Origin: Branchiostoma floridae
Taxonomy: Eukaryota; Chordata; Leptocardii; Amphioxiformes; Branchiostomatidae
NCBI RefSeq assembly: GCF_000003815.2
Contig: NC_049982.1
Location: 10,976,175-11,040,174, forward strand
Direction of reading: 5' to 3'
Length of the DNA: 64,000 bases
How positions within the stretch are numbered: the first letter of the stretch is position 1; each line of letters starts with the position of its first letter. The notes beneath the pieces were generated by a model. That model searched no databases. It saw only the letters and a list, made by a program, of their open reading frames with translations, and was not told the DNA's origin. Position numbers and translations under genes: made by a program. Shown here piece after piece: positions 1-64,000 of the stretch.

Positions 1-2092
1 ACGCATTTTTACATATTATCCTATATGTGCAATGCAAGATTTGCCACGTTATTATACGTATACTACAACTTGGTATTGTTTGACTCCTGATTTATAGACT
101 TGTGTAAATTGATATTCGTCTTAATCCTATTGTTTATCGAATGGACAACACCTCTGGTGAACGAATATGCTGTGAATGGGTAATTTTTTTTTGTATTATC
201 ACGACATAATCATTCTCTCAGAAGCAATATCCTCATCTTTGTACGCGCCGTTCGGGCATCAAGGTGATCATGAGGGGTCAGAAAGGAGAACAGCGTTAAT
301 GGCAACCTTCCTTCCTTCCATGGTCATACCTTGCTGCCAGAAGGATCAAAATGATCTTGCGATATCGGCATTAATGATAATGTAAAACAGCCATTCTGTT
401 CAAGCAGGCATGCAAGTCACCATATAGCTATGTTAATTATGATCGCAAGAGGTCTAAATATATTTCCGTACTGAACACATGATATAGAAGTATAATCTTT
501 TGCATATATTTCAATGCAATATAGATGCTAATGTTTGATTGAGCACATGAAAACAGTTTCAGAACCTGTATCTTTAGAAATAGCTAAATACTAATTATGA
601 CATTTTGTGCAATATTGCCCCTTCAATAAAGCTCATAAACATATCATCTAATGTCGACATTTAAGGACAGTAAAACGTTGCAATCCTTCCAGAATGCAAT
701 CATATGAAGCATTTACACCTGATCAAACCGACAGTGATACAGACTGTAAACAGCAGGCTGACCTCGCCCCCACCCTGACCCCTTCTGTCATGATGAATTA
801 GGACTGACAGCTAGGCATGGGCCCAAACAATAAACAATAAACAAGAAACAAGAAACAAGCGAAATGATAGAGCTGAATTCTTCAAGACGAGTAGTGTGAA
901 CGTTACCATCGACCATTGAAACCAGTATCTTTGTATTTTCAGCATCGATAAATTAGAAATGTAAAGAATAAACACTTCATGACGATAACTCCCTCACAGG
1001 TACTTTAGGCGACGCCTTAGGGGAGGTTTTCACCTACGGGAGGAAGAGTTACCCCCTGAGGGAGGTTTTGCGGTTCACATTCACAGCTATAACTCACAAT
1101 CGTTTTGCTGTATTCGTATGTAGCTTGGCAAGTCGTCTGCCCGTATCCGTGAGACGTCATTTTTTGTGCACCGTGCCATTTCTCATTGACGCAATTACAA
1201 TGTGATATTTATAGAGCGACACCCCCATCTTGAAGGTAGGGAGCAGTCTAAAACTGTCGTCAGTGTTGCCGTTAGCTTGGCCAGCACTCACAGATCAAAC
1301 TTTTCTGGCTCCAATATATTATCTGATATCCAATCAGATGCTGGCCGGGTTCGGCAGATGCATACCATACTGTGTCTGTGTACTCGTACGTATATAGCAG
1401 AGCCGATTTTGTTTCAGACTTTGAAAGAGAAAAAAAACAAGAAGCTGACATATGGTCATGATTTCTGGTATCTAGATAACTTGAGTAATGATTAAGATAT
1501 GTAACTTTAGATACAAATCACTCAAACCAGGAGCTAATGACGGAGGGAAATTTGCTGCATTTCAATGATAGGACTCTCAAACATGCGACACATGTAACTG
1601 AGATAGGAATATCGATGGTTATCAATTATGCAATCTGCGTCAATGATTTTAATAAAACACTTTAATTCCATATTATGGTAAACTTATGTGGTATTTGGAA
1701 GTTAAGCAAAGTTGAATATTATTAGATATAAACCGTACAAATCAGGGCTCAATTTACACAATGTACGAGGAAATGCTACAATAGAGTCTTTTGCTAAGAT
1801 AACAATTTCATTCAACTTCTGTTTGTCTGAATCTTCATCTTCGAATTCGCGCCCAAAGATCAAGATTGATTTGGGTGAAATTTGGCTTGTAGGTTGTCAA
1901 GCTGGGTACGTGGTAAACAGACAGCACTCGTCAAGAACACCATAACTTTTTCACTGAGGTCTGTGTCCTTTGGACTCTCGTTTCGTATTTAATACTGTAT
2001 CTACGTCACTTTCCCGCTTTGCTTCTATCTCTACTATGTACACTGCACATCATCACTGAATGAAAACGTTTTGTTTTCTTGTTCGTTTACAG
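1..2092. other. Upstream region with no recognisable exon
   Basis: AT-rich sequence. I found no signal-peptide exon (ATG, hydrophobic run, phase 1 donor) and no domain match in either strand. Unit 1's first exon should be here or to the left. Confidence 0.5.
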
Positions 2093-2341
2093 TCTATCCT
2101 TTTGACCAGTTCGAGAAGATACCTTTTCATGCCATGAGAGGAGTGAGTGAAGCTCTAAGCGGAAGGACCATAGAGAGCTGTCTAAGGGCCTGTCTGGAGG
2201 GCACACCTTCGGTGCCACTGGGATCGTGTACCTCGGTGGATCACGTCTATGGCAGTGGTGACTGTCATCTCATGGTGGAAAACAAATTCAGTCATCCTGA
2301 GCTATACGTGGCGTATACACCCATGAATTACTATCATAGAC
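2093..2341 (+). CDS. Unit 1 exon: PAN/apple-like module
   Basis: The 249-nt exon is phase 1 at both ends, between ttcgtttacag and gtaagt. It encodes about 83 residues with the PAN/apple pattern: CLRACLEGT, then GSCTSVD, then GDCHL, ending in NYYHR. It matches the unit 5 module at 57295-57545. PAN domains usually bind proteins or sugars; the partner here is unknown. Confidence 0.75.
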
Positions 2342-5300
2342 GTAAGTTGGCTGATTTGTATGTTACAAAATAACATGCTGAACAGTCTAAATTGTTCATC
2401 TAAAAATTCCTTTCAAATGCTGTGTGTAGTGAAGAGAGTTCCTGTAATGATGTCAGCGTGTGTGTCCACAATCTTTTCATGCGTTTAGTGATTAATCTTT
2501 CATGCCAGCATTCAAAAGTGGCTTTTAAAGAGTGCAACCGAGCGTTTCGATCAATCATAGACTCTGCTGCTCCTCATAGACTCTCATGTGCCTGGAAGGA
2601 ACTCGACACGTCCCCAGGGATATTCTATCACAAAAAGCACCCCTTCAGATGCTTTGTATACAGACTTGTATCTTATTAGGATGCCAATTTCATTCTATAT
2701 TCATACTCTGCATATGTACTATATTTGATACTTGTTTTAGTAATTACGATGATAAGTTTGTTTCTTCTTTTTTTTTGCCACACATTGTACCGTGTACGAT
2801 CGTTGCGCAATAAGGTTCTTCTTCTTCTATATACTGTAGAAGTAGTGGCTGACATTGCGTGCTATGCTTTACCATTGTTTCCTTTTCTTTGAAACGTCCT
2901 GTTTGCAGTTTTTGACGAATGTACTGCAGAGACGGACATATGCCCTCACGAGTGTGTAGACCTCCCCGTCGGCTATGACTGCGCATGCCCAACTGGTTTC
3001 CAGTGGGACTGGACTGCGGTCAGCTGTGTTGGTACGTCATGTAGCCTGGTGTGGATTGGTGTTAAAGGTGTGGGGGTAGGGTGGATTTATTGTAGTGTAA
3101 AATGCCATTGTAACTATACTACATATATCTTCATATCAGTTAGTTAGCTCCCTAATGTCCACATTGTATCGTACCTGTCGCAACTTAGACTCTAAGTCAA
3201 ATTTACAACATACACACGCACACACACACACACACACGCACACGCACACGCACACGCACACACATACACACGCACACACATGTACACACACACACACACA
3301 CATACACACACACGCTTCAATCCCTAACACNNNNNNNNNNNNNNNNNNNNNNNNNNNNNNNNNNNNNNNNNNNNNNNNNNNNNNNNNNNNNNNNNNNNNN
3401 NNNNNNNNNNNNNNNNNNNNNNNNNNNNNNNNNNNNNNNNNNNNNNNNNNNNNNNNNNNNNNNNNNNNNNNNNNNNNNNNNNNNNNNNNNNNNNNNNNNN
3501 NNNNNNNNNNNNNNNNNNNNNNNNNNNNNNNNNNNNNNNNNNNNNNNNNNNNNNNNNNNNNNNNNNNNNNNNNNNNNNNNNNNNNNNNNNNNNNNNNNNN
3601 NNNNNNNNNNNNNNNNNNNNNNNNNNNNNNNNNNNNNNNNNNNNNNNNNNNNNNNNNNNNNNNNNNNNNNNNNNNNNNNNNNNNNNNNNNNNNNNNNNNN
3701 NNNNNNNNNNNNNNNNNNNNNNNNNNNNNNNNNNNNNNNNNNNNNNNNNNNNNNNNNNNNNNNNNNNNNNNNNNNNNNNNNNNNNNNNNNNNNNNNNNNN
3801 NNNNNNNNNNNNNNNNNNNNNNNNNNNNNNNNNNNNNNNNNNNNNNNNNNNNNNNNNNNNNNNNNNNNNNNNNNNNNNNNNNNNNNNNNNNNNNNNNNNN
3901 NNNNNNNNNNNNNNNNNNNNNNNNNNNNNNNNNNNNNNNNNNNNNNNNNNNNNNNNNNNNNNNNNNNNNNNNNNNNNNNNNNNNNNNNNNNNNNNNNNNN
4001 NNNNNNNNNNNNNNNNNNNNNNNNNNNNNNNNNNNNNNNNNNNNNNNNNNNNNNNNNNNNNNNNNNNNNNNNNNNNNNNNNNNNNNNNNNNNNNNNNNNN
4101 NNNNNNNNNNNNNNNNNNNNNNNNNNNNNNNNNNNNNNNNNNNNNNNNNNNNNNNNNNNNNNNNNNNNNNNNNNNNNNNNNNNNNNNNNNNNNNNNNNNN
4201 NNNNNNNNNNNNNNNNNNNNNNNNNNNNNNNATAGGTAAGGCCACAGCAAGTAACATTTTTATGACATCCGCCACAGACTGTAAAAATAATGAGATTTGC
4301 CCAATCAAATCTACCCATTTTGGTATTTTCTCATCATGTTGACCACCACCGAAAGGCATTATTGTTTTTTCCTGAAAATGTGGAATTTGAAAATTAACGA
4401 ACGCGCTGATCTGTCATCCATAAAGTTTATTTGCTATGGCCTAAGATTTATGGATCTTTTTCATTACTTTTGTCAAAAATGTATTTGTTTCTTACTGCAA
4501 AAAGCCTACAGGTGACTAAAGAACTTAAACAAGAACTACTTTTGACTATACAAAAAATGTACTACCACATAGATCTCGTAAAGTAAGAACATTTTGACAT
4601 TTTGAATAGGCCTGAAGGGGCCTTTTGAACGATGCCCATAACGTCCCCATAACATAGCATCATTTCCGTGTCCAAATATCGTATCTAAAAACGTATCTTA
4701 AAATAGCGTAAATACGTCTACGATACGTAATTTTCGATCAGAACGATATCGTTTTAATTATACGATATCACCTCGGAACAAAAATATTGCTATACTCCAT
4801 TATACTCAGCAAAATGCACTTCGCTAAGGTATCGTTATAACACGTACCTTAAACTATTGTCATCGTATAAAAAATGTAACTTGAATAAAGGAAACAAAAT
4901 GTAAATGCATCTTCGATAGTACTATCAAGCCATGGTTGTCTCTTGATTGTCCATATATGACTAATCGTTACTTACTGCATTTTTTTCCTGACAGGTCCTA
5001 AGACGTGGCGTGATGACAGGCGTTGCGGGCAGGGCTACCCTGCTGAAGACGGTAACCCTGCTGGATGCGACCATGGCGGGATACACCCATGCTGCTCCCC
5101 GGCAAACTGGTGCGGCAACACTGCACACCACTGTGACTGTCCGGACTGTGTCGACTACAGAAACACTGGTACATTACTGGAACATACAAAAGATCGCTTG
5201 GTTATCAGAAAAGATTAAGACATTGAGTGTACATGCCAGAACGATACCGTATAAAAAAATCGTCTGAATTGCGATATCGTATACCTGATGGCGATACTAG

Positions 5301-8300
5301 TACTTTAAGGTACACCTTACAACAGTACCCTAGAAAAGTGAAATTTGCTGCATAAAATGGAGTATAGCGATATTTTTGTTCCGAGACGATATCGAATACG
5401 TAAAATGATATCGTTTTAACCGGAAAATACGTCCGTATATCGTGGACGTATTTACGCTATGTTACGGTACGTTTTTAGATACGATTTTTTGACACGGAAA
5501 TGATGCCATATGTTGATATAATATGAGATATTGCAGTATACGATATCGTAACGTTCCTGTTGAAACATCGTACACGTATTTTCGCTTGTATGGTAAAACC
5601 ACATTAAAACGAACGGATTCTTCGTCATGATGAGGACGATGATATAACATTACCTGTGTGTACATGTACGCAATGGAAGTTTGGGGGTTTTAATTCCATG
5701 TAAATATTTCATCAGTTAATGGACAAATCGATATTTCAAATGCAGTCTCCAGCAAGTTATTCTATCACTTACTCCCAGGGATCCTACCACCAGGAGCCTA
5801 CCGTGTGTTCTGGATCTACTGGCGGCCAAGTGGAACCATCGCGGTCAGGCTACAGGGGGAGACCATGCCCTTCCTACAGTGGACGGACCCCGATCCTCTG
5901 CCGGTCCGTTACATCGGGTATACCATGGACCAGCAGTTCCCTGCGCAGTGGAGGTTCTGTCGAGGTAAAACTGGAATACTGGGATAAAATGTAAATTCTG
6001 TGACGGTATGTGGATATTTTGTAAAGTAAATGCGAGACTTCGCGTCTATAGAGTATAGCTACATTGTATTGGGTGCATATGAAGAGTGATGTGACATTTG
6101 AGTGCCTGTAGCCACATGTACACATACCGGTACGTTGATTTTTTTTGTCCATTTGCCCATGTTCAGCAATTACTATGTATTTTCGATAACAAATCAAAGC
6201 GTTAATGATCATGGATTTAACATGTAGCTTGATGCACGATGTTTGACGGAGTTGCCCATTTAAACCTACAGGAGTTTCCCAGAGGTGTCGGTGTACAAGG
6301 GGTTGACACTTATTACCATGCTAAAGCATGTTGACAGCTTATGACGGAAAACATATTGTATAGCATAACTTAAAAGCCTCTTGATTTTGGGCCCTCTAGT
6401 ATGTGACCTTGGTACTGCAACAGGACTTCCATTTCTGTCTCTTTTTACCTGGTGGCAGATAGTTTGTTTCAGCTATATTTAATGAAGTCTTACTAGTACA
6501 TACTGATGATAGTGTATTGGAACACACAGAAGTAATATAGGAGTGAGCATCGGAAATCAAATGGGATATCACTTTTATGCAGCACATCACGTATAATTTT
6601 CTATGTGTATGTCGATTTTTCTCTCACTATGAAGTGAATGGAGACTGGAGTGAGTGGGGTAGTTGGGACGCCTGTGACGCGAAGTGTGGGTTCGGAACCA
6701 TAAAGCGGACCCGGACATGTGACAACCCCCCTCCGGTAGAGTATCTGGGCGGGACCTGCATAGGGCTGCCCGGGATGTCCCTGCTTTGCTACATATCAGG
6801 CACATGCCCAGGTATTATCAGTTTTACTGTATATGTATATACAATAGTATTAATCAAGTGCATAGAACTGATTGGCCTACTTGATGCAGTCTTATAAATA
6901 CACATAAGAAAAGCACTACTAGTAAGTCTTATTCGTTCATTGTTGTCCATTTTCCATTTGCTAAATAAATATTCTTAATAGCAAGATAACTGCGTACAAA
7001 GCTAGTCCTCAATAGATCGATCTGTTCTAAATATAGAAGGAAATTCAAATTTGATGGTGAGAAACTTGTGCTTTTTGTCGGCTCATTTGGCAAATCTATT
7101 TTCCTATGTGATTTTGTTTCATTATATCCACATTACATAATGGAATCTGGATAGTTATAAGTGGTTGTAACAAATATTTCTTGTATGTATTTTCACTTAA
7201 TGAAAAACAGAGAGTGATTCTGGAGTGCCGGTATGTATAACCATTTCAAACCGGCTTTGTTTGATATAACTAGTGTCATGCGTGTTTTAGTTCATGTAAT
7301 CATTAAAACTCTGAAACACCAAATTTCAACCACTGAGAGGATGTCACTATATGAAACATGCCGTGTATCCACGTGATGTACAATTGATGAGTACATGTAT
7401 GTTCGAGAGAAACATGTACAATAACAAGAACATCGATGAAGGTTAGACCTCCAGCCAATAAGATACGCCAAATAGTAATTACTCAAGCAACTGGATATGA
7501 TTTTGGAAACGGTCTAATTGCTATTTGGCGTGATGACAAGAACATATCATAATGTATGCTAAATCTTAAGGCTCATTAATGTCACCGGAACACTCTGCCT
7601 TTGACCTGCAAAGAACAAAACCAACAGAAAGTGTATTGCACATCCATATAGTTCACACCAAAAAGCCATTCTTGAAGCAAAGTGACTGTCAGATTTTACA
7701 GCGTATATTGCTAGGAGTCAAGATTTTCACCCATTTTCACACTCTGTCGAACCTAGGGGTTGTTCGATCCCGGTGAGAGCAGCACCAACATGACCTGGCC
7801 TGTCTGGAAAAACAACTGGGAAAATGGAAAGTTTCTGCCTTTGGACTATGACTCTTCTGCCTCACCGAATGAGGAAGGTTGGTATTTCAGTTCATATATT
7901 GTACGATACTTAGCGTATTATTTGAATATCAGAATTGTCAGAATAAGATACCCTTCCGATTATGTTCCTTCATGTCCCACCCCAGGATGATTTGTCGTCA
8001 AATGATTTTCAGTCATTAATAAATGATGTAGTTCATGTCATTCTCCATGCCTTGAGCGATTAATTAATAGATTTGAGCTTTGAATTAAAAACTACTAATG
8101 GATACCTTCCCGTTCTATAGCTTTATATCAGTAGCACATTAGAACGTCATAAAGATTGCGACAAATTAGACAAAACGACTGTAGATATGAAAATTAATCT
8201 GGGCAGGCCAATACCGATCTGTCATTTTGCTAGGTTTTGACGTGGATCTGTACACGTACCAAGCCTTTACTTTCTTGTTTCAGGTGGGATGGACATCGCT

Positions 8301-11041
8301 TCGACTGTCTACGTTCTCAACATCAGCTCACACTCAGAGGAGCACGCTGTAATTGTTGTTTTTCTATCTACAATTTATCAACTGGAACTACTCAGAGTCA
8401 CAAATGACTTATTCCTAAACGATCTCCTGTACATGTCAATTGATAATCATACTAGACGCATCTTTCAAGAGCCAAACTATTTAATTGACAAGGGTTTGAA
8501 ATGTTACATCTTATCAAATGATGTGCATACATTGTTACAGAAAATTGCCATCAGGATACAGTACGTCCTCTGTTGGATCGATCCCCGTCTGTTCGGCCTG
8601 GCACCAGACTGGGTTCCTGTCCCGCCGTCCCTACTCTGGTCCCCGCCGCTCGCCTTCGGACAATCGGTCCGCAGGGCCATCACTAACGAGGACGATGACA
8701 ACAAGATGTGGATGAATCCTGTTGGACTGGTTATTCTCCAGATAACGTGCGTTTTGTTTAAATCATAGATTCATTTCTGCAACTATGTTGTGTGTAGAGA
8801 GAGTCCATTGTGAAGGCATCTAATGGTAGTTAATAGTTATAGATGAGGTTTTTCTGATGTATGTTTACTATGCAGATAAATCAGCGAGAAAACTTTTAGA
8901 GTTAAAATCACAACTTTGATCTACATTCCAGCCGTCTGCTACAAGTGAGCTGCGTGGCCAGATTAGCGAGGTATCCACTCGACACTCAGGTCTGCTCCGT
9001 GGCTCTGCTTGGATGTGAGTCTTAATTGATCTTAATTGTGCAATTCTCACAGTGGATTTCATTGAAAACCGCTTGATCAATTCAACATATTCATTCGGTA
9101 GTTGTGTTGCGTTGCTTTAATACTAGATGTTAGTGCACAATCAAAAGGAAGAAATATCTGAATCTGTGTGTTTTGATTGCCTTCCAAGATAACGGCATAC
9201 GGTACCGACTGCAGCCGTCTACGTTACCCAAACGGGCCCCCATCAAGAGCGACGCTACAGGGGTGGTGTCACAGTTCACGTTCATCGGAGTGGAGGAACG
9301 GGCGGTGTTCAAGTCATTCATCACCAACGGCACAGGTCAGTTTCCTTTCCTTTATCTACGTATATACCGTGCATGTCCATAGACTACTTGTGGGTCGTTT
9401 GGGCTCCATTTAGTGCACAAATGTACAGCTTTGCCGCCATTTCCTAATTATTCGCTTGCCTCCACTTAGGTACAGCCTCCTGCATCTACCTCAAGCAGGA
9501 CTGTGATTACCGTCCCGAAAAGTGCATGACGTCACTGTCAGACGAGTGCAGAGGGACTGGTTGTGGCCACTGCTTCCTCGTCATCGGGGACTGCCAACAT
9601 CAACTGGAGACCTGTCAGCAGTACATTGATGGTAACTATTAGTTTGCACCATGCCACACTGTTAGGAGGGCAAACCGCTCATATGGCTACTGAGACTAAC
9701 TACTTGAATGCTTGTTGTTTCAGACACCAGCGCGTTCACGTCCCTGGAAGTCCATGTCCGGCTCCGAAGAGTCCTCTGGCGGTACATCCTCACCGCCTAC
9801 CTCCCGTCCACCGTCGTCGTTACGGCGTCTTACCTGCAAACGTGGCTGTCGCCCTCACAAGCCGCCATTTCTCCCAGAGTAGTTCTCGGCGTGATGTCGG
9901 TACTGACAATGATCAAACAAATGGGGAAGACTGTGCGCATGCCCTGGGTAAGCCTCATCCAACCTTTGACCCTGAGCAATTCCTATCATTGATCGTGGTC
10001 ATTGTGACTTTGCATTACTGTCTACATATGCATGAGTGTTATTTTTAGGCAGATGTAACCAGCTTTAGATAAGCTTATAGTGGCGTAGGTCCTTTCTGTA
10101 GCACTCTGTATTGCTTTCATTTAGTATTTTCTTATTGAACTAACTATTGAAGTAACATATCGTTACCTGTAGCTATGGGACACGGCATGATGTTGCAAAG
10201 CATTGCCAAACTGAATAGTATTTCTTTGACAGGTTGATGAACCGAGAGCAGTTGACATCTGGATGCTGGGGTGTCTATCGTTCGTGATTGTGGCACTTCT
10301 GGAGACGGCTGTAACACACTACCTCTCATTGACCACTCAAGAGAAGGTTTGAGTTTACATAGGCATGAGAGATTTTTCCATTTCTCCAAAAACTTCAATG
10401 TACATCAGAATAGTTTTGTTTCCTGAATTTCCCAGTAAGATAGAACCATTGAATCATGACCTGCAGTACAGAGTACAGAGCAAACATAACCAAACTTGTA
10501 GCTATTAAAATATACGCCCTGAATCATATTCCCTCAGGAGAAGAAGGAAATCCGTGCAGAGAAGCGGGAGAGAGAACGGAACCCGCCTGTCCAAATACCC
10601 CGACCTGGACTGAGGGACTCATCGGTGAGGGCTCACAAGCCATCCGAACACCAGAAGACCGCGATCCCCGAGGAGCCGATATCCATCCCTCGAGCACGAC
10701 TGAGCAAGCCCTCCAGGCTTAGGTGGCACCAGCTGACTGATAAGGAATGGGTGGTGGTGATCAAACAAAAATCAAAGGTTAATGAACTCAAGCAGTCAGA
10801 CGACAATGTTGTTAAGCCGCGAGACCATGACAGCAGCCCAACTGTCTCGTACACTCCTCCCACGATGATGTCCCGTACCATGTACACAAACGTGCCGGCT
10901 TTTGACGCTAGAGCCGTCGGGCCGAGTGCAGCCGAACGGGCTGACAGCATGGCGGGAAAAACAGATCGACATGCCAGGGTCATACTGCCGGTCCTTTTCC
11001 TTATATTTAGCATTGGATATTGGAGCTTTTATCAGTATTAA
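2093..11041 (+). CDS. Unit 1: chimeric Cys-loop ligand-gated ion channel (PAN-EGF-[gap]-hevein-FAMeT-TSP1-pLGIC), 5' partial
   Basis: Fifteen exons are recognisable: 2093-2341, 2909-3031, 4995-5168, 5779-5964, 6635-6811, 7211-7230, 7757-7877, 8284-8348, 8541-8746, 8932-9014, 9189-9335, 9470-9631, 9724-9947, 10233-10346 and 10538-11041 (stop TAA). All junctions are GT/AG and the phases join. The product should be a membrane receptor with extracellular adhesive modules in front of a glycine/GABA-receptor-like channel. The channel part has WIDPRL, a 13-residue Cys-loop (CVARLARYPLDTQVC), an 8-Cys insert before M1, and four membrane segments. No signal-peptide exon was found in 1-2092, so the start is missing or outside the window. 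The first FAMeT exon is not visible and may lie in the N gap 3331-4231. Family membership is firm; ligand and ion selectivity are inferred. A possible AATAAA is at 11929-11934. Confidence 0.88.
2909..3031 (+). CDS. Unit 1 exon: EGF-like module
   Basis: A 123-nt phase 1-1 exon encoding a six-cysteine EGF repeat that begins DEC and includes CPHECVD, YDCACPTGF and a final SCV. Unit 5 has an equal-length homologue at 56827-56949. Donor gtacgt. Confidence 0.85.
3211..3314. repeat. (CA)n microsatellite with CACG variants
   Basis: About 100 bp of CA repeats interrupted by CACGCA and TACA units, directly before the assembly gap. It probably caused the gap. Confidence 0.95.
3331..4231. other. Assembly gap (901 N) in unit 1
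   Basis: Unknown bases sit between the EGF and hevein-like exons. By comparison with units 2, 4 and 5, the missing first half of the FAMeT domain is expected about here. Confidence 0.99.
4232..4470. repeat. Dispersed repeat family, copy 1
   Basis: Shares aaggc-acagcaagta, gcgctgat-tgtcatccataaa and a 'tgacatcc..c.gcagact' segment with 19725-20020, and is more weakly related to 23648-24020. No coding content. Confidence 0.6.
4655..4872 (+). repeat. Left arm of imperfect inverted repeat around the hevein-like exon
   Basis: Contains tagcatcatttccgtg, aaaacgtatctt, tagcgtaaatacgtc and ggaacaaaaatattgctata. The same order appears in reverse complement at 5271-5510. Confidence 0.85.
4995..5168 (+). 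CDS. Unit 1 exon: hevein-like (chitin-binding type 1-like) eight-cysteine module
   Basis: A 174-nt phase 1-1 exon encoding TWRDDRRCGQGYP, then a CCSPANWCGNT core and HCDCPDCVDYR. The CG...C...CCSxxxWCG...C order and eight cysteines resemble hevein-type chitin-binding domains. I recall similar WR-x-D-x-RCG modules in predicted lancelet proteins. No other unit in the window has it. Chitin or GlcNAc binding is inferred. Inverted repeats lie on both sides (4655-4872 and 5271-5510). Confidence 0.75.
5271..5510 (-). repeat. Right arm of imperfect inverted repeat around the hevein-like exon
   Basis: Reverse-complement partner of 4655-4872. It shares gacgtatttacgctat, tatagcgatatttttgttcc and cacggaaatgatgc. 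The arms are diverged and contain small indels. Confidence 0.85.
5779..5964 (+). CDS. Unit 1 exon: FAMeT domain, second half
   Basis: A 186-nt phase 1-1 exon with AYRVFWIYW, GTIAVRLQG and RYIGYTMDQQ, ending WRFCRG. It is the C-terminal half of a farnesoic-acid-O-methyltransferase-type (Methyltransf_FA) module. Despite the name, this domain is generally a non-enzymatic extracellular module. It is nearly identical at the base level to 15327-15512 of unit 2. Confidence 0.82.
6635..6811 (+). CDS. Unit 1 exon: thrombospondin type 1 repeat
   Basis: A 177-nt phase 1-1 exon with WSEWGSW, CGFGTIKRTRTCDNP, GGTC and a final TCP, giving six cysteines. WxxW sites like this are usual C-mannosylation targets. 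It lies between the FAMeT domain and the channel, as in every complete unit. Confidence 0.92.
7211..7230 (+). CDS. Unit 1 exon: 20-nt linker micro-exon
   Basis: A 20-nt exon between aaaaacag and gtatgt adds ESDSGVP. It changes the phase from 1 to 0, joining the shuffled modules to the channel exons. All five complete units have a 20-nt exon at this position. Confidence 0.8.
7757..7877 (+). CDS. Unit 1 exon: channel LBD, N-terminal segment
   Basis: A 121-nt exon (phase 0 in, 1 out) encoding GLFDPGESS, WPVWKNNW and FLPLDYDSS. It corresponds to the N-terminal helix and the LL..Y..R.P region that opens Cys-loop receptor ligand-binding domains. Confidence 0.85.
8284..8348 (+). CDS. Unit 1 exon: channel LBD beta1-beta2
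   Basis: A 65-nt exon encoding MDIASTVYVLNIS, like the V.V...IYI..I segment of glycine and GABA-A receptors. Its donor gtaatt is weak, and the following intron is stop-free and in frame. Confidence 0.85.
8349..8540 (+). other. Stop-free 192-nt intron in unit 1
   Basis: The phase 0 intron between the beta1-beta2 and WIDPRL exons has a length divisible by three and no in-frame stop. If retained it adds 64 residues. The homologous introns elsewhere are interrupted or of other lengths. Confidence 0.8.
8541..8746 (+). CDS. Unit 1 exon: channel LBD with WIDPRL and loop A
   Basis: A 206-nt exon. It carries WIDPRL, the WxDxRL signature of Cys-loop receptors, and LLWSPPLAFG where most receptors have WxPD. 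It ends two bases into a codon and is completed by the Cys-loop exon. Confidence 0.92.
8932..9014 (+). CDS. Unit 1 exon: Cys-loop
   Basis: An 83-nt exon encoding CVARLARYPLDTQVC. Thirteen residues separate the cysteines, with the usual aromatic-Pro-x-Asp (YPLD) inside. This is the defining motif of the pentameric ligand-gated channel family. Confidence 0.95.
9189..9335 (+). CDS. Unit 1 exon: channel LBD beta8-beta9
   Basis: A 147-nt phase 1-1 exon encoding NGIRYRLQPS, PIKSDATGV and QFTFIGVEE. It follows the Cys-loop in the order seen in glycine receptors (loop F region). Confidence 0.8.
9470..9631 (+). CDS. Unit 1 exon: eight-cysteine insertion replacing loop C
   Basis: A 162-nt phase 1-1 exon with eight cysteines spaced 6-6-7-4-2-6-6 (CDYRPEKC, CMTSLSDEC, CGHC, CQHQLETC). 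It falls between loop F and the pre-M1 strand, where ordinary receptors have the short capping loop C. I do not recognise a named domain. The spacing is kept in units 2, 4 and 5. Confidence 0.85.
9724..9947 (+). CDS. Unit 1 exon: beta10, M1 and M2 (pore)
   Basis: A 224-nt exon. SLEVHVRLRR leads into M1 (YILTAYLPSTVVV), then M2 (SPRVVLGVMSVLTMI). Arg at 0', no Glu at -1' and LG..SVLTM resemble anion-selective glycine/GABA-A receptors. Confidence 0.93.
10233..10346 (+). CDS. Unit 1 exon: M3
   Basis: A 114-nt phase 0-0 exon encoding AVDIWMLGCLSFVIVALLE. It closely resembles the YVKAIDIWM...F.F.ALLE segment of glycine and GABA-A receptors. Confidence 0.93.
10538..11041 (+). CDS. Unit 1 last exon: M3-M4 loop and M4
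   Basis: A 504-nt exon to TAA. The cytoplasmic loop has a basic start, QIPRPGLRD, then SIPRARL and RWHQLTDKEWVVV, and a FDARAVGPSAAERAD segment. M4 is VILPVLFLIFSIGYW. The IPR motifs recur in every unit, and I know of no named domain for them. Confidence 0.9.
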   Translation, partial: EKKEIRAEKRERERNPPVQIPRPGLRDSSVRAHKPSEHQKTAIPEEPISIPRARLSKPSRLRWHQLTDKEWVVVIKQKSKVNELKQSDDNVVKPRDHDSSPTVSYTPPTMMSRTMYTNVPAFDARAVGPSAAERADSMAGKTDRHARVILPVLFLIFSIGYWSFYQY

Positions 11042-12399
11042 GTGGTTAAGATACAAAGTTAATTGCCTTGTGATACTACTGTACCATTGTGATTGTGTAG
11101 TTTTGTAATGACTGCCGGAATTGTTTAGAAATGCACTATATTCCATGGTAGGAGTCTGAAAAAGAGATGGATGTCGCTAGATGTCAATTATGGAAATGAT
11201 GACCTTATTTGCATAAGCTATGGGAAAGTGATCTGTCTACATAGTGGTAAAAATGTAATTGAAGAAGTGATTTGGAATCATAAGTGTGGTGAAGTCGAAT
11301 GGGAAATTGAGCCAAAGTAATAGCGGCCATTAGATGTTTCACAAGAAAGGTTGTAGTTTCCAGAAGTAGAGAGATGGTTTGAACAGTTCTGCATTAAGGA
11401 CTTCCCACAATCATTTTAATGCCTGACATTTAATATGTCCCATCGTTTTCATCAGTATTAAGTAGTGAGTCGTACTAGGAATGTCAAAACACCTGGTCTC
11501 TGCCAAATACACTGGGATTTTTTGGTCACGAAAAATGCAATACTTAACGTGATACTGAGACTTCATGGGACATTATTATATTTAGCATAGTAATATTGGT
11601 AACAATATTCAAGGATGATAAATGCAACTATTGTGATGTTTTACTCTGCACCTTAAACAATGTTTACCTATCTATGAGTTAAGATGGCAATTGAGAATTG
11701 CAATGTATAGCATCAGTATTTCAATTCGCCGTGATGAAACCACCCCAACATACGATGCAAGGTTACGTTATGTCTCATTTTCTACAGAAATAATTATTTT
11801 CAGAACGACTGTTAAGGCCGTCAAAGATAAGGAATTTATCAAATGATTCGTTATAGATACTCTTTCCTGTAGTCATGTAAATACTCACGTGTATGTCAGA
11901 TGTTTAAATGTGTAATACTATTTGCTGTAATAAAAATGACATTATCACGCCTCGACGTCATAAACTATGGAGTCGAAGGCCACTCTCTCATTCGTGAATA
12001 TTTAATGATAAACATGTTATGATGTATGTTACGAGGCTGGCCTATATATATATTGTGAATGGAAATATATTCTGTTTATTGATAAGAACATACGTGGTTG
12101 AAAAAAGAGAGAAATGACGGACCATAACGTTATATGGGATATGAGTGAGCATAGATTCCGACAAGAAGAGGTTTTCATGATGTCCTTGGGTGAAAGGGCA
12201 AAACGATTACTTCCATCAAATCAAGACTTAACGACACCACGTGCTCTCAGGAACGCTTTTCTGTATACATGATCACTCTCACGTCACCACTGTATTTCCT
12301 CAAGTGACAGAGATGTAAACGCCCTGATGAAATGTCCATATTCCATCAGCTACATGTAGTTTGATCTTTCCTAGCTCCTTGCCTTGACTAAAACTTAAC
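11042..12399. other. Intergenic region between units 1 and 2
   Basis: Unit 1 3' UTR and unit 2 upstream region. AATAAA at 11929-11934 is a possible poly(A) signal. I see no further gene or RNA. Confidence 0.6.
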
Positions 12400-12481
12400 A
12401 TGGTATTTCTCTCAACAATGATTCTGCATATCCTTGCGGTATCGACAGTCCTGCTGTATACCAGACGTGTTGTTGACGCAG
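12400..12481 (+). CDS. Unit 2 exon 1: signal peptide
   Basis: An 82-nt exon from ATG at 12400 encoding a hydrophobic leader (MVFLSTMILHILAVSTVLL) and ending in phase 1 at GACGCAG|gtaagt. Length and phase match the first exons of units 3, 4 and 5, which supports this start. Confidence 0.85.
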
Positions 12482-15400
12482 GTAAGTCGCTCAACCCAAA
12501 TGGATCACCCAATCAATAATCCGAGGACACCAAAGGCGGCTATGGTGATCTCTCTTTAGGATGTTGCATGTACTACTAAAACTGTCCGGTCGCAACGAGT
12601 TATGCAAATAGGAGTACAGGTCTATTTCAAGCTAAGATACATAATGATACAAGGTCATATAGTCATAATTCATAACGGTAAGGTGTAATCTACCTCAGGG
12701 TGATTTTCTGGGTGGATACTTGTTCACATGTCAATACTAGCGTTAGCGAACAAATAGCTATTTTGTTGTTGGTATATATGTCTCCACCAAGAGTATCAAT
12801 GTTATGTATTTTTGAACAGAGTTTGCGATTATATTTCATATAAGCAGGCTGCTTTGATATGTTATTTTCCTGCTTTGAGATATGCTGATGAATGGAGAAG
12901 CTTAACCTTAATGTTAAGTTTTGTTCCAACACGTTTTGTTACATTTGCAACCCAGCAATATCATCAACTTATGCATACGATAATCTATTTAATGAAAGAA
13001 ACATTGTTTAGGTACACTATGGTGCTTTGGCGTAAACTGATGACATGTCTCATGGCAATAGCCTACACTACCCCAGTAACATCCACAGCCTGCGAGGGAG
13101 GAACATTGGAGCTGTCCTGTGACTTGGGATGGACGCTTCAGATCGACGCCGCCAACTACGGCCGGTTGACCCTTACCCACGCCAGTTGTGGCAGTTGGGC
13201 AGCTGACAACTGTCGATCAGCCAACAGCATGTCCATTGTGACGAGCGCCTGTCAGGGGTTACCGCGGTGCGCCGTGGGAGCAAGTTACCGGGACTTCCTC
13301 GGCGACCCCTGTCCTGGTATCGGGAAGTACCTGGAGGTTACATACCGCTGTCAAGGTTGTGTTGTAGCCTCATTAAGTCTGCAAACGATTCCCTTTGTTA
13401 CATATGTAATTCCCATTATTTACAATTGAGGCATTATCATCATAATGCTTACTCGTTGAGGAAAGAAATAGGGTCCTAATTTGCAGAGCATTGAGATATA
13501 CGTATCATTTCATACAAATTGAAGTCGCTATTGTGTACTACTGGTGTTCCCGATTCTTACATGCCACATGCGTTGAATTTTCAAAATAGAACATGAAGGA
13601 ATGATAAAAAGATCTTATTTACTATGCAAATGTATGACATAATCTGACCGCCAAAAATACAGGTTCCGTTAGAAATGTGAGTTGATGTTGGTTAAGTATG
13701 AAAATGTAAAATAGGAGTTTACTGACTGCTTTTCATTTACTTAGGCAACCCTTGCAACGGTGCCCCAAACCACCCCGAAAATTACGCAAGTACCTGTGGG
13801 CTACAACCCACCTACCAACCCGGCCACACCTGCACCTTCGCCTGCCCGGACGGATACACCCAGTCTGGGGGTGCTGCGGACAAAATGTGCCAGAACGGCC
13901 AATGGGTGGGGGAAGATTTAGTGTGTTCCGGTACGTGTACCTCATTTTACTGGAGTGTCAACTTGTAAACTATTGTGTCTGCTAGATATAATTTTCGGCA
14001 TCACTACTCTGATGTTCCAATGTTCGTTTATGCCCGATTAACGACGTAGTAAAATGAACTGAATCGATAGTATCTTGCTGTGCCAGAGTGAAACGTGAAA
14101 CATGTTACTTAGTCTTACAGTGAGTGATAAAAGCTTTCTAGGTAACAACCGGTGAGGTGAGGTGAGGTGAGGTAACAACTATGTATCAATGTGCCTGATG
14201 GTAAAGTATTACTATTACAAGCTGCTTAATAGGTGATAATCAATATGCCTGATGGAGAAAGTATTGTGGATGCTATTATTGAATCACCTGAATATGTTAT
14301 CATGAAAGGAAAACATTCTTGATAACACGATTCTTTCTCCTAGATATTGACGAGTGTGGAATGAACAATGGAGGCTGTACTGATGTATGTACCAACTCTC
14401 CCGGTTCTTACGTCTGTTCCTGCTACGGAGAAGTGCCCATGGACAACGGCGCCTGCCTAGGTACGCATAAAAGGATAAAATGCGATGACACAACAAAATC
14501 TCAGTGCAACTTTGAACCATAGCAGTCATCTTCTTTTAGGGTCCCTTCCTCTCTTTTCCTTCGACAGGATTCAAGGGAACGACAGTACACTTTGAGAGTT
14601 CCTCCTATATACAGTCGACTATGTTCGACAGAATTAATGATTGAATGGGCCACTGTATTCACTTACATTGATAAAACAGTTCTGACATCGCCTGACATTT
14701 TTTCTACCAAAAACCATAGTCATAGATTTGAAAGAAAAATTGCTCGGTTTGTCTATGCTTTTATCTAAATGGCAATAAAAATCCTATTCGTCATGTTGTC
14801 TCCTTACATACATGTGTACTACCCATCCAGCCTGCCTTGACAGAGACACGGACGGCACCTATGAATACCAGTGGGACCTGCAGCCTGTCACCTTTCCGTA
14901 CATAGTCATGGCAGCACGAACGGACGGTCCCGTTCATCTGGCCCTGTCTACTGAAGTCAACAATGTGGAACAGGCGTATGAGATCATCATCCGGGGACAG
15001 AGCAGTGATGGGAGTGTCATCCGCCGCAGCGTGCAGGGTCCGGACATGGTGTCTGCCGACACGAGGGGTAAGAATGCTAAAATGACTGAAGACCTTGACA
15101 ATGTGTCATTCAAGTATCATAAATTGCCGGTAAAACAGGGCAAAACGAAGTAACAAAACCGGAAGTTCACACACACACGCACACACACACACACACACAT
15201 AAACACACCGCACACACACACACAGTGTTAAGTAAGCTTCTTAGACTTAGCAGACGAATATTGCAGTGATCAAGTATACTCCCACTCTATTACAGATATT
15301 GTTTTCCATCCCTTACTCGATCCCAGGAATCCTATCTCCGGGAGCCTACCGCGCGTTCTGGATCTACTGGTGGCCAAGTGGAACCATCGCGGTCAGGCTG

Positions 15401-18400
15401 CAGGGGGAGACCCTGCCCTTCCTACAGTGGACGGACCCCGATCCTCTGCCGGTCCGTTACATCGGGTATACCATGGACCAGCAGTTCCCTGCGCAGTGGA
15501 GGTTCTGTCGAGGTAAACATGATGTTTTTTGGTACATAAAAAAACTGCAATGCCTAGAAATGCAGTAGAATAGTCTGCTACAAAGACAAATGCAGACGGT
15601 ACCCTACCCAAAACGTAGGGTGAACCAGCCCTGGTGCCTGACTGTGATCATCACACCATCATTCATCACACCATCATTCATGACACCATCATTCATCACA
15701 CCATCATCACACCATCATCACACCATCGGGTAGAATGTGTAAACATTTAAAAGCATTCATGTGTAAATAATGTTGGATATGTTGGGTTTATCCACTTCCA
15801 AGTGAATGGAGACTGGAGTGAGTGGGGTAGTTGGGGCTCCTGTGACGCGAAGTGTGGGTTCGGAACCATAAAGCGGACCCGAACATGTGACAACCCCCCT
15901 CCGGTAGAGTATCTAGGCGGGACTTGCATCGGAACGCCAGGCTTGTCCAACCTTTGCTACATATCAGGGATATGCCCAGGTACGGTATCATTTGTTTCTT
16001 CATGTGGGTATGGCGTACTTAAAAGAGGGTCTGCATGGGGGGTCCTGACAACGCTTTACGCTAAATTCAGGACGGTCGACTACGTTTCACGTTAAATTCC
16101 GAAGGCTGGCAACGCTTTACGCTAAATTCAGAAAGGCCGGCAACAGTTTACGCTAAATTCTGAAAGACTGGCAACACTCGGCAAGGGCGGGGGTATGCTC
16201 CGCCGGGAAGATTTTGAAATTTTGACTCTCTGAAACACCATTTCCTGCATTTTGAGGGGAAATTTTCGCTGGTAGACAAAGCTAAGTTAAATGGCATATC
16301 TAATTAAAGATTCCCAGGGGTTCAGTGTAAGCCACCCAACAGATTTTTTACCATGCCGAGCGCCGAAGGGGCGAGGCGTCGCAAGGGACGTTGTGAAATC
16401 CTGACACCCTGAACCGCGATTTCTTATGTTTTTCTGGCTATCATATAAAGCTGAGTTAAATGACATTTCTATCAGCAAAAAGGTGTTTGAGTTTGACACG
16501 TCACATCCCCCAACATCATTTTCAGAATTTCGAGCGCCGAAGGCGCGAGGCGGCGCAAGGGAGGACCATGAAAATTTTGAAATCTTGACCCTCTAAAATG
16601 ATATTTCCTGCATTTTATTTTTGATGGGCAAATTTTGCTGGCAGACTAACCTAATTTATAACTTCAATGACATTGCAAAAAGGTTTTTGAGGGCGAGGCC
16701 ACCGATACAATTTCTACCATGTCGATGACCGAATAGTCGCAAGGGAGGTCCGGCAAAATTTTGAAATCTTTATCCTTTGAAACGCAATTTCCTTTGTTTT
16801 GAGGGCTAAAATTTACTGGTAGACTACGCTTCGACTTACGAAATTTGGGAGGCCAGACTACGATTTACGGGTAATTTTTAGGCTAGATTACGTTTTACGT
16901 AAAATTTTTGGGCTAGATTACGTCTTACGTGAAATGCACTGGCTACGCTTTACGGTAAATTTTTCATCCTCACTACGAATTACGTGAAATAAAATAGCTT
17001 CCCTACGAATTACGGGAAATTAAAAGGCCTGCCTACGCCTTACGGAAAAGAGCATGCAGACCCTCTTAAAAACATCTACAAATCGAGGTGCTATCAATTT
17101 ATTACCTTGATACAGATTTATTGGTAAAGTGAATTCAGAGGTAAAATAATCAGATTTTTTTTGTTATTGAACAGAGAGTGACACTTCGATGCCGGTAAGT
17201 ATGATCATTTTTATCTAATATTTTTGTTTTGTTTGGGAAATACAGACAGTGGCTAATAGGTAAAACGGTCAGAGAAGACCCACACAAAAATTGCATCCTC
17301 GCATGATTCTATAGAGGGAAAATCCAAATGATGACAATACGGAATTACGTATAATGTGCAGACTTCTGACTGAGATTGAAGGTTTTCTAATAATGAAGAT
17401 GACTGGCATCATCCAAATATGTATAACGAAAGAATCAAGAATGCTGGGTTTTCTCTTCAATTACGTACCTTTCGCTATATACACAACGCATCTTACCCAC
17501 ACCTCGTTATCACACCTAGGGCTTGTTCGATCCCGGTGAGAGCAGCACCAACATGACCTGGCCTGTCTGGAAAAACAACTGGGAAAATGGAAAGTTTCTG
17601 CCTTTGGACTATGACTCTTCTAAAGCACCGAGCGAGACGGGTTCGTATTTACAAAATTATCCCCATGTGTGTGTATCTATATATAAACAGAACGTCTGCA
17701 GCTATATTTCTGGATAACATTTCATCATATTCTACTTCACTATTTTACCTATTTTGTGAATATAGATATCATTTACTCGTCATAATATTTATGCTTACTT
17801 ACCATTCCTCATTAATTGCAGGCGAAATGGACATCGCCTCGACTGTCTACGTTCTCAACATCAGCTCACTTTCAGAAGAACATGCTGTAAATTTTTCCTT
17901 ACCCTACGTCGACATTAATGTCACATGGTTCAAGCCACTAACATTCAGTTTTATAATATCTAAATGGATCATTGGACATAATTTGCCCTCTATTGTCTTA
18001 GAATTGAACAATTTGTATTCAAAGAGCGTTCTCTAAAATTTATTTTTTAAACGTTGAAACATTGTGTATCTACTTCTTTGGCGTTAGTTTATTTTTATTG
18101 TTTCAGCACATTTTCATCAGAGTCCAGTACGTCCTCTGTTGGATCGATCCCCGTCTGTTCGGCCTGGCACCAGGCTGGGTTCCTGTCCCGCCGTCCCTGC
18201 TCTGGTCCCCGCCGCTCGCCTTCGGACAATCGGTCCGCCGGGCCATCACTAAAGAGGACGATGACAACAAGATGTGGATGAATAGTGATGGACTGATTAT
18301 TCTTCAGATAACGTAGGTTCTGTCTGACAGACCCACATATTTATACAAAATTGTGTTAGATTGAGAGTCTATTTGACGATGGGAGAGACGAAAGGAAAAA

Positions 18401-21400
18401 GTGTTTTATAATTGCTGAACTTAGTTTAGTTTTGTATGATTTTAGTTCATACAACTAACTCGTCAATAGATACTGCGTATTCAATAAAAAAACTATAATG
18501 TTGTATTATGATTTTTGAACACCAGCCGTCTGTTAGAAGTGAACTGCGTGGCACGACTAGCGAGGTATCCACTCGACACTCAGGTCTGCTCCGTGGCTCT
18601 GCTTGGATGTGAGTGTTTTGTTTCCTTTTAATTCATACTTTTATATTTCGTACAATATACCCAATATGAAATCGAAGGTTACACATATATGTTTACGTCT
18701 CAGTGAGAGCGAAGAGCGATCTCCGTCTAGTGAAAAGGCTATGGACCCCTTTTGTTTGACGAAAAACAAGATAATATAGAGCAAAGTGACATGTTTCTTT
18801 CACGTGAAGGTAAACTTCATCAAAGCCAGTGGTTAGTGATAATGGTGTGATGATTCGAGACGTAGCACATGAGATATAAAGTGTATTTTTGTTGTTTAAA
18901 AAGAAACTCAATGGGGTTTAATGAAACCACCTTGAAACACTGAGTGATTCAGTTAATGTACTAGTATTTCATTACATTTTGCAAGACAATGGCATACGGT
19001 ACCGACTGCAGCCGTCCACGTTACCCAAACGGGCCCCCATCAAGAGCGACGCTACAGGGGTGGTGTCTCAGTTCACGTTCATCGGCGTGGAGGAACGGGC
19101 GGTGTTCAAGTCATTCATCACCAACGGCACAGGTTAACTGCAACCATTACTTTACTTGTATGGGATTATAGAAGACTTGGAATCTGTATATTACATTTTG
19201 GAGCCGCTAGATTTTGTATGTGTATTGTCCTCTAAGCGAATTTTTCGGCTTCCTCGTTTAGGTTCAGCCGAATGCGTTTACCTAAAGCAGGACTGTGATT
19301 ACCGTCTTGAAAAGTGCATGACGTCACTGTCAGACGAGTGCAGAGGGTCCGGCTGCGGTCACTGCTACCTCATCCTAGGGGACTGTCAACATCAACTCGA
19401 TACCTGTCCTCAATATCTGAATGGTAACGATTCTAACATATGACCTTACGAAAGTCGCTGTACTTTTGTCGTGTCAATAAAGATTGTTTATGACAAAGTT
19501 TAGCTTTCTACAGCATGCAGCCGTGTAAGAAAGACAAGGAAATTTTATTAGCAACATAACACAAGGTTGAGATGATGATTTTCATAAAGCATATTACAAA
19601 CATGTTAAGAGCAATATACTATCGTTGTACAACGATACCTTCCTTTGGTAAATATTGGTCTACCTGCATATACGTGACTTCATCAAAAATACGACGAAAA
19701 GTTTGTCAAACTTTTGTCACTTGTACCTAAGGCGACAGCAAGTAAATTTCATTGATGACATCCTCTGCAGACTCCAAATTTAATGAGAGAGGGCAAAATG
19801 TAGGGCAAAAAGAATGGCAAGTTCTTTCAGTATTTAAGAAGTGCACAAAGTACAATGAAGGCCAACATATAATATATTTTACCATTTTAGTACACTCTCG
19901 TCATTTCACCGTGGTCATATTCACCATCTCCGGAGAGTAAAAAATCTTTTTTTTCTAAATCAGGTGAAAATTAGTGAGCGCGCTGATGTCATCCATAAAA
20001 TCTATCTTGTTGTTGTCTAACTGGTCTAATTTGCGGGTACCTACTTTTGATCTCAATGTTTCATAAGACAAATCCAGTATCTATTTTTGCAACAAATGTT
20101 CCGTCCCATCATCGTTTATTTTCGCAGACACCAGCGCGTTCACGTCCCTGGAAGTCCATGTCCGGCTCCGAAGAGTCCTCTGGCGGTACATCCTCACCGC
20201 CTACCTCCCGTCCACCGTCGTCGTTACGGCGTCTTACCTGCAAACGTGGCTGTCCCCCTCACAAGCCGCCATTTCTCCCAGAGTAGTTCTCGGTGTGATG
20301 TCGGTACTGACGATCATCAAACAGATGGGGATGACTGTGCGCATGCCCTGGGTAAGCATCATCGAATTGTCCTGTATTGATGTACTGAAGGCAGTCATTA
20401 TGATAGCCTGACTAAAATCGCGCCCCTAGCGGCCGGTCCTACAGGGGGTAATTACTACAGCCAGCGAGAGCTTGAATGTGTAAACACAGGCTATCATTAT
20501 GATATATGTAATTTTCTGTAACTTGAGTCTTGGAAGAGTAAGTTCCTGCCAATGTGTGATGATGCATGCATATATGTAAAATATTATCAGACAAAATAAT
20601 AGCTTTATTGTCACACACACACACACACACACACACCAAACTGCGTATTCAAAACATTATAAATGATATGCCATCTCGCATTGTTGCATTTTTGCCTAAT
20701 AGGTTGATGAACCGAGAGCAATTGACATCTGGATGCTGGGGTGTTTATCGTTCGTGATTGTGGCACTTCTGGAGACGGCTGTAACACACTACCTCTCATT
20801 GGCCACTCAGGAAAAGGTATCTGAAGAGTCACAAAAGTTTATATTTTTCATCACCATTTCTTGGAGCATTTCTTCAAGTTTCTACCCTAAGGATAAAATA
20901 GGTGTGCAATTAAGTGCAGTTAAGTCAAGTCAAGTCAAAACCATATAGTCAAGTTACAGCTAATGAATTCAAATCATATTCCTGCAGGAGAAGAAAGAAA
21001 TCCTAGCAGAGGAGCGAGAGAAAGAACAGAACCCACCCGTCCAAATACCCCGTCCTGGACTGAAGGATCGATCGGGGAGGGCTCACAAGCCGCCCGAAGA
21101 TGAACAAAACAAGGTCACGCTCTTAGACCAACCGATGTCCATCCCTCGAGCACGCCTGTGCAACCCTTCGTGGCTAAGGTGGCACCAGATGACCGATAGG
21201 GAATGGGTGATCGTGGTTAAAGAAGATAGCACTGACCACAAGCAACCAGACGGCAATGTTGTAAACCCGCGAGATCATGACAGCAGCCCAACTGTCTCGT
21301 ACACTCCTCCCACGACAATGTCCCGCACCATGTACACAAACGTGCCGGCTTTTGACGCTAGAGCCGTCGGGCCGAGTGCAGCCGAACGGGCCGATAGCAT

Positions 21401-21491
21401 GGCGGGAAAAACAGATCAACATGCCAGGGTCATACTTCCGGTCCTTTTCGTGATATTTAACATTGGGTATTGGAGCTTTTATCATCAATAA
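12400..21491 (+). CDS. Unit 2: chimeric Cys-loop channel (SUEL lectin-CCP-EGF-FAMeT-TSP1-pLGIC), complete
   Basis: Seventeen exons join in frame: 12400-12481, 13077-13355, 13745-13930, 14344-14460, 14831-15067, 15327-15512, 15803-15979, 17175-17194, 17520-17640, 17822-17886, 18107-18312, 18526-18608, 18986-19132, 19262-19423, 20128-20351, 20703-20816 and 20988-21491. They sum to 2910 nt, a 969-residue protein. The order is signal peptide, rhamnose/galactose-binding lectin, sushi, calcium-binding EGF, FAMeT, TSP1, ligand-binding domain with 8-Cys insert, M1-M4. It should act at the cell surface; the lectin end implies glycan recognition, and coupling to the channel is inferred. It is the most complete member here and the best reference model. 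The intron after TSP1 holds a TIR transposon (16025-17065). Possible AATAAA signals are at 21796 and 21909. Confidence 0.93.
13077..13355 (+). CDS. Unit 2 exon: SUEL/rhamnose-binding lectin module
   Basis: A 279-nt phase 1-1 exon. ACEGGTLELSCDLGW, YGRLTLTHASCG and FLGDPCPGIGKYLEVTYRC are the hallmarks of the SUEL (Gal_Lectin) family that binds D-galactose or L-rhamnose. The acceptor ctaccccag at 13076 restores phase with exon 1. The frame is open upstream and contains an alternative leader-like start at ATG 13019. Confidence 0.92.
13745..13930 (+). CDS. Unit 2 exon: CCP/sushi module
   Basis: A 186-nt phase 1-1 exon with YQPGHTCTFACPDGY, MCQNGQWVGE and a final VCS. These follow the sushi pattern of Y.pG..C.f.C..GY and C..G.W...C. 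Two extra cysteines are present (STCG and the CTFAC pair). Confidence 0.85.
14155..14173. repeat. Short ggtga tandem repeat
   Basis: Four ggtga pentamers in the intron between the unit 2 CCP and EGF exons. Confidence 0.9.
14344..14460 (+). CDS. Unit 2 exon: calcium-binding EGF module
   Basis: A 117-nt phase 1-1 exon starting DIDECGMNNGGC and continuing SPGSYVCSC. The DxDE start and the Tyr after the third-fourth cysteine interval are typical of cbEGF repeats. Confidence 0.93.
14831..15067 (+). CDS. Unit 2 exon: FAMeT domain, first half
   Basis: A 237-nt phase 1-1 exon encoding YEYQWDLQPVTFPYIVMAAR, PVHLALST, YEIIIRGQSSDGS and VIRRSV. This is the N-terminal half of the Methyltransf_FA module; the next exon completes it. 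Confidence 0.85.
15168..15225. repeat. (CA)n microsatellite
   Basis: CA repeat with short interruptions in the intron that splits the unit 2 FAMeT domain. Confidence 0.93.
15327..15512 (+). CDS. Unit 2 exon: FAMeT domain, second half
   Basis: A 186-nt phase 1-1 exon encoding GAYRAFWIYWWPSG, PFLQWTDPDP and RYIGYTMD, ending FCRG. Only a few bases differ from 5779-5964 in unit 1. Confidence 0.85.
15647..15726. repeat. Minisatellite of caccatcat(tcat) units
   Basis: Six to seven copies of a 9-15 bp unit built on atcacaccatcattc, in the intron between the unit 2 FAMeT and TSP1 exons. Confidence 0.9.
15803..15979 (+). CDS. Unit 2 exon: thrombospondin type 1 repeat
   Basis: A 177-nt phase 1-1 exon with VNGDWSEWGSWGSC, CGFGTIKRTRTC, and CYISGICP. 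Almost identical to unit 1. Confidence 0.93.
16025..17065. mobile_element. Non-autonomous TIR transposon with TTAAAA target duplication
   Basis: The ends are GAGGGTCTGCATG and its exact reverse complement CATGCAGACCCTC (13 bp). Direct repeats TTAAAA flank it at 16019-16024 and 17066-17071. Inside each end are arrays of about 30-bp units of the form acg-nn-ttacg-nn-aaatt (16049-16177 and 16826-17053). The centre holds four copies of a 179-184 bp unit beginning around 16216, 16395, 16579 and 16763. There is no transposase ORF. A TTAA-type superfamily such as Kolobok or piggyBac is possible, but the class is not settled. Confidence 0.85.
17175..17194 (+). CDS. Unit 2 exon: 20-nt linker micro-exon
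   Basis: Adds ESDTSMP between gaacag and gtaagt and shifts the phase from 1 to 0 before the channel exons. Confidence 0.8.
17520..17640 (+). CDS. Unit 2 exon: channel LBD, N-terminal segment
   Basis: A 121-nt exon encoding GLFDPGESSTN, WPVWKNNW and LPLDYDSSKAP. It is the counterpart of 7757-7877. Confidence 0.87.
17822..17886 (+). CDS. Unit 2 exon: channel LBD beta1-beta2
   Basis: A 65-nt exon encoding MDIASTVYVLNISSLSEEHA. Donor gtaaat. Confidence 0.87.
18107..18312 (+). CDS. Unit 2 exon: channel LBD with WIDPRL and loop A
   Basis: A 206-nt exon with CWIDPRLFG, LLWSPPLAFGQSVRR and an acidic KEDDDNK stretch. Near-identical to 8541-8746. Confidence 0.93.
18526..18608 (+). CDS. Unit 2 exon: Cys-loop
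   Basis: An 83-nt exon with RLLEVN followed by the canonical Cys-loop CVARLARYPLDTQVC. Confidence 0.95.
18986..19132 (+). CDS. Unit 2 exon: channel LBD beta8-beta9
   Basis: A 147-nt phase 1-1 exon with NGIRYRLQPSTLPKRAP and QFTFIGVEERAVFKSF. Confidence 0.83.
19262..19423 (+). CDS. Unit 2 exon: eight-cysteine loop-C insertion
   Basis: A 162-nt phase 1-1 exon with the 6-6-7-4-2-6-6 cysteine spacing (CVYLKQDC, CDYRLEKC, CGHC, CQHQLDTC). Confidence 0.85.
19725..20020. repeat. Dispersed repeat family, copy 2
   Basis: Intronic in unit 2. Contains aatgagagagggcaaaatg and aagaagtgcacaaagt, with counterparts at 23684-23860 and in the 4232-4470 copy. Confidence 0.6.
20128..20351 (+). CDS. Unit 2 exon: beta10, M1 and M2
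   Basis: A 224-nt exon with SLEVHVRLRRVLW, M1 (ILTAYLPSTVVVTASYL) and M2 (SPRVVLGVMSVLTIIKQ). Confidence 0.94.
20612..20637. repeat. (CA)n microsatellite
   Basis: Thirteen CA units in the intron before the unit 2 M3 exon. Confidence 0.95.
20703..20816 (+). CDS. Unit 2 exon: M3
   Basis: A 114-nt phase 0-0 exon encoding RAIDIWMLGCLSFVIVALLE. Confidence 0.94.
20988..21491 (+). CDS. Unit 2 last exon: M3-M4 loop and M4
   Basis: A 504-nt exon to TAA with QIPRPGLKD, SIPRARL, WHQMTDREWVIVVK, FDARAVGPSAAERADS and M4 (VILPVLFVIFNIGYW). Confidence 0.92.
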   Translation, partial: EKKEILAEEREKEQNPPVQIPRPGLKDRSGRAHKPPEDEQNKVTLLDQPMSIPRARLCNPSWLRWHQMTDREWVIVVKEDSTDHKQPDGNVVNPRDHDSSPTVSYTPPTTMSRTMYTNVPAFDARAVGPSAAERADSMAGKTDQHARVILPVLFVIFNIGYWSFYHQ

Positions 21492-22616
21492 TTCAGGCCA
21501 AGCAAAGTTTAATGCATTGATTGTACTGAATTACTCTTCTTTGACCACGAGCATGGTTATGATATTTAGTACCACATTAATCTTAGTGCTCTTCTTTGAC
21601 AGCTAAATGCACTGTACAAACAACCATCGAAGCCTGCATAATAATTATTAAACGTAAAGCTCTGAAATTTATTCATATTCAAGTTTTTTGTTAGTACATG
21701 ATATCTAGATATTCGGCATGTTTACCTTTTGAAATTTGATTTTATACCCACGAGTATGTATGATATAGGCTACGTTCATTTGTTAGATAGGGGTGAATAA
21801 AAAAATTCAATGTTCACAAGTATTGTTAGTATACACAATGGCAAGATTAAGCCTTTATATTGAGTACAGCTTTGGAAATTTTCCATGCTGACAGAACCAA
21901 CGTTTTTCAATAAAGTTTCAAGTACCTGATCTTCATCTCTATTTGCAAGTCTGATTACTTTTTAGGGAATGTGTGAGGTAATTGATAAAGTTGATAGCCA
22001 ATAATTTGGAAATGGGTTCTTTGAAACTGCTTGATCTACTTATCTACCATTTATATGGCATATGGACAAATAGACAGGTACAGACACAACAATACATGTT
22101 TGTTTGGACCTTTGTTTATTCATGAAAGCTCAAATCGGCCATTGAGGTCATGAGGGAAGAGGCAAGTGTCAGACAATATATAACAGAGATACAGTTTACA
22201 TCGTTTAAAGTCCTTATAGTCCATCCATAAGTCTATAAACACAATTTTACATACATGGTAAAAATACATGATAGAGAGAAAGGCTACATGATTCAAGTCC
22301 GTTCATTTTGGCGCCGTTCTCATTAATTATGAACAATTAGACACAGGCACAAGATACAGACACACAGTCACGCACTATCAATGGAAAAATAGACATATGA
22401 ACTAACTAGGGCAGATAGATATATACTAAAAATCTACATGACACCAACACATTCTATATAATGGCCTTGGTGACACCTGCTGTGAAACCTTGGTGCACCT
22501 GCCCTTTGACCCATCCATCGATGGAACTGTCATTCTTCAATAATCTATGGGTGTTTTTATCTACAAGTAATATATGTTATATCTTCAAGTAATATAGTGG
22601 ATTGCATTTACTCAAG
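21492..22616. other. Intergenic region between units 2 and 3
   Basis: AT-rich sequence with AATAAA at 21796 and 21909. No coding exon seen. Confidence 0.6.
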
Positions 22617-22712
22617 GCCTTTCATAAATATTTGATTATTTCCAAGCAGTTAGGCTATTTGATTAGTGACAGGCAGCACTTCGAGAGCCATCGTAGAGGG
22701 CACGGCCTAGAG
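22617..22712 (+). promoter_or_regulatory. Candidate promoter/5' UTR of unit 3, shared with unit 4
   Basis: gcctttcataaata, then gtgacaggcagc, then agagatga at the start codon, occur in the same order before unit 4 (38699-38804). Shared non-coding sequence next to the ATG suggests a core promoter and leader inherited by both duplicates. The cataaata stretch could be TATA-like. Confidence 0.5.
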
Positions 22713-22782
22713 ATGACACGAGGGTTACGTACTGCCCCGTTACTACTTATACTTTATTGTCGACATATCTACGCTAGTCAAG
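22713..22782 (+). CDS. Unit 3 exon 1: signal peptide
   Basis: A 70-nt exon from ATG at 22713 encoding MTRGLRTAPLLLILYCRHIY, ending in phase 1 at CAAG|gtatgt. The upstream 100 bp resembles the region in front of unit 4, which supports this as the true first exon. Confidence 0.75.
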
Positions 22783-25700
22783 GTATGTATTCTATCCGTT
22801 ATACTTCTTACATGGCTTGTATGCATTGTACAGAACTGATGTTATATGATTACGCCTAAGGGTGGTTTACCGGTTATACGAAACAAACAAAATATCCTAT
22901 TATTCATCACGTTACATATGCTCTTTGGTTGTCGGGTATGAAAAGAGAATTATTGAAAAGAAGTGTGCTATTTAGAATTGACGTATGTCATGTATTGTAA
23001 AATGATTTAATGTTTTAAAACGCAAAATCNNNNNNNNNNNNNNNNNNNNNNNNNNNNNNNNNNNNNNNNNNNNNNNNNNNNNNNNNNNNNNNNNNNNNNN
23101 NNNNNNNNNNNNNNNNNNNNNNNNNNNNNNNNNNNNNNNNNNNNNNNNNNNNNNNNNNNNNNNNNNNNNNNNNNNNNNNNNNNNNNNNNNNNNNNNNNNN
23201 NNNNNNNNNNNNNNNNNNNNNNNNNNNNNNNNNNNNNNNNNNNNNNNNNNNNNNNNNNNNNNNNNNNNNNNNNNNNNNNNNNNNNNNNNNNNNNNNNNNN
23301 NNNNNNNNNNNNNNNNNNNNNNNNNNNNNNNNNNNNNNNNNNNNNNNNNNNNNNNNNNNNNNNNNNNNNNNNNNNNNNNNNNNNNNNNNNNNNNNNNNNN
23401 NNNNNNNNNNNNNNNNNNNNNNNNNNNNNNNNNNNNNNNNNNNNNNNNNNNNNNNNNNNNNNNNNNNNNNNNNNNNNNNNNNNNNNNNNNNNNNNNNNNN
23501 NNNNNNNNNNNNNNNNNNNNNNNNNNNNNNNNNNNNNNNNNNNNNNNNNNNNNNNNNNNNNNNNNNNNNNNNNNNNNNNNNNNNNNNNNNNNNNNNNNNN
23601 NNNNNNNNNNNNNNNNNNNNNNNNNNNNNNNNNNNNNNNNNNNNNNNGTAGATCCTATGGATGGCATCTTCTGAGGCCTCCATATTTGACGAGAGAGGGT
23701 AAAAAAACGAGATGGGTAAAACATAAACAAAAAATTAACAAATAAACACCATAAACGCTGTAACAAGAATTGAAGCGACAAAACATGGTATCACAACCGA
23801 CACGTCCTTTATTCCTGTATTCAAGAAGTGCGCAAAGTGGTGCATCTACATCTTTTACACTCATGGCTACCATCGTTGCCCCATTCATAACTACTAGTAT
23901 GGAAACAGTTCCTGTTTATTTGTATAGTCATGACTACCTCACTAGTGTACAATCAAGACATATCCTCCCGTTTTGTTACTTTCTGGTTATGATGACCATA
24001 TCCGGAGGGGAAAAATTCTGATTTTGTTTTTCAAACTGATGCCACCAATGACATTTACTGCAATGCCCCTACATGTGCATGCAAAACTCATGCATCACTA
24101 TTTTAAGAGTTATAGAAAATACTAAAGAATAGTCAAAGCTTCATGATCAATTGCTCTATCCATAGGCCGTCAGAGGAAATACAAGTCTTTTAATGTCTGT
24201 CTTCCTGTGGAATATATTGCAGGACAATGGGGTACGTGGGGAAGTTGGGCCGCCTGTTCGGCACCTTGCGGTTTCGACCTACAGACACGCCGGCGTGTGT
24301 GCGACAATCCTAACCCCCCACCGGCCCCAAATGTGACATGTGAGGGGCAGACAGAGGGTGCGGCTCTGTGTTATGTCCCACCAGCCTGCCCAGGTACGCG
24401 AGCCTTTGTCGAACATGAAGAATATAAAGTTTTCAGTATCAAGATATTGAAGTTATGTAGTAATTCCACTTATGGAATGCACTGCTTGGTTGATTCACTG
24501 TCGCCTTGCATTAAGATATCTTAGATTTAGAAAAGAAACAAAAGATTTTAATCATGTCTCTTTATGCCTGCCTTTGAATGCAGTCGACGACGTAGTATTT
24601 GAGGTAAATGATTTTTAATTCTATTTACATTGCCGGTCTTCATAGACATCATACACTATGTAATTGATTTCAATATACAGTATACCTTCATACAATTCAT
24701 AGAGGAAATTCAAGCTATACTGAATATGTTATTGCGTTATGTTAATGATTGTCTGGAAACATCAAACACACAGTTTGTAAATGTGTATATCTTAATGCTG
24801 TTACATAGAATATAACAGAAGATGCTTTGCGGTTGACATGTATTGATACTGAGCTTACTATAAGTTATATTTGTTTTCAAATCTAATGGAATTATATGAA
24901 AACTTTTCAAGTTATTTGATCTCGCGGAGACCAATGTGAGCTGGCCTGACTGGCAGACCAAGTGGAAAACCGGCAAATTTCTCCCCCCTAATTATGATTC
25001 GACTCAAGCACCTCAAGAGATAGGTCTGTACTAGTGCATGTTAATTGTATGTTATGCCATGGCATGTATTGGTATGTTGGTGCACATGTTTTGGTATCTA
25101 GCAAACTTTACTCGAAAAGATTTCCATGTCTACGAGAACAAGCATATCGAAAAAGCTTGCTACTGCCCATCTCCAACCATAAACAACAGGATGTTGCATT
25201 TTACTTTATGTTGAACTGCGTTTTACCGATTGCAATTCTTTTAACGGGGGCCGCCCTAAGACGGTCCCCGTCGTAAGACGGAACGGATTTTTTGCTGATC
25301 TTATTATCCATAAGTGCACCGTGTTTGTTGCCACTGACTATGCTGATTACAAAGGTAAATAAACCAAGTCCATGCACACAGCTTTAATTTGTATTTCAAG
25401 TATACTTTAACATATTTACTTCATGTTTTTTAAAAACAGAATTCTAACAGTAATGTTGACAGTGCTGAATCACTGCGGTCACCGGCCTCTGCGTATTGGC
25501 GGCACGTGTCGCTAACTATACGAACTCTTCCAAGCAGTCACACAACTGCCATGATACACATAAATAAAGCTCCATAAAACACTATAAATATGGGTCTTCA
25601 AATGTCTGTTGAGTAGAAAAGCAACCAAAAGGAAGCGACATAAACATTGCCACCATTGTACTCCCAAGGGAGTGTGGCCGTGAAGGTGACAGACTAGAGT

Positions 25701-28700
25701 ACGCTCCAAAGATTTATTTGACTGTAACAAATGATTCGTGCTGTCTATGAAAATAAGACTTGATAGAGAGATGTAGATGATATTTTCATATAATCAGACC
25801 GAGTTTTGTTGATGTTGGCGGTGTCTTTTTTTCGTAATGTTTTTTTTTAGTCGGGCATTCACCGTCAGTGCATTCAGCCCATTGCCCGTAAAAACATGAG
25901 CTGGATTGTTCTAGGTACAGCCTTCCTTATGTGAGACAAGAAGTACATACAGTCACGATTTTACTGTCAAAAGAAAGCTAAAATATCATATTATTAATTT
26001 TTTTCTGTGTACTTAAATTTACCACTTACTTCTGAAGAGAGCAAAATGTTAAAAAAAAGCGTACCGAGTTAGGCACACTGTCCAGCGTAGCACAAAATTG
26101 GAAGGTTACATACACGAAATTGTCTCACAGTGTTTGCCGCTTGTAACATGCAGCGCGAAAGGTTCATGAACCACATGAATGCATTTCTTATTCAAGTATG
26201 TTGTTCAAATCTATGTGTAAAAAATTCAGTCATCAAAGTTTGATCACTCTCAGGCAACTAGCGATGGAGCGTCATGAGTTTGAGCGCAAGAAAAAGCGTA
26301 CCGTGTTGGGGCACCTCCCGTTATACAAATTTATTTGCATTTGTGTTTTGCTGTTTGCTCCATGCACCCTAACTAGATATATGTGAAGTGAATTTAAAAG
26401 TAAAACGATATCATATGCATGCACTGTGCTTTGTTTCGTTGTCGAATGAAAAGACGATGCCAACACAAATAAATAAAAAGTCAAGGTTTTGTAGCATCCT
26501 ATAAGTACAGCCGTAACTGTTTTTCTGGTACGCTCATTGGCCGGTATACATGGATTTGATACTTATAGGATGCTACAAAACCTTGACTTTTTATTTATTT
26601 GTGTTGGCATCGGTTTCTGCAACTATCTTTCTAAACATTTTCTTCACCCTAGGAGGGATGGATGTTGCCTCTACTGTCTACATCCTTAACATTGGTACTC
26701 TGTCAGAAAAGCACGCGGTAAGAATCTGAATTATACATTTTTATATTTCAGCCATACCATAGGTATGGTGAAATATATTGTATTCGTAATGTTTCTGTCT
26801 CCTGTCAAATCTTCAGAACACGGTATCTCCGTTGTTCCTCAACCGAATGACTTGAAATTTGGCACAAGGGTAGAGTGGGCCAATACCCTCGGGCGTTTTT
26901 TTCATTTTTTCCATATCTGTCTCTTAAATGATTTTATTAAGGTTTTTTGGTCATCTTAAGACCAAAACTGTATATTTGGGCCCCCTGTACCCTGGTATTA
27001 TAACCGAATGAGCTGAAATTTGGCACAGATGTGCCTTGATAAGTCCCCCATATAGATTCAATATCAGTTTTGGTGTACAGTACAACAAAATGCTTATTTT
27101 TGCGATTTTTTGACCAATTTTTGACCAAAAAAGGACACTTTTGGCCCCTGTACCCTGGTATTACAACCAAATGAGCTGAAATTTGACAGAGATGTGCCTT
27201 GATAATGCCCCCATATAAATTTAAGAACACTTTTGGTGTACAGTACAACAAAATGCTTATTTTTGCGATTTTTTGACCAATTTTTGACCAAAAAAGGACA
27301 CTTTTGGCTCCTGTACCTTGGTATTGCAACCGAATGAGCTGAAATTTGACACAGATGTGCCTTGATAATCCCTTCATATAAATTCAATAACACTTTTGGT
27401 GTACAGTGCAACAAAATGCTTATTTTTGCGATTTTTGGCCAATTTTTGACCAAAAAAGGACACTTTTGGCTCCTGTACCCTGGTACATGTATTACAATTA
27501 AATGACCTGAAATTTGGTATAGATAGGCATTAGATACTTGGTAACAAGATTCAAGTAAAATGTTTGACATAAACAACTTTAAAATGATTAATTTTGGCAC
27601 TTTTCTGAGGGGAAATTTGTTTTCTTTTGGCCTTCTGACGTGACCTTCCGTGACCCCGCACAGAGCCACACCTGTGCGCATCAGCCGGAGAGTTAATTGA
27701 ATCAAAGACCTAGCCAATCAGCGAAGAGGAGGCCAAAGGCTAATTAATATTCATAAGCGGGGCCTCATGATCCCGTATATAGCAGTGTTCCCGCCAGGGG
27801 GAGCAAAGCCCGCCTAAGGCTCTCGCATTTTAGACTATTCAGAAGGCTTTATATTGTATCAGTTCTTAGGGGCATATCTATGATAATCGCAGCAGTCACT
27901 TAACTTCTCTTCAGGAGTTTAGCGTAACACTGTTTCAGGTCAAACCGTCAAAGGCAACTAAAAACAAACTTTAACGTTACTGAGTTCAACAGTACTTATA
28001 ACTTGTTATCCGAAGTTGAAACGCTAGCGATGGTATTTTCGCTGCGCTGTTAGCTCCGTGCGACTGTTGTTGACGGTCTTATAACGGTATATTTTGCACC
28101 CCTGTACCCTGGTATGAGTAACATTTGGTATAGATAGGCATAATATAGTTGGTAAAATGATCCAAGTAAAATTTTTGGCATAAAGTACTGTAAAAGGCTT
28201 AATTACAGCACTTTTTTAGGGGAAATTGGTTTTCTTTCGTTCTCCATGCCGTGACCTTTCGGACGTTCACCCCACAGAGCCGACATCTGCACCTGCGTCT
28301 AGCCGGCAGGAAGAGTTAATTCAATTAATGGTTCAGCCAATCAGCGAAGAGGAAAGCGAAGGCAAATTAATATTCATAAGCGGGACCACACAATACGTTA
28401 ACTTGAAGACTCAGGCCGTACAGACTTCTCGCCAGGATTTTTTCAAAGCGTCGGACAGGGGTCCGGGGGCCGCCGAATGTCCCTGGCGGGGTCCAGGGGC
28501 AGGGCCACTGTGGGGGGGACCCAGGTGGGCGAAGCCCCCCCCGGAAGCTCTTGCATTTTAGGCTATTGAGAAGGCTTCTTTTATCAGTTTTATTAAGGGC
28601 CATATCTACGATAATCGTAGCAGTCACTTACTTCTCTTCAGCAGTTTGACTTTAAAATATTTCGGGTCAAAGCTTCAAAGACAACTAAAACCTCATAAAC

Positions 28701-31700
28701 AACAAACTTTACTTAGCTCAACAGTATACAAAAATATTGTACGGGTTGCCATCCTTAGTTGAAGCGCTTATTTATAGCGCTAGTATCTTCGCTGCGCCGT
28801 TAGCCGCCGTGCGACTTTTGTTGACGGTCTGATATCCCTACGTCGCCGCCTCGCTGATATTCCCACGGACATGTTTAAAAAAAAATACCCAGCAAAAAAC
28901 GCTGTTCTGCGTCAAATTCTATTCTATAAAACTCAGTGTTACAGTCTAAATATTTTGTAGAAGCACCGCTGTAGGAAAGAAGGTCCAAGCAATGTAAAAC
29001 ATCACGTAGCATGAAGTTCGCTGTCAACTGGCACACAGCACATGACTGTTTGAAACTCTAAGTCTAATCAACAGCCGTGTTTGATTGATAGCCGGCGGTC
29101 CTATGATGAAGTCGGCGAAAGGTGCGTTAGTTAGAAAATCTGCGTTTAGTTTTGATACGTAATTATAAGTTAGACAGTGGCGAGAATGATTATTTTCTCA
29201 TCAATATTTCTCTTCAGAATTATTTGAACTTAATTGTACATCTAAACAATTGGCTTACCTGTGCAATGTTTATATGATTAATGATCAGTGTACTGAAATC
29301 ATGTGTAACGTATGGCTCCTAGTCAATAGATCAGCATTTTCTCTATAGTGACCACCTGTCTATAGTGGCCACATTTCCTAGTGCTGTTGTTGTTTGGCAT
29401 AAACTTTGAACATTTAAATTGTAAGTAACTTTAAACTGCCAGAGTTTCAGCCCAATAAAACACTCTCAGCGCCAGGGTATGAACAGACTGACCAGACAGA
29501 CGAAAATAAATCCTCGAACAAGGTTCAATCGTATCTTCCGGGTCTGGCAGGAAGTTGTTAAACTAAAATAAGAATAGGCTCGATGGTTGATTGCATACAA
29601 AGTAAAACAGTTTAATAGTTTTACAGCTTGAAGAAAACAAACGCTCCTACAGTACCTGCACCTGCTTGATAATTATTAAATCGTATGCCCTACTTGAATA
29701 AAAAAAGTTCATTGCAATAATAAATGTACCCACATCACAAGGAGCTTATACTTTTTTAAACTTACACCTAGTTATCGTACTGAAAATTGTTAATGACATT
29801 ACATGAAGTCATTCAACAATTTTCAGTCATGATGAAAATTTTCTGAATGGAAGGTGTGATTATTGTCATTTTCTGAAAAATAGAAGCAAGCTCTGTTTTT
29901 ACCTGGAGTCAATTCACAATACCAGTCCACTTTGGGGGATAATGTACTGTTAAGAGGATGTTCCATTTTTGCGCAGGGGTGATTTGGAACAGTCCAATGT
30001 TGCGTGGGAAGGGGTATGGCTGAAATATGCTGTATTTGCTCTTAAGCAAATGTCGGCCTTTCTAGTCTAAAGTTGTCTTTTTAAATTATATCACTTAGAA
30101 CCCAATACCAAGCAAGGGCCTCTTTGGTCCTTTAGGATATAGGAATAAATAGTTCAATAATCAAGATGACAATAACCTTTTAGCTGTACCTTATTCGATT
30201 ACCCTTATCCCCGCATCAATTACCCTTTTGCAGCTCGCTGCAAAATTGAAATTGAATTGCTTGAAAGGTCCACAGCATACCGTTGATATGACTTTTCCTG
30301 GGCTATAATCAAAATATCTTTATCTTCATTTCAGAATATTTCTGTCAGGCTCCAGTACACCTTGACCTGGGCCGATAGCCGACTTTACGGCATCGCGCCA
30401 TCGTGGGTTCCCGTGCCGCCGTCCTTGGTCTGGTCCCCGCCGCTCGCCTTCGGACAGTCCGTCCGCCGGGTCACCGCGGAGGAGGAGGCGGACACCTCGA
30501 TGTGGCTGGACCCACGCGGAATCGTCATCTACAAGATGACGTATGAGTTATATATGTATATGATTACTTCAATAGTAAACGATTAAAGATTACAGTACAG
30601 TACAGTACAGTACAAAATTGATTGTTTATTTGATAGCGTTTCCTGCACATTTGCTAATGAAGGAGAAGCTGTAGAATCTAAGAAATCATCTAGAAGTTAA
30701 GATGTCAACTGATGCATGGTAGCTCTATAGCGTAAGTGCACCTTCTTGAAAGAATGCATTGGTCAATTAACATCTGAATAAATAAGTGTGAGTAATCATG
30801 AGTTTCTTACATTACTTGCTTACAAAACACACATTGTTACGTGTAATATATATGATACATAATCATAGCGACCGATAATCTTTATTTTCTTCCACATTAC
30901 CGGATCCTTGGACAGACGATCGCTGACTCTCAGCTGTGTGGCAAAGCTGGAGAGATATCCACTAGACACACAAGACTGCCAGGTGGTGCTTCATGCATGT
31001 AAGTTCAGTCTATACATCACTGATTTACTTCCATTAAGTTCTTCAAATGCTTACTACTAGATGTCACAGTCAAATCTTTGTAATCATAGCAAATGATAAA
31101 TGTTTTGCAGAAATATACAATGTATTAGCTAGTCTTAGGGATGAAGTAGCTCTTAGACTAACCGATATTACTTGTAAGCAAATCCTAAATGACTAGCCGT
31201 TTTTTAACAATACATTTCTCTATTTCCAGACAACGGAATACGGCTCCGTCTTCAGCCGTCTGAGACCGGCCAGAATGCGCCTATCAAGGTTGACGCCAGG
31301 GGGATCAAGTCACAGTTTGTACTGGTGGGGGCTGAGCAGAAGGCAGGCTTCAAGTTTTTCCGAGAGAATGTCACAGGTCAGTTAACTCAAATGTATGACA
31401 AAGGACTTTTATTTTTAAAGCTAGTCTAAGTTGTGTATNNNNNNNNNNNNNNNNNNNNNNNNNNNNNNNNNNNNNNNNNNNNNNNNNNNNNNNNNNNNNN
31501 NNNNNNNNNNNNNNNNNNNNNNNNNNNNNNNNNNNNNNNNNNNNNNNNNNNNNNNNNNNNNNNNNNNNNNNNNNNNNNNNNNNNNNNNNNNNNNNNNNNN
31601 NNNNNNNNNNNNNNNNNNNNNNNNNNNNNNNNNNNNNNNNNNNNNNNNNNNNNNNNNNNNNNNNNNNNNNNNNNNNNNNNNNNNNNNNNNNNNNNNNNNN

Positions 31701-34074
31701 NNNNNNNNNNNNNNNNNNNNNNNNNNNNNNNNNNNNNNNNNNNNNNNNNNNNNNNNNNNNNNNNNNNNNNNNNNNNNNNNNNNNNNNNNNNNNNNNNNNN
31801 NNNNNNNNNNNNNNNNNNNNNNNNNNNNNNNNNNNNNNNNNNNNNNNNNNNNNNNNNNNNNNNNNNNNNNNNNNNNNNNNNNNNNNNNNNNNNNNNNNNN
31901 NNNNNNNNNNNNNNNNNNNNNNNNNNNNNNNNNNNNNNNNNNNNNNNNNNNNNNNNNNNNNNNNNNNNNNNNNNNNNNNNNNNNNNNNNNNNNNNNNNNN
32001 NNNNNNNNNNNNNNNNNNNNNNNNNNNNNNNNNNNNNNNNNNNNNNNNNNNNNNNNNNNNNNNNNNNNNNNNNNNNNNNNNNNNNNNNNNNNNNNNNNNN
32101 NNNNNNNNNNNNNNNNNNNNNNNNNNNNNNNNNNNNNNNNNNNNNNNNNNNNNNNNNNNNNNNNNNNNNNNNNNNNNNNNNNNNNNNNNNNNNNNNNNNN
32201 NNNNNNNNNNNNNNNNNNNNNNNNNNNNNNNNNNNNNNNNNNNNNNNNNNNNNNNNNNNNNNNAGACACATGTAACGGAACTGCGTGTACAAATTGCGAT
32301 CTGTCGTTTGGTGATTGCCGGCACAAACCACCTCAGTCCTGTGCTCAACACATCATCGGTAATGACCTTACCATAATGTAGCAATTTAGACAGAGTAGAT
32401 ACACTTAGCTTATATCCGTTTCGCAATTCATTATCAAATCTGTTATATACCGAGTGTATCTTTGCTGGCTAATGTCCTCTGACATCTACACTAAATCTTG
32501 TGTCCTTTTAACTTAAGATCTGACTGCTTGATTCTACAATCTCGATCCACATGAAATAGACTGACAATGCCGTTCGTGAAATCGATCATTCTTTTTTGTC
32601 AGACACCAGTGCGTACACGTCGCTGGAGGTGAACATCCGACTCCGAAGAGTCCTGTGGAGGCACATCCTCACGGACTACCTCCCGTCTACTGTCATCGTG
32701 CTGGCAGCGTTCTTACAAACATGGCTGCCCCTGACACTGGCAACAGTTTCCGCCAGGGTTGTTCTGGGTACAACATCAGTCCTGTCTATGATCCTACAGG
32801 CGGGGAAAACTGAGCGGATGCCATGGGTAGGCTGGCCTGTTTTTATGATTATGATATCAAGGAATTCATTATTGAATTTTTCTTATTTCCTGGCAGTCCT
32901 GACTGGCACCGATAAAGCCCCCTGTCCACTAGGCCTAAAACGGATGTGTGTAACCTTTAGCTTCGATTTTGTATTGTGTATACCATAAACAAAACTTGAC
33001 TGTAAAGCGTAACTGTAAAGACAACAACACACACAAAGCGTAAAAGGATTACTAGTAGTTTTTTTTCTATACAATTATATATATCAGGACCTTTCAAACA
33101 TCACATGAGGTACATGTATATGTAAGAGAACAATGTTAGGACGCACGAAGACCTATACATGTGAGAGTAATTTGAGTGCGTTTTTAAGCCTGACCACTGC
33201 ATATCTTTGACCCAGGTTGACAGCCCCAGAGCTATAGACATCTGGATGCTTGGCTGCTTATCCCTTGTGATTGTGGCGCTCCTACAGACGGCGGTAGTTC
33301 ACTACATCTCAACTTACATACAGAAAAAGGTAAATACTTAACATATAAATCTTAGATCTCCAAATATGCCTAGTATTTAGCATCATTAGCAAGTAATACG
33401 AAACACACAGAAGAACAGATGGCACAGAAAGACAATTGAACTAAAAAAAAATTCGGTATCAGAAAGAAATTCTTTCAAAACCATGCACAAGAAGTTAATA
33501 GAATGCTATAAACAACCTATTTCCCCAGGAAGAAATAGAGATTCGGAAGGAGGAACAGAAGAGGAGAAGGAACCCATCTATCCTGATACCCCGCCCAGGA
33601 CTGAGAGCTCCCGGGGATAACCTGCTTTTCAACCTGTACGACAGCACGAGATTCCAAAGCTCCCAATATACTACAACCAACCAGCCTGTGGCCATTCCTC
33701 GAGCGCGCCTGCGCACCCCTGGTCCATGCAGATGGCACGAACTACCAACTAAAGAATGGGTCGTCGTACTCAAACAAGACAGGTTCAAATCGCCTCAGAA
33801 TAAATGCACTCCTGAGCAAGAAAATAGAAGTACAATTTTGCAAACTACTCATCAAAGTTATAACGACAGTGCAGTTGTGACCTATGTTCCACATACCCCG
33901 GTAGGGACAACTCAGTACAGAAATGTACCTGCTTTCAACGCCAGGTCCTTTCGGCCGAGTGCAGCGCAAAGGGCACAAATCGTAGCGTTGAAAATAGACA
34001 AGGTCGCAAGAGCACTACTTGTATGTGCATTGCTGTTGTTCAATGTTGTTTATTGGTATGTTTTTCGTTATTAG
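22713..34074 (+). CDS. Unit 3: chimeric Cys-loop channel, modules partly hidden by gaps (SP-[gap]-TSP1-pLGIC)
   Basis: Exons found: 22713-22782, 24223-24393, 24584-24603, 24912-25023, 26653-26717, 30335-30540, 30916-30998, 31230-31376, 32264-32358 (5' part in a gap), 32603-32826, 33216-33329 and 33529-34074 (stop TAG). The N gap 23030-23647 lies where the variable modules and FAMeT exons should be, so the recognition end is unknown. The gap 31439-32263 removes the start of the 8-Cys exon. The intron between the beta1-beta2 and WxDxRL exons is 3.6 kb because of a Helitron-like insertion (26741-30065). Coding exons from the WxDxRL region onward are near-identical to unit 4. AATAAA signals at 34401 and 34430 are candidates for the 3' end. 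Confidence 0.88.
23030..23647. other. Assembly gap (618 N) in unit 3
   Basis: Unknown bases between the signal peptide and TSP1 exons; variable modules and FAMeT exons are expected here. Confidence 0.99.
23648..24020. repeat. Dispersed repeat family, copy 3
   Basis: Intronic in unit 3 beside the gap. Contains gacgagagagggtaaa, aagaagtgcgcaaagt and accatatccggaggg. Confidence 0.55.
24223..24393 (+). CDS. Unit 3 exon: thrombospondin type 1 repeat
   Basis: A 171-nt phase 1-1 exon with GQWGTWGSWAACSAPCGFD, RRRVCDNP, CEGQTEG and ACP. Same subfamily as unit 4. Confidence 0.92.
24584..24603 (+). CDS. Unit 3 exon: 20-nt linker micro-exon
   Basis: Encodes DDVVFE after a shared first codon, between aatgcag and gtaaat. 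Same length and phase change as in the other units. Confidence 0.72.
24912..25023 (+). CDS. Unit 3 exon: channel LBD, N-terminal segment
   Basis: A 112-nt exon encoding LFDLAETNVSWPDW and FLPPNYDSTQAP. It starts one codon later than in unit 4 because the acceptor AG sits three bases further on. Confidence 0.82.
26455..26612. repeat. Perfect 53-bp inverted repeat (foldback) in unit 3
   Basis: 26455-26507 and 26560-26612 are exact reverse complements, starting cgatgccaacacaaataaat, with a 52-bp spacer. It ends 40 bp before the beta1-beta2 exon. Likely a foldback or MITE-type insertion. Confidence 0.9.
26653..26717 (+). CDS. Unit 3 exon: channel LBD beta1-beta2
   Basis: A 65-nt exon encoding MDVASTVYILNIGTLSEKHA, between caccctag and gtaaga. 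Confidence 0.88.
26741..30065 (+). mobile_element. Helitron-like non-autonomous element, copy 1 (unit 3 intron)
   Basis: Near-identical along its length to 39776-43128. The 3' end has the Helitron signature: hairpin atttgct-ctta-agcaaat, ten bases, then CTAG, followed by host T. The 5' boundary is set only by the end of similarity, near a palindromic ttatatttcagcc...ggtgaaatata. It holds 163-bp tandem repeats, an internal pair of about 600-bp repeats (roughly 27500-28090 and 28100-28830) with agccaatcagcgaagagg in each, and no Rep/helicase ORF. Confidence 0.85.
26985..27480. repeat. 163-bp tandem repeat inside Helitron copy 1
   Basis: The anchor ctgtacc(c/t)tggtatt recurs at 26985, 27148, 27311 and 27473, a 162-163 bp period. 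Each unit includes gcgattttttgaccaatttt and gaccaaaaaaggacac. Confidence 0.93.
30335..30540 (+). CDS. Unit 3 exon: channel LBD with WADSRL and loop A
   Basis: A 206-nt exon with WADSRLYGIAPSWVPVPP, VWSPPLAFGQSVRR and MWLDPRGIV. Confidence 0.92.
30589..30616. repeat. Short (acagt)n repeat
   Basis: Five acagt units after the unit 3 WADSRL exon. Confidence 0.9.
30916..30998 (+). CDS. Unit 3 exon: Cys-loop
   Basis: An 83-nt exon with CVAKLERYPLDTQDC, the canonical 13-residue Cys-loop. Confidence 0.95.
31230..31376 (+). CDS. Unit 3 exon: channel LBD beta8-beta9
   Basis: A 147-nt phase 1-1 exon with NGIRLRLQPSETGQNAP and QFVLVGAEQKAGFKFF. Confidence 0.85.
31439..32263. other. Assembly gap (825 N) in unit 3
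   Basis: Covers the end of one intron and the first half of the 8-Cys exon. Confidence 0.99.
32264..32358 (+). CDS. Unit 3 exon (5' truncated by gap): eight-cysteine loop-C insertion
   Basis: The visible part has CNGTACTNC, CDLSFGDC and CRHKPPQSC, then donor gtaatg. The last cysteine interval is seven residues, where the other units have six. Confidence 0.8.
32603..32826 (+). CDS. Unit 3 exon: beta10, M1 and M2
   Basis: A 224-nt exon with SLEVNIRLRRVLW, M1 (ILTDYLPSTVIVLAAFL) and M2 (SARVVLGTTSVLSMILQ). Confidence 0.94.
33216..33329 (+). CDS. Unit 3 exon: M3
   Basis: A 114-nt phase 0-0 exon encoding RAIDIWMLGCLSLVIVALLQ. Confidence 0.94.
33529..34074 (+). CDS. Unit 3 last exon: M3-M4 loop and M4
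   Basis: A 546-nt exon to TAG. It has KEEQKRRRNPSILIPRPGL, AIPRARLRTP, RWHELPTKEWVVVLK, FNARSFRPSAAQRAQ and M4 (ALLVCALLLFNVVYW). It is 42 nt longer than the unit 4 exon through extra residues in the variable loop. Confidence 0.92.
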   Translation, partial: EEIEIRKEEQKRRRNPSILIPRPGLRAPGDNLLFNLYDSTRFQSSQYTTTNQPVAIPRARLRTPGPCRWHELPTKEWVVVLKQDRFKSPQNKCTPEQENRSTILQTTHQSYNDSAVVTYVPHTPVGTTQYRNVPAFNARSFRPSAAQRAQIVALKIDKVARALLVCALLLFNVVYWYVFRY

Positions 34075-34662
34075 TTAACAATTAATGAGTCATCCTGCCG
34101 AGCTGTTAACATGTAAAGGAAATTGTTGTCTTCGTTAGAAAGACCAAGTTAAATATAGGAGCAGATGAAGTACCGACATTCCAGTCAAGTATTTAAAAGC
34201 TTTAGATGTTTTCTTGTATATTAAATGTATGGCATCATAAGTTACTTATGTGTGTAAGGGAACACATGTAGTAGTTCTTTTGTGTAATAGTTAATCTATC
34301 GTTTGATAACACACTTTCCTGGTGTGTTTTCAAACGTTTTGTTGCAGATGCGATTAGATGAACAATAGAAATTGTCATAAATGCATAAAATCTGACATGG
34401 AATAAACTGACATGGAATGACCTACATGGAATAAATGAATACGTAGGTGTTTTAGTATTGATTGATTGTTTTAACTACATTTGTTCATTGCAAAAACAGA
34501 GATGGAACCGCATTTAGAGAAAGCAATCGGATAGTCCACAAAAGAATATTATGCTTATTTGATTACCCACCTTTTAGCAGGTCCAGACACTGACTCTTTT
34601 GTCCACCAAACAACAGAACTGTCATGAGATAAATGTCGGCCGTGACTTCTTTAAGGTCACTG
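34075..34662. other. 3' flank of unit 3
   Basis: AATAAA at 34401-34406 and 34430-34435 are candidate poly(A) signals. Nothing else recognised before the LTR array. Confidence 0.6.
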
Positions 34663-34696
34663 AGCACTAAATGCGGGCCTCACGTATACTACCAGA

Positions 34697-34937
34697 TGTC
34701 ACGATGGCATGATAGTGAGTCAAGTCAAGGATCAGGACAGAGGCATGATGTTGCGGATATGATAGACTTTATTCGGAGCTCTGGTAGACACGTCTTTCTC
34801 TGTCGGCTTCTCTCGCTGGAATCCCCTACCCTCATACGTGTCCCTTCCCAAACCCCTGTACATCTGCTCTCAATTATCGGGTGACATTTCCCACACCAGG
34901 GGTGATCACAGAGTGATCACGATGTCACCTCGTGACA
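34697..34937 (-). repeat. LTR 1 of the TRIM-like array
   Basis: 241 bp, almost identical to LTR 4. Confidence 0.85.
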
Positions 34938-36405
34938 CCTCACCCCTCATTTTTTAAAACAATTTCCACATTGTTGACAGCTGTTATCAATTATTGATTA
35001 CCGGGACATATTATCATGAAGATCATCACCGCTTTTCTTTTACATGCTAATTCGTCTACAATGCAATGAACGGTTATAATGAAAACTAAAAGAACACAAC
35101 ATACTCATACAGGTCAGCGACATTCCAACATTCACAAAACAACAACAAAAACATAACAATTTACAACAACAAAAGTTCATCAATGGTTGCCAGGTGTCCC
35201 GCGCCAACTTCCTCCTCGGCGGCCGGCTTGCGCACTTCCGGGTGTGTCCCGGAACCACAGGATAACGACAGGAACTCCTCTGCCCGTCGGGAAGAGGCTT
35301 GTCTTGTCCACAGAGGCCTCCCGGCTGGATGCTCCCACGACGACGACTCCTTTACGACGTCGGGCCCTCGGGGCGTCGTTGTCTGCCGAGTCGTGCTGTG
35401 GAGTCTCGCCTGTAGAGGTTGGGGTCGGACAGGACAACGCAAAGCAACCACTGACGCACATACACCGGTCTCCTAATCTCGACACCTCACCTACGTCTCA
35501 ACTCTTCTCTACCACTGCTCTCGCCTCTACCTCTCGACATACATATCCTCAATACATAAACACAAACATACAGACTTTCCGACAACTACATGAAACGCCG
35601 GACACCCCTGACCTGCTATGGAAACATCATACGAACTACACATTACTATCCCGGAGAGTAAAACCCATATGTTCTATCTATAACAATTCTGTCTCTATCT
35701 GTCTATCTTACATCTAAACTGACCCATCTGGTGATTCCCCCCCACTGACTTCTGCCACGTCCACATGATGATGGCTGCTCTAATCTAATCTAATCTAATC
35801 TATACTGTGTTCCTGATGGCACTGACATAAATTATCTAACGTTGGTCGCCTACATTATAACAAATCTAAAACTACTATAACAAAGCTGAACAAAGTAAGT
35901 AACAGAACTAGGCCGGTGTGCACGGTGCGTCAATGATATTATGCGAGCCCACCGACCTTCCTCCTGTGTCTCTCTCTGCCCGGGCCCGCTCTTCCTCCGG
36001 TCACTGCCGCGTGGCCGTCCTGCCCTTGCCCTGCTGCCGCGCCCGCCGTGTGGCCGTACTCCGCTTCCCTCGCCGCAGCTATAGGCCATCATTGTCGCGG
36101 TCATCATGATCACAGATCACTCTGAGTCAGTCTGCACCTCTCGGACGCCTCCACTCCTGCTTCCTCTCGCTCGCCTCGGCCACCGACAGTCCCTCGCCGC
36201 CTTGCCCCTTGCTGGTCAACCCCGCGGGCTCGGTACTCCGGGCCGGCGCTCCCTCAGTGTCGGGGTCACTCAGGCTGTATTTTCTAGACGCCTCCCCTCC
36301 TCCATCCTCTCGCTCGGTCACCGTCACTCGCTCGACTCTCCTTGTCCCTCTCGTTTGCCCCTGTCCCGTCCGTTGAACTTGACTCACCCCAGCCGTACTA
36401 CCAGA

Positions 36406-36661
36406 TGTCACGGTGGCATGGTAGTGAGTCAAGTCAAGGATCAGGACAGAGGCATGATGTTTGCGGATAGAAGACTTTATTCGGAGCTCTGGTAGACACG
36501 TCTTTCTCTGTCGGCTTCTCTCGGTTGAATCCCCCCGTACCCTCATACGTGTCACTTCTCCCGACCCCTCTCCATCTGGTCCCACTTAGTCCGGTGACAT
36601 TCCCCACACCAGGGGTTAACAGTGACTTGACACGCTGTCACTTCGTGACACCCTCGTGACA
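36406..36661 (-). repeat. LTR 2 of the TRIM-like array
   Basis: 256 bp, almost identical to LTR 3, from which it is separated by only three bases. Confidence 0.85.
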
Positions 36662-36664
36662 CCG

Positions 36665-36920
36665 TGTCACGGTGGCATGGTAGTGAGTCAAGTCAAGGAT
36701 CAGGACAGAGGCATGATGTTTGCGGATAGAAGACTTTATTCGGAGCTCTGGTAGACACGTCTTTCTCTGTCGGCTTCTCTCGGTTGAATCCCCCCGTACC
36801 CTCATACGTGTCACTTCTCCCGACCCCTCTCCATCTGGTCCCACTTAGTCCGGTGACATTCCCCACACCAGGGGTTAACAGTGACTTGACACGCTGTCAC
36901 TTCGTGACACCCTCGTGACA
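36665..36920 (-). repeat. LTR 3 of the TRIM-like array
   Basis: 256 bp, almost identical to LTR 2. Confidence 0.85.
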
Positions 36921-38297
36921 CCTCACCCCTCATTTTTTAAAACAATTTCCACATTGTTGACAGCTGTTATCAATTATTGATTACCGGGACATATTATCAG
37001 GAAGATCATCACCGCTTTTCTTTTACATACTTCTATACAATACTACTAATTCTTCTACAATGCAGGTCAGCGACATTCCGACATTTACAAAACAACAACA
37101 AAAACATAACAATTTACAACAAAAAAAGTTCATCAAATGGTTGCCAGGTGTCCCGCGCCAACTTCCTCCTCGGCGGCCGGCTTGCGCACTTCCGGGTGTG
37201 TCCCGGAACCACAGGAAACGACAGGAACTCCTCTGCCCGTCGGGAAGAGGCTTGTCTTGTCCACAGAGGCCTCCCGGCTAGATGCTCCCACGACGACGAC
37301 TCCTATACGACGTCGGGCCCTCGGGGCGTCGTTGTCTGCCGAGTCGTGCTGTGGAGTCTCGCCTGTAGAGGTTGGGGTCGGACAGGGCACGCAAAGCAAC
37401 CACTGACGCACATACACACAACACCGGACTTCTAACCTCGACACCTCATCTACGTCTCAACTCAACTCCGCTGCTCTCTCCTCTACCTCTCGACTTAAAC
37501 ATTAATATCTCCTCAACACATAAACACAACAAATAGACCTTCCGACAACTACATGAAACGCCGGACACCCCTGACCTGCTATATGGTAACATCATACGAA
37601 CTACACATTACTATCCCGGGGAGTAAAACCCATATGTATATCTATAATTCTATCTCTATATGTCTGTCTTACATCTAAACTGACCCATCTGGTGACTCCC
37701 CCCCACTGACTTCCGCCACGTCCGCATGATACTCGCTGCTCAGCTAATCTATACTGTATTCCTGATAGCACTGACATAATTTATCTAACATTGGTTGCCT
37801 ACATTCTAACAAATCTAAAACTACTACAACAAAGCTAAACAAAGTAAGTAACAGAACTAGGCCGGTGTGCACGGCGCGCCAATGATACTATGCGAGCCCA
37901 CCGACCTTCCTCCTGTGTCTCTCTCTGTATGGACTCTCTGCCCGGGCCCGCTCTTTCTCCGGTCACCATCCCGCCCGCCGCGTGGCTGTCCAGCCTTGCC
38001 CCGGCCACTGCCGCTCTCTTTGCCGCTACCACAGGTCGTTACTGCCGCAGGCACTCCGGGCCGGCTCTCTGTCAGAGTAGAAGTCGGCCTGCATCTCTCG
38101 GACGACGCCTCCTCTGCTGCTCCCTCTCGCTCGCCTCGGCCACTGACGCTCGCCCGTCGCCTGCCCCTTGCTGGACTTGCTGGTCAACCCCGCGGGCTCG
38201 GTACTCCGGATCGGCACTCTGTCCTACGTCTCTGAACGGCTCTCGTCTGCCCCTGTCCCGTCCGTTGAACTTGACTCACCCCAGCCGTACTACCAGA

Positions 38298-38538
38298 TGT
38301 CACGGTGGCATGGTAGTGAGTCAAGTCAAGGATCAGGACAGAGGCATGATGTTGCGGATATGATAGACTTTATTCGGAGCTCTGGTAGACACGTCTTTCT
38401 CTGTCGGCTTCTCTCGCTGGAATCCCCTACCCTCATACGTGTCCCTTCCCAAACCCCTGTACATCTGCTCTCAATTATCGGGTGACATTTCCCACACCAG
38501 GGGTGATCACAGAGTGATCACGATGTCACCTCGTGACA
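38298..38538 (-). repeat. LTR 4 of the TRIM-like array
   Basis: 241 bp, almost identical to LTR 1. It ends 266 bp before the unit 4 start codon. Confidence 0.85.
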
Positions 38539-38698
38539 ATAGCACTAAATAAGTTTCAGGAAATATCTTCTCCTGCTGTCGCTTACGCCACATACTGAAT
38601 ATGCAGTTCCTGCAATTAAGATACTTTCAAGTCAATCTTTGCCAGAGAAACTTTCCACTAGATAATTCAAAAATATACAAGAAACGCTGACACCATAC

Positions 38699-38804
38699 GC
38701 CCTTTCATAAATACTTAATGAGTTACAGTCTATGACTAGCAACAGGCAGCGGTTTGAAAGACATTGTTGACGACTGAGGGGGATGTGAAAACAGCGACTT
38801 AGAG
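38699..38804 (+). promoter_or_regulatory. Candidate promoter/5' UTR of unit 4, shared with unit 3
   Basis: gccctttcataaata, caacaggcagc and agagatga are in the same order as before unit 3. Confidence 0.5.
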
Positions 38805-38871
38805 ATGATACCAAAGTTTGTGGCGGCTTTGACACTTCTGTTCTTACCTCACTGTCCATATATTCAAGCAG
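38805..38871 (+). CDS. Unit 4 exon 1: signal peptide
   Basis: A 67-nt exon from ATG at 38805 encoding MIPKFVAALTLLFLPHCPY, ending in phase 1 at CAAGCAG|gtaagg. The unit 5 first exon is also exactly 67 nt. Confidence 0.85.
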
Positions 38872-41800
38872 GTAAGGTCAAATATATTGTAAACATTAAA
38901 CGTACTGTATGCTATAGTTGTATAGCTGCATCTGCTGAAGCCGTCTCACATGTGTCATACAATTCTGTCCCTGTGAGACTTAGTGCTCCAGTAGACGAGA
39001 GGGTGAAGAAGGAATTGCACACCCCTCCTTCAACATAAAATGCCATGTGCAGGTCAGGCAAACAGGTAATTCTTGTGTGCCTGCTCATCTGTCGAATCGA
39101 CAGGAGAATACATGTATACAAAAAATGCTATAGTGGTCTCCATTTGATCAAATGTTTGTCTCGAAAATACGTCAACTATTTTAGCCACGGGCTGAACATA
39201 CGGTGATGCATTACCATGGTTCAGTACAAACATGGATATTAGAGTAGCCTAGAATCTATTCAATTCCACGTTTCGTTATCAATTGTGGCTATTGCCAGGC
39301 TTGTTGTTCCCAACTTGTGGGCAATAGGCTCACGTCACAGGAAAATCCGTACATTTGAATAAAGGCATTTCATGCTGTCCCTTCTGTAACGTTTGGCATC
39401 ATCACACTTATTGAGTATCGTTCTGAAGTATCTGGGGTCCAAGTATTTGTTTTTCATAACAACATTTATGAATGTTTAACGCTGAACAGAAGAGCAGAAC
39501 ACATCATTCTGCATTAGAAATGTTGTTATGACGAACATTTTGTTACTTGTATGTATTTGTATTTGGCTGTAAACATGCTTCTGCTGTCTGCTACAATGGC
39601 TGGAAATGTTCAGTAAATGTCTCCATTTGATAGATATAACGAACCTTATATGTACATAATTGTAACTTGATGATCCAGTATCTGGATACTCCCGAAGAAA
39701 GTCATCTGGAAAAGATGATCTGAAAATATGTCTTATGGATGCACTAGACTAGACGTTTGATTCACAGTAGGCTTATTATATTTCAGCCATACATAGTATG
39801 GTGAAATATATTGTATTCGTAATGTTTCTTTCTTTCTTTCTTCTTTCTCCTGTCAAATCTTCAAAGTGATTCATCTCCGCCGTTCCTGGACCGAATGACC
39901 TGAAATTTGGCACAGGGGTAGAATGGGCCAATACCTTGATGCTTTTTTCTCAGTTTTTTCATATCTGCCTCTAAAATGATTTTATTGAGATTTTTTTGGT
40001 CAATTTTAGACCAAAACTGTATATTTTGGCCCCTGTACCCTAATATTACAACCAAATGAGCTGAAATTTCACAGAGATGTGCCTTGATAATGCCCCCATA
40101 TAAATTCGATAGCACTTTTGGTGTACAGTACAACAAAATGCTTATTTTTGCGATTTTTTGACCAATTTTTGACCAAAAAAGGACACTTTTGGCCCCTGTA
40201 CCCTGGTATTACAACCAAATGAGCTGAAATTTGACAGAGATGTGCCTTGATAATGCCCCCATATAAATTCAATAACACTTTTGGTGTACAGTACAACAAA
40301 ATGCTTTTTTTGCGATTTTTTTTACCAATTTTTGACCAAAAAAGGACACTTTTGGCTCCTGTACCTTGGTATTGCAACCGAATGAGCTGAAATTTGACAC
40401 AGATGTGCCTTGATAATACCTTCATATAAATTCAATAACACTTTTGGTGTACAGTGCAACAAAAGGCTTATTTTTTGCGATTTTTGGCCAATTTTTGACC
40501 AAAAAAGGACACTTTTGGCTCCTGTACCCTGGTATTACAATTAAATGACCTGAAATTTGGTATAGATAGGCATTAGATACTTGGTAACAAGATTCAAGTC
40601 AAATTTTTGACATAAACAACTTTAAAATGATTAATTTTGGCACTTTTCTGAGGGGAAATTTGTTTTCTTTTGGCCTCCTGACGTGACCTTCCGTGACCCC
40701 GCACAGAGCCACACCTGTGCGCGTCAGCCGGAGAGTTGATTGAATCAAAGACCTAGCCAATCAGCGAAGAGGAGGCCAAAGGCTAATTAATATTCATAAG
40801 CGGGGCCTCATGATCCCGTATATAGCAGTGTTCCCGCCAGGGGGAGCGAAGCCCGCCTAAGGCTCTCGCATTTTACACTATTCAGAAGGCTTTATATTGT
40901 ATCAGTTCTTAGGGGCATATCTATGATAATCGCAGCAGTCACTTAACTTCTCTTCAGGAGTTTAGCGTAACACTATTTCAGGTCAAACCGTCAAAGGCAA
41001 CTAAAAACAAACTTTAACGTTACTGAGTTCAACAGTACTTATAACTTGTTATCCGAAGTTGAAACGCTAGCGATGGTATTTTCGCTGCGCTGTTAGCTCC
41101 GTGCGACTGTTGTTGACGGTCTTATAACGGTATATTTTGCACCCCTGTACCCTGGTATGAGTAACATTTGGTATAGATAGGCATAAAATAGTTGGTAAAA
41201 TGATCCAAGTAAAATTGTTGGCTTAAAGTACTGTAAAAGGCTTAATTACAGCACTTTTGTTAGGGGAAATTGGTTTTCTTTCGTTCTCCATGCCATGATC
41301 TTTCGGACGTTCACCCCACAGAGCCGACATCTGCACCTGCGTTCAGCCGGCAGGAAGATTTAATTCAATTAATGGTTCAGCCAATCAGCGAAGAGGAAAG
41401 CGAAGGCTAATTAATATTCATAAGCGGGACCACACAATACGTTAACTTGAAGACTCAGGCCGTACAGACTTCTCGCCAGGATTTTTTCAAAGCGTCGGAC
41501 AGGGGTCCGGGGGCCGCCGAATGTCACTGGCGGGGTCCAGGGACAGGGCCACTGTGTGTGTGTGTGTGGGGGGGGGGGGGGGACCCAGGTGGGCGAAGCC
41601 CCCCCGGAAGCTCTTGCATTTTAGACTATTGAGAAGGCTTCTTTTATCAGTTTTTTTAGGGCCATATCTACGATAATCGTAGCAGTCACTTACTTCTCTT
41701 CAGCAGTTTGACTTTAAAATATTTCGGGTCAAAGCTTCAAAGACAACTAAAACCTCATAAACAACAAACTTTACTTATCTCAACAGTATACAAAAATATT

Positions 41801-44800
41801 GTACGGGTTGCCATCCTTAGTTGAAGCGCTTATTTATAGCGCTAGTATCTTCGATGCGCCGTTAGCCGCCGTGCGACTTTTGTTGACGGTCTGATATCCC
41901 TACGTCGCCGCCTCGCTGATATTCCCACGAACATGTTTCAAGAAAAATACCCAGCAAAAAACGCTGTTCTGCGTCAAATTCTATTCTATAAAACATGTGG
42001 GACTCAGTGTTACAGTCTAAATATTTTGTAGAAGCACCGCTGTAGGAAAGAAGGTCCAAGCAATGTAAAACATCACGTAGCATGAAGTTCGCTGTCAACT
42101 GGCACACAGCACATGGCTGTTTGAAACTCTAAGTCTAATCAACAGCCGTGTTTGATTGATAGCCGGCGGTCCTTTGATGAAGTGGCGAAAGGTGCGTTAG
42201 TTAGAAAATCTGCGTTTAGTTTTGATACGTAATTATAAGTTAGATAGTGGCGAGAATGATTATTTTCTCATCAATATTTCTCTTCAGAATTATTTGAACT
42301 TAATTGTACATCTAAACAATTGGCTTACCTGTGCAATGTTTATATGATTAATGATCATGTGTAACGTATGGCTCCTAGTCAATAGATCAGCATTTTCTCT
42401 ATAGTGACCACCTGTCTATAGTGGCCACATTTCCTAGTGCTGTTGTTGTTTGACATAAACTTTGAACATTTAAATTGTAAGTAACTTTAAACTGCCAGAG
42501 TTTCAGCCCAATAAAACACTCTCAGCGCCAGCCTCGAGGGTATGAACAGACTGACCAGACAGACGAAAATAAATCCTCGAACAAGGTTCAATCGTATCTT
42601 CCGGGTCTGGCAGGAAGTTGTTAAACTAAAATAATAATAGGCTCGATGGCTGATTGCATACAAAGTAAAACAGTTTAACAGTTTTACAGCTTGAAGAAAA
42701 CAAACGCTCCTACAGTACCTGCACCTGCTTGATAATTATTAAATCGTATGCCCTACTTGAATAAAAAAAGTTCACTGCAATAATGAATGTACCCACATCA
42801 CAAGGAGCTTATACTTTTTTAAACTTACACCTAGTTATCGTACTGAAAATTGTTAATGACATTACATGAAGTCATTCAACAATTTTCAGTCATGATGAAA
42901 ATTTTCCGAATGGAAGGTGTGATTATTGTCATTTTCTGAAAAATAGAAGCAAGCTCTGTTTTTACCTGGAATCAATTCACAATACCAGTCCACTTTGGGG
43001 GATAATGTACTGTTAAGAGGATGTTCCATTTTTGCGCAGGGGTGATTTGGAACAGTCCAATGTTGCGTGGGAAGGGGTATGGCTGAAATATGCTGTATTT
43101 GCTCTTAAGCAAATGTCGGCCTTTCTAGTTATGGGTATGAAATTACCGCATGTCCTTGGACCCCAGACTGTCAGGTGGATAATGGTAGATTCTACGGAGG
43201 GACGACTGCTGTGACCAGTACAGGCAGGACGTGTCAGCGCTGGGACAGTCAGACACCTCACCAGCACACATGGACCCATGCGAACCATCCCACCTCCCGG
43301 CTGGAAGAGAATTACTGCCGGAATCCGGACCCGACTAACAGAGTTCAACCATGGTGCCTCACCACGGATCCTGGTCCAGTTCGGGAGAAGTGTGAAGTGC
43401 CCCCATGTGGTAAGCTTTGATTGTGTGAACTTGAAATGACAACTAATATTGATGCAGATGGTGGGAAGGCAAATTGGACTGTAGAGTAGAGCTTTGTGTG
43501 TAGTTAATAAGCTGTTTGTGAGAATACTTCCATTCGACTCATGTTTAATGCTCTGAAGTTACATTTTTCCTTGACGTCTGTTTGTAAACATAGTGTATGG
43601 TTGAGCTATGCCATATGGACATTGGATTCTAATTTGTATTTTTGGAGCTTGAACAATCATCTAAAGATACCTTAAATAGTATAACTCAAAGGCTTGGTTT
43701 CAACACAAGTCAGTACGCCGAAGAATCGCCAAGTGTCCATTGGGCCAGGTGTTCTTGGTATGATTGATTGGTCATCTACAACCAAGTAGTCGGTTGGATT
43801 AAACTCTTGGGACATCTTTAAGTTAGTTAAAGGTGAACATAATCATGCATGCATGGATGATGTAAATGTGTAACCATCTACATAAAAAACATAAAATCTC
43901 TAGATTTTCGTGGAGGTACCAGGTCTAGTTTATAGTGATTTTGCAAACCTATTGCTGAATAGTCTGTACCAGCAAGACAACAGACGACGGGTACTGGTAC
44001 CGCTGGGATTCGCTGCTCATCACATCCCCATACCTCTTCCTGGTACAAGCGGGGTCTGACGTCCACATAGGGCTGGCAAGTAGCAATGGGGATCTGGATG
44101 CGACTTATGAGTTTGTCATCGGAGGTTGGGGGAACTTAAGGAGTGCAATTCGACGCGTTCCCCAAGGCGCAAACATGATAAGTCATACCACTGTAGGTGG
44201 GTGGCATTTTAAGGTTCTGTGTGCTTTTATTTCATTGGATACAAAGAACGAAATATGCAACAAAATTGCATGATGGTTGGTGTGAACTGTTAAGAATTAA
44301 TACATCCTACTCTAGCACCAGTTTGACTGGATCTAGTAAAGTACTATGTAATAAAGTACTTGTACATGTAAGTAAGTATGAATGTTGGAGTGAGAGAGCG
44401 GGTTTCAGACATCTCTTTATTTTGACTGGAAGATATATATATATAACTGTGTGTGTGTGTGTGTATGAATTTATTCTGAGAGAGAGAGAGGAGACAGAGA
44501 GAGAGACAGAGAGGGAGACTGACAGACAGAGAAGAGCAGAGACAGAATCTAAGTATGGCGACATGTGCATTATCAAATCGTGAAGAAATAGTGCATTCAT
44601 TTTTCCGCCCTCACCAAGACATCCTGTCTCCAACTGAATATCGTGCCTTTTGGCTCATCTGGTCTCCCGATGGAAGAATTGCCGTCCAGCGATTCGGTGA
44701 TGACCTACCCTTTCTAGAGTGGACTGACCCCGATCCTCGGCCAGTGAGCTACATCGGCTACTCAACCGGGTTCGGACACACTGGACTCTGGCAGCTTTGT

Positions 44801-47800
44801 GAAGGTATCTCTCTGTACATGTCTCTCTACCTCCCTCCGTCCGTCTGCCTGTATACCTGTCACTCTCTTTGCTCTCTCTTTCTCCTTTTCTCTAAGAGAA
44901 ACAGAATTCTATCCATCTCTTCTTCCTCTACTTTTATCTCCCTTTCTCCGTTGAGAAGTGGAGGCAGAAGAAAGCATGTACAATTTGGATAGTATTACAT
45001 GTTATATATCACGTATCACCAACAAGAGTTTTTTTGTACGAGTATCATGCCTCCTACGTATGGCCAAATGACATGACTACAAAGGATAGTACAAGACAAA
45101 CACATAACTCATAAGATATTTATGCTCTCCACTTGAGCAAGCTAAAACTCTGAAAACGCTCCACTCCCTTATGAACATATTTCAGCTAATGGACAATGGG
45201 GTGCGTGGGGAGGTTGGACCGCCTGCTCGGTACCGTGCGGTTTCGGCCTACAAACGCGCCGGCGTGTGTGCGACAATCCTATCCCAGTACCTCCTCTGGG
45301 TAAGGCATGCGAGGGGCAGACAGAGGGTTCTACTCTGTGTTATGTATCGGCAGTCTGCTCAGGTACGTGAGAATTTATTGAACATTATTTGTTATACATG
45401 CAAACCGTTATATTAGGAATGTTCTTGGTATTGTCAAATATGTTTTTATTTAATACAGCCCACTGCGGTATCATTTACTGTTGTATACATTGTGCATTGT
45501 ATAAAAATCGTGCTAATTACAAAACTTCTCCTGACATCTAAAATTTAGTTGTTCAGTTTGTCTGAAAATATGTTCATTACGATGATAACTAATCCTTTGT
45601 ATGTCTGCTTTCAAATATAGCTGACGATTTAGGATCTGAGGTAAACCCTGAAAGGATTACCCTGGGTAGTCTTCATGAAATCAGACCCATCTTGTCAAGA
45701 TCATAGCCAACACTAGTGTTCTCAATCACTGTTCATTTTTAGATGAATGCCCCTCACACTTTTGTCCTCTTCTCGCTATAAGCCTTCGGACATGAACTAG
45801 CAACATTAACTTGGACCTGACTTATGTCGTCAGTGCGCATGTCAATCTTCCTCTGCTACCGAACCACCATGGCCACTCAGAAGCTTCTGTTCGACTACAT
45901 GACAACTTTTATCACATGCTTTATAATTTCGAAAGAGAAAAATGCACATCATAATTGCTGTATCGTCAATCAAGGTCATCTTCTTCACCGGTAGCTGAAA
46001 ATTGCTCATACGAATACACTGTTTATGTGACATGTACTTCTGTCAAAGAAACACAACACTTTATCTTACAAAAATGTAATGTATTTTCTTTGAATGTAAA
46101 ATCTTTTCAAGAGTTTATTTGATCCCGGGGAGACCAATGTGAGCTGGCCCGACTGGCAGGCCAAGTGGAAGTCTGGCAAGTTTGTACCTCCCGATTATGA
46201 CTCGACTCAAGCGCCGAAACAGATAGGTCTGTACTATTGCATATTCACTGTTATATGTTATCATGTTTGTTAAGCTTGGCTTTATATATTACTAAGCTAT
46301 GCCATGGTATCAAACAAATCTTTACTCGTTAAGATTTACACGAGTACGAGAATTTGACATACCATAAAAAGATCTACGTACTTCCGCGTTCGCATCTACA
46401 GTCATAAACAACAAGATCGTGCATTGTGCGTGTATTGTTATAAGAGTCATTCGTACAATTAGATATCCATTTTAACTGGAATGGGTATACTAAAACTTGT
46501 ATCTGTCCTTCCATGTAGTTTGATACAAAACCTTGATTATTATCAGTATGCTAAGTTCCGCTAACAGCAGTTGGTATAACATAACTTCTCGACATTTTTT
46601 CACGCCTAGGAGGGATGGACGTTGCTTCTACTGTCTACATCCTTCACATCGGTACTCTGTCAGAAAAGCACGCGGTAAGAATCTGCTTCATACATGTTAA
46701 CAGATGTGATGATCCACTGTTATTATCTCTGTTTATGCAAAAATAAGCTGAAAGGTAACAATGATATATATATACGACTTCAGATTACTGTTCGATTAAC
46801 CAAATGAATTCAAAAATTACCAGCCGTTTCCCAGATTATTGATTAAAATTTTTGTCTCAGAACATTTCCGTCAGGCTCCAGTACACCTTGACCTGGGGCG
46901 AAAGCCGCCTTTACGGCATCGCGCCGTCGTGGGTTCCCGTGCCGCCGTCCTTGGTCTGGTCCCCGCCGCTCGCCTTCGGACAGTCCGTCCGCCGGGCCAC
47001 CGCGGAGGAAGAGGCGGACACCTCGATGTGGCTGGACCCACGCGGACTTGTCGTCTACAAGATGACGTATTGTTTATATACGATTACATTAAAGCGTGCA
47101 TGGTATGATTGAAGTAAAAAAGTGAATAGGAAAAGCTCTTAAAGCATTCTTGCACAAGCTACAGCAATCGTTGTGAAATCTCAAGAAGAATTAGCATGGT
47201 TTGCTAAACGATTACGGACATGTATGTACATTTGACATGCACGTGGCATGCACGTGGTAAATGTTCTATATTGTTCAAACATTTACTGCTTCAGAGGTAG
47301 AAGGCACACAGTGAAGCACATTTTACATCGGGTAATCTAAACGCTACTAATAGATAGTTGTACATGTAGAAGCTTTGTGACCAATAATCTCTCTTTTCTC
47401 CACACTCACGGACAGACGTTTGCTAACGCTCAGCTGTGTGGCGAAACTGGAGAGATATCCACTAGACACACAAGAATGCCAGGTGGTGCTACATGCATGT
47501 AAGTTCATCACTGATTTGCTCACATTCTCTGTCAAATTTCTGAATCAGCAGATAATCCATTGAACTGATAATCGCTTTCAATACAATCTATTCTTTTCCA
47601 CACTGAACTTTTAAATCATGTGAAGCTACGTTATAGCCTAGAAAACTTTCTATTTCCAGACAACGGAATACGGCTCCGACTGCAGCCGTCTGAGACTGGC
47701 CAGAATGCGCCTATCAAGGTTGACGCCAGGGGGATCGTGTCACAGTTTGTGCTGGTGGGGGCTGAGCAGAAGGCAGGCTTCAAATCTTTCCGTGAGAATG

Positions 47801-47886
47801 TCTCGGGTCAGTTTACTCCAATATATGAGAGAGAGGTTTGCTTGTTGAAAGGTAGAAAGAAATGAAAAGTCCCCATGTACCTGTAA

Positions 47887-47938
<52 letters not shown>

Positions 47939-49689
47939 TTTAATGATTATTTCACGCGTGCTTTCATCCATGTTCTCCAGATTGCCACTTTTTCCAGCAG
48001 ACCTGTGACTACCGCAAAGAAGCTTGTATGACGTCACTATCAGACACATGTGAAGGGATTGTGTGTGAAAATTGCGATCTTGTCATGGGTGACTGTCAAC
48101 ATCAACTTCAGTCCTGTGCTTACGACACAAACGGTACTGGTTTGACAATATTTCATCAGCACATAGCTCTTATGTCAACAGTCGTTAGATATAAAATTGT
48201 TTGTGTTCAATATTGCTAGCAGCTACTAGTTGTTCAGTAGCGTTGTCTACATTCGATCGGTGGTTTTCAAATTTGTCAGCTTGACTCTGCAACCATAGAC
48301 TAGACTACAGAATATGGATTGAGAGTGCTGCTCGTGATTGTTTTTGTCTTCAGACACCAGTGCGTACACGTCGCTGGAGGTGAACATCCGACTCCGAAGA
48401 GTCCTCTGGAGGCACATCCTCACGGACTACCTCCCGTCTACTGTCATCGTGCTGGCAGCGTTCTTACAAACATGGCTACCCCTGACACTGGCAACAGTTT
48501 CCGCCAGGGTTGTTCTGGGTACAACTTCAGTCCTGTCAATGATCCTTCAGGCGGGGAAAACTGAGCAGATGCCGTGGGTAGGTTGAACTGTACAGGCCTT
48601 GCTAAACTTTCCCTTCCCGATAGTCCTGTCCGGCACCAATTAAAAATTTAATTGATGGATTGCAGCCTGAAAGGTTTCTAACAAGAAACTTTTAAACCAA
48701 TGACAAAAGGCAAAGACGTACCACAGTAACAAATCCGATGCGAGAAGGCATTTGCTCATAGATGTAAGAATAATGTAAGGCACGCTCTTTTAAAAAACAT
48801 ACTTGATCAATCTCCATTCTGACACCACAGGTCAACAAGCCCAGAGCCATAGACATCTGGATGCTGGGGTGTTTATCCCTTGTGATCGCTGCGCTCGTAG
48901 AGACGGCTGTAGCTTACTACATCTCAACTTACATACAGGAAAAGGTATATATCTTATACATAGATCACGGTCGGCATACCTTAGCACCTCTTATTACTTA
49001 GGCTTAGGGGCTCCCGTAGACACGATACAGACACTGGGCATGGAGATAACTGATGGAGAAACAATATAATTAACGTTACCTACATAGAACAGACGACAGA
49101 AGTTTGCATTAGAATAAATGCTGTGCATTCTTGTAACCATAAGAAAATAATTGATATGATGCTTTTGAAAAATCTATCGTTACAGGAAGAGAAAGAGATC
49201 CGGAAGGAGGAACAGAAGAGGAGAAGGAACCCATCTATCCTGATACCCCGCCCAGGACTGAAAGCTCCCGGGGAAAACCTGAACGACAGAATGAGATTCC
49301 AAAGCTCCCAATATAGTACAACCAACCAACCTGTAGCCATTCCTCGAGCGCGCCTGCGCACCCCTGGTCCATGCAGATGGCACGAACTACCAACTAAAGA
49401 ATGGGTCGTTGTACTTAAACAAGACAGGTTCAAATCTCAAATTAACATGCCTAAAGCTGAACCTCATCAAAGTTGTAACGACAGTGCAGTAGTGACCTAT
49501 ATTCCACGTGCCCCGTTAGGAACAACTCAATACAGAAATGTACCTGCTTTCAACGCCAGGTCCTTTCGGCCGAGTGCAGCAAAAAGGGCAGAGATTGTAG
49601 CATTAAAAATAGACAAGGCCGCAAGAGCACTACTTGTGTTCGCATTGTTGTTGTTCAATGTTGTTTATTGGTATGTATTCCGTTATTAG
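38805..49689 (+). CDS. Unit 4: chimeric Cys-loop channel (kringle-FAMeT-TSP1-pLGIC)
   Basis: Exons: 38805-38871, 43110-43409, 43963-44196, 44619-44804, 45186-45362, 45621-45640, 46112-46226, 46610-46674, 46861-47066, 47416-47498, 47660-47806, 47981-48133, 48354-48577, 48831-48944 and 49186-49689. With the kringle acceptor at 43108-43109 the exons total 2595 nt, an open 864-residue protein. The order is signal peptide, kringle, FAMeT, TSP1, ligand-binding domain with 8-Cys insert, M1-M4. The first intron (4.2 kb) is mostly a Helitron-like element whose 3' end abuts the kringle exon, and a TRIM-like LTR array ends 264 bp upstream of the ATG. Both could affect expression or splicing. Kringles bind protein lysines in known cases, but the partner here is unknown. 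Confidence 0.9.
39776..43128 (+). mobile_element. Helitron-like non-autonomous element, copy 2 (unit 4 intron 1)
   Basis: Same element as 26741-30065. The 3' hairpin is at 43097-43114 and CTAG at 43125-43128, followed by host T. It sits directly against the kringle exon. A ctttctttcttctt run near the left end and a GT/G run at 41553-41582 are specific to this copy. Confidence 0.86.
40033..40530. repeat. 163-bp tandem repeat inside Helitron copy 2
   Basis: The ctgtaccc anchor recurs at 40033, 40196, 40359 and 40522, giving a 163-bp period. Confidence 0.93.
43110..43409 (+). CDS. Unit 4 exon: kringle module (acceptor uncertain)
   Basis: DCQVDNGRFYGG, TCQRWDSQTPHQHTW, NYCRNPDP, PWCLTTDP and KCEVPPC give the six kringle cysteines and the canonical WDSQ.PH.H.W core. 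The 3' end is phase 1. Two acceptors are possible. AG at 43108-43109 inside the Helitron 3' hairpin gives a 300-nt exon in frame with exon 1. CTAG at 43125-43128, the Helitron terminus, would shift the frame. An extra cysteine (TACPW) precedes the kringle. Confidence 0.85.
43963..44196 (+). CDS. Unit 4 exon: FAMeT domain, first half
   Basis: A 234-nt phase 1-1 exon with DDGYWYRWDSL, DVHIGLASSNGD, YEFVIGGWGNLRSAIRR. This is the clearest match to the Methyltransf_FA module in the window. Confidence 0.9.
44449..44541. repeat. (GT)n followed by (GA)n/(CAGA)n microsatellite
   Basis: GT run at 44449-44465, then a GA-rich run with gagagaca units, in the intron splitting the unit 4 FAMeT domain. Confidence 0.93.
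44619..44804 (+). CDS. Unit 4 exon: FAMeT domain, second half
   Basis: A 186-nt phase 1-1 exon with EYRAFWLIWSPDGRIAV, PFLEWTDPDP and SYIGYSTGFG, ending LCEG. The preceding intron holds GT and GA microsatellites. Confidence 0.88.
45186..45362 (+). CDS. Unit 4 exon: thrombospondin type 1 repeat
   Basis: A 177-nt phase 1-1 exon with NGQWGAWGGWTACSVPCGFG, RRRVCDNP, CEGQTEG and VCS. Confidence 0.92.
45621..45640 (+). CDS. Unit 4 exon: 20-nt linker micro-exon
   Basis: Encodes DDLGSE after a shared codon, between caaatatag and gtaaac. Confidence 0.78.
46112..46226 (+). CDS. Unit 4 exon: channel LBD, N-terminal segment
   Basis: A 115-nt exon encoding SLFDPGETNVSWPDW and FVPPDYDSTQAP. Confidence 0.87.
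46610..46674 (+). CDS. Unit 4 exon: channel LBD beta1-beta2
   Basis: A 65-nt exon encoding MDVASTVYILHIGTLSEKHA. Confidence 0.88.
46861..47066 (+). CDS. Unit 4 exon: channel LBD with WGESRL and loop A
   Basis: A 206-nt exon with WGESRLYG, a WxDxRL variant with Asp replaced by Glu, plus VWSPPLAFGQSVRR and MWLDPRGLV. Confidence 0.92.
47416..47498 (+). CDS. Unit 4 exon: Cys-loop
   Basis: An 83-nt exon with CVAKLERYPLDTQEC, the canonical Cys-loop. Confidence 0.95.
47660..47806 (+). CDS. Unit 4 exon: channel LBD beta8-beta9
   Basis: A 147-nt phase 1-1 exon with NGIRLRLQPSETGQNAP and QFVLVGAEQKAGFKSF. Near-identical to 31230-31376. Confidence 0.85.
47890..47937. repeat. (GT)n microsatellite
   Basis: About 24 GT units, 43 bp upstream of the unit 4 eight-cysteine exon. 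Confidence 0.96.
47981..48133 (+). CDS. Unit 4 exon: eight-cysteine loop-C insertion
   Basis: A 153-nt phase 1-1 exon with CHFFQQTC, CDYRKEAC, CMTSLSDTC, CENC and CQHQLQSC in the conserved spacing. A long GT microsatellite lies just upstream. Confidence 0.85.
48354..48577 (+). CDS. Unit 4 exon: beta10, M1 and M2
   Basis: A 224-nt exon with SLEVNIRLRRVLW, M1 (ILTDYLPSTVIVLAAFL) and M2 (SARVVLGTTSVLSMILQ). It differs from unit 3 at only a handful of bases. Confidence 0.94.
48831..48944 (+). CDS. Unit 4 exon: M3
   Basis: A 114-nt phase 0-0 exon encoding RAIDIWMLGCLSLVIAALVE. Confidence 0.94.
49186..49689 (+). CDS. Unit 4 last exon: M3-M4 loop and M4
   Basis: A 504-nt exon to TAG with RRRNPSILIPRPGLKAPG, AIPRARLRTP, RWHELPTKEWVVVLK, FNARSFRPSAAKRAE and M4 (ALLVFALLLFNVVYW). 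Confidence 0.92.
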   Translation, partial: EEKEIRKEEQKRRRNPSILIPRPGLKAPGENLNDRMRFQSSQYSTTNQPVAIPRARLRTPGPCRWHELPTKEWVVVLKQDRFKSQINMPKAEPHQSCNDSAVVTYIPRAPLGTTQYRNVPAFNARSFRPSAAKRAEIVALKIDKAARALLVFALLLFNVVYWYVFRY

Positions 49690-50333
49690 AAAGTATTCAG
49701 CGAAACAAAGTAACATAAAAAGCACTTTATTTTCAAAGAAAACATTTTCTATCGATAAGGCGAACTACTATAGTTTGTATTTCATCATACGTATTGATAC
49801 AAATTAAGCAACTCTTTATGTCAAGCACGTGCCATGTGCGATGCCTATTGCTTCAGGTAAACATCTTCTTGTGTGCACAACCAAACAGTTACTTTCCAAG
49901 TAAATATCATACTTAAGGAAAGTAATGAAACATCATTGTTGATATAGCAGTTATTATGCTTCAGGAAGCCGTCATATTATACATTGTATTCAAATACTTG
50001 AATGTACATATATATTGACAAGATTATGCAACGCTAGCTGGTCATACAATATTGTTTTTGGATGATTAAATGTAACCAATTATTTATACAGTTCACCACA
50101 CACAGTCTTTGAACGAAAGCTGCTTCATCTTATACATGTTAACAGGATGTAAATACATCAAATATTTCCAATATCAATATACCTGAATATCCAACATAAA
50201 AGCTAAATTCATAGAAATCTTCTTGGGGTATCTTTGACATCAAATCCTGAGTGTCGAGTCTTCATTCTCTTTTTTTGTCATGTGTGATCCAGGCAAAGAA
50301 GAAATGCCGTAATTCAATAAAACAAATTGGTAT
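49690..50333. other. Convergent intergenic region between units 4 and 5
   Basis: AT-rich, with no exon seen. On the - strand an AATAAA (tttatt at 49726-49731) could serve unit 5, which would make the two 3' UTRs overlap. Confidence 0.5.
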
Positions 50334-50846
50334 TCAATACCGGTAAGCATTCCAATACGCGATATTGAAGACCAAAAAAATTGCTGGAAAAATCACCTTT
50401 GCGTACCAGTCAATTCTCATTGTCAGACGGTCCGCCCTTTCAGTGGCGCTGGGTTTAAATGCTCTGGGATCAAAGGCGGGAAAGTCTTTGTAATCACGGC
50501 TCGAAACAAAAGACTTTGGGTAGTACGAAACTACGGAATTTCCGTCATCGTTACTTTGCTGTTGACTTTTTCCATCGAAATCGGATTTCCCTCTATTGGT
50601 GTTGACTTTCTTTTTAAGAACGATAACCCATTCCCTGTCCGGGAGTTGGTGCCAACAAACAGAAGAAGGGACGTGTAGCCGCGCCCTGGGGATGAACAGC
50701 CGCGTGCCTGCTGTTCCAGCGCTATTCAGGTGAAGCCCATGCTGTCCACTTGCCGATGCCGCTGTGTCCCTCAGTCCTGGTCGCGGAATACGGATAGGAG
50801 GGTTCAGCTCTTTGTCTCTCTGTTCCAAGCGTTTTTTCATCTGCTC
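50334..50846 (-). CDS. Unit 5 last exon: M3-M4 loop and M4
   Basis: A 513-nt exon to TGA with NPPIRIPRPGLRD, FIPRARLHVP, WHQLPDREWVIVLK, FDPRAFKPSATERADR and M4 (VIFPAIFLVFNIAYW). Confidence 0.92.
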   Translation of the reverse strand, partial: EQMKKRLEQRDKELNPPIRIPRPGLRDTAASASGQHGLHLNSAGTAGTRLFIPRARLHVPSSVCWHQLPDREWVIVLKKKVNTNRGKSDFDGKSQQQSNDDGNSVVSYYPKSFVSSRDYKDFPAFDPRAFKPSATERADRLTMRIDWYAKVIFPAIFLVFNIAYWNAYRY

Positions 50847-53800
50847 CTGAAAAAGATACATATAGCAATAAGATACAATTAAGGACCAATACGTAGCCTA
50901 GTCACCACCACTTCTATGTTGAAAAGTAATACAAAAAGTTCGTTTGTGAATAAGACGTTGATATGTTCATTGCCAATACCTTGTCTTGTAAATATGTAGA
51001 TATGTAGTTAACAATAGCTGTTTCCAGAAGAGCCACAGTTACAAAAGACAAGCATCCCAGCATCCAGATGTCAATGGCCCTCGGTCTTTCGACCTAGAAA
51101 GAAAAAAAAATATTCTGACGTTTTGGTACATGATATGTCTTTCTTAAGCAATTTGCAACCATTAGGAGTGCCATAGCTGTTTCGGTGCTTCTATGGCCTT
51201 TCATTTTTCATTTCATTTCAATTGTACTATCAACATCAAACTAGAAAGAAAACATTTTTTGCGAAAATTTGTCAAGCTGCTCGCACACAATGTTAGACCA
51301 TTAGGCTTGTCCTAGAGTGTCGTGTGCGAGTAAAAAATACTGACGCAGATTTTGCTATCGCAGACCTGTAATTGTTTATATTTGCTGTTCAGCTGATATT
51401 CTGTTTATATTTGATTTGATTAATTTGATTTGATTTGATTTTTTAGAATTGTAACAGTACAATACTGTATACATACATTACATGTAACATATTTGTGGTG
51501 ACAGCTAATATGCTGATGTCAACGGTAGTCCTATGCTCTGATTGGTTCACGGCAGTTCTAACCTCTGATTGGTCCCTAACATAAGGAGTTCATACCAGCA
51601 AAACAATATTTAACGTTACATTCTCTATACGAGAGAACATATCAAATACTCACCCAAGGCATGCGCGCTGTTTTGCCAGTCTGTGTGATCATTGATAATA
51701 CTGCCATGGTGCCCAGAACAACCCGTGCTGAAACAACGGAGAGTTTGGTTGACAGCCATATTTGCAGATATGACGTCACCACAATGACAACGGACGGGAG
51801 GTAGGCAGTCAGCAGGTACCGCCACATGACTCTGCGCAGCCGCATGCGGAGCTCCAGCGATGTGAACGCACTAGTGTCTGCAAAGGAGTGGAAATGGTTA
51901 TTCTTTACAGACGAACACAATTGAATTCTTAACATTTCCTATCAAAATTTCATTGATTGGAACAACGCTTATAACTAACTACCAAAACAGAATCGCTTCC
52001 AAAATACAGTTGTGATTAAAGAAATATATATAAATCTTTCATTAATTACCATTGGCGAAGTTAGGACAGGAGGTAATTTTATATCGGCAGGTTCCTATGA
52101 TGAGACTGCAGTCGCCACAGCTCTTCCCCTGGCATGCGTCTGAGGGTGACGTCATGCAGGATTCCATCAGGTAACCGCACTCCTGGTTGAAGAACTCACA
52201 GCTGGTTCCTAAAATTAGTGAAGAGATATAAGAGTTAACAAATCAAGCACACATAGACGTGGGTGATGAGGTCATTGCATTTTTTCCATCTTTTTACACT
52301 GCACTGAGAGACCAAAGATTTGAAAGACCACTCAGCGAATTTCATAAATAAAGAGTGAACTTAATGTCGTTTTGTGTACCTTTTATTATACTTTTACAGC
52401 TTGCATCACATTCCATGGTGAAATCAAAGGTCGTACAAAGTGAATTTCGTCTCTGTAGCGATCGTCGTCGACCTTTAGCTTATATTGGACAGGGTTATCA
52501 CAAGTAAGATGCAGGTTGTCTGACTGTATTCACAGCATTTCTTTAGATACTGCAGCCATCTTAAGAAAGACGAATCAACCGTTGTTTTCTGAAACGGTTT
52601 GAACAACATATCTACGAACCTGTATCGTTCCTGACGAAGGATTGGAACGTCGCGCTCTCTTCCACGCCGATGAAGGTGAACTGTGACGTCACGCCCGTAG
52701 CGTCAGTCTTGATGGGTGCACGGACGGCTTGGTTGGACGGCTGGAGTCGGAGTCTTATTCCATTATCTGGTGTGGATGAACCAACACATGATAATTACTC
52801 ACTGCATGTGGGGGAATGACATGAATGAGAATTGCAGATCCGTGATCGCATTATCCAATGCATTTTGTCCGACCATATGTCGGAATGGCTGGAAAAAGTA
52901 AATGATGAAATTCTAGAGTGAATTAGATTATGATGTAGAAATATCATGTCGGAAATGCAGAAACAAGTAGACGATAAAACTTTAACTTACAGCCCAACAG
53001 AGCTACCTTGCAGGTTTGCGTGTCAAGCGGGTACCGATCTAGCTCGGCCACACAGCTCACTCTTAGGAGGCGTCTGGGACGTTTTGAAAAATAAAATATG
53101 TGAATTAGACAGTTTTGTTAGGAGCATGAGAGGTTAAGTGCAAAACCAACAATTAATGGCAATAGACGTGATAAGAAAACAATGCCAGAGACGGGAGTCA
53201 ATCCATATAGCACTCGTTAACAGCCTTTGGTCATCTGTTTGGTTGTCCCTGTTTTACATTGTCAAGGTCAAACATAACATACAGTAACGGTCAAAATGAT
53301 AAACGTAATGAAATATGCCCAAAATGGCACAAAATTTGTAATCAAAATAATCATCTAATAGTAGCAAGAAAGAATGCACTACGAGTAACTTGCGAAATTA
53401 CGTTATCTTATAGACAATCAGTCCACGTTGATCCAGCCACATCGAATTGTCCTCCTCCTCCTCGGCGGTCGCTGTCCGAACGGACTGGCCGAAGGCCAGC
53501 GGCGGGGACCAGAGAAGGGTAGACGGCACGGGAACCCACGAGGGGGCGATGCCCAACAGACGGCTATCAATCCACGACAAAACGTACTGGACTTGGATAG
53601 AAATATTCTGGGAACAAAAGTTTCATGTAATAAATCAAGTATATCCTGTAGTAGTATCCTGTAGTACCCAGATATCACATTCTCCAAGCAGGGGTTACGG
53701 TCGGGGGATATCAGTGGCCACTGTAAGAAATCGTCGCAACCACTACAGTATATCGGCGACCGTAAGTAATCGCGGCCACTACTCCCAAGCCTATTTCTAC

Positions 53801-54355
53801 TTAAATGATTAAGATATCCTGCATAAATGAATTCTCAATCGTGCATTATGGGCATGATTTCCATTATTTGGAACCTTATACTTTTTATTAGCCACGAAGT
53901 TGTTATCAGTATTGGTAAGTTCTTACCCCATGTTTCTCCGAAAGGGATCCAATGTTGAGAATGTATACAGTGGACGCGACGTCCATCCCTCCTGAATAGA
54001 AATGCAAATATAAAAACAATTGAAATTACAGTTTTTTTTGCGATTCTACAACTCATCTTACCAGTCCATTCAAGCACCATTTACTGTTTTATCCAAAGTC
54101 ACGTGTATTTATCTAATTAATCTGAATGGATCAAAAAGTAATTTTGTCAGGTAATGCTCTTTAGAATGTGGAACAAACCTATTTCATTTGGCGCCTCGGA
54201 GCTGTCGTACCCAGAGGGGAGAAACTTCCCCGTTTTCCAGTTTGTCTGCCAGTCCGCCCAGCTGATGTTAGCCTCGCCAGGATCAAATAAACCCTGACGG
54301 TGGGAAACAGTAAAAGGAAATCAAAAGCTTGTTGCTGATGGGCAAAAGTCGCCTA

Positions 54356-54412
<57 letters not shown>

Positions 54413-57400
54413 AGTAATAAGCAACGGACTTGATACTGCATCTTATAGAGTTAGACATGGTGTCGTCAAAAACAAAACTGATCCCTAACACATCTATATG
54501 ATGTTGGTTGACATTAAGTAATATGAATACCTGTAGTCCCGAATCGCTCTCTGTGTGAATAGAAAAAAATGATAAGTTATTCGTGTGATATGTTATCCAT
54601 TATTGACTTCAAAATCTATCGATATTTTGCACGATAAAGGATAAAAATTTTTATGATAGTGTCTGTCTCTTTTATTTTTATTAACAACTTGATTAATAAA
54701 AATGCATTACAATATTCCAAATACATAGGGTTGCTTGTCAAGTAAATTGCACTGAGGCTTTATAGCTATTCGGACAAAATGTGATATCGACCATAACCCG
54801 TAGCGTTCACAAAGCTTGTATTGCACAAGAAATACCTGTATGATATATCCCAACTTCGACTCTGGTATCCCACTTACCTCGGCACACCCCGGGTATGTAA
54901 CACATGGCTGACGCTGCAGCCTGTCCGATGCAGGTCCCGCCCAACACGTGTACAGGTGCCGGGCTGGTGCAGGTCCTACTCCGGGCCATCATACCGAACC
55001 CGCAGGGGGCGTCACAGGGAGCCCAGCTGCCCCACTCGGACCAGTCACCGTTTACTGAAATAATAATGTACGATGATCACCAGAGATAGCAATTTGCGAT
55101 GATTAGCACACGATAGTTTTCACTGTCTTGGTAAACAGCTCTTACATGCTGTCATTTTCCCATAGCTTTCGCTAAAACGTTAGGATGATGGATGAGAGCT
55201 GGCTGAATCCTACCGAATACATTTGAGTCTCCGACATTTCTTTCTGTAATATGAAGTTTTATTACTATTCAAACTCAGAGAAAAAAGGGACAAACAGGAT
55301 AGCGACACTATCTATTTATCCCATTATCTTTCCACTACATGTGAACCGCTAGATATGAAAGTACCGTAGCAGAACTTCCATTCCGCCACACCACCCGCTC
55401 CAGCATGATAGCCGAGGTAGCTAACCGGGCTCAGCTCCAGGTCCGGGAATGTCGCCCGGATGAGTGGTAGATTCTGGTCATGGGCCCTGACTGCCACTGT
55501 TCCATCTGCCGACCATGTAAGCCAGAACATTTGGTACACCCCAGGCCGTAGGATCCCTACAGCGAAAAATCATTTTAAAACGTTTAAGTTAATGGTTGTT
55601 ATATGAAGACAGTGATTATTTTATAAGAACGTCGATCATTCGATTAAGCTTAGTAATGCGTACTATAAAGACATTTGCAGATATAACCGGAAGTTCTGCT
55701 GCAGAACCAAGGTCAGCCCCCGGTAGGCCCATATTCAACTTTGAGCTCTACCCACATAGCAAATATCATTACAATCCCTCCATTATGGTACGCCAACCAT
55801 AATCATCCGAAAACTATTTTGTATTTTGTATTACAAATTTTCAAAAATTGAAGAAAATTTTTTTTTAAATCCGGAAACACTAATGTACGGGCACAGAGAC
55901 ACAGACTCAAACACATCCAAAGCAATACCTTGATTTTTCATGAACATAATCATTAACGAACGTACATGTGAGTCATGACTTACTCGGGGTGGCAGCTGTT
56001 GTCAGACCTGTAGCGTGACGGATGCTACTCTGGACACCGATGACAATTTCAACCATGGCGTCCGTGTCTCCATTATCGCTGGACAATGCTATGTGGACCC
56101 GATTGTTGGCTCTAACCTTTACAACATACGGAGAGGTGATGACTGGCAGGTCCCATATGTATGCAGCATCAAGGTTGTTCGTGTCTCTGTGCTGGCAGGC
56201 TGAAATGTAATAATGGAGGATTGGGGTGTTGCGAAAGTTATATAAAGCACTTAATCATCTTTAGGTCCTAGAAACATTTCATGATTTCTTCTTTTCTGAA
56301 GGTAACGCAATGCAAGTCGACGTCAGAATCTCTCTTCAGGACAGAAACGTATTACATTGAAATGTCGGTACATGCCAGCACATGAAATAGTGACGATGAA
56401 TATTGATTATTGCATTTAAGGGGCACGTTTTAGAGATGCCACAAAGTCGCAGATTCCATCTTGTAAAACCAATACTATAAAACATACCTGCACAGGTGGA
56501 GCTATCCATCAGATAGGGACTTCCGTCAGGGCAAGCGCAGTAAAATGAACGGAAGATGTTCACGCACGGCTCATTCACGTCACAACCCCCGTTGTTTTGA
56601 CTGCATTCATCGATGTCTAAAAGAAAACGCTTGGCATTATTGAATAACATAGGTGACGAGTTTCCAGGATCACAGCAGTGTACAACACGAAAAGAGAAGT
56701 AACAAAATATGAATAAAACCAAATTATCAAAATTCCAAGGGAAGAGATTGAGCCAATTTAATTTCATTACATTTGAATTGTGAGTTTTTCGCCATGGAAA
56801 TACCACTAGTCCTCAATATTTCTTACCGATGCAAGTTACTGTGTCTTGTCCCAACGTCAAGCCGGATGGACATGAGCAACTGTATCCATCCGCCTCATCC
56901 ACACAGCCGTGGGAGCAGTCGTGGGTACCCTCTGTACATTCGTTAACAACTGTGGAATAGCAACGAAAGAAATGTTGATTTTTACAAGGTATGTAAGTTA
57001 TGAAATATTGAATACGTCAAGTATGCAACGAGGGGAACAAGTGCATGTTTTGATTTTTGCTTTGCCTTGCAGTTGACTGTCTTCGCACAAGAACTTAGTA
57101 CATAACATTATTGAAAATGACTCAACTTTTTTCCAACACACAAAACAACCTTTTGACGCAACACGTGTAGGAAGGAAGTTTGCAGTTACAATTGTGGTAC
57201 GTTGGAAGTATTTTTTCTCTGTGTCTTGAATGACGTAGAAACGTTTTATATCAAAACAATGTTTATTACACATAAAGTTAGAACAAAAACTTACGGATTT
57301 GGTAGTGACTGAATCCTAGGAGACTAATAAATGACGAAAGAACTGCAACCTTGTAATTCATGGAAATATGGCAAATGCCGAGCGCACGTTTGTAGTCAAC

Positions 57401-58225
57401 AGACCGACATGTACCGGGGGGAACACGGGCGGTTCCCTGAAGACACGCCAGGAGACAGGCCTCCTCCGTTATCCCGTGGATTATGTCATCATCGAAACCG
57501 CTGACGGCCATATCGTGAAAAATAAGAATCGGTCGAATGGATAAACTGTAGAAAAATATACAATGTTATTATCTATTGGATATCTGTTTAACGACATGTC
57601 CAGGAAATGTTACATGGCAGATGCCAGCGATGTTGGACTTCATATGGATAAGCTGTTTCACTTTTCCTTTCTGTACAATAATCACATGCTTCTAGTACTG
57701 GATAGGCAGGTTGTAGGGGCTAGACAATTTAGGGCAGATACCGATTTTAATTTCAAGACGATCCGATTCCATGTTTTGATAACTGAATCAAATAATGGCT
57801 TTTAACAATGCACGGAGGTTTAGCAAAAACACACATTTTCTATTGCAAAGCTGAGTACAACAGAGTTTTTTCTACAACATATGAATACACTGTGGTGTTG
57901 CATGTTTCAGTCCGAGAGCCATAAATGTTAGCTGGTGTATCAGTACTTCTTACAAAAAAATATCAAGAAAGATTTAAACCGAAGAATGTAGAAGAAGTAT
58001 TTGTTTGTATTGTACGAATTATCGCACTTCAAAGAATACTATATGCCTAATTTATTATTGTAGTATCACAAGCAAAGCCCTCCATACTGTCTAATGCGTG
58101 AGTATTTAACATAATGTAAATAATATTACAGATATGTGTGGAAACAAACATGACTCACCTGAAAGAGCGCGTTGACAATCAAGTCCCAATATCAGCAAAG
58201 CAACAAATGGGCGAAGTGCAGCCAT
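50334..58225 (-). CDS. Unit 5: chimeric Cys-loop channel (PAN-EGF-EGF-FAMeT-TSP1-pLGIC) with a one-base frame defect
   Basis: Seventeen exons on the - strand, in transcript order: 58159-58225, 57295-57545, 56827-56949, 56488-56616, 55984-56199, 55365-55556, 54878-55054, 54531-54550, 54179-54293, 53927-53991, 53402-53607, 52991-53073, 52620-52766, 52050-52208, 51654-51877, 50980-51093 and 50334-50846 (stop TGA). They sum to 2801 nt, one base short of a multiple of three. The shortfall maps to the start of the PAN exon. All other junctions are in frame, so this is either an assembly error in a T run or a recent defect. The domain order is signal peptide, PAN, EGF, calcium-binding EGF, FAMeT, TSP1, channel. 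It faces unit 4 tail to tail, with 644 bp between the stop codons. Confidence 0.9.
50980..51093 (-). CDS. Unit 5 exon: M3
   Basis: A 114-nt phase 0-0 exon encoding RAIDIWMLGCLSFVTVALLE. Confidence 0.94.
51654..51877 (-). CDS. Unit 5 exon: beta10, M1 and M2
   Basis: A 224-nt exon with SLELRMRLRRVMW, M1 (LLTAYLPSVVIVVTSYL) and M2 (SARVVLGTMAVLSMITQ). Confidence 0.94.
52050..52208 (-). CDS. Unit 5 exon: eight-cysteine loop-C insertion
   Basis: A 159-nt phase 1-1 exon with CEFFNQEC, CGYLMESC, CMTSPSDAC, CGDC and CRYKITSC. The 6-6-7-4-2-6-6 spacing is exact despite low residue identity. Confidence 0.85.
52620..52766 (-). CDS. Unit 5 exon: channel LBD beta8-beta9
   Basis: A 147-nt phase 1-1 exon with NGIRLRLQPSNQAVRAP and QFTFIGVEESATFQSF. 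Confidence 0.84.
52991..53073 (-). CDS. Unit 5 exon: Cys-loop
   Basis: An 83-nt exon with CVAELDRYPLDTQTC. Confidence 0.95.
53402..53607 (-). CDS. Unit 5 exon: channel LBD with WIDSRL and loop A
   Basis: A 206-nt exon with WIDSRLLGIAPSWVPVP, LWSPPLAFGQSVR and an acidic EEEEDN stretch. Confidence 0.92.
53927..53991 (-). CDS. Unit 5 exon: channel LBD beta1-beta2
   Basis: A 65-nt exon encoding MDVASTVYILNIGSLSEKHG. Confidence 0.88.
54179..54293 (-). CDS. Unit 5 exon: channel LBD, N-terminal segment
   Basis: A 115-nt exon encoding GLFDPGEANISWADW and FLPSGYDSSEAP. Confidence 0.87.
54361..54410. repeat. (TA)n microsatellite
   Basis: About 25 TA units in a unit 5 intron. Confidence 0.97.
54531..54550 (-). 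CDS. Unit 5 exon: 20-nt linker micro-exon
   Basis: Adds ESDSGLQ between cacacag and gtattc, the same length and phase change as on the + strand units. Confidence 0.78.
54878..55054 (-). CDS. Unit 5 exon: thrombospondin type 1 repeat
   Basis: A 177-nt phase 1-1 exon with NGDWSEWGSWAPCDAPCGFG, RSRTCTSP, GGTCIG and VCR. Confidence 0.92.
55365..55556 (-). CDS. Unit 5 exon: FAMeT domain, second half
   Basis: A 192-nt phase 1-1 exon with GVYQMFWLTWSADGTVAV and SYLGYHAGAG, ending KFCY. Confidence 0.85.
55984..56199 (-). CDS. Unit 5 exon: FAMeT domain, first half
   Basis: A 216-nt phase 1-1 exon with YIWDLPVITSPYVVKVRA, RVHIALSSDNGD and EIVIGVQSSIRHA. It is shorter than in units 2 and 4. Confidence 0.84.
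56488..56616 (-). CDS. Unit 5 exon: second (calcium-binding) EGF module
   Basis: A 129-nt phase 1-1 exon starting DIDECSQNNGGC, then CVNIFRSFYCACPDG. Confidence 0.93.
56827..56949 (-). CDS. Unit 5 exon: first EGF module
   Basis: A 123-nt phase 1-1 exon with NECTEGTHDCSHGCVD and GYSCSCPSGLTLG, homologous to the unit 1 EGF exon. Confidence 0.9.
57295..57545 (-). CDS. Unit 5 exon: PAN/apple-like module, frame broken near its start
   Basis: CLLACLQGT, GTCRSVD and ICHIS match unit 1, and the donor ends in phase 1. Between the acceptor ctacag and the phase 1 donor the exon is 251 nt, but 2+3n+1 is needed. Entering in phase 1 reads VYPFDRF like unit 1, then runs into a stop. The good frame resumes after a five-T run (57515-57519 on the + strand as A). 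Confidence 0.72.
58159..58225 (-). CDS. Unit 5 exon 1: signal peptide
   Basis: A 67-nt exon encoding MAALRPFVALLILGLDCQRA and ending in phase 1 at CTTTCAG|gtgagt. Confidence 0.87.
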
Positions 58226-59304
58226 ATTTACGCACTGTTTCCTGTCATGAAGATCTTATCTCACACAATGTACAACTCCTAATCAGACTATACTACCGCA
58301 CACCTCCCTGAAATGTCCGATAGGGGAAAGAGTCCATCTATATTTACACTCCATTAGCCATTTTATGAGTGTACAATAGATCCATTTTGGCTCTATAATG
58401 GCAATGAAATGACACATCAAACGAACCAGTCCATTGTAGTGCTGTCAGAACTATCATGATTACGCTATGAATAATCGTTGTGTTGCTAAGCGTCTGTCAC
58501 AACACGTTCTCTTCTATTACAATGGGCAGATGATGGGTGTGCACCATATTAATGTCGACAACAGTAACACGTGGAATGACCGTTTGTTGATTGTGTTGGT
58601 TGAAAAGCATTCTTCGTGACGTAATTTGACATAAAAGACATTGCTATGTTCGCCTTGCTGGAATGTACTTTGGCTTTAATAGAAGAATGATAGCCATGAG
58701 TGATGATAATGAATGTGGAGTGAGGGCACTTTTGTTCTTATGTCATGTGAAACTTGCTGCATAACAGCATATTCATGGAGTATGAACCTAATAGCTCGAA
58801 ATACTAATATAAACAAAGCACAACTACCTGACCCTCCAACTATTATCACAACCCAGTCAAAGGTTCGTATACGCGTAGGTTATGCTGACCTAAGATAGAC
58901 AAACACAAACCCACATAGACACACAGATAAAGACACACAAACACAGTAGTTTGACAACAGTTTAGTGTAGAAAGCAGAAACACTTTGATTGTAGTGAATC
59001 AATAACAGCATTGAATGTATTCTCTGCAGGCCTTTCATAACAACAATGACTTGCTACGACTGCAGTTTGGGCAATATCAGATAGATGGACCCATGCCATG
59101 ATTATTCTTATAAATACATGGTAACATGAAACATCAACGCTGGCGGTTGAGTACTGTTCGTGACGATTAACAAGTTGGCAAAGTGGCAGCATTTTACCCC
59201 CATAATATAGTCAATGTTAATATGAACATAACGACTGGAATCATTTCATAAAGTCTTATGAGTCCCCAGCTTATTTATAGCTGGTTGTAGCCAGCCGGCT
59301 AGAA
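58226..59304. other. Upstream region of unit 5
   Basis: Contains the unit 5 promoter by position. No other gene recognised. Confidence 0.5.
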
Positions 59305-60165
59305 ATGTTTGGAACAACGATCATTTCTTTTTCCAGCTCTTCTTTCGTCAATTAGACTGATTCCCATCCTCAGGTACTCAAAGTCGCCTAACCGACGTGA
59401 ATTTTGTCCTCACCAGGGTAGGGAACTACCTTCCAATTTCCGTCCGCCATTCTCTCCCATGCTACTGTTGGCGTGACCCTCAGTTTAGGACGGGGGATGT
59501 GGAATCGTGAACTGGCAGGTTCGTCGGTTGAAACCATCCGAAACTGTCCATCTCGCCCCTCCCACCATCTTACCCTATCCTTGATTGGCGTCATCAGCAT
59601 GTTGTTTGCCAACTCATCACCAAATGGCCTCCGGATGACGATCCACCGTTTGTCAGGCAGCCTGTACCACATGATGCTCGGTGGGTTCTTCAGCTTCGGC
59701 CTTGGTATGCGGATTGGAGACAGTGGGATTCCCTCGCCAATGGGGGTATGTTCTTTGGAACGCTCTTTGTCCAAAGCTTCCATAGCGGAGACGTTGCTGT
59801 ATGGTCTGACAGGAAATCCTGGTCGCGGAATCCTCGCTGTGTTATTTTTGTCTAATGCCATGAGCGAAAGAAAGCGCAAATCAGCATCATATTCTGATTG
59901 TATGTTATTGCTCTTATCTATAGAACCTTGCCGTACTCCCTCAATAGCCGTGGTCCACATTACGTTATGCTTAACAGTGCACTTACCATCAGAACTTTAA
60001 TTTTAAATCAAAGATATCTGACACAATCTAGTTTTTAGCGTGCAAAGATGGTGACACCTACTTTTTTTCTTTGTAGTCGAGTCGGGACGAAGCCGCCGAA
60101 GATTGTGTCGAGAAAAGCGACAATAAAATACATGTACACGTACACGGAGGGTGTCAGCATTAATG
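59305..60165 (-). pseudogene. Decayed duplicate of the unit 6 3' end (M3 remnant and M3-M4 loop, no M4)
   Basis: About 59388-59860 encodes a clear copy of the unit 6 cytoplasmic loop: RIPRPGF, SPIRIPRPKL, WYRLPDKRWIVIRRPF, HIPRPKLRV and WKVVPYPGEDKIHVG. A deletion right after HVG brings in a TAG. The following bases still align out of frame with the unit 6 stretch before M4, but M4 is not found. Upstream, 60074-60160 aligns with the 3' half of the M3 exon (ending QRKK at a GTAGGT donor) and its first half is unrecognisable. No M1-M2 exon is seen. It could still make a truncated cytoplasmic peptide, but a pseudogene is much more likely. Confidence 0.82.
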
Positions 60166-61525
60166 GGACGAGCCAAGGAGGAGTAAGGGGTGAAAAACAC
60201 TTTTGTCAATGGATCAAGACGCCCTTTCGCCCTATGGCTTTTCTCATTGTGTTCTATCGATTTTTTGTTAGTCGACGTTATCGTGCTTGTTCGTTAATTT
60301 TTACCATCAACCCTGGTTCTTAAGATGTTCTGAAAATATCGGTTTCATATACAGGGCACCTGCCACCTGTTGCTATTCCAGCGGTCCGAGTGCACTGTCG
60401 ATTTATTGGTAGGCAAAACTCAAACGAAAGCCATAGATAAACGCTGATGCATATACGCCCGACATAATGATAATAATCGCTGTTTGTGTAGCTATCGGAC
60501 ACACTTTATTTTCAGTCATTGGAGCATTTTGCATACGGTCACGCTTTCAGTTTTCTTACAAGTAAGCGGAGCCCGACGCCGTGATTTGAATAGGTGACAA
60601 AACCATGCAGTAAAAAAAGAATGAAACAGTTCATCGGTTGCAAATGTTACGCGTTAACTCAAGACCAATGAATATATATATATATATATAATAGTTTCAT
60701 CAGACTGATAAATGAATCGAGTATGGAGGCTTTATGGATCAGAAAATCTACTCCGGTCATGAACCCTGAATACAAGCTTAGCCAGGCTTGCAGTCGCACT
60801 CGTCCCGCTGCAACGCCGCCCAGCGGAGATGATTACCATTACATCGTGTCATTGTTGCTATGGAAAAGATATCAGAAGAACTACCAAAATTGGCAAGTAG
60901 ATAATATTAGGTTTGTGTACAAAGAATTTCATTGAAAGACATTATCCGCACATTTAACTTATATCTTGAAGTAGAGCTCATGCGCAACATTAGTAATACA
61001 TGTATCACCAAAACAAATATCAATGCTCGCATAGACTTGCAAATTAGTTGAATCTCTTATGTCGTGCATTTGCACATAAACGATAGGTTAGTAAATCGCA
61101 GACATTGTCATTTAACAATAAAACAAGGCTCACTACGCTCTTCACAAATATAAACGATGAGAGTATAATGTATATACATATAGGAACATTTTGAAAAGAT
61201 AGTAATTGACCTTGAATATCCTTACACATAACAACATACATGTACTTTCATGAGGGAATAGAATATTTTAAGATGTTAAACAGTAAAATGTGGCTTTAAG
61301 TCCGATAAACATCGTAAATATTAGCTAAGGAACGCACGTTATCGCTATATATTGACATCCTGAGCAAGATCAACATCCTTTTCACACGGCTAAGTGGCTT
61401 AAGTACATGACATCATGTGCATTGTGCAGGCTTACATTCTCACTTTGTAATTGTGCTTTGTATATATATTACAAACTCACAAAGTGATGTATGGCTATCT
61501 ACAACTCACTGGGTCCTGATGCCCT
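60166..61525. other. Region between the pseudogene and unit 6
   Basis: No exon recognised. A short (TA)n run is at 60671-60691. Confidence 0.5.
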
Positions 61526-62209
61526 CTACACTTCCCAGTAGTAGTAAAGCAAGAAACCAACGCAAAATATGGCAAACATGATAGGGAACACAATGCGGGC
61601 AACGGCGTCAATCCTATCCGCCACGCGCTGAATTTTCTTCTCTTCCAAGGCGTCTTCCTCTGCAGTGGCTCCGAATTCTTCTTTCGTGAAGTAGACTGAT
61701 ACCCAACCTCCGGTACTGATGATATACTCCCAACCTACGTGGATTTTGTCCTCACCAGGGTAGGGAACCACCTTCCACTTCCCGTCCATCTTTCTCTCCC
61801 ATGCTACTGTTGGTGTGACCCTCAGTTTAGGACGGGGGATGTGGCATCGTGGATTGACAGGTTCGTCGGTTGAAACCATCCGAAACTGTCCATCTGGCCC
61901 TTCCCGCCATCTTGCCTTGATTGACGTCATCAGCATGGCGTTTGCCAAATCACCATCAAATGGCCTCCGGATGACGATCCACCGTTTGTCAGGCAGCCGG
62001 TACCACATGATGTTCGGCGGGTTTTTCAACTTGGCTCTTGGTATGCGGATTGGAGACAGTTGAATGCTATGGCCAATAGGGGTACGTTCTTTGGACGTTT
62101 CCTCTTTGCCCAACGCTTCCAAGACATTGTGGTACGGCTTGTAGGAAAATCCTGGTCGCGGAATCCTAACAGGGGGATTTTGCTCACGTTTCGCTATCTT
62201 TTTTCGTAC
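61526..62209 (-). CDS. Unit 6 last exon: extended M3-M4 loop and M4
   Basis: A 684-nt exon to TAG. It has VRIPRPGFSY, SPIRIPRAKL, MWYRLPDKRWIVIRRPF, HIPRPKLRVTPTVAWE, KWKVVPYPGEDKIHVGWEY and M4 (IVFPIMFAIFCVGFLLYYYW). The IPR-W..L...W.V unit occurs in two full copies plus the leading IPRPGF. Confidence 0.92.
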   Translation of the reverse strand, partial: VRKKIAKREQNPPVRIPRPGFSYKPYHNVLEALGKEETSKERTPIGHSIQLSPIRIPRAKLKNPPNIMWYRLPDKRWIVIRRPFDGDLANAMLMTSIKARWREGPDGQFRMVSTDEPVNPRCHIPRPKLRVTPTVAWERKMDGKWKVVPYPGEDKIHVGWEYIISTGGWVSVYFTKEEFGATAEEDALEEKKIQRVADRIDAVARIVFPIMFAIFCVGFLLYYYWEV

Positions 62210-64000
62210 CTATGGGTAAAAATATAATCTGTGTCAGTAACATGTTCTTATTGGTGTTAGTTTGTTTGTTTTGTAGAACGTGACTTGCGCATGCTCTAAA
62301 ATGTTGTGTTCTACCAGTTAACAATGGCATTTAGCAATATCACGTTTGACAAAAATTTAGTTGCAAAATGAAAATAAATAAACAGCGATACTTACTTTTT
62401 CTTCGAGTTGAGACTGGACGAAGTGTACAATAATTGTCTCAAGAAACATGAGAATGACAACAGTCAGGCATCCGGCAAACCAGATGTCGATTGCTCTTAC
62501 TTCGTTTACCTGGGAAATAAGGTGATATAGACGTTAGTATAGGTAAGTTCATGTCTTTAATATAGTTCATGTCTTTAATAGTAAAACAAGAAAGACGACA
62601 ATTTAGATTTCCCTGACCATTCTATTTTTTAAAAGATAATTGATGATGGTTGTAATTGTGTAAATGTTTCCTGTCAGTTCATTAGCGCAACAGTATAATT
62701 TGGCTGGCATATGACTGGTTTCCTTAAGACATAACTCAATATATCCCTACACGCCACGTAGCCATTGATACTAGTAGGTGTGTCAAACCATCAGATCTTG
62801 ACATGACAAACATTAAGTTTGTCATGTCAAGATCTGATGGTTTGACAGTTTAGACAACTTATAATGTGATTTATATATATGTCTTCATTGAATGTTCACC
62901 TATGACGATAATTCCCATTCCTAAAGATTTTACTTTCGTACAAAACGTAAAAGTACCAACACGCTAATTAAATTATGTCTATTGCAATATGTCTATAGCT
63001 TATATCGTTTATACCCAGGACACAGCGCCAACGCCACTCCCATGCACGATGATAGTTAGGAACCCCGTGATTCCCAGCGAGGCCCGCCCTGCGAGGACAG
63101 AGGTGTGTAGGGGGAGCCAGAGCTGCAGGTACGAGGCAGTCACCACAAATGCCGAGGGGAGGAACAGTCTGAAGGCATAGCTCGACAAGCGGCGGCTCAT
63201 CTGAAGGCGAACTTCCACTGTGGTGTACCCGTTTGTACCTAGAAGAGGAAGTAACGATCATGTTCCTAGAGGGTAGAGCATGGTCATATCCCAAGTTATT
63301 TATTTTGTCGTGATAGAGGCATTTTTGCCTTGACCTGTCGTCCTTGTCTGAAATTTATTACAGTAATATATGACCCAAGACATCAAAAATGTCGCAGGGA
63401 TTTATTAAAAAAAGGTGATGGAAGGTTATAATATAGTGAAACGTTTAATACACAATGTAGCTCGCGATCGTGGCTTAGAATGTTTGACGAAAATTAGGTA
63501 TATTTGAAGGTATGATGAAGGTATGTTTATTACGTTAATGGCTATGATGAATTGAATTCCAATAAAGCTATGGTCTCCACAGACAAAGACATTCTTTCGG
63601 AAATTGAAAATAATGACAGTTACACCCATCCGTTCTATAATACCAAAATAAACACATATTCACTGTTCTATCTAGCCAATGAATTATGCATTGCAGGCTT
63701 TGGCTGCGTATCTAATATGGCCTTGTCGCATACCACTATGATTAGACTCGATCAATTCCTGTATGTATACCATGCTTCTCACTTCTGTTTCAGATGAAAA
63801 CAAGACGAGCTTCAGAATACTGATTATACTTAAAGCCATGCAACAACGTCCAACTGTTCGTAAAGGGAATTATTTTACTCCTGCATGTGAAAATGATTGT
63901 CAAGTTGATGTACACATTCGACATTCGACATTGGATGGCATACATACTCACTTGTCTGGCCCTGTAGACACCCGTTCGGTTCAATTTTACACTGTCCAAC
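61526..64000 (-). CDS. Unit 6: divergent Cys-loop channel, 3' part only
   Basis: Transcript order: 63952-64000 (partial), 63015-63238, 62396-62509 and 61526-62209 (stop TAG). Exon lengths 224 and 114 match the other units exactly. The protein is more diverged: M2 reads GRASLGITGFLTIIV, and the final exon is 684 nt, with a third IPRPKL motif and a longer stretch before M4. It extends past the window end, so its N-terminal modules are unknown. The intron between M1-M2 and M3 carries a perfect 31-bp hairpin. Confidence 0.9.
62396..62509 (-). CDS. Unit 6 exon: M3
   Basis: A 114-nt phase 0-0 exon with VRAIDIWFAGCLTVVILMFLE. Confidence 0.93.
62781..62847. repeat. Perfect 31-bp hairpin in unit 6 intron
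   Basis: Arms 62781-62811 and 62817-62847 are exact reverse complements around the loop attaa. The left arm starts tgtcaaaccatcagatcttg. Confidence 0.93.
63015..63238 (-). CDS. Unit 6 exon: beta10, M1 and M2
   Basis: A 224-nt exon with TVEVRLQMSRR, M1 (FRLFLPSAFVVTASYL) and M2 (GRASLGITGFLTIIVHG). The aligned core LGIT..LT recalls glycine receptors more closely than the other units do. Confidence 0.92.
63952..64000 (-). CDS. Unit 6 exon (partial): end of eight-cysteine insertion
   Basis: Reads GQCKIEPNGCLQGQT with a six-residue interval between the cysteines, ending in phase 1 at a gtgagt donor. It matches the last two cysteines of the loop-C insert in the other units. The exon runs off the window. 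Confidence 0.65.

Follow-up and report, generated by a model that had tools for sequence, protein, structure and literature searches.

Predicted Cys-loop channels with variable lectin and adhesion modules in a tandem gene cluster of amphioxus

Introduction

Do animal Cys-loop receptors include subunits that carry recognition modules ahead of the ligand-binding domain (LBD)? The question is raised by a 64,000-nucleotide stretch of the Branchiostoma floridae genome (the window), in which channel exons follow exons for lectin and adhesion modules. The sequence-only reading of this DNA held that Cys-loop receptors normally begin directly with the LBD. According to the accessible part of a 2022 paper (PMC9897478), this is true of eukaryotes and fails for several bacterial relatives, such as DeCLIC: extra N-terminal domains are found there in bacterial pentameric channels and in no eukaryotic homologue. 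Among the open-access titles and abstract beginnings listed by our searches, in one case the best 15 of 251 papers, none describes this module-bearing channel family, for which predicted-protein entries may exist.

Organisation of the cluster

Exon mapping and splice modelling bore out the earlier count of six units and a relic: five units with channel exons lie within the window (U1 to U4 on the forward strand, U5 on the reverse), joined by a one-exon relic and by the 3' end of a sixth unit (U6), three exons long. The proposed common channel gene structure was likewise recovered, exons L2, L3, L4, L5, L7 and L8 being of equal length in all five. The features below come from exon mapping and splice modelling, with Pfam in addition for U1, U2, U4, U5 and U6; the element is defined by its inverted arms, and the candidate signal-peptide exons, each with a phase-1 donor, are predictions from a scan and its background.

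2093-11041, +: U1, full extent
2093-2341, 2909-3031, 4995-5168, +: U1 modules (PAN, EGF-like, hevein-like)
4657-5506, +: 850-bp terminal-inverted-repeat element carrying the U1 hevein-like exon
5779-5964, 6635-6811, 7211-7230, +: U1 FAMeT second half, TSP1, microexon
7757-7877, 8284-8348, 8541-8746, 8932-9014, 9189-9335, +: U1 channel exons L1 to L5
9470-9631, 9724-9947, 10233-10346, 10538-11041, +: U1 channel exons L6 to L9
12418-12481, +: U2 candidate signal-peptide exon
13077-21491, +: U2, full extent
13077-13355, 13745-13930, 14344-14460, +: U2 modules (SUEL lectin, CCP, EGF-like)
14831-15067 with 15327-15512, 15803-15979, 17175-17194, +: U2 FAMeT, TSP1, microexon
17520-17640, 17822-17886, 18107-18312, 18526-18608, 18986-19132, +: U2 channel exons L1 to L5
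19262-19423, 20128-20351, 20703-20816, 20988-21491, +: U2 channel exons L6 to L9
24223-34074, +: U3, full extent
24223-24393, 24584-24603, +: U3 TSP1, microexon
24912-25023, 26653-26717, 30335-30540, 30916-30998, 31230-31376, +: U3 channel exons L1 to L5
32603-32826, 33216-33329, 33529-34074, +: U3 channel exons L7 to L9
38805-38871, +: U4 candidate signal-peptide exon
43167-49689, +: U4, full extent
43167-43409, 43963-44196 with 44619-44804, +: U4 modules (kringle, FAMeT)
45186-45362, 45621-45640, +: U4 TSP1, microexon
46112-46226, 46610-46674, 46861-47066, 47416-47498, 47660-47806, +: U4 channel exons L1 to L5
47981-48133, 48354-48577, 48831-48944, 49186-49689, +: U4 channel exons L6 to L9
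58225-58159, -: U5 candidate signal-peptide exon
57545-50334, -: U5, full extent
57545-57295, 56949-56827, 56616-56488, -: U5 modules (PAN, EGF, EGF)
56199-56008 with 55556-55365, 55054-54878, 54550-54531, -: U5 FAMeT, TSP1, microexon
54293-54179, 53991-53927, 53607-53402, 53073-52991, 52766-52620, -: U5 channel exons L1 to L5
52208-52050, 51877-51654, 51093-50980, 50846-50334, -: U5 channel exons L6 to L9
59996-59391, -: relic, a lone L9-like exon in open frame, ending before M4
63238-63015, 62509-62396, 62209-61526, -: U6, 3' part (L7, L8, L9)

The spliced model of U1 has zero internal stops; an N gap at 3331-4231 may conceal an exon, and a likely signal-peptide exon is predicted some 0.8 kb beyond the left edge of the window. 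Assembly gaps also interrupt the U3 region (23030-23647 and 31439-32263), the second partly covering L6 (weak match, E 0.09), and the PAN exon of U5 contains a frame break. U6 continues beyond the right edge of the window with its PAN, two EGF, TSP1 and L2-L6 exons, which reach as far as about 11044.6 kb on genome C4; neither its microexon nor its L1 could be placed. The relic is 84% identical to U6 L9 across 504 bp, and exon mapping matched no second channel exon beside it.

Whole-genome Pfam searches, in which the best 150 of 486 candidates were scored for PF02932 and the best 150 of 492 for PF02931, placed no window locus among the matches listed; single-exon protein searches recovered the window exons, so these empty listings reflect limits of the search.

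The channel part

Both an LBD and a transmembrane domain were called in each of the six spliced models, as in the Cys-loop receptor (pLGIC) superfamily. The closest solved structures are glycine receptors (best PDB match, glycine receptor alpha-2, 1.5e-27), with strong similarity over M1-M3, weak similarity over the LBD and none of significance for M4 alone. The Cys-loop, C-x13-C around Y/FPxD, is present as CVA(R/K/E)LxRYPLDTQxC in U1-U5 and as CPILLTKYPFDTQTC in U6.

The ligand site is remodelled. Loop C with its agonist contacts is absent from U1, U2, U4 and U5, where an exon of 51-54 residues with eight cysteines sits between beta9 and beta10, at the position expected of that loop; this exon has no meaningful PDB match (best E 6.4). 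Three residues before the loop-D tryptophan, at a position that presumably contributes to the glycine receptor ligand site, U1-U5 have V or T, as opposed to the arginine of glycine receptors.

The pore also departs from its relatives. Anion channels canonically carry PAR before M2; here the motif is SPR (U1, U2), SAR (U3-U5) or AGR (U6), and PAR itself occurs, among the 11 aligned rows, only in the relative at C6:6.1M. Since, moreover, the M1-M2 linker exceeds that of this one canonical member by two residues, ion selectivity is uncertain. As in the anion-selective glycine/GABA-A group, all 11 rows have Arg at 0', and neither -1' nor -2' is acidic in any of them (an Asp lies a few residues earlier in three rows, all from outside the window); all retain the M1-M2 exon with its 9' leucine. 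The cytoplasmic loop contains repeated IPRPxL-like motifs.

Joining of modules and channel

Modules and channel appear to be joined in one chain, as splice modelling would have it. The module exons fit phase 1-1 as read from their flanks, a phase that was then imposed in the later splice model. Ahead of the channel lies a 20-nt microexon, identified by comparing the units for similarity, which takes phase 1 to phase 0 in five of five units. Ranked by splice score among 20-nt candidates, it comes first in four units and second in U1. In U1-U5 the L1 frame meets a stop a few codons upstream, with no intervening ATG.

Genome-wide, 80 TSP1 places were listed after scoring of the best 150 of 543 candidates. 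Of these, 22 lie no more than 12 kb upstream of a channel place and on its strand, and 9 of the 30 channel places have such a partner; uniform placement would give 0.03 pairs. Two arrays account for 15 of the 22, and five of the nine are in the window. These 30 come from 31 channel places, a second fragment at C17 being excluded. The other 21 have no listed TSP1 within that distance, and none was found at the relatives C2:11.11M, C2:11.13M, C2:14.27M, C8 and C6. At C9 no 20-nt microexon was found; the top-ranked of 24 candidates there is 29 nt long and has the right phase.

The outer modules

Pfam and the exon maps confirm the module sets first proposed: PAN-EGF-hevein-like in U1, SUEL-CCP-EGF in U2, kringle in U4 and PAN-EGF-EGF in U5. 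Neur_chan_LBD, Neur_chan_memb and TSP_1 exceed the Pfam cut-off in all six spliced models, and strong matches were obtained for SUEL_Lectin (U2, 4.1e-18), Kringle (U4, 2.6e-21) and Methyltransf_FA (U2, 1.3e-25; U4, 2.6e-28; U5, 1.1e-12; U1, 5.5e-12, second half only). EGF families are above the cut-off in U5 and U6 and below it in U1 and U2, PAN_1 is barely above it in U1 and U5, and the PAN of U6 is a tblastn match to which Pfam gives none. Two further modules fall below: the U2 CCP (Sushi, 19.2 vs 20.7 bits) and the U1 hevein-like domain (Chitin_bind_1, 13.9 vs 27.8).

That FAMeT and TSP1 precede the LBD holds throughout for TSP1 (6/6) and in part for FAMeT, which is present in U2, U4 and U5, halved in U1, and went undetected in U3 and U6. 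Three queries for its first exon found nothing in U1, U3 and U6 apart from a weak U1 fragment with a stop (about 5649-5732, E 0.013), and FAMeT has no meaningful PDB match. No module was found ahead of TSP1 in U3. This bare U3, the half FAMeT of U1 and the broken PAN frame of U5 count against the receptor reading discussed below, as do the channel places without a listed TSP1 and the lack of a sign of diversifying selection.

Outside the window, genomic relatives carry C-type-lectin, fibrinogen-like or CCP exons upstream of the channel. U1 and U2 have M1-M2 exons with 97% protein identity, and over L1-L5, L7 and L8 their synonymous divergence is about 0.13; that the two nevertheless start with modules of different kinds makes it likely, from sequence comparison, that modules have been exchanged. 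A tree of 13 relatives leaves five of ten inner branches open, with two starred, and so does not show in which order modules were gained.

As for the suggested diversifying receptor system, a reading by diversifying selection was dropped: dN/dS could be computed for 15 of 19 comparisons (the other four were saturated) and stayed under 1 in every one. For L1-L5, L7 and L8 it is 0.28 (U1-U2) and 0.20 (U3-U4), as in a conserved protein.

A hevein-like exon in a probable mobile element

The hevein-like exon of U1 probably arrived on the mobile inverted-repeat element that now surrounds it. Copies are dispersed in the genome, and at least ten, U1 included, bear the exon at the identical place. These counts are lower bounds, with the best 40 of 131 and the best 40 of 152 candidates scored; they draw on 96 of 150 listed hevein-like places, weaker ones being excluded, and on 41 of 45 repeat places, without four short pieces.

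Proposed mechanism and competing explanations

These features suggest that recognition at the surface, and not a classical neurotransmitter, gates or places the channels. In the reading we prefer, to which we give an even chance, single-chain receptor subunits would pass recognition by their outer modules to an anion-type pore. Each would comprise a predicted signal peptide, variable recognition modules gained and lost as phase 1-1 exons, FAMeT in most units, TSP1, a microexon-coded hinge, a Cys-loop LBD with the eight-cysteine cassette in place of loop C, four glycine-receptor-type transmembrane helices and a cytoplasmic loop with IPRPxL-like repeats. Five subunits would assemble at the cell surface, where their modules would bind glycans or proteins presented by cells, matrix or microbes; TSP1, hinge and cassette would relay this binding to the pore, and a contact-dependent signal of chloride type would result. 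We infer the ligand, the conduction and the biological role; recognition may be coupled to ion flow, and may serve immunity or chemosensation, as initially proposed.

The modules could instead do no more than tether the channel or fix its position within matrix, glycocalyx or cilia, with a small ligand gating it at a remodelled LBD interface. TSP1, EGF and kringle modules are typical of adhesion, and LBD and Cys-loop are still recognisable and conserved; the cysteine-rich cassette at the position expected of loop C, which usually clasps the agonist, and the loss of the loop-D arginine in U1-U5 speak against it, and we consider it rather unlikely. Silent adhesion subunits, in which a non-conducting channel fold is a pentameric scaffold for multivalent recognition, would suit the non-canonical pore and the variable 5' ends, but sit poorly with the retained M1-M2 exon, its invariant 9' leucine and the low dN/dS of the channel exons; this seems to us improbable.

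That module and channel exons form separate, adjoining genes is conceivable in that their joining is predicted from genomic sequence and some relatives show no TSP1 between them. What makes it very improbable is the phase and microexon logic, together with L1 frames closed upstream and the linkage of TSP1 to channel places. Decayed copies or assembly chimeras, which the gaps, the relic and the U5 frame break might evoke, are more improbable still, given open models, dN/dS well below 1 and comparable layouts on other contigs. Closed L1 frames, open models, dN/dS and TSP1 linkage together led us to set these last explanations aside as unlikely.

Relation to known systems

With glycine and GABA-A receptors the window units share an LBD plus transmembrane region, the C-x13-C loop with YPLD, and RAIDIWM in M3; they differ in their outer modules, eight-cysteine exon for loop C, missing loop-D arginine, non-canonical pre-M2 motif and IPRPxL-like repeats. 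Polycystin-1 and the sperm receptor for egg jelly also bear lectin-type modules on a channel-related membrane protein, whose membrane part is unrelated to the window channels; PLAT, GPS and REJ had no Pfam match in the six spliced models at E up to 1.

Extra domains stacked on a pentameric ligand-gated channel are also seen in DeCLIC and other bacterial pLGICs, and the N-terminal domains of DeCLIC influence gating, as the accessible text of PMC9897478 has it. DeCLIC is classed there as cation-selective and has two beta-rich jelly-roll lobes, whereas the window modules are animal extracellular domains that differ from gene to gene and to which Pfam gives other names. Octopus and squid chemotactile receptors are a pentameric channel family derived from neurotransmitter receptors, turned to contact chemosensation; they differ in being nonselective cation channels of nicotinic origin, and the available portion of PMC11526382 mentions no extra recognition modules.

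Implications

The amphioxus family looks like a counter-example to the statement on eukaryotes in the part of PMC9897478 available to us. More tentatively – the balance tilts against it – it may represent an ionotropic repertoire of eukaryotic Cys-loop receptors for pattern recognition or contact chemosensation, with a disulfide-cassette site and a specificity swapped by mobile exons, some of them inside transposable elements with inverted repeats, whose insertion would supply an extracellular domain ready for splicing. Exon shuffling with a 1-1 bias is published for lancelets (PMC4284660, in its accessible part), and the exon-bearing element would offer it a concrete, testable vehicle. The module-bearing channels are a natural test of an added domain gating a pentameric channel, and the family would tie lectin-type recognition directly to ion flow.

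Units, exon layout and domains

Modelling of splice sites, together with tblastn of exon peptides, places in the window five units with channel exons (U1–U4 on the plus strand, U5 on the minus strand), the three 3'-terminal exons of a sixth unit (U6, minus strand) and a relic of a single L9-like exon. The order of the channel exons L1–L9 is constant between units, and L2, L3, L4, L5, L7 and L8 are identical in length in all five; this bears out the common channel structure claimed by the sequence-only reading for six units and a relic, save that the window holds three exons of the sixth and one of the relic. In the spliced models, no internal stop interrupts U1–U4 or U6, and in U5 the frame is uninterrupted from the first EGF onward. 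The U5 PAN exon upstream (window 57545–57295, minus strand) carries a frame break, representing either true damage or an assembly error.

In Pfam, the Neur_chan ligand-binding domain (LBD), the transmembrane region and TSP1 exceed their cut-offs in all six models, FAMeT in U1 (second half), U2, U4 and U5, SUEL lectin in U2, kringle in U4, PAN in U1 and U5, and EGF in U5 and U6. TSP1 precedes the channel in all six models, as had been proposed, and FAMeT in the four units named; the module sets agree with those proposed. Below the curated cut-offs are the CCP, the hevein-like domain and, in U1 and U2, the EGF.

The channel core and its remodelled ligand site

Judged by sequence similarity, the family is a Cys-loop receptor of the anion type. 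The best PDB match of U2 L1–L9 (phmmer) is glycine receptor alpha-2 (1.5e-27); taken blockwise, the match is strong over transmembrane helices M1–M3, weak over the LBD (0.004) and not significant for M4 alone. The Cys-loop is intact. The expected position of loop C is occupied by a cysteine-rich exon (51–54 residues, phase 1-1). Of its cysteines, six are shared by all 11 aligned family members, four of them from the window, and two further ones occur in 10 of the 11; eight were counted by eye in the same exon of U6 and of a member on contig C14. The U3 copy lies partly inside an assembly gap, and no meaningful PDB relative of this exon was found. The site aligned to the agonist-binding arginine of loop D is V or T in U1–U5.

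In an alignment of the pre-M2 stretch, all 11 rows have an arginine at 0', and positions -1' and -2' are never acidic; three rows, all outside the window, have an Asp farther upstream. As PMC9897478 attributes an acidic filter to all known cation-selective pLGICs, the lack of an acidic residue at -1' and -2' argues against a standard cation filter. Loop C and the pre-M2 motif set the family apart from glycine receptors proper.

IPR(P/A)x(L/F)-like motifs are found in the cytoplasmic loop: a six-frame scan of the window gives 17 matches, every one in an L9 exon or the relic, and 17 control loci (119 kb) gave none. Among ten other loci scanned, six are positive in or near their own L9, three further matches lie elsewhere, and three loci (L018, L019, L027) have none.

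Selection, paralogy and duplication

The channel family looks like a conserved protein rather than one in decay, since dN/dS is below 1 in all 15 computable comparisons (of 19). Over L1–L5, L7 and L8 it is 0.28 for U1 versus U2 (316 codons) and 0.20 for U3 versus U4 (313 codons); the top values are 0.67 (U1–U5, L6, 52 codons) and 0.57 (U3–U4, TSP1, 56 codons). The suggested diversifying receptor system finds no support in these ratios.

The first three modules of U1 and U2 are of different kinds, although from FAMeT to L9 the two units are close paralogues. Their FAMeT–L9 exons share 83–97% DNA identity (microexon 70%), and BLAST matches end near exon borders, except through the short L5–L6 intron; L6 is much more diverged (dS 0.51 versus 0.13). 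Gene conversion limited to exons is possible between the two.

Also in the window is a 3.3-kb direct duplication (26738–30066 and 39773–43129; 95% identity) containing 163-bp tandem repeats, with one copy in the U3 L2–L3 intron and the other ending 37 bp 5' of the U4 kringle exon. The stretch 34687–38538 is repeat-rich and includes a 258-bp perfect tandem copy (36406–36922).

One transcript or neighbouring genes

Exon phases and spacing argue strongly for modules and channel on one transcript. Module exons are compatible with phase 1 at both ends, as read from flanking splice sites and afterwards imposed on the splice model, and L1 starts in phase 0. Similarity between units revealed a 20-nt microexon that links the two in five of five units; by splice score alone it ranks first among 20-nt candidates in U2–U5 and second in U1. 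L1 appears to be an internal exon, because a stop a few codons 5' closes its frame without an ATG. Candidate signal-peptide exons with a phase-1 donor are predicted 5' of U1, U2, U4 and U5, with none for U3 or U6. The background is 16 donor ends of this kind over 134 kb (both strands), a figure that includes the candidates and falls to seven under a stricter rule.

Of 80 TSP1 places listed across the assembly (513 Mb, 431 contigs) and 30 channel places compared with them, 22 and 9, respectively, pair up with the TSP1 no more than 12 kb 5' of the channel and on its strand, versus 0.03 pairs expected under uniform placement; 15 of the 22 come from two arrays, and five of the nine channel places are the window's own. 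The remaining 21 channel places have no listed TSP1 within that distance upstream on the same strand, and none was found at family loci C2:11.11M, C2:11.13M, C2:14.27M, C8 and C6. Among the matches listed, TSP1 arrays stand 5' of family members at C14:9429047–9432909 (eight places) and C137:153187–157822 (seven).

Modules of relatives were assigned by position, 5' of the same channel type on the same strand: C-type lectin and CCP at C9:13.27M; C-type lectin, with CCP and two EGF by tblastn, at C4:6.05M; three CCP at C4:11.07M; two fibrinogen-like domains at C2:11.11M; and C-type lectin at C2:14.28M (barely over cut-off) and C8 (by eye only). The C6:6.1M relative has a canonical pore sequence and a cysteine exon (E 0.003); inspection by eye showed no module there. 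One family locus (L028, C8:23825000–23834999) contains pieces of exons L3, L5 and L7 repeated in tandem as incomplete copies.

A probable mobile element behind the U1 hevein-like exon

The U1 hevein-like exon, which is complete, of phase 1-1 and codes for a cysteine-rich secreted domain, is flanked by inverted arms of about 210 bp each.

The element and exon-bearing copies
Window 4657–5506: 850-bp terminal-inverted-repeat element in U1
C10:15604944–15605751: copy with exon, near full-length alignment
C2:27976436–27977247: copy with exon, near full-length alignment
C16:15116992–15117500: example of an exon-bearing copy

The arms recur at at least 45 places genome-wide. Among 41 listed arm places compared, a hevein-like exon copy lies within 140 bp at 12 and within 1 kb at 14 (0.015 expected). 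Of eight other copies compared, those on C10 and C2 align across essentially the entire element, three (two on C16, one on C6) align from exon to right arm with a common end point, two are similar only in the exon and near flank, and one, on C14, has its arms arranged differently. The right half begins 5–20 bp past the exon match in at least 10 copies, U1 included. Some copies have no listed exon alongside, and 11 of 96 hevein-like exons compared have a listed arm no more than 1 kb away, so the element is one vehicle among others. In U1, the first FAMeT exon is missing except for a weak fragment directly 5' of the second.

We infer that an inverted-repeat element captured the hevein-like exon and then carried it into U1, a move in agreement with PMC4284660, where exon shuffling in lancelets is connected with transposable elements and 1-1 exons.

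A proposed coupling of recognition to a channel

That Cys-loop receptors normally lack modules before the LBD agrees, for eukaryotes, with PMC9897478, which reports that no eukaryotic pLGIC has been seen to carry N-terminal domains; PMC4795631 left terminal regions out and remarks that associations with other domains are known at genome level only. Among the titles and abstract openings listed from open-access papers, none described this family. Its gene anatomy, domains, conservation, exon phases and element are facts at the level of sequence. A tethering role for the modules comes second in likelihood, as a tentative reading; the most likely, to which we give about an even chance, is a recognition-coupled channel. 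In such a channel, subunits would assemble into pentamers that conduct anions, the outer modules would recognise a ligand, and the gating signal would pass via the hinge and the cysteine cassette.
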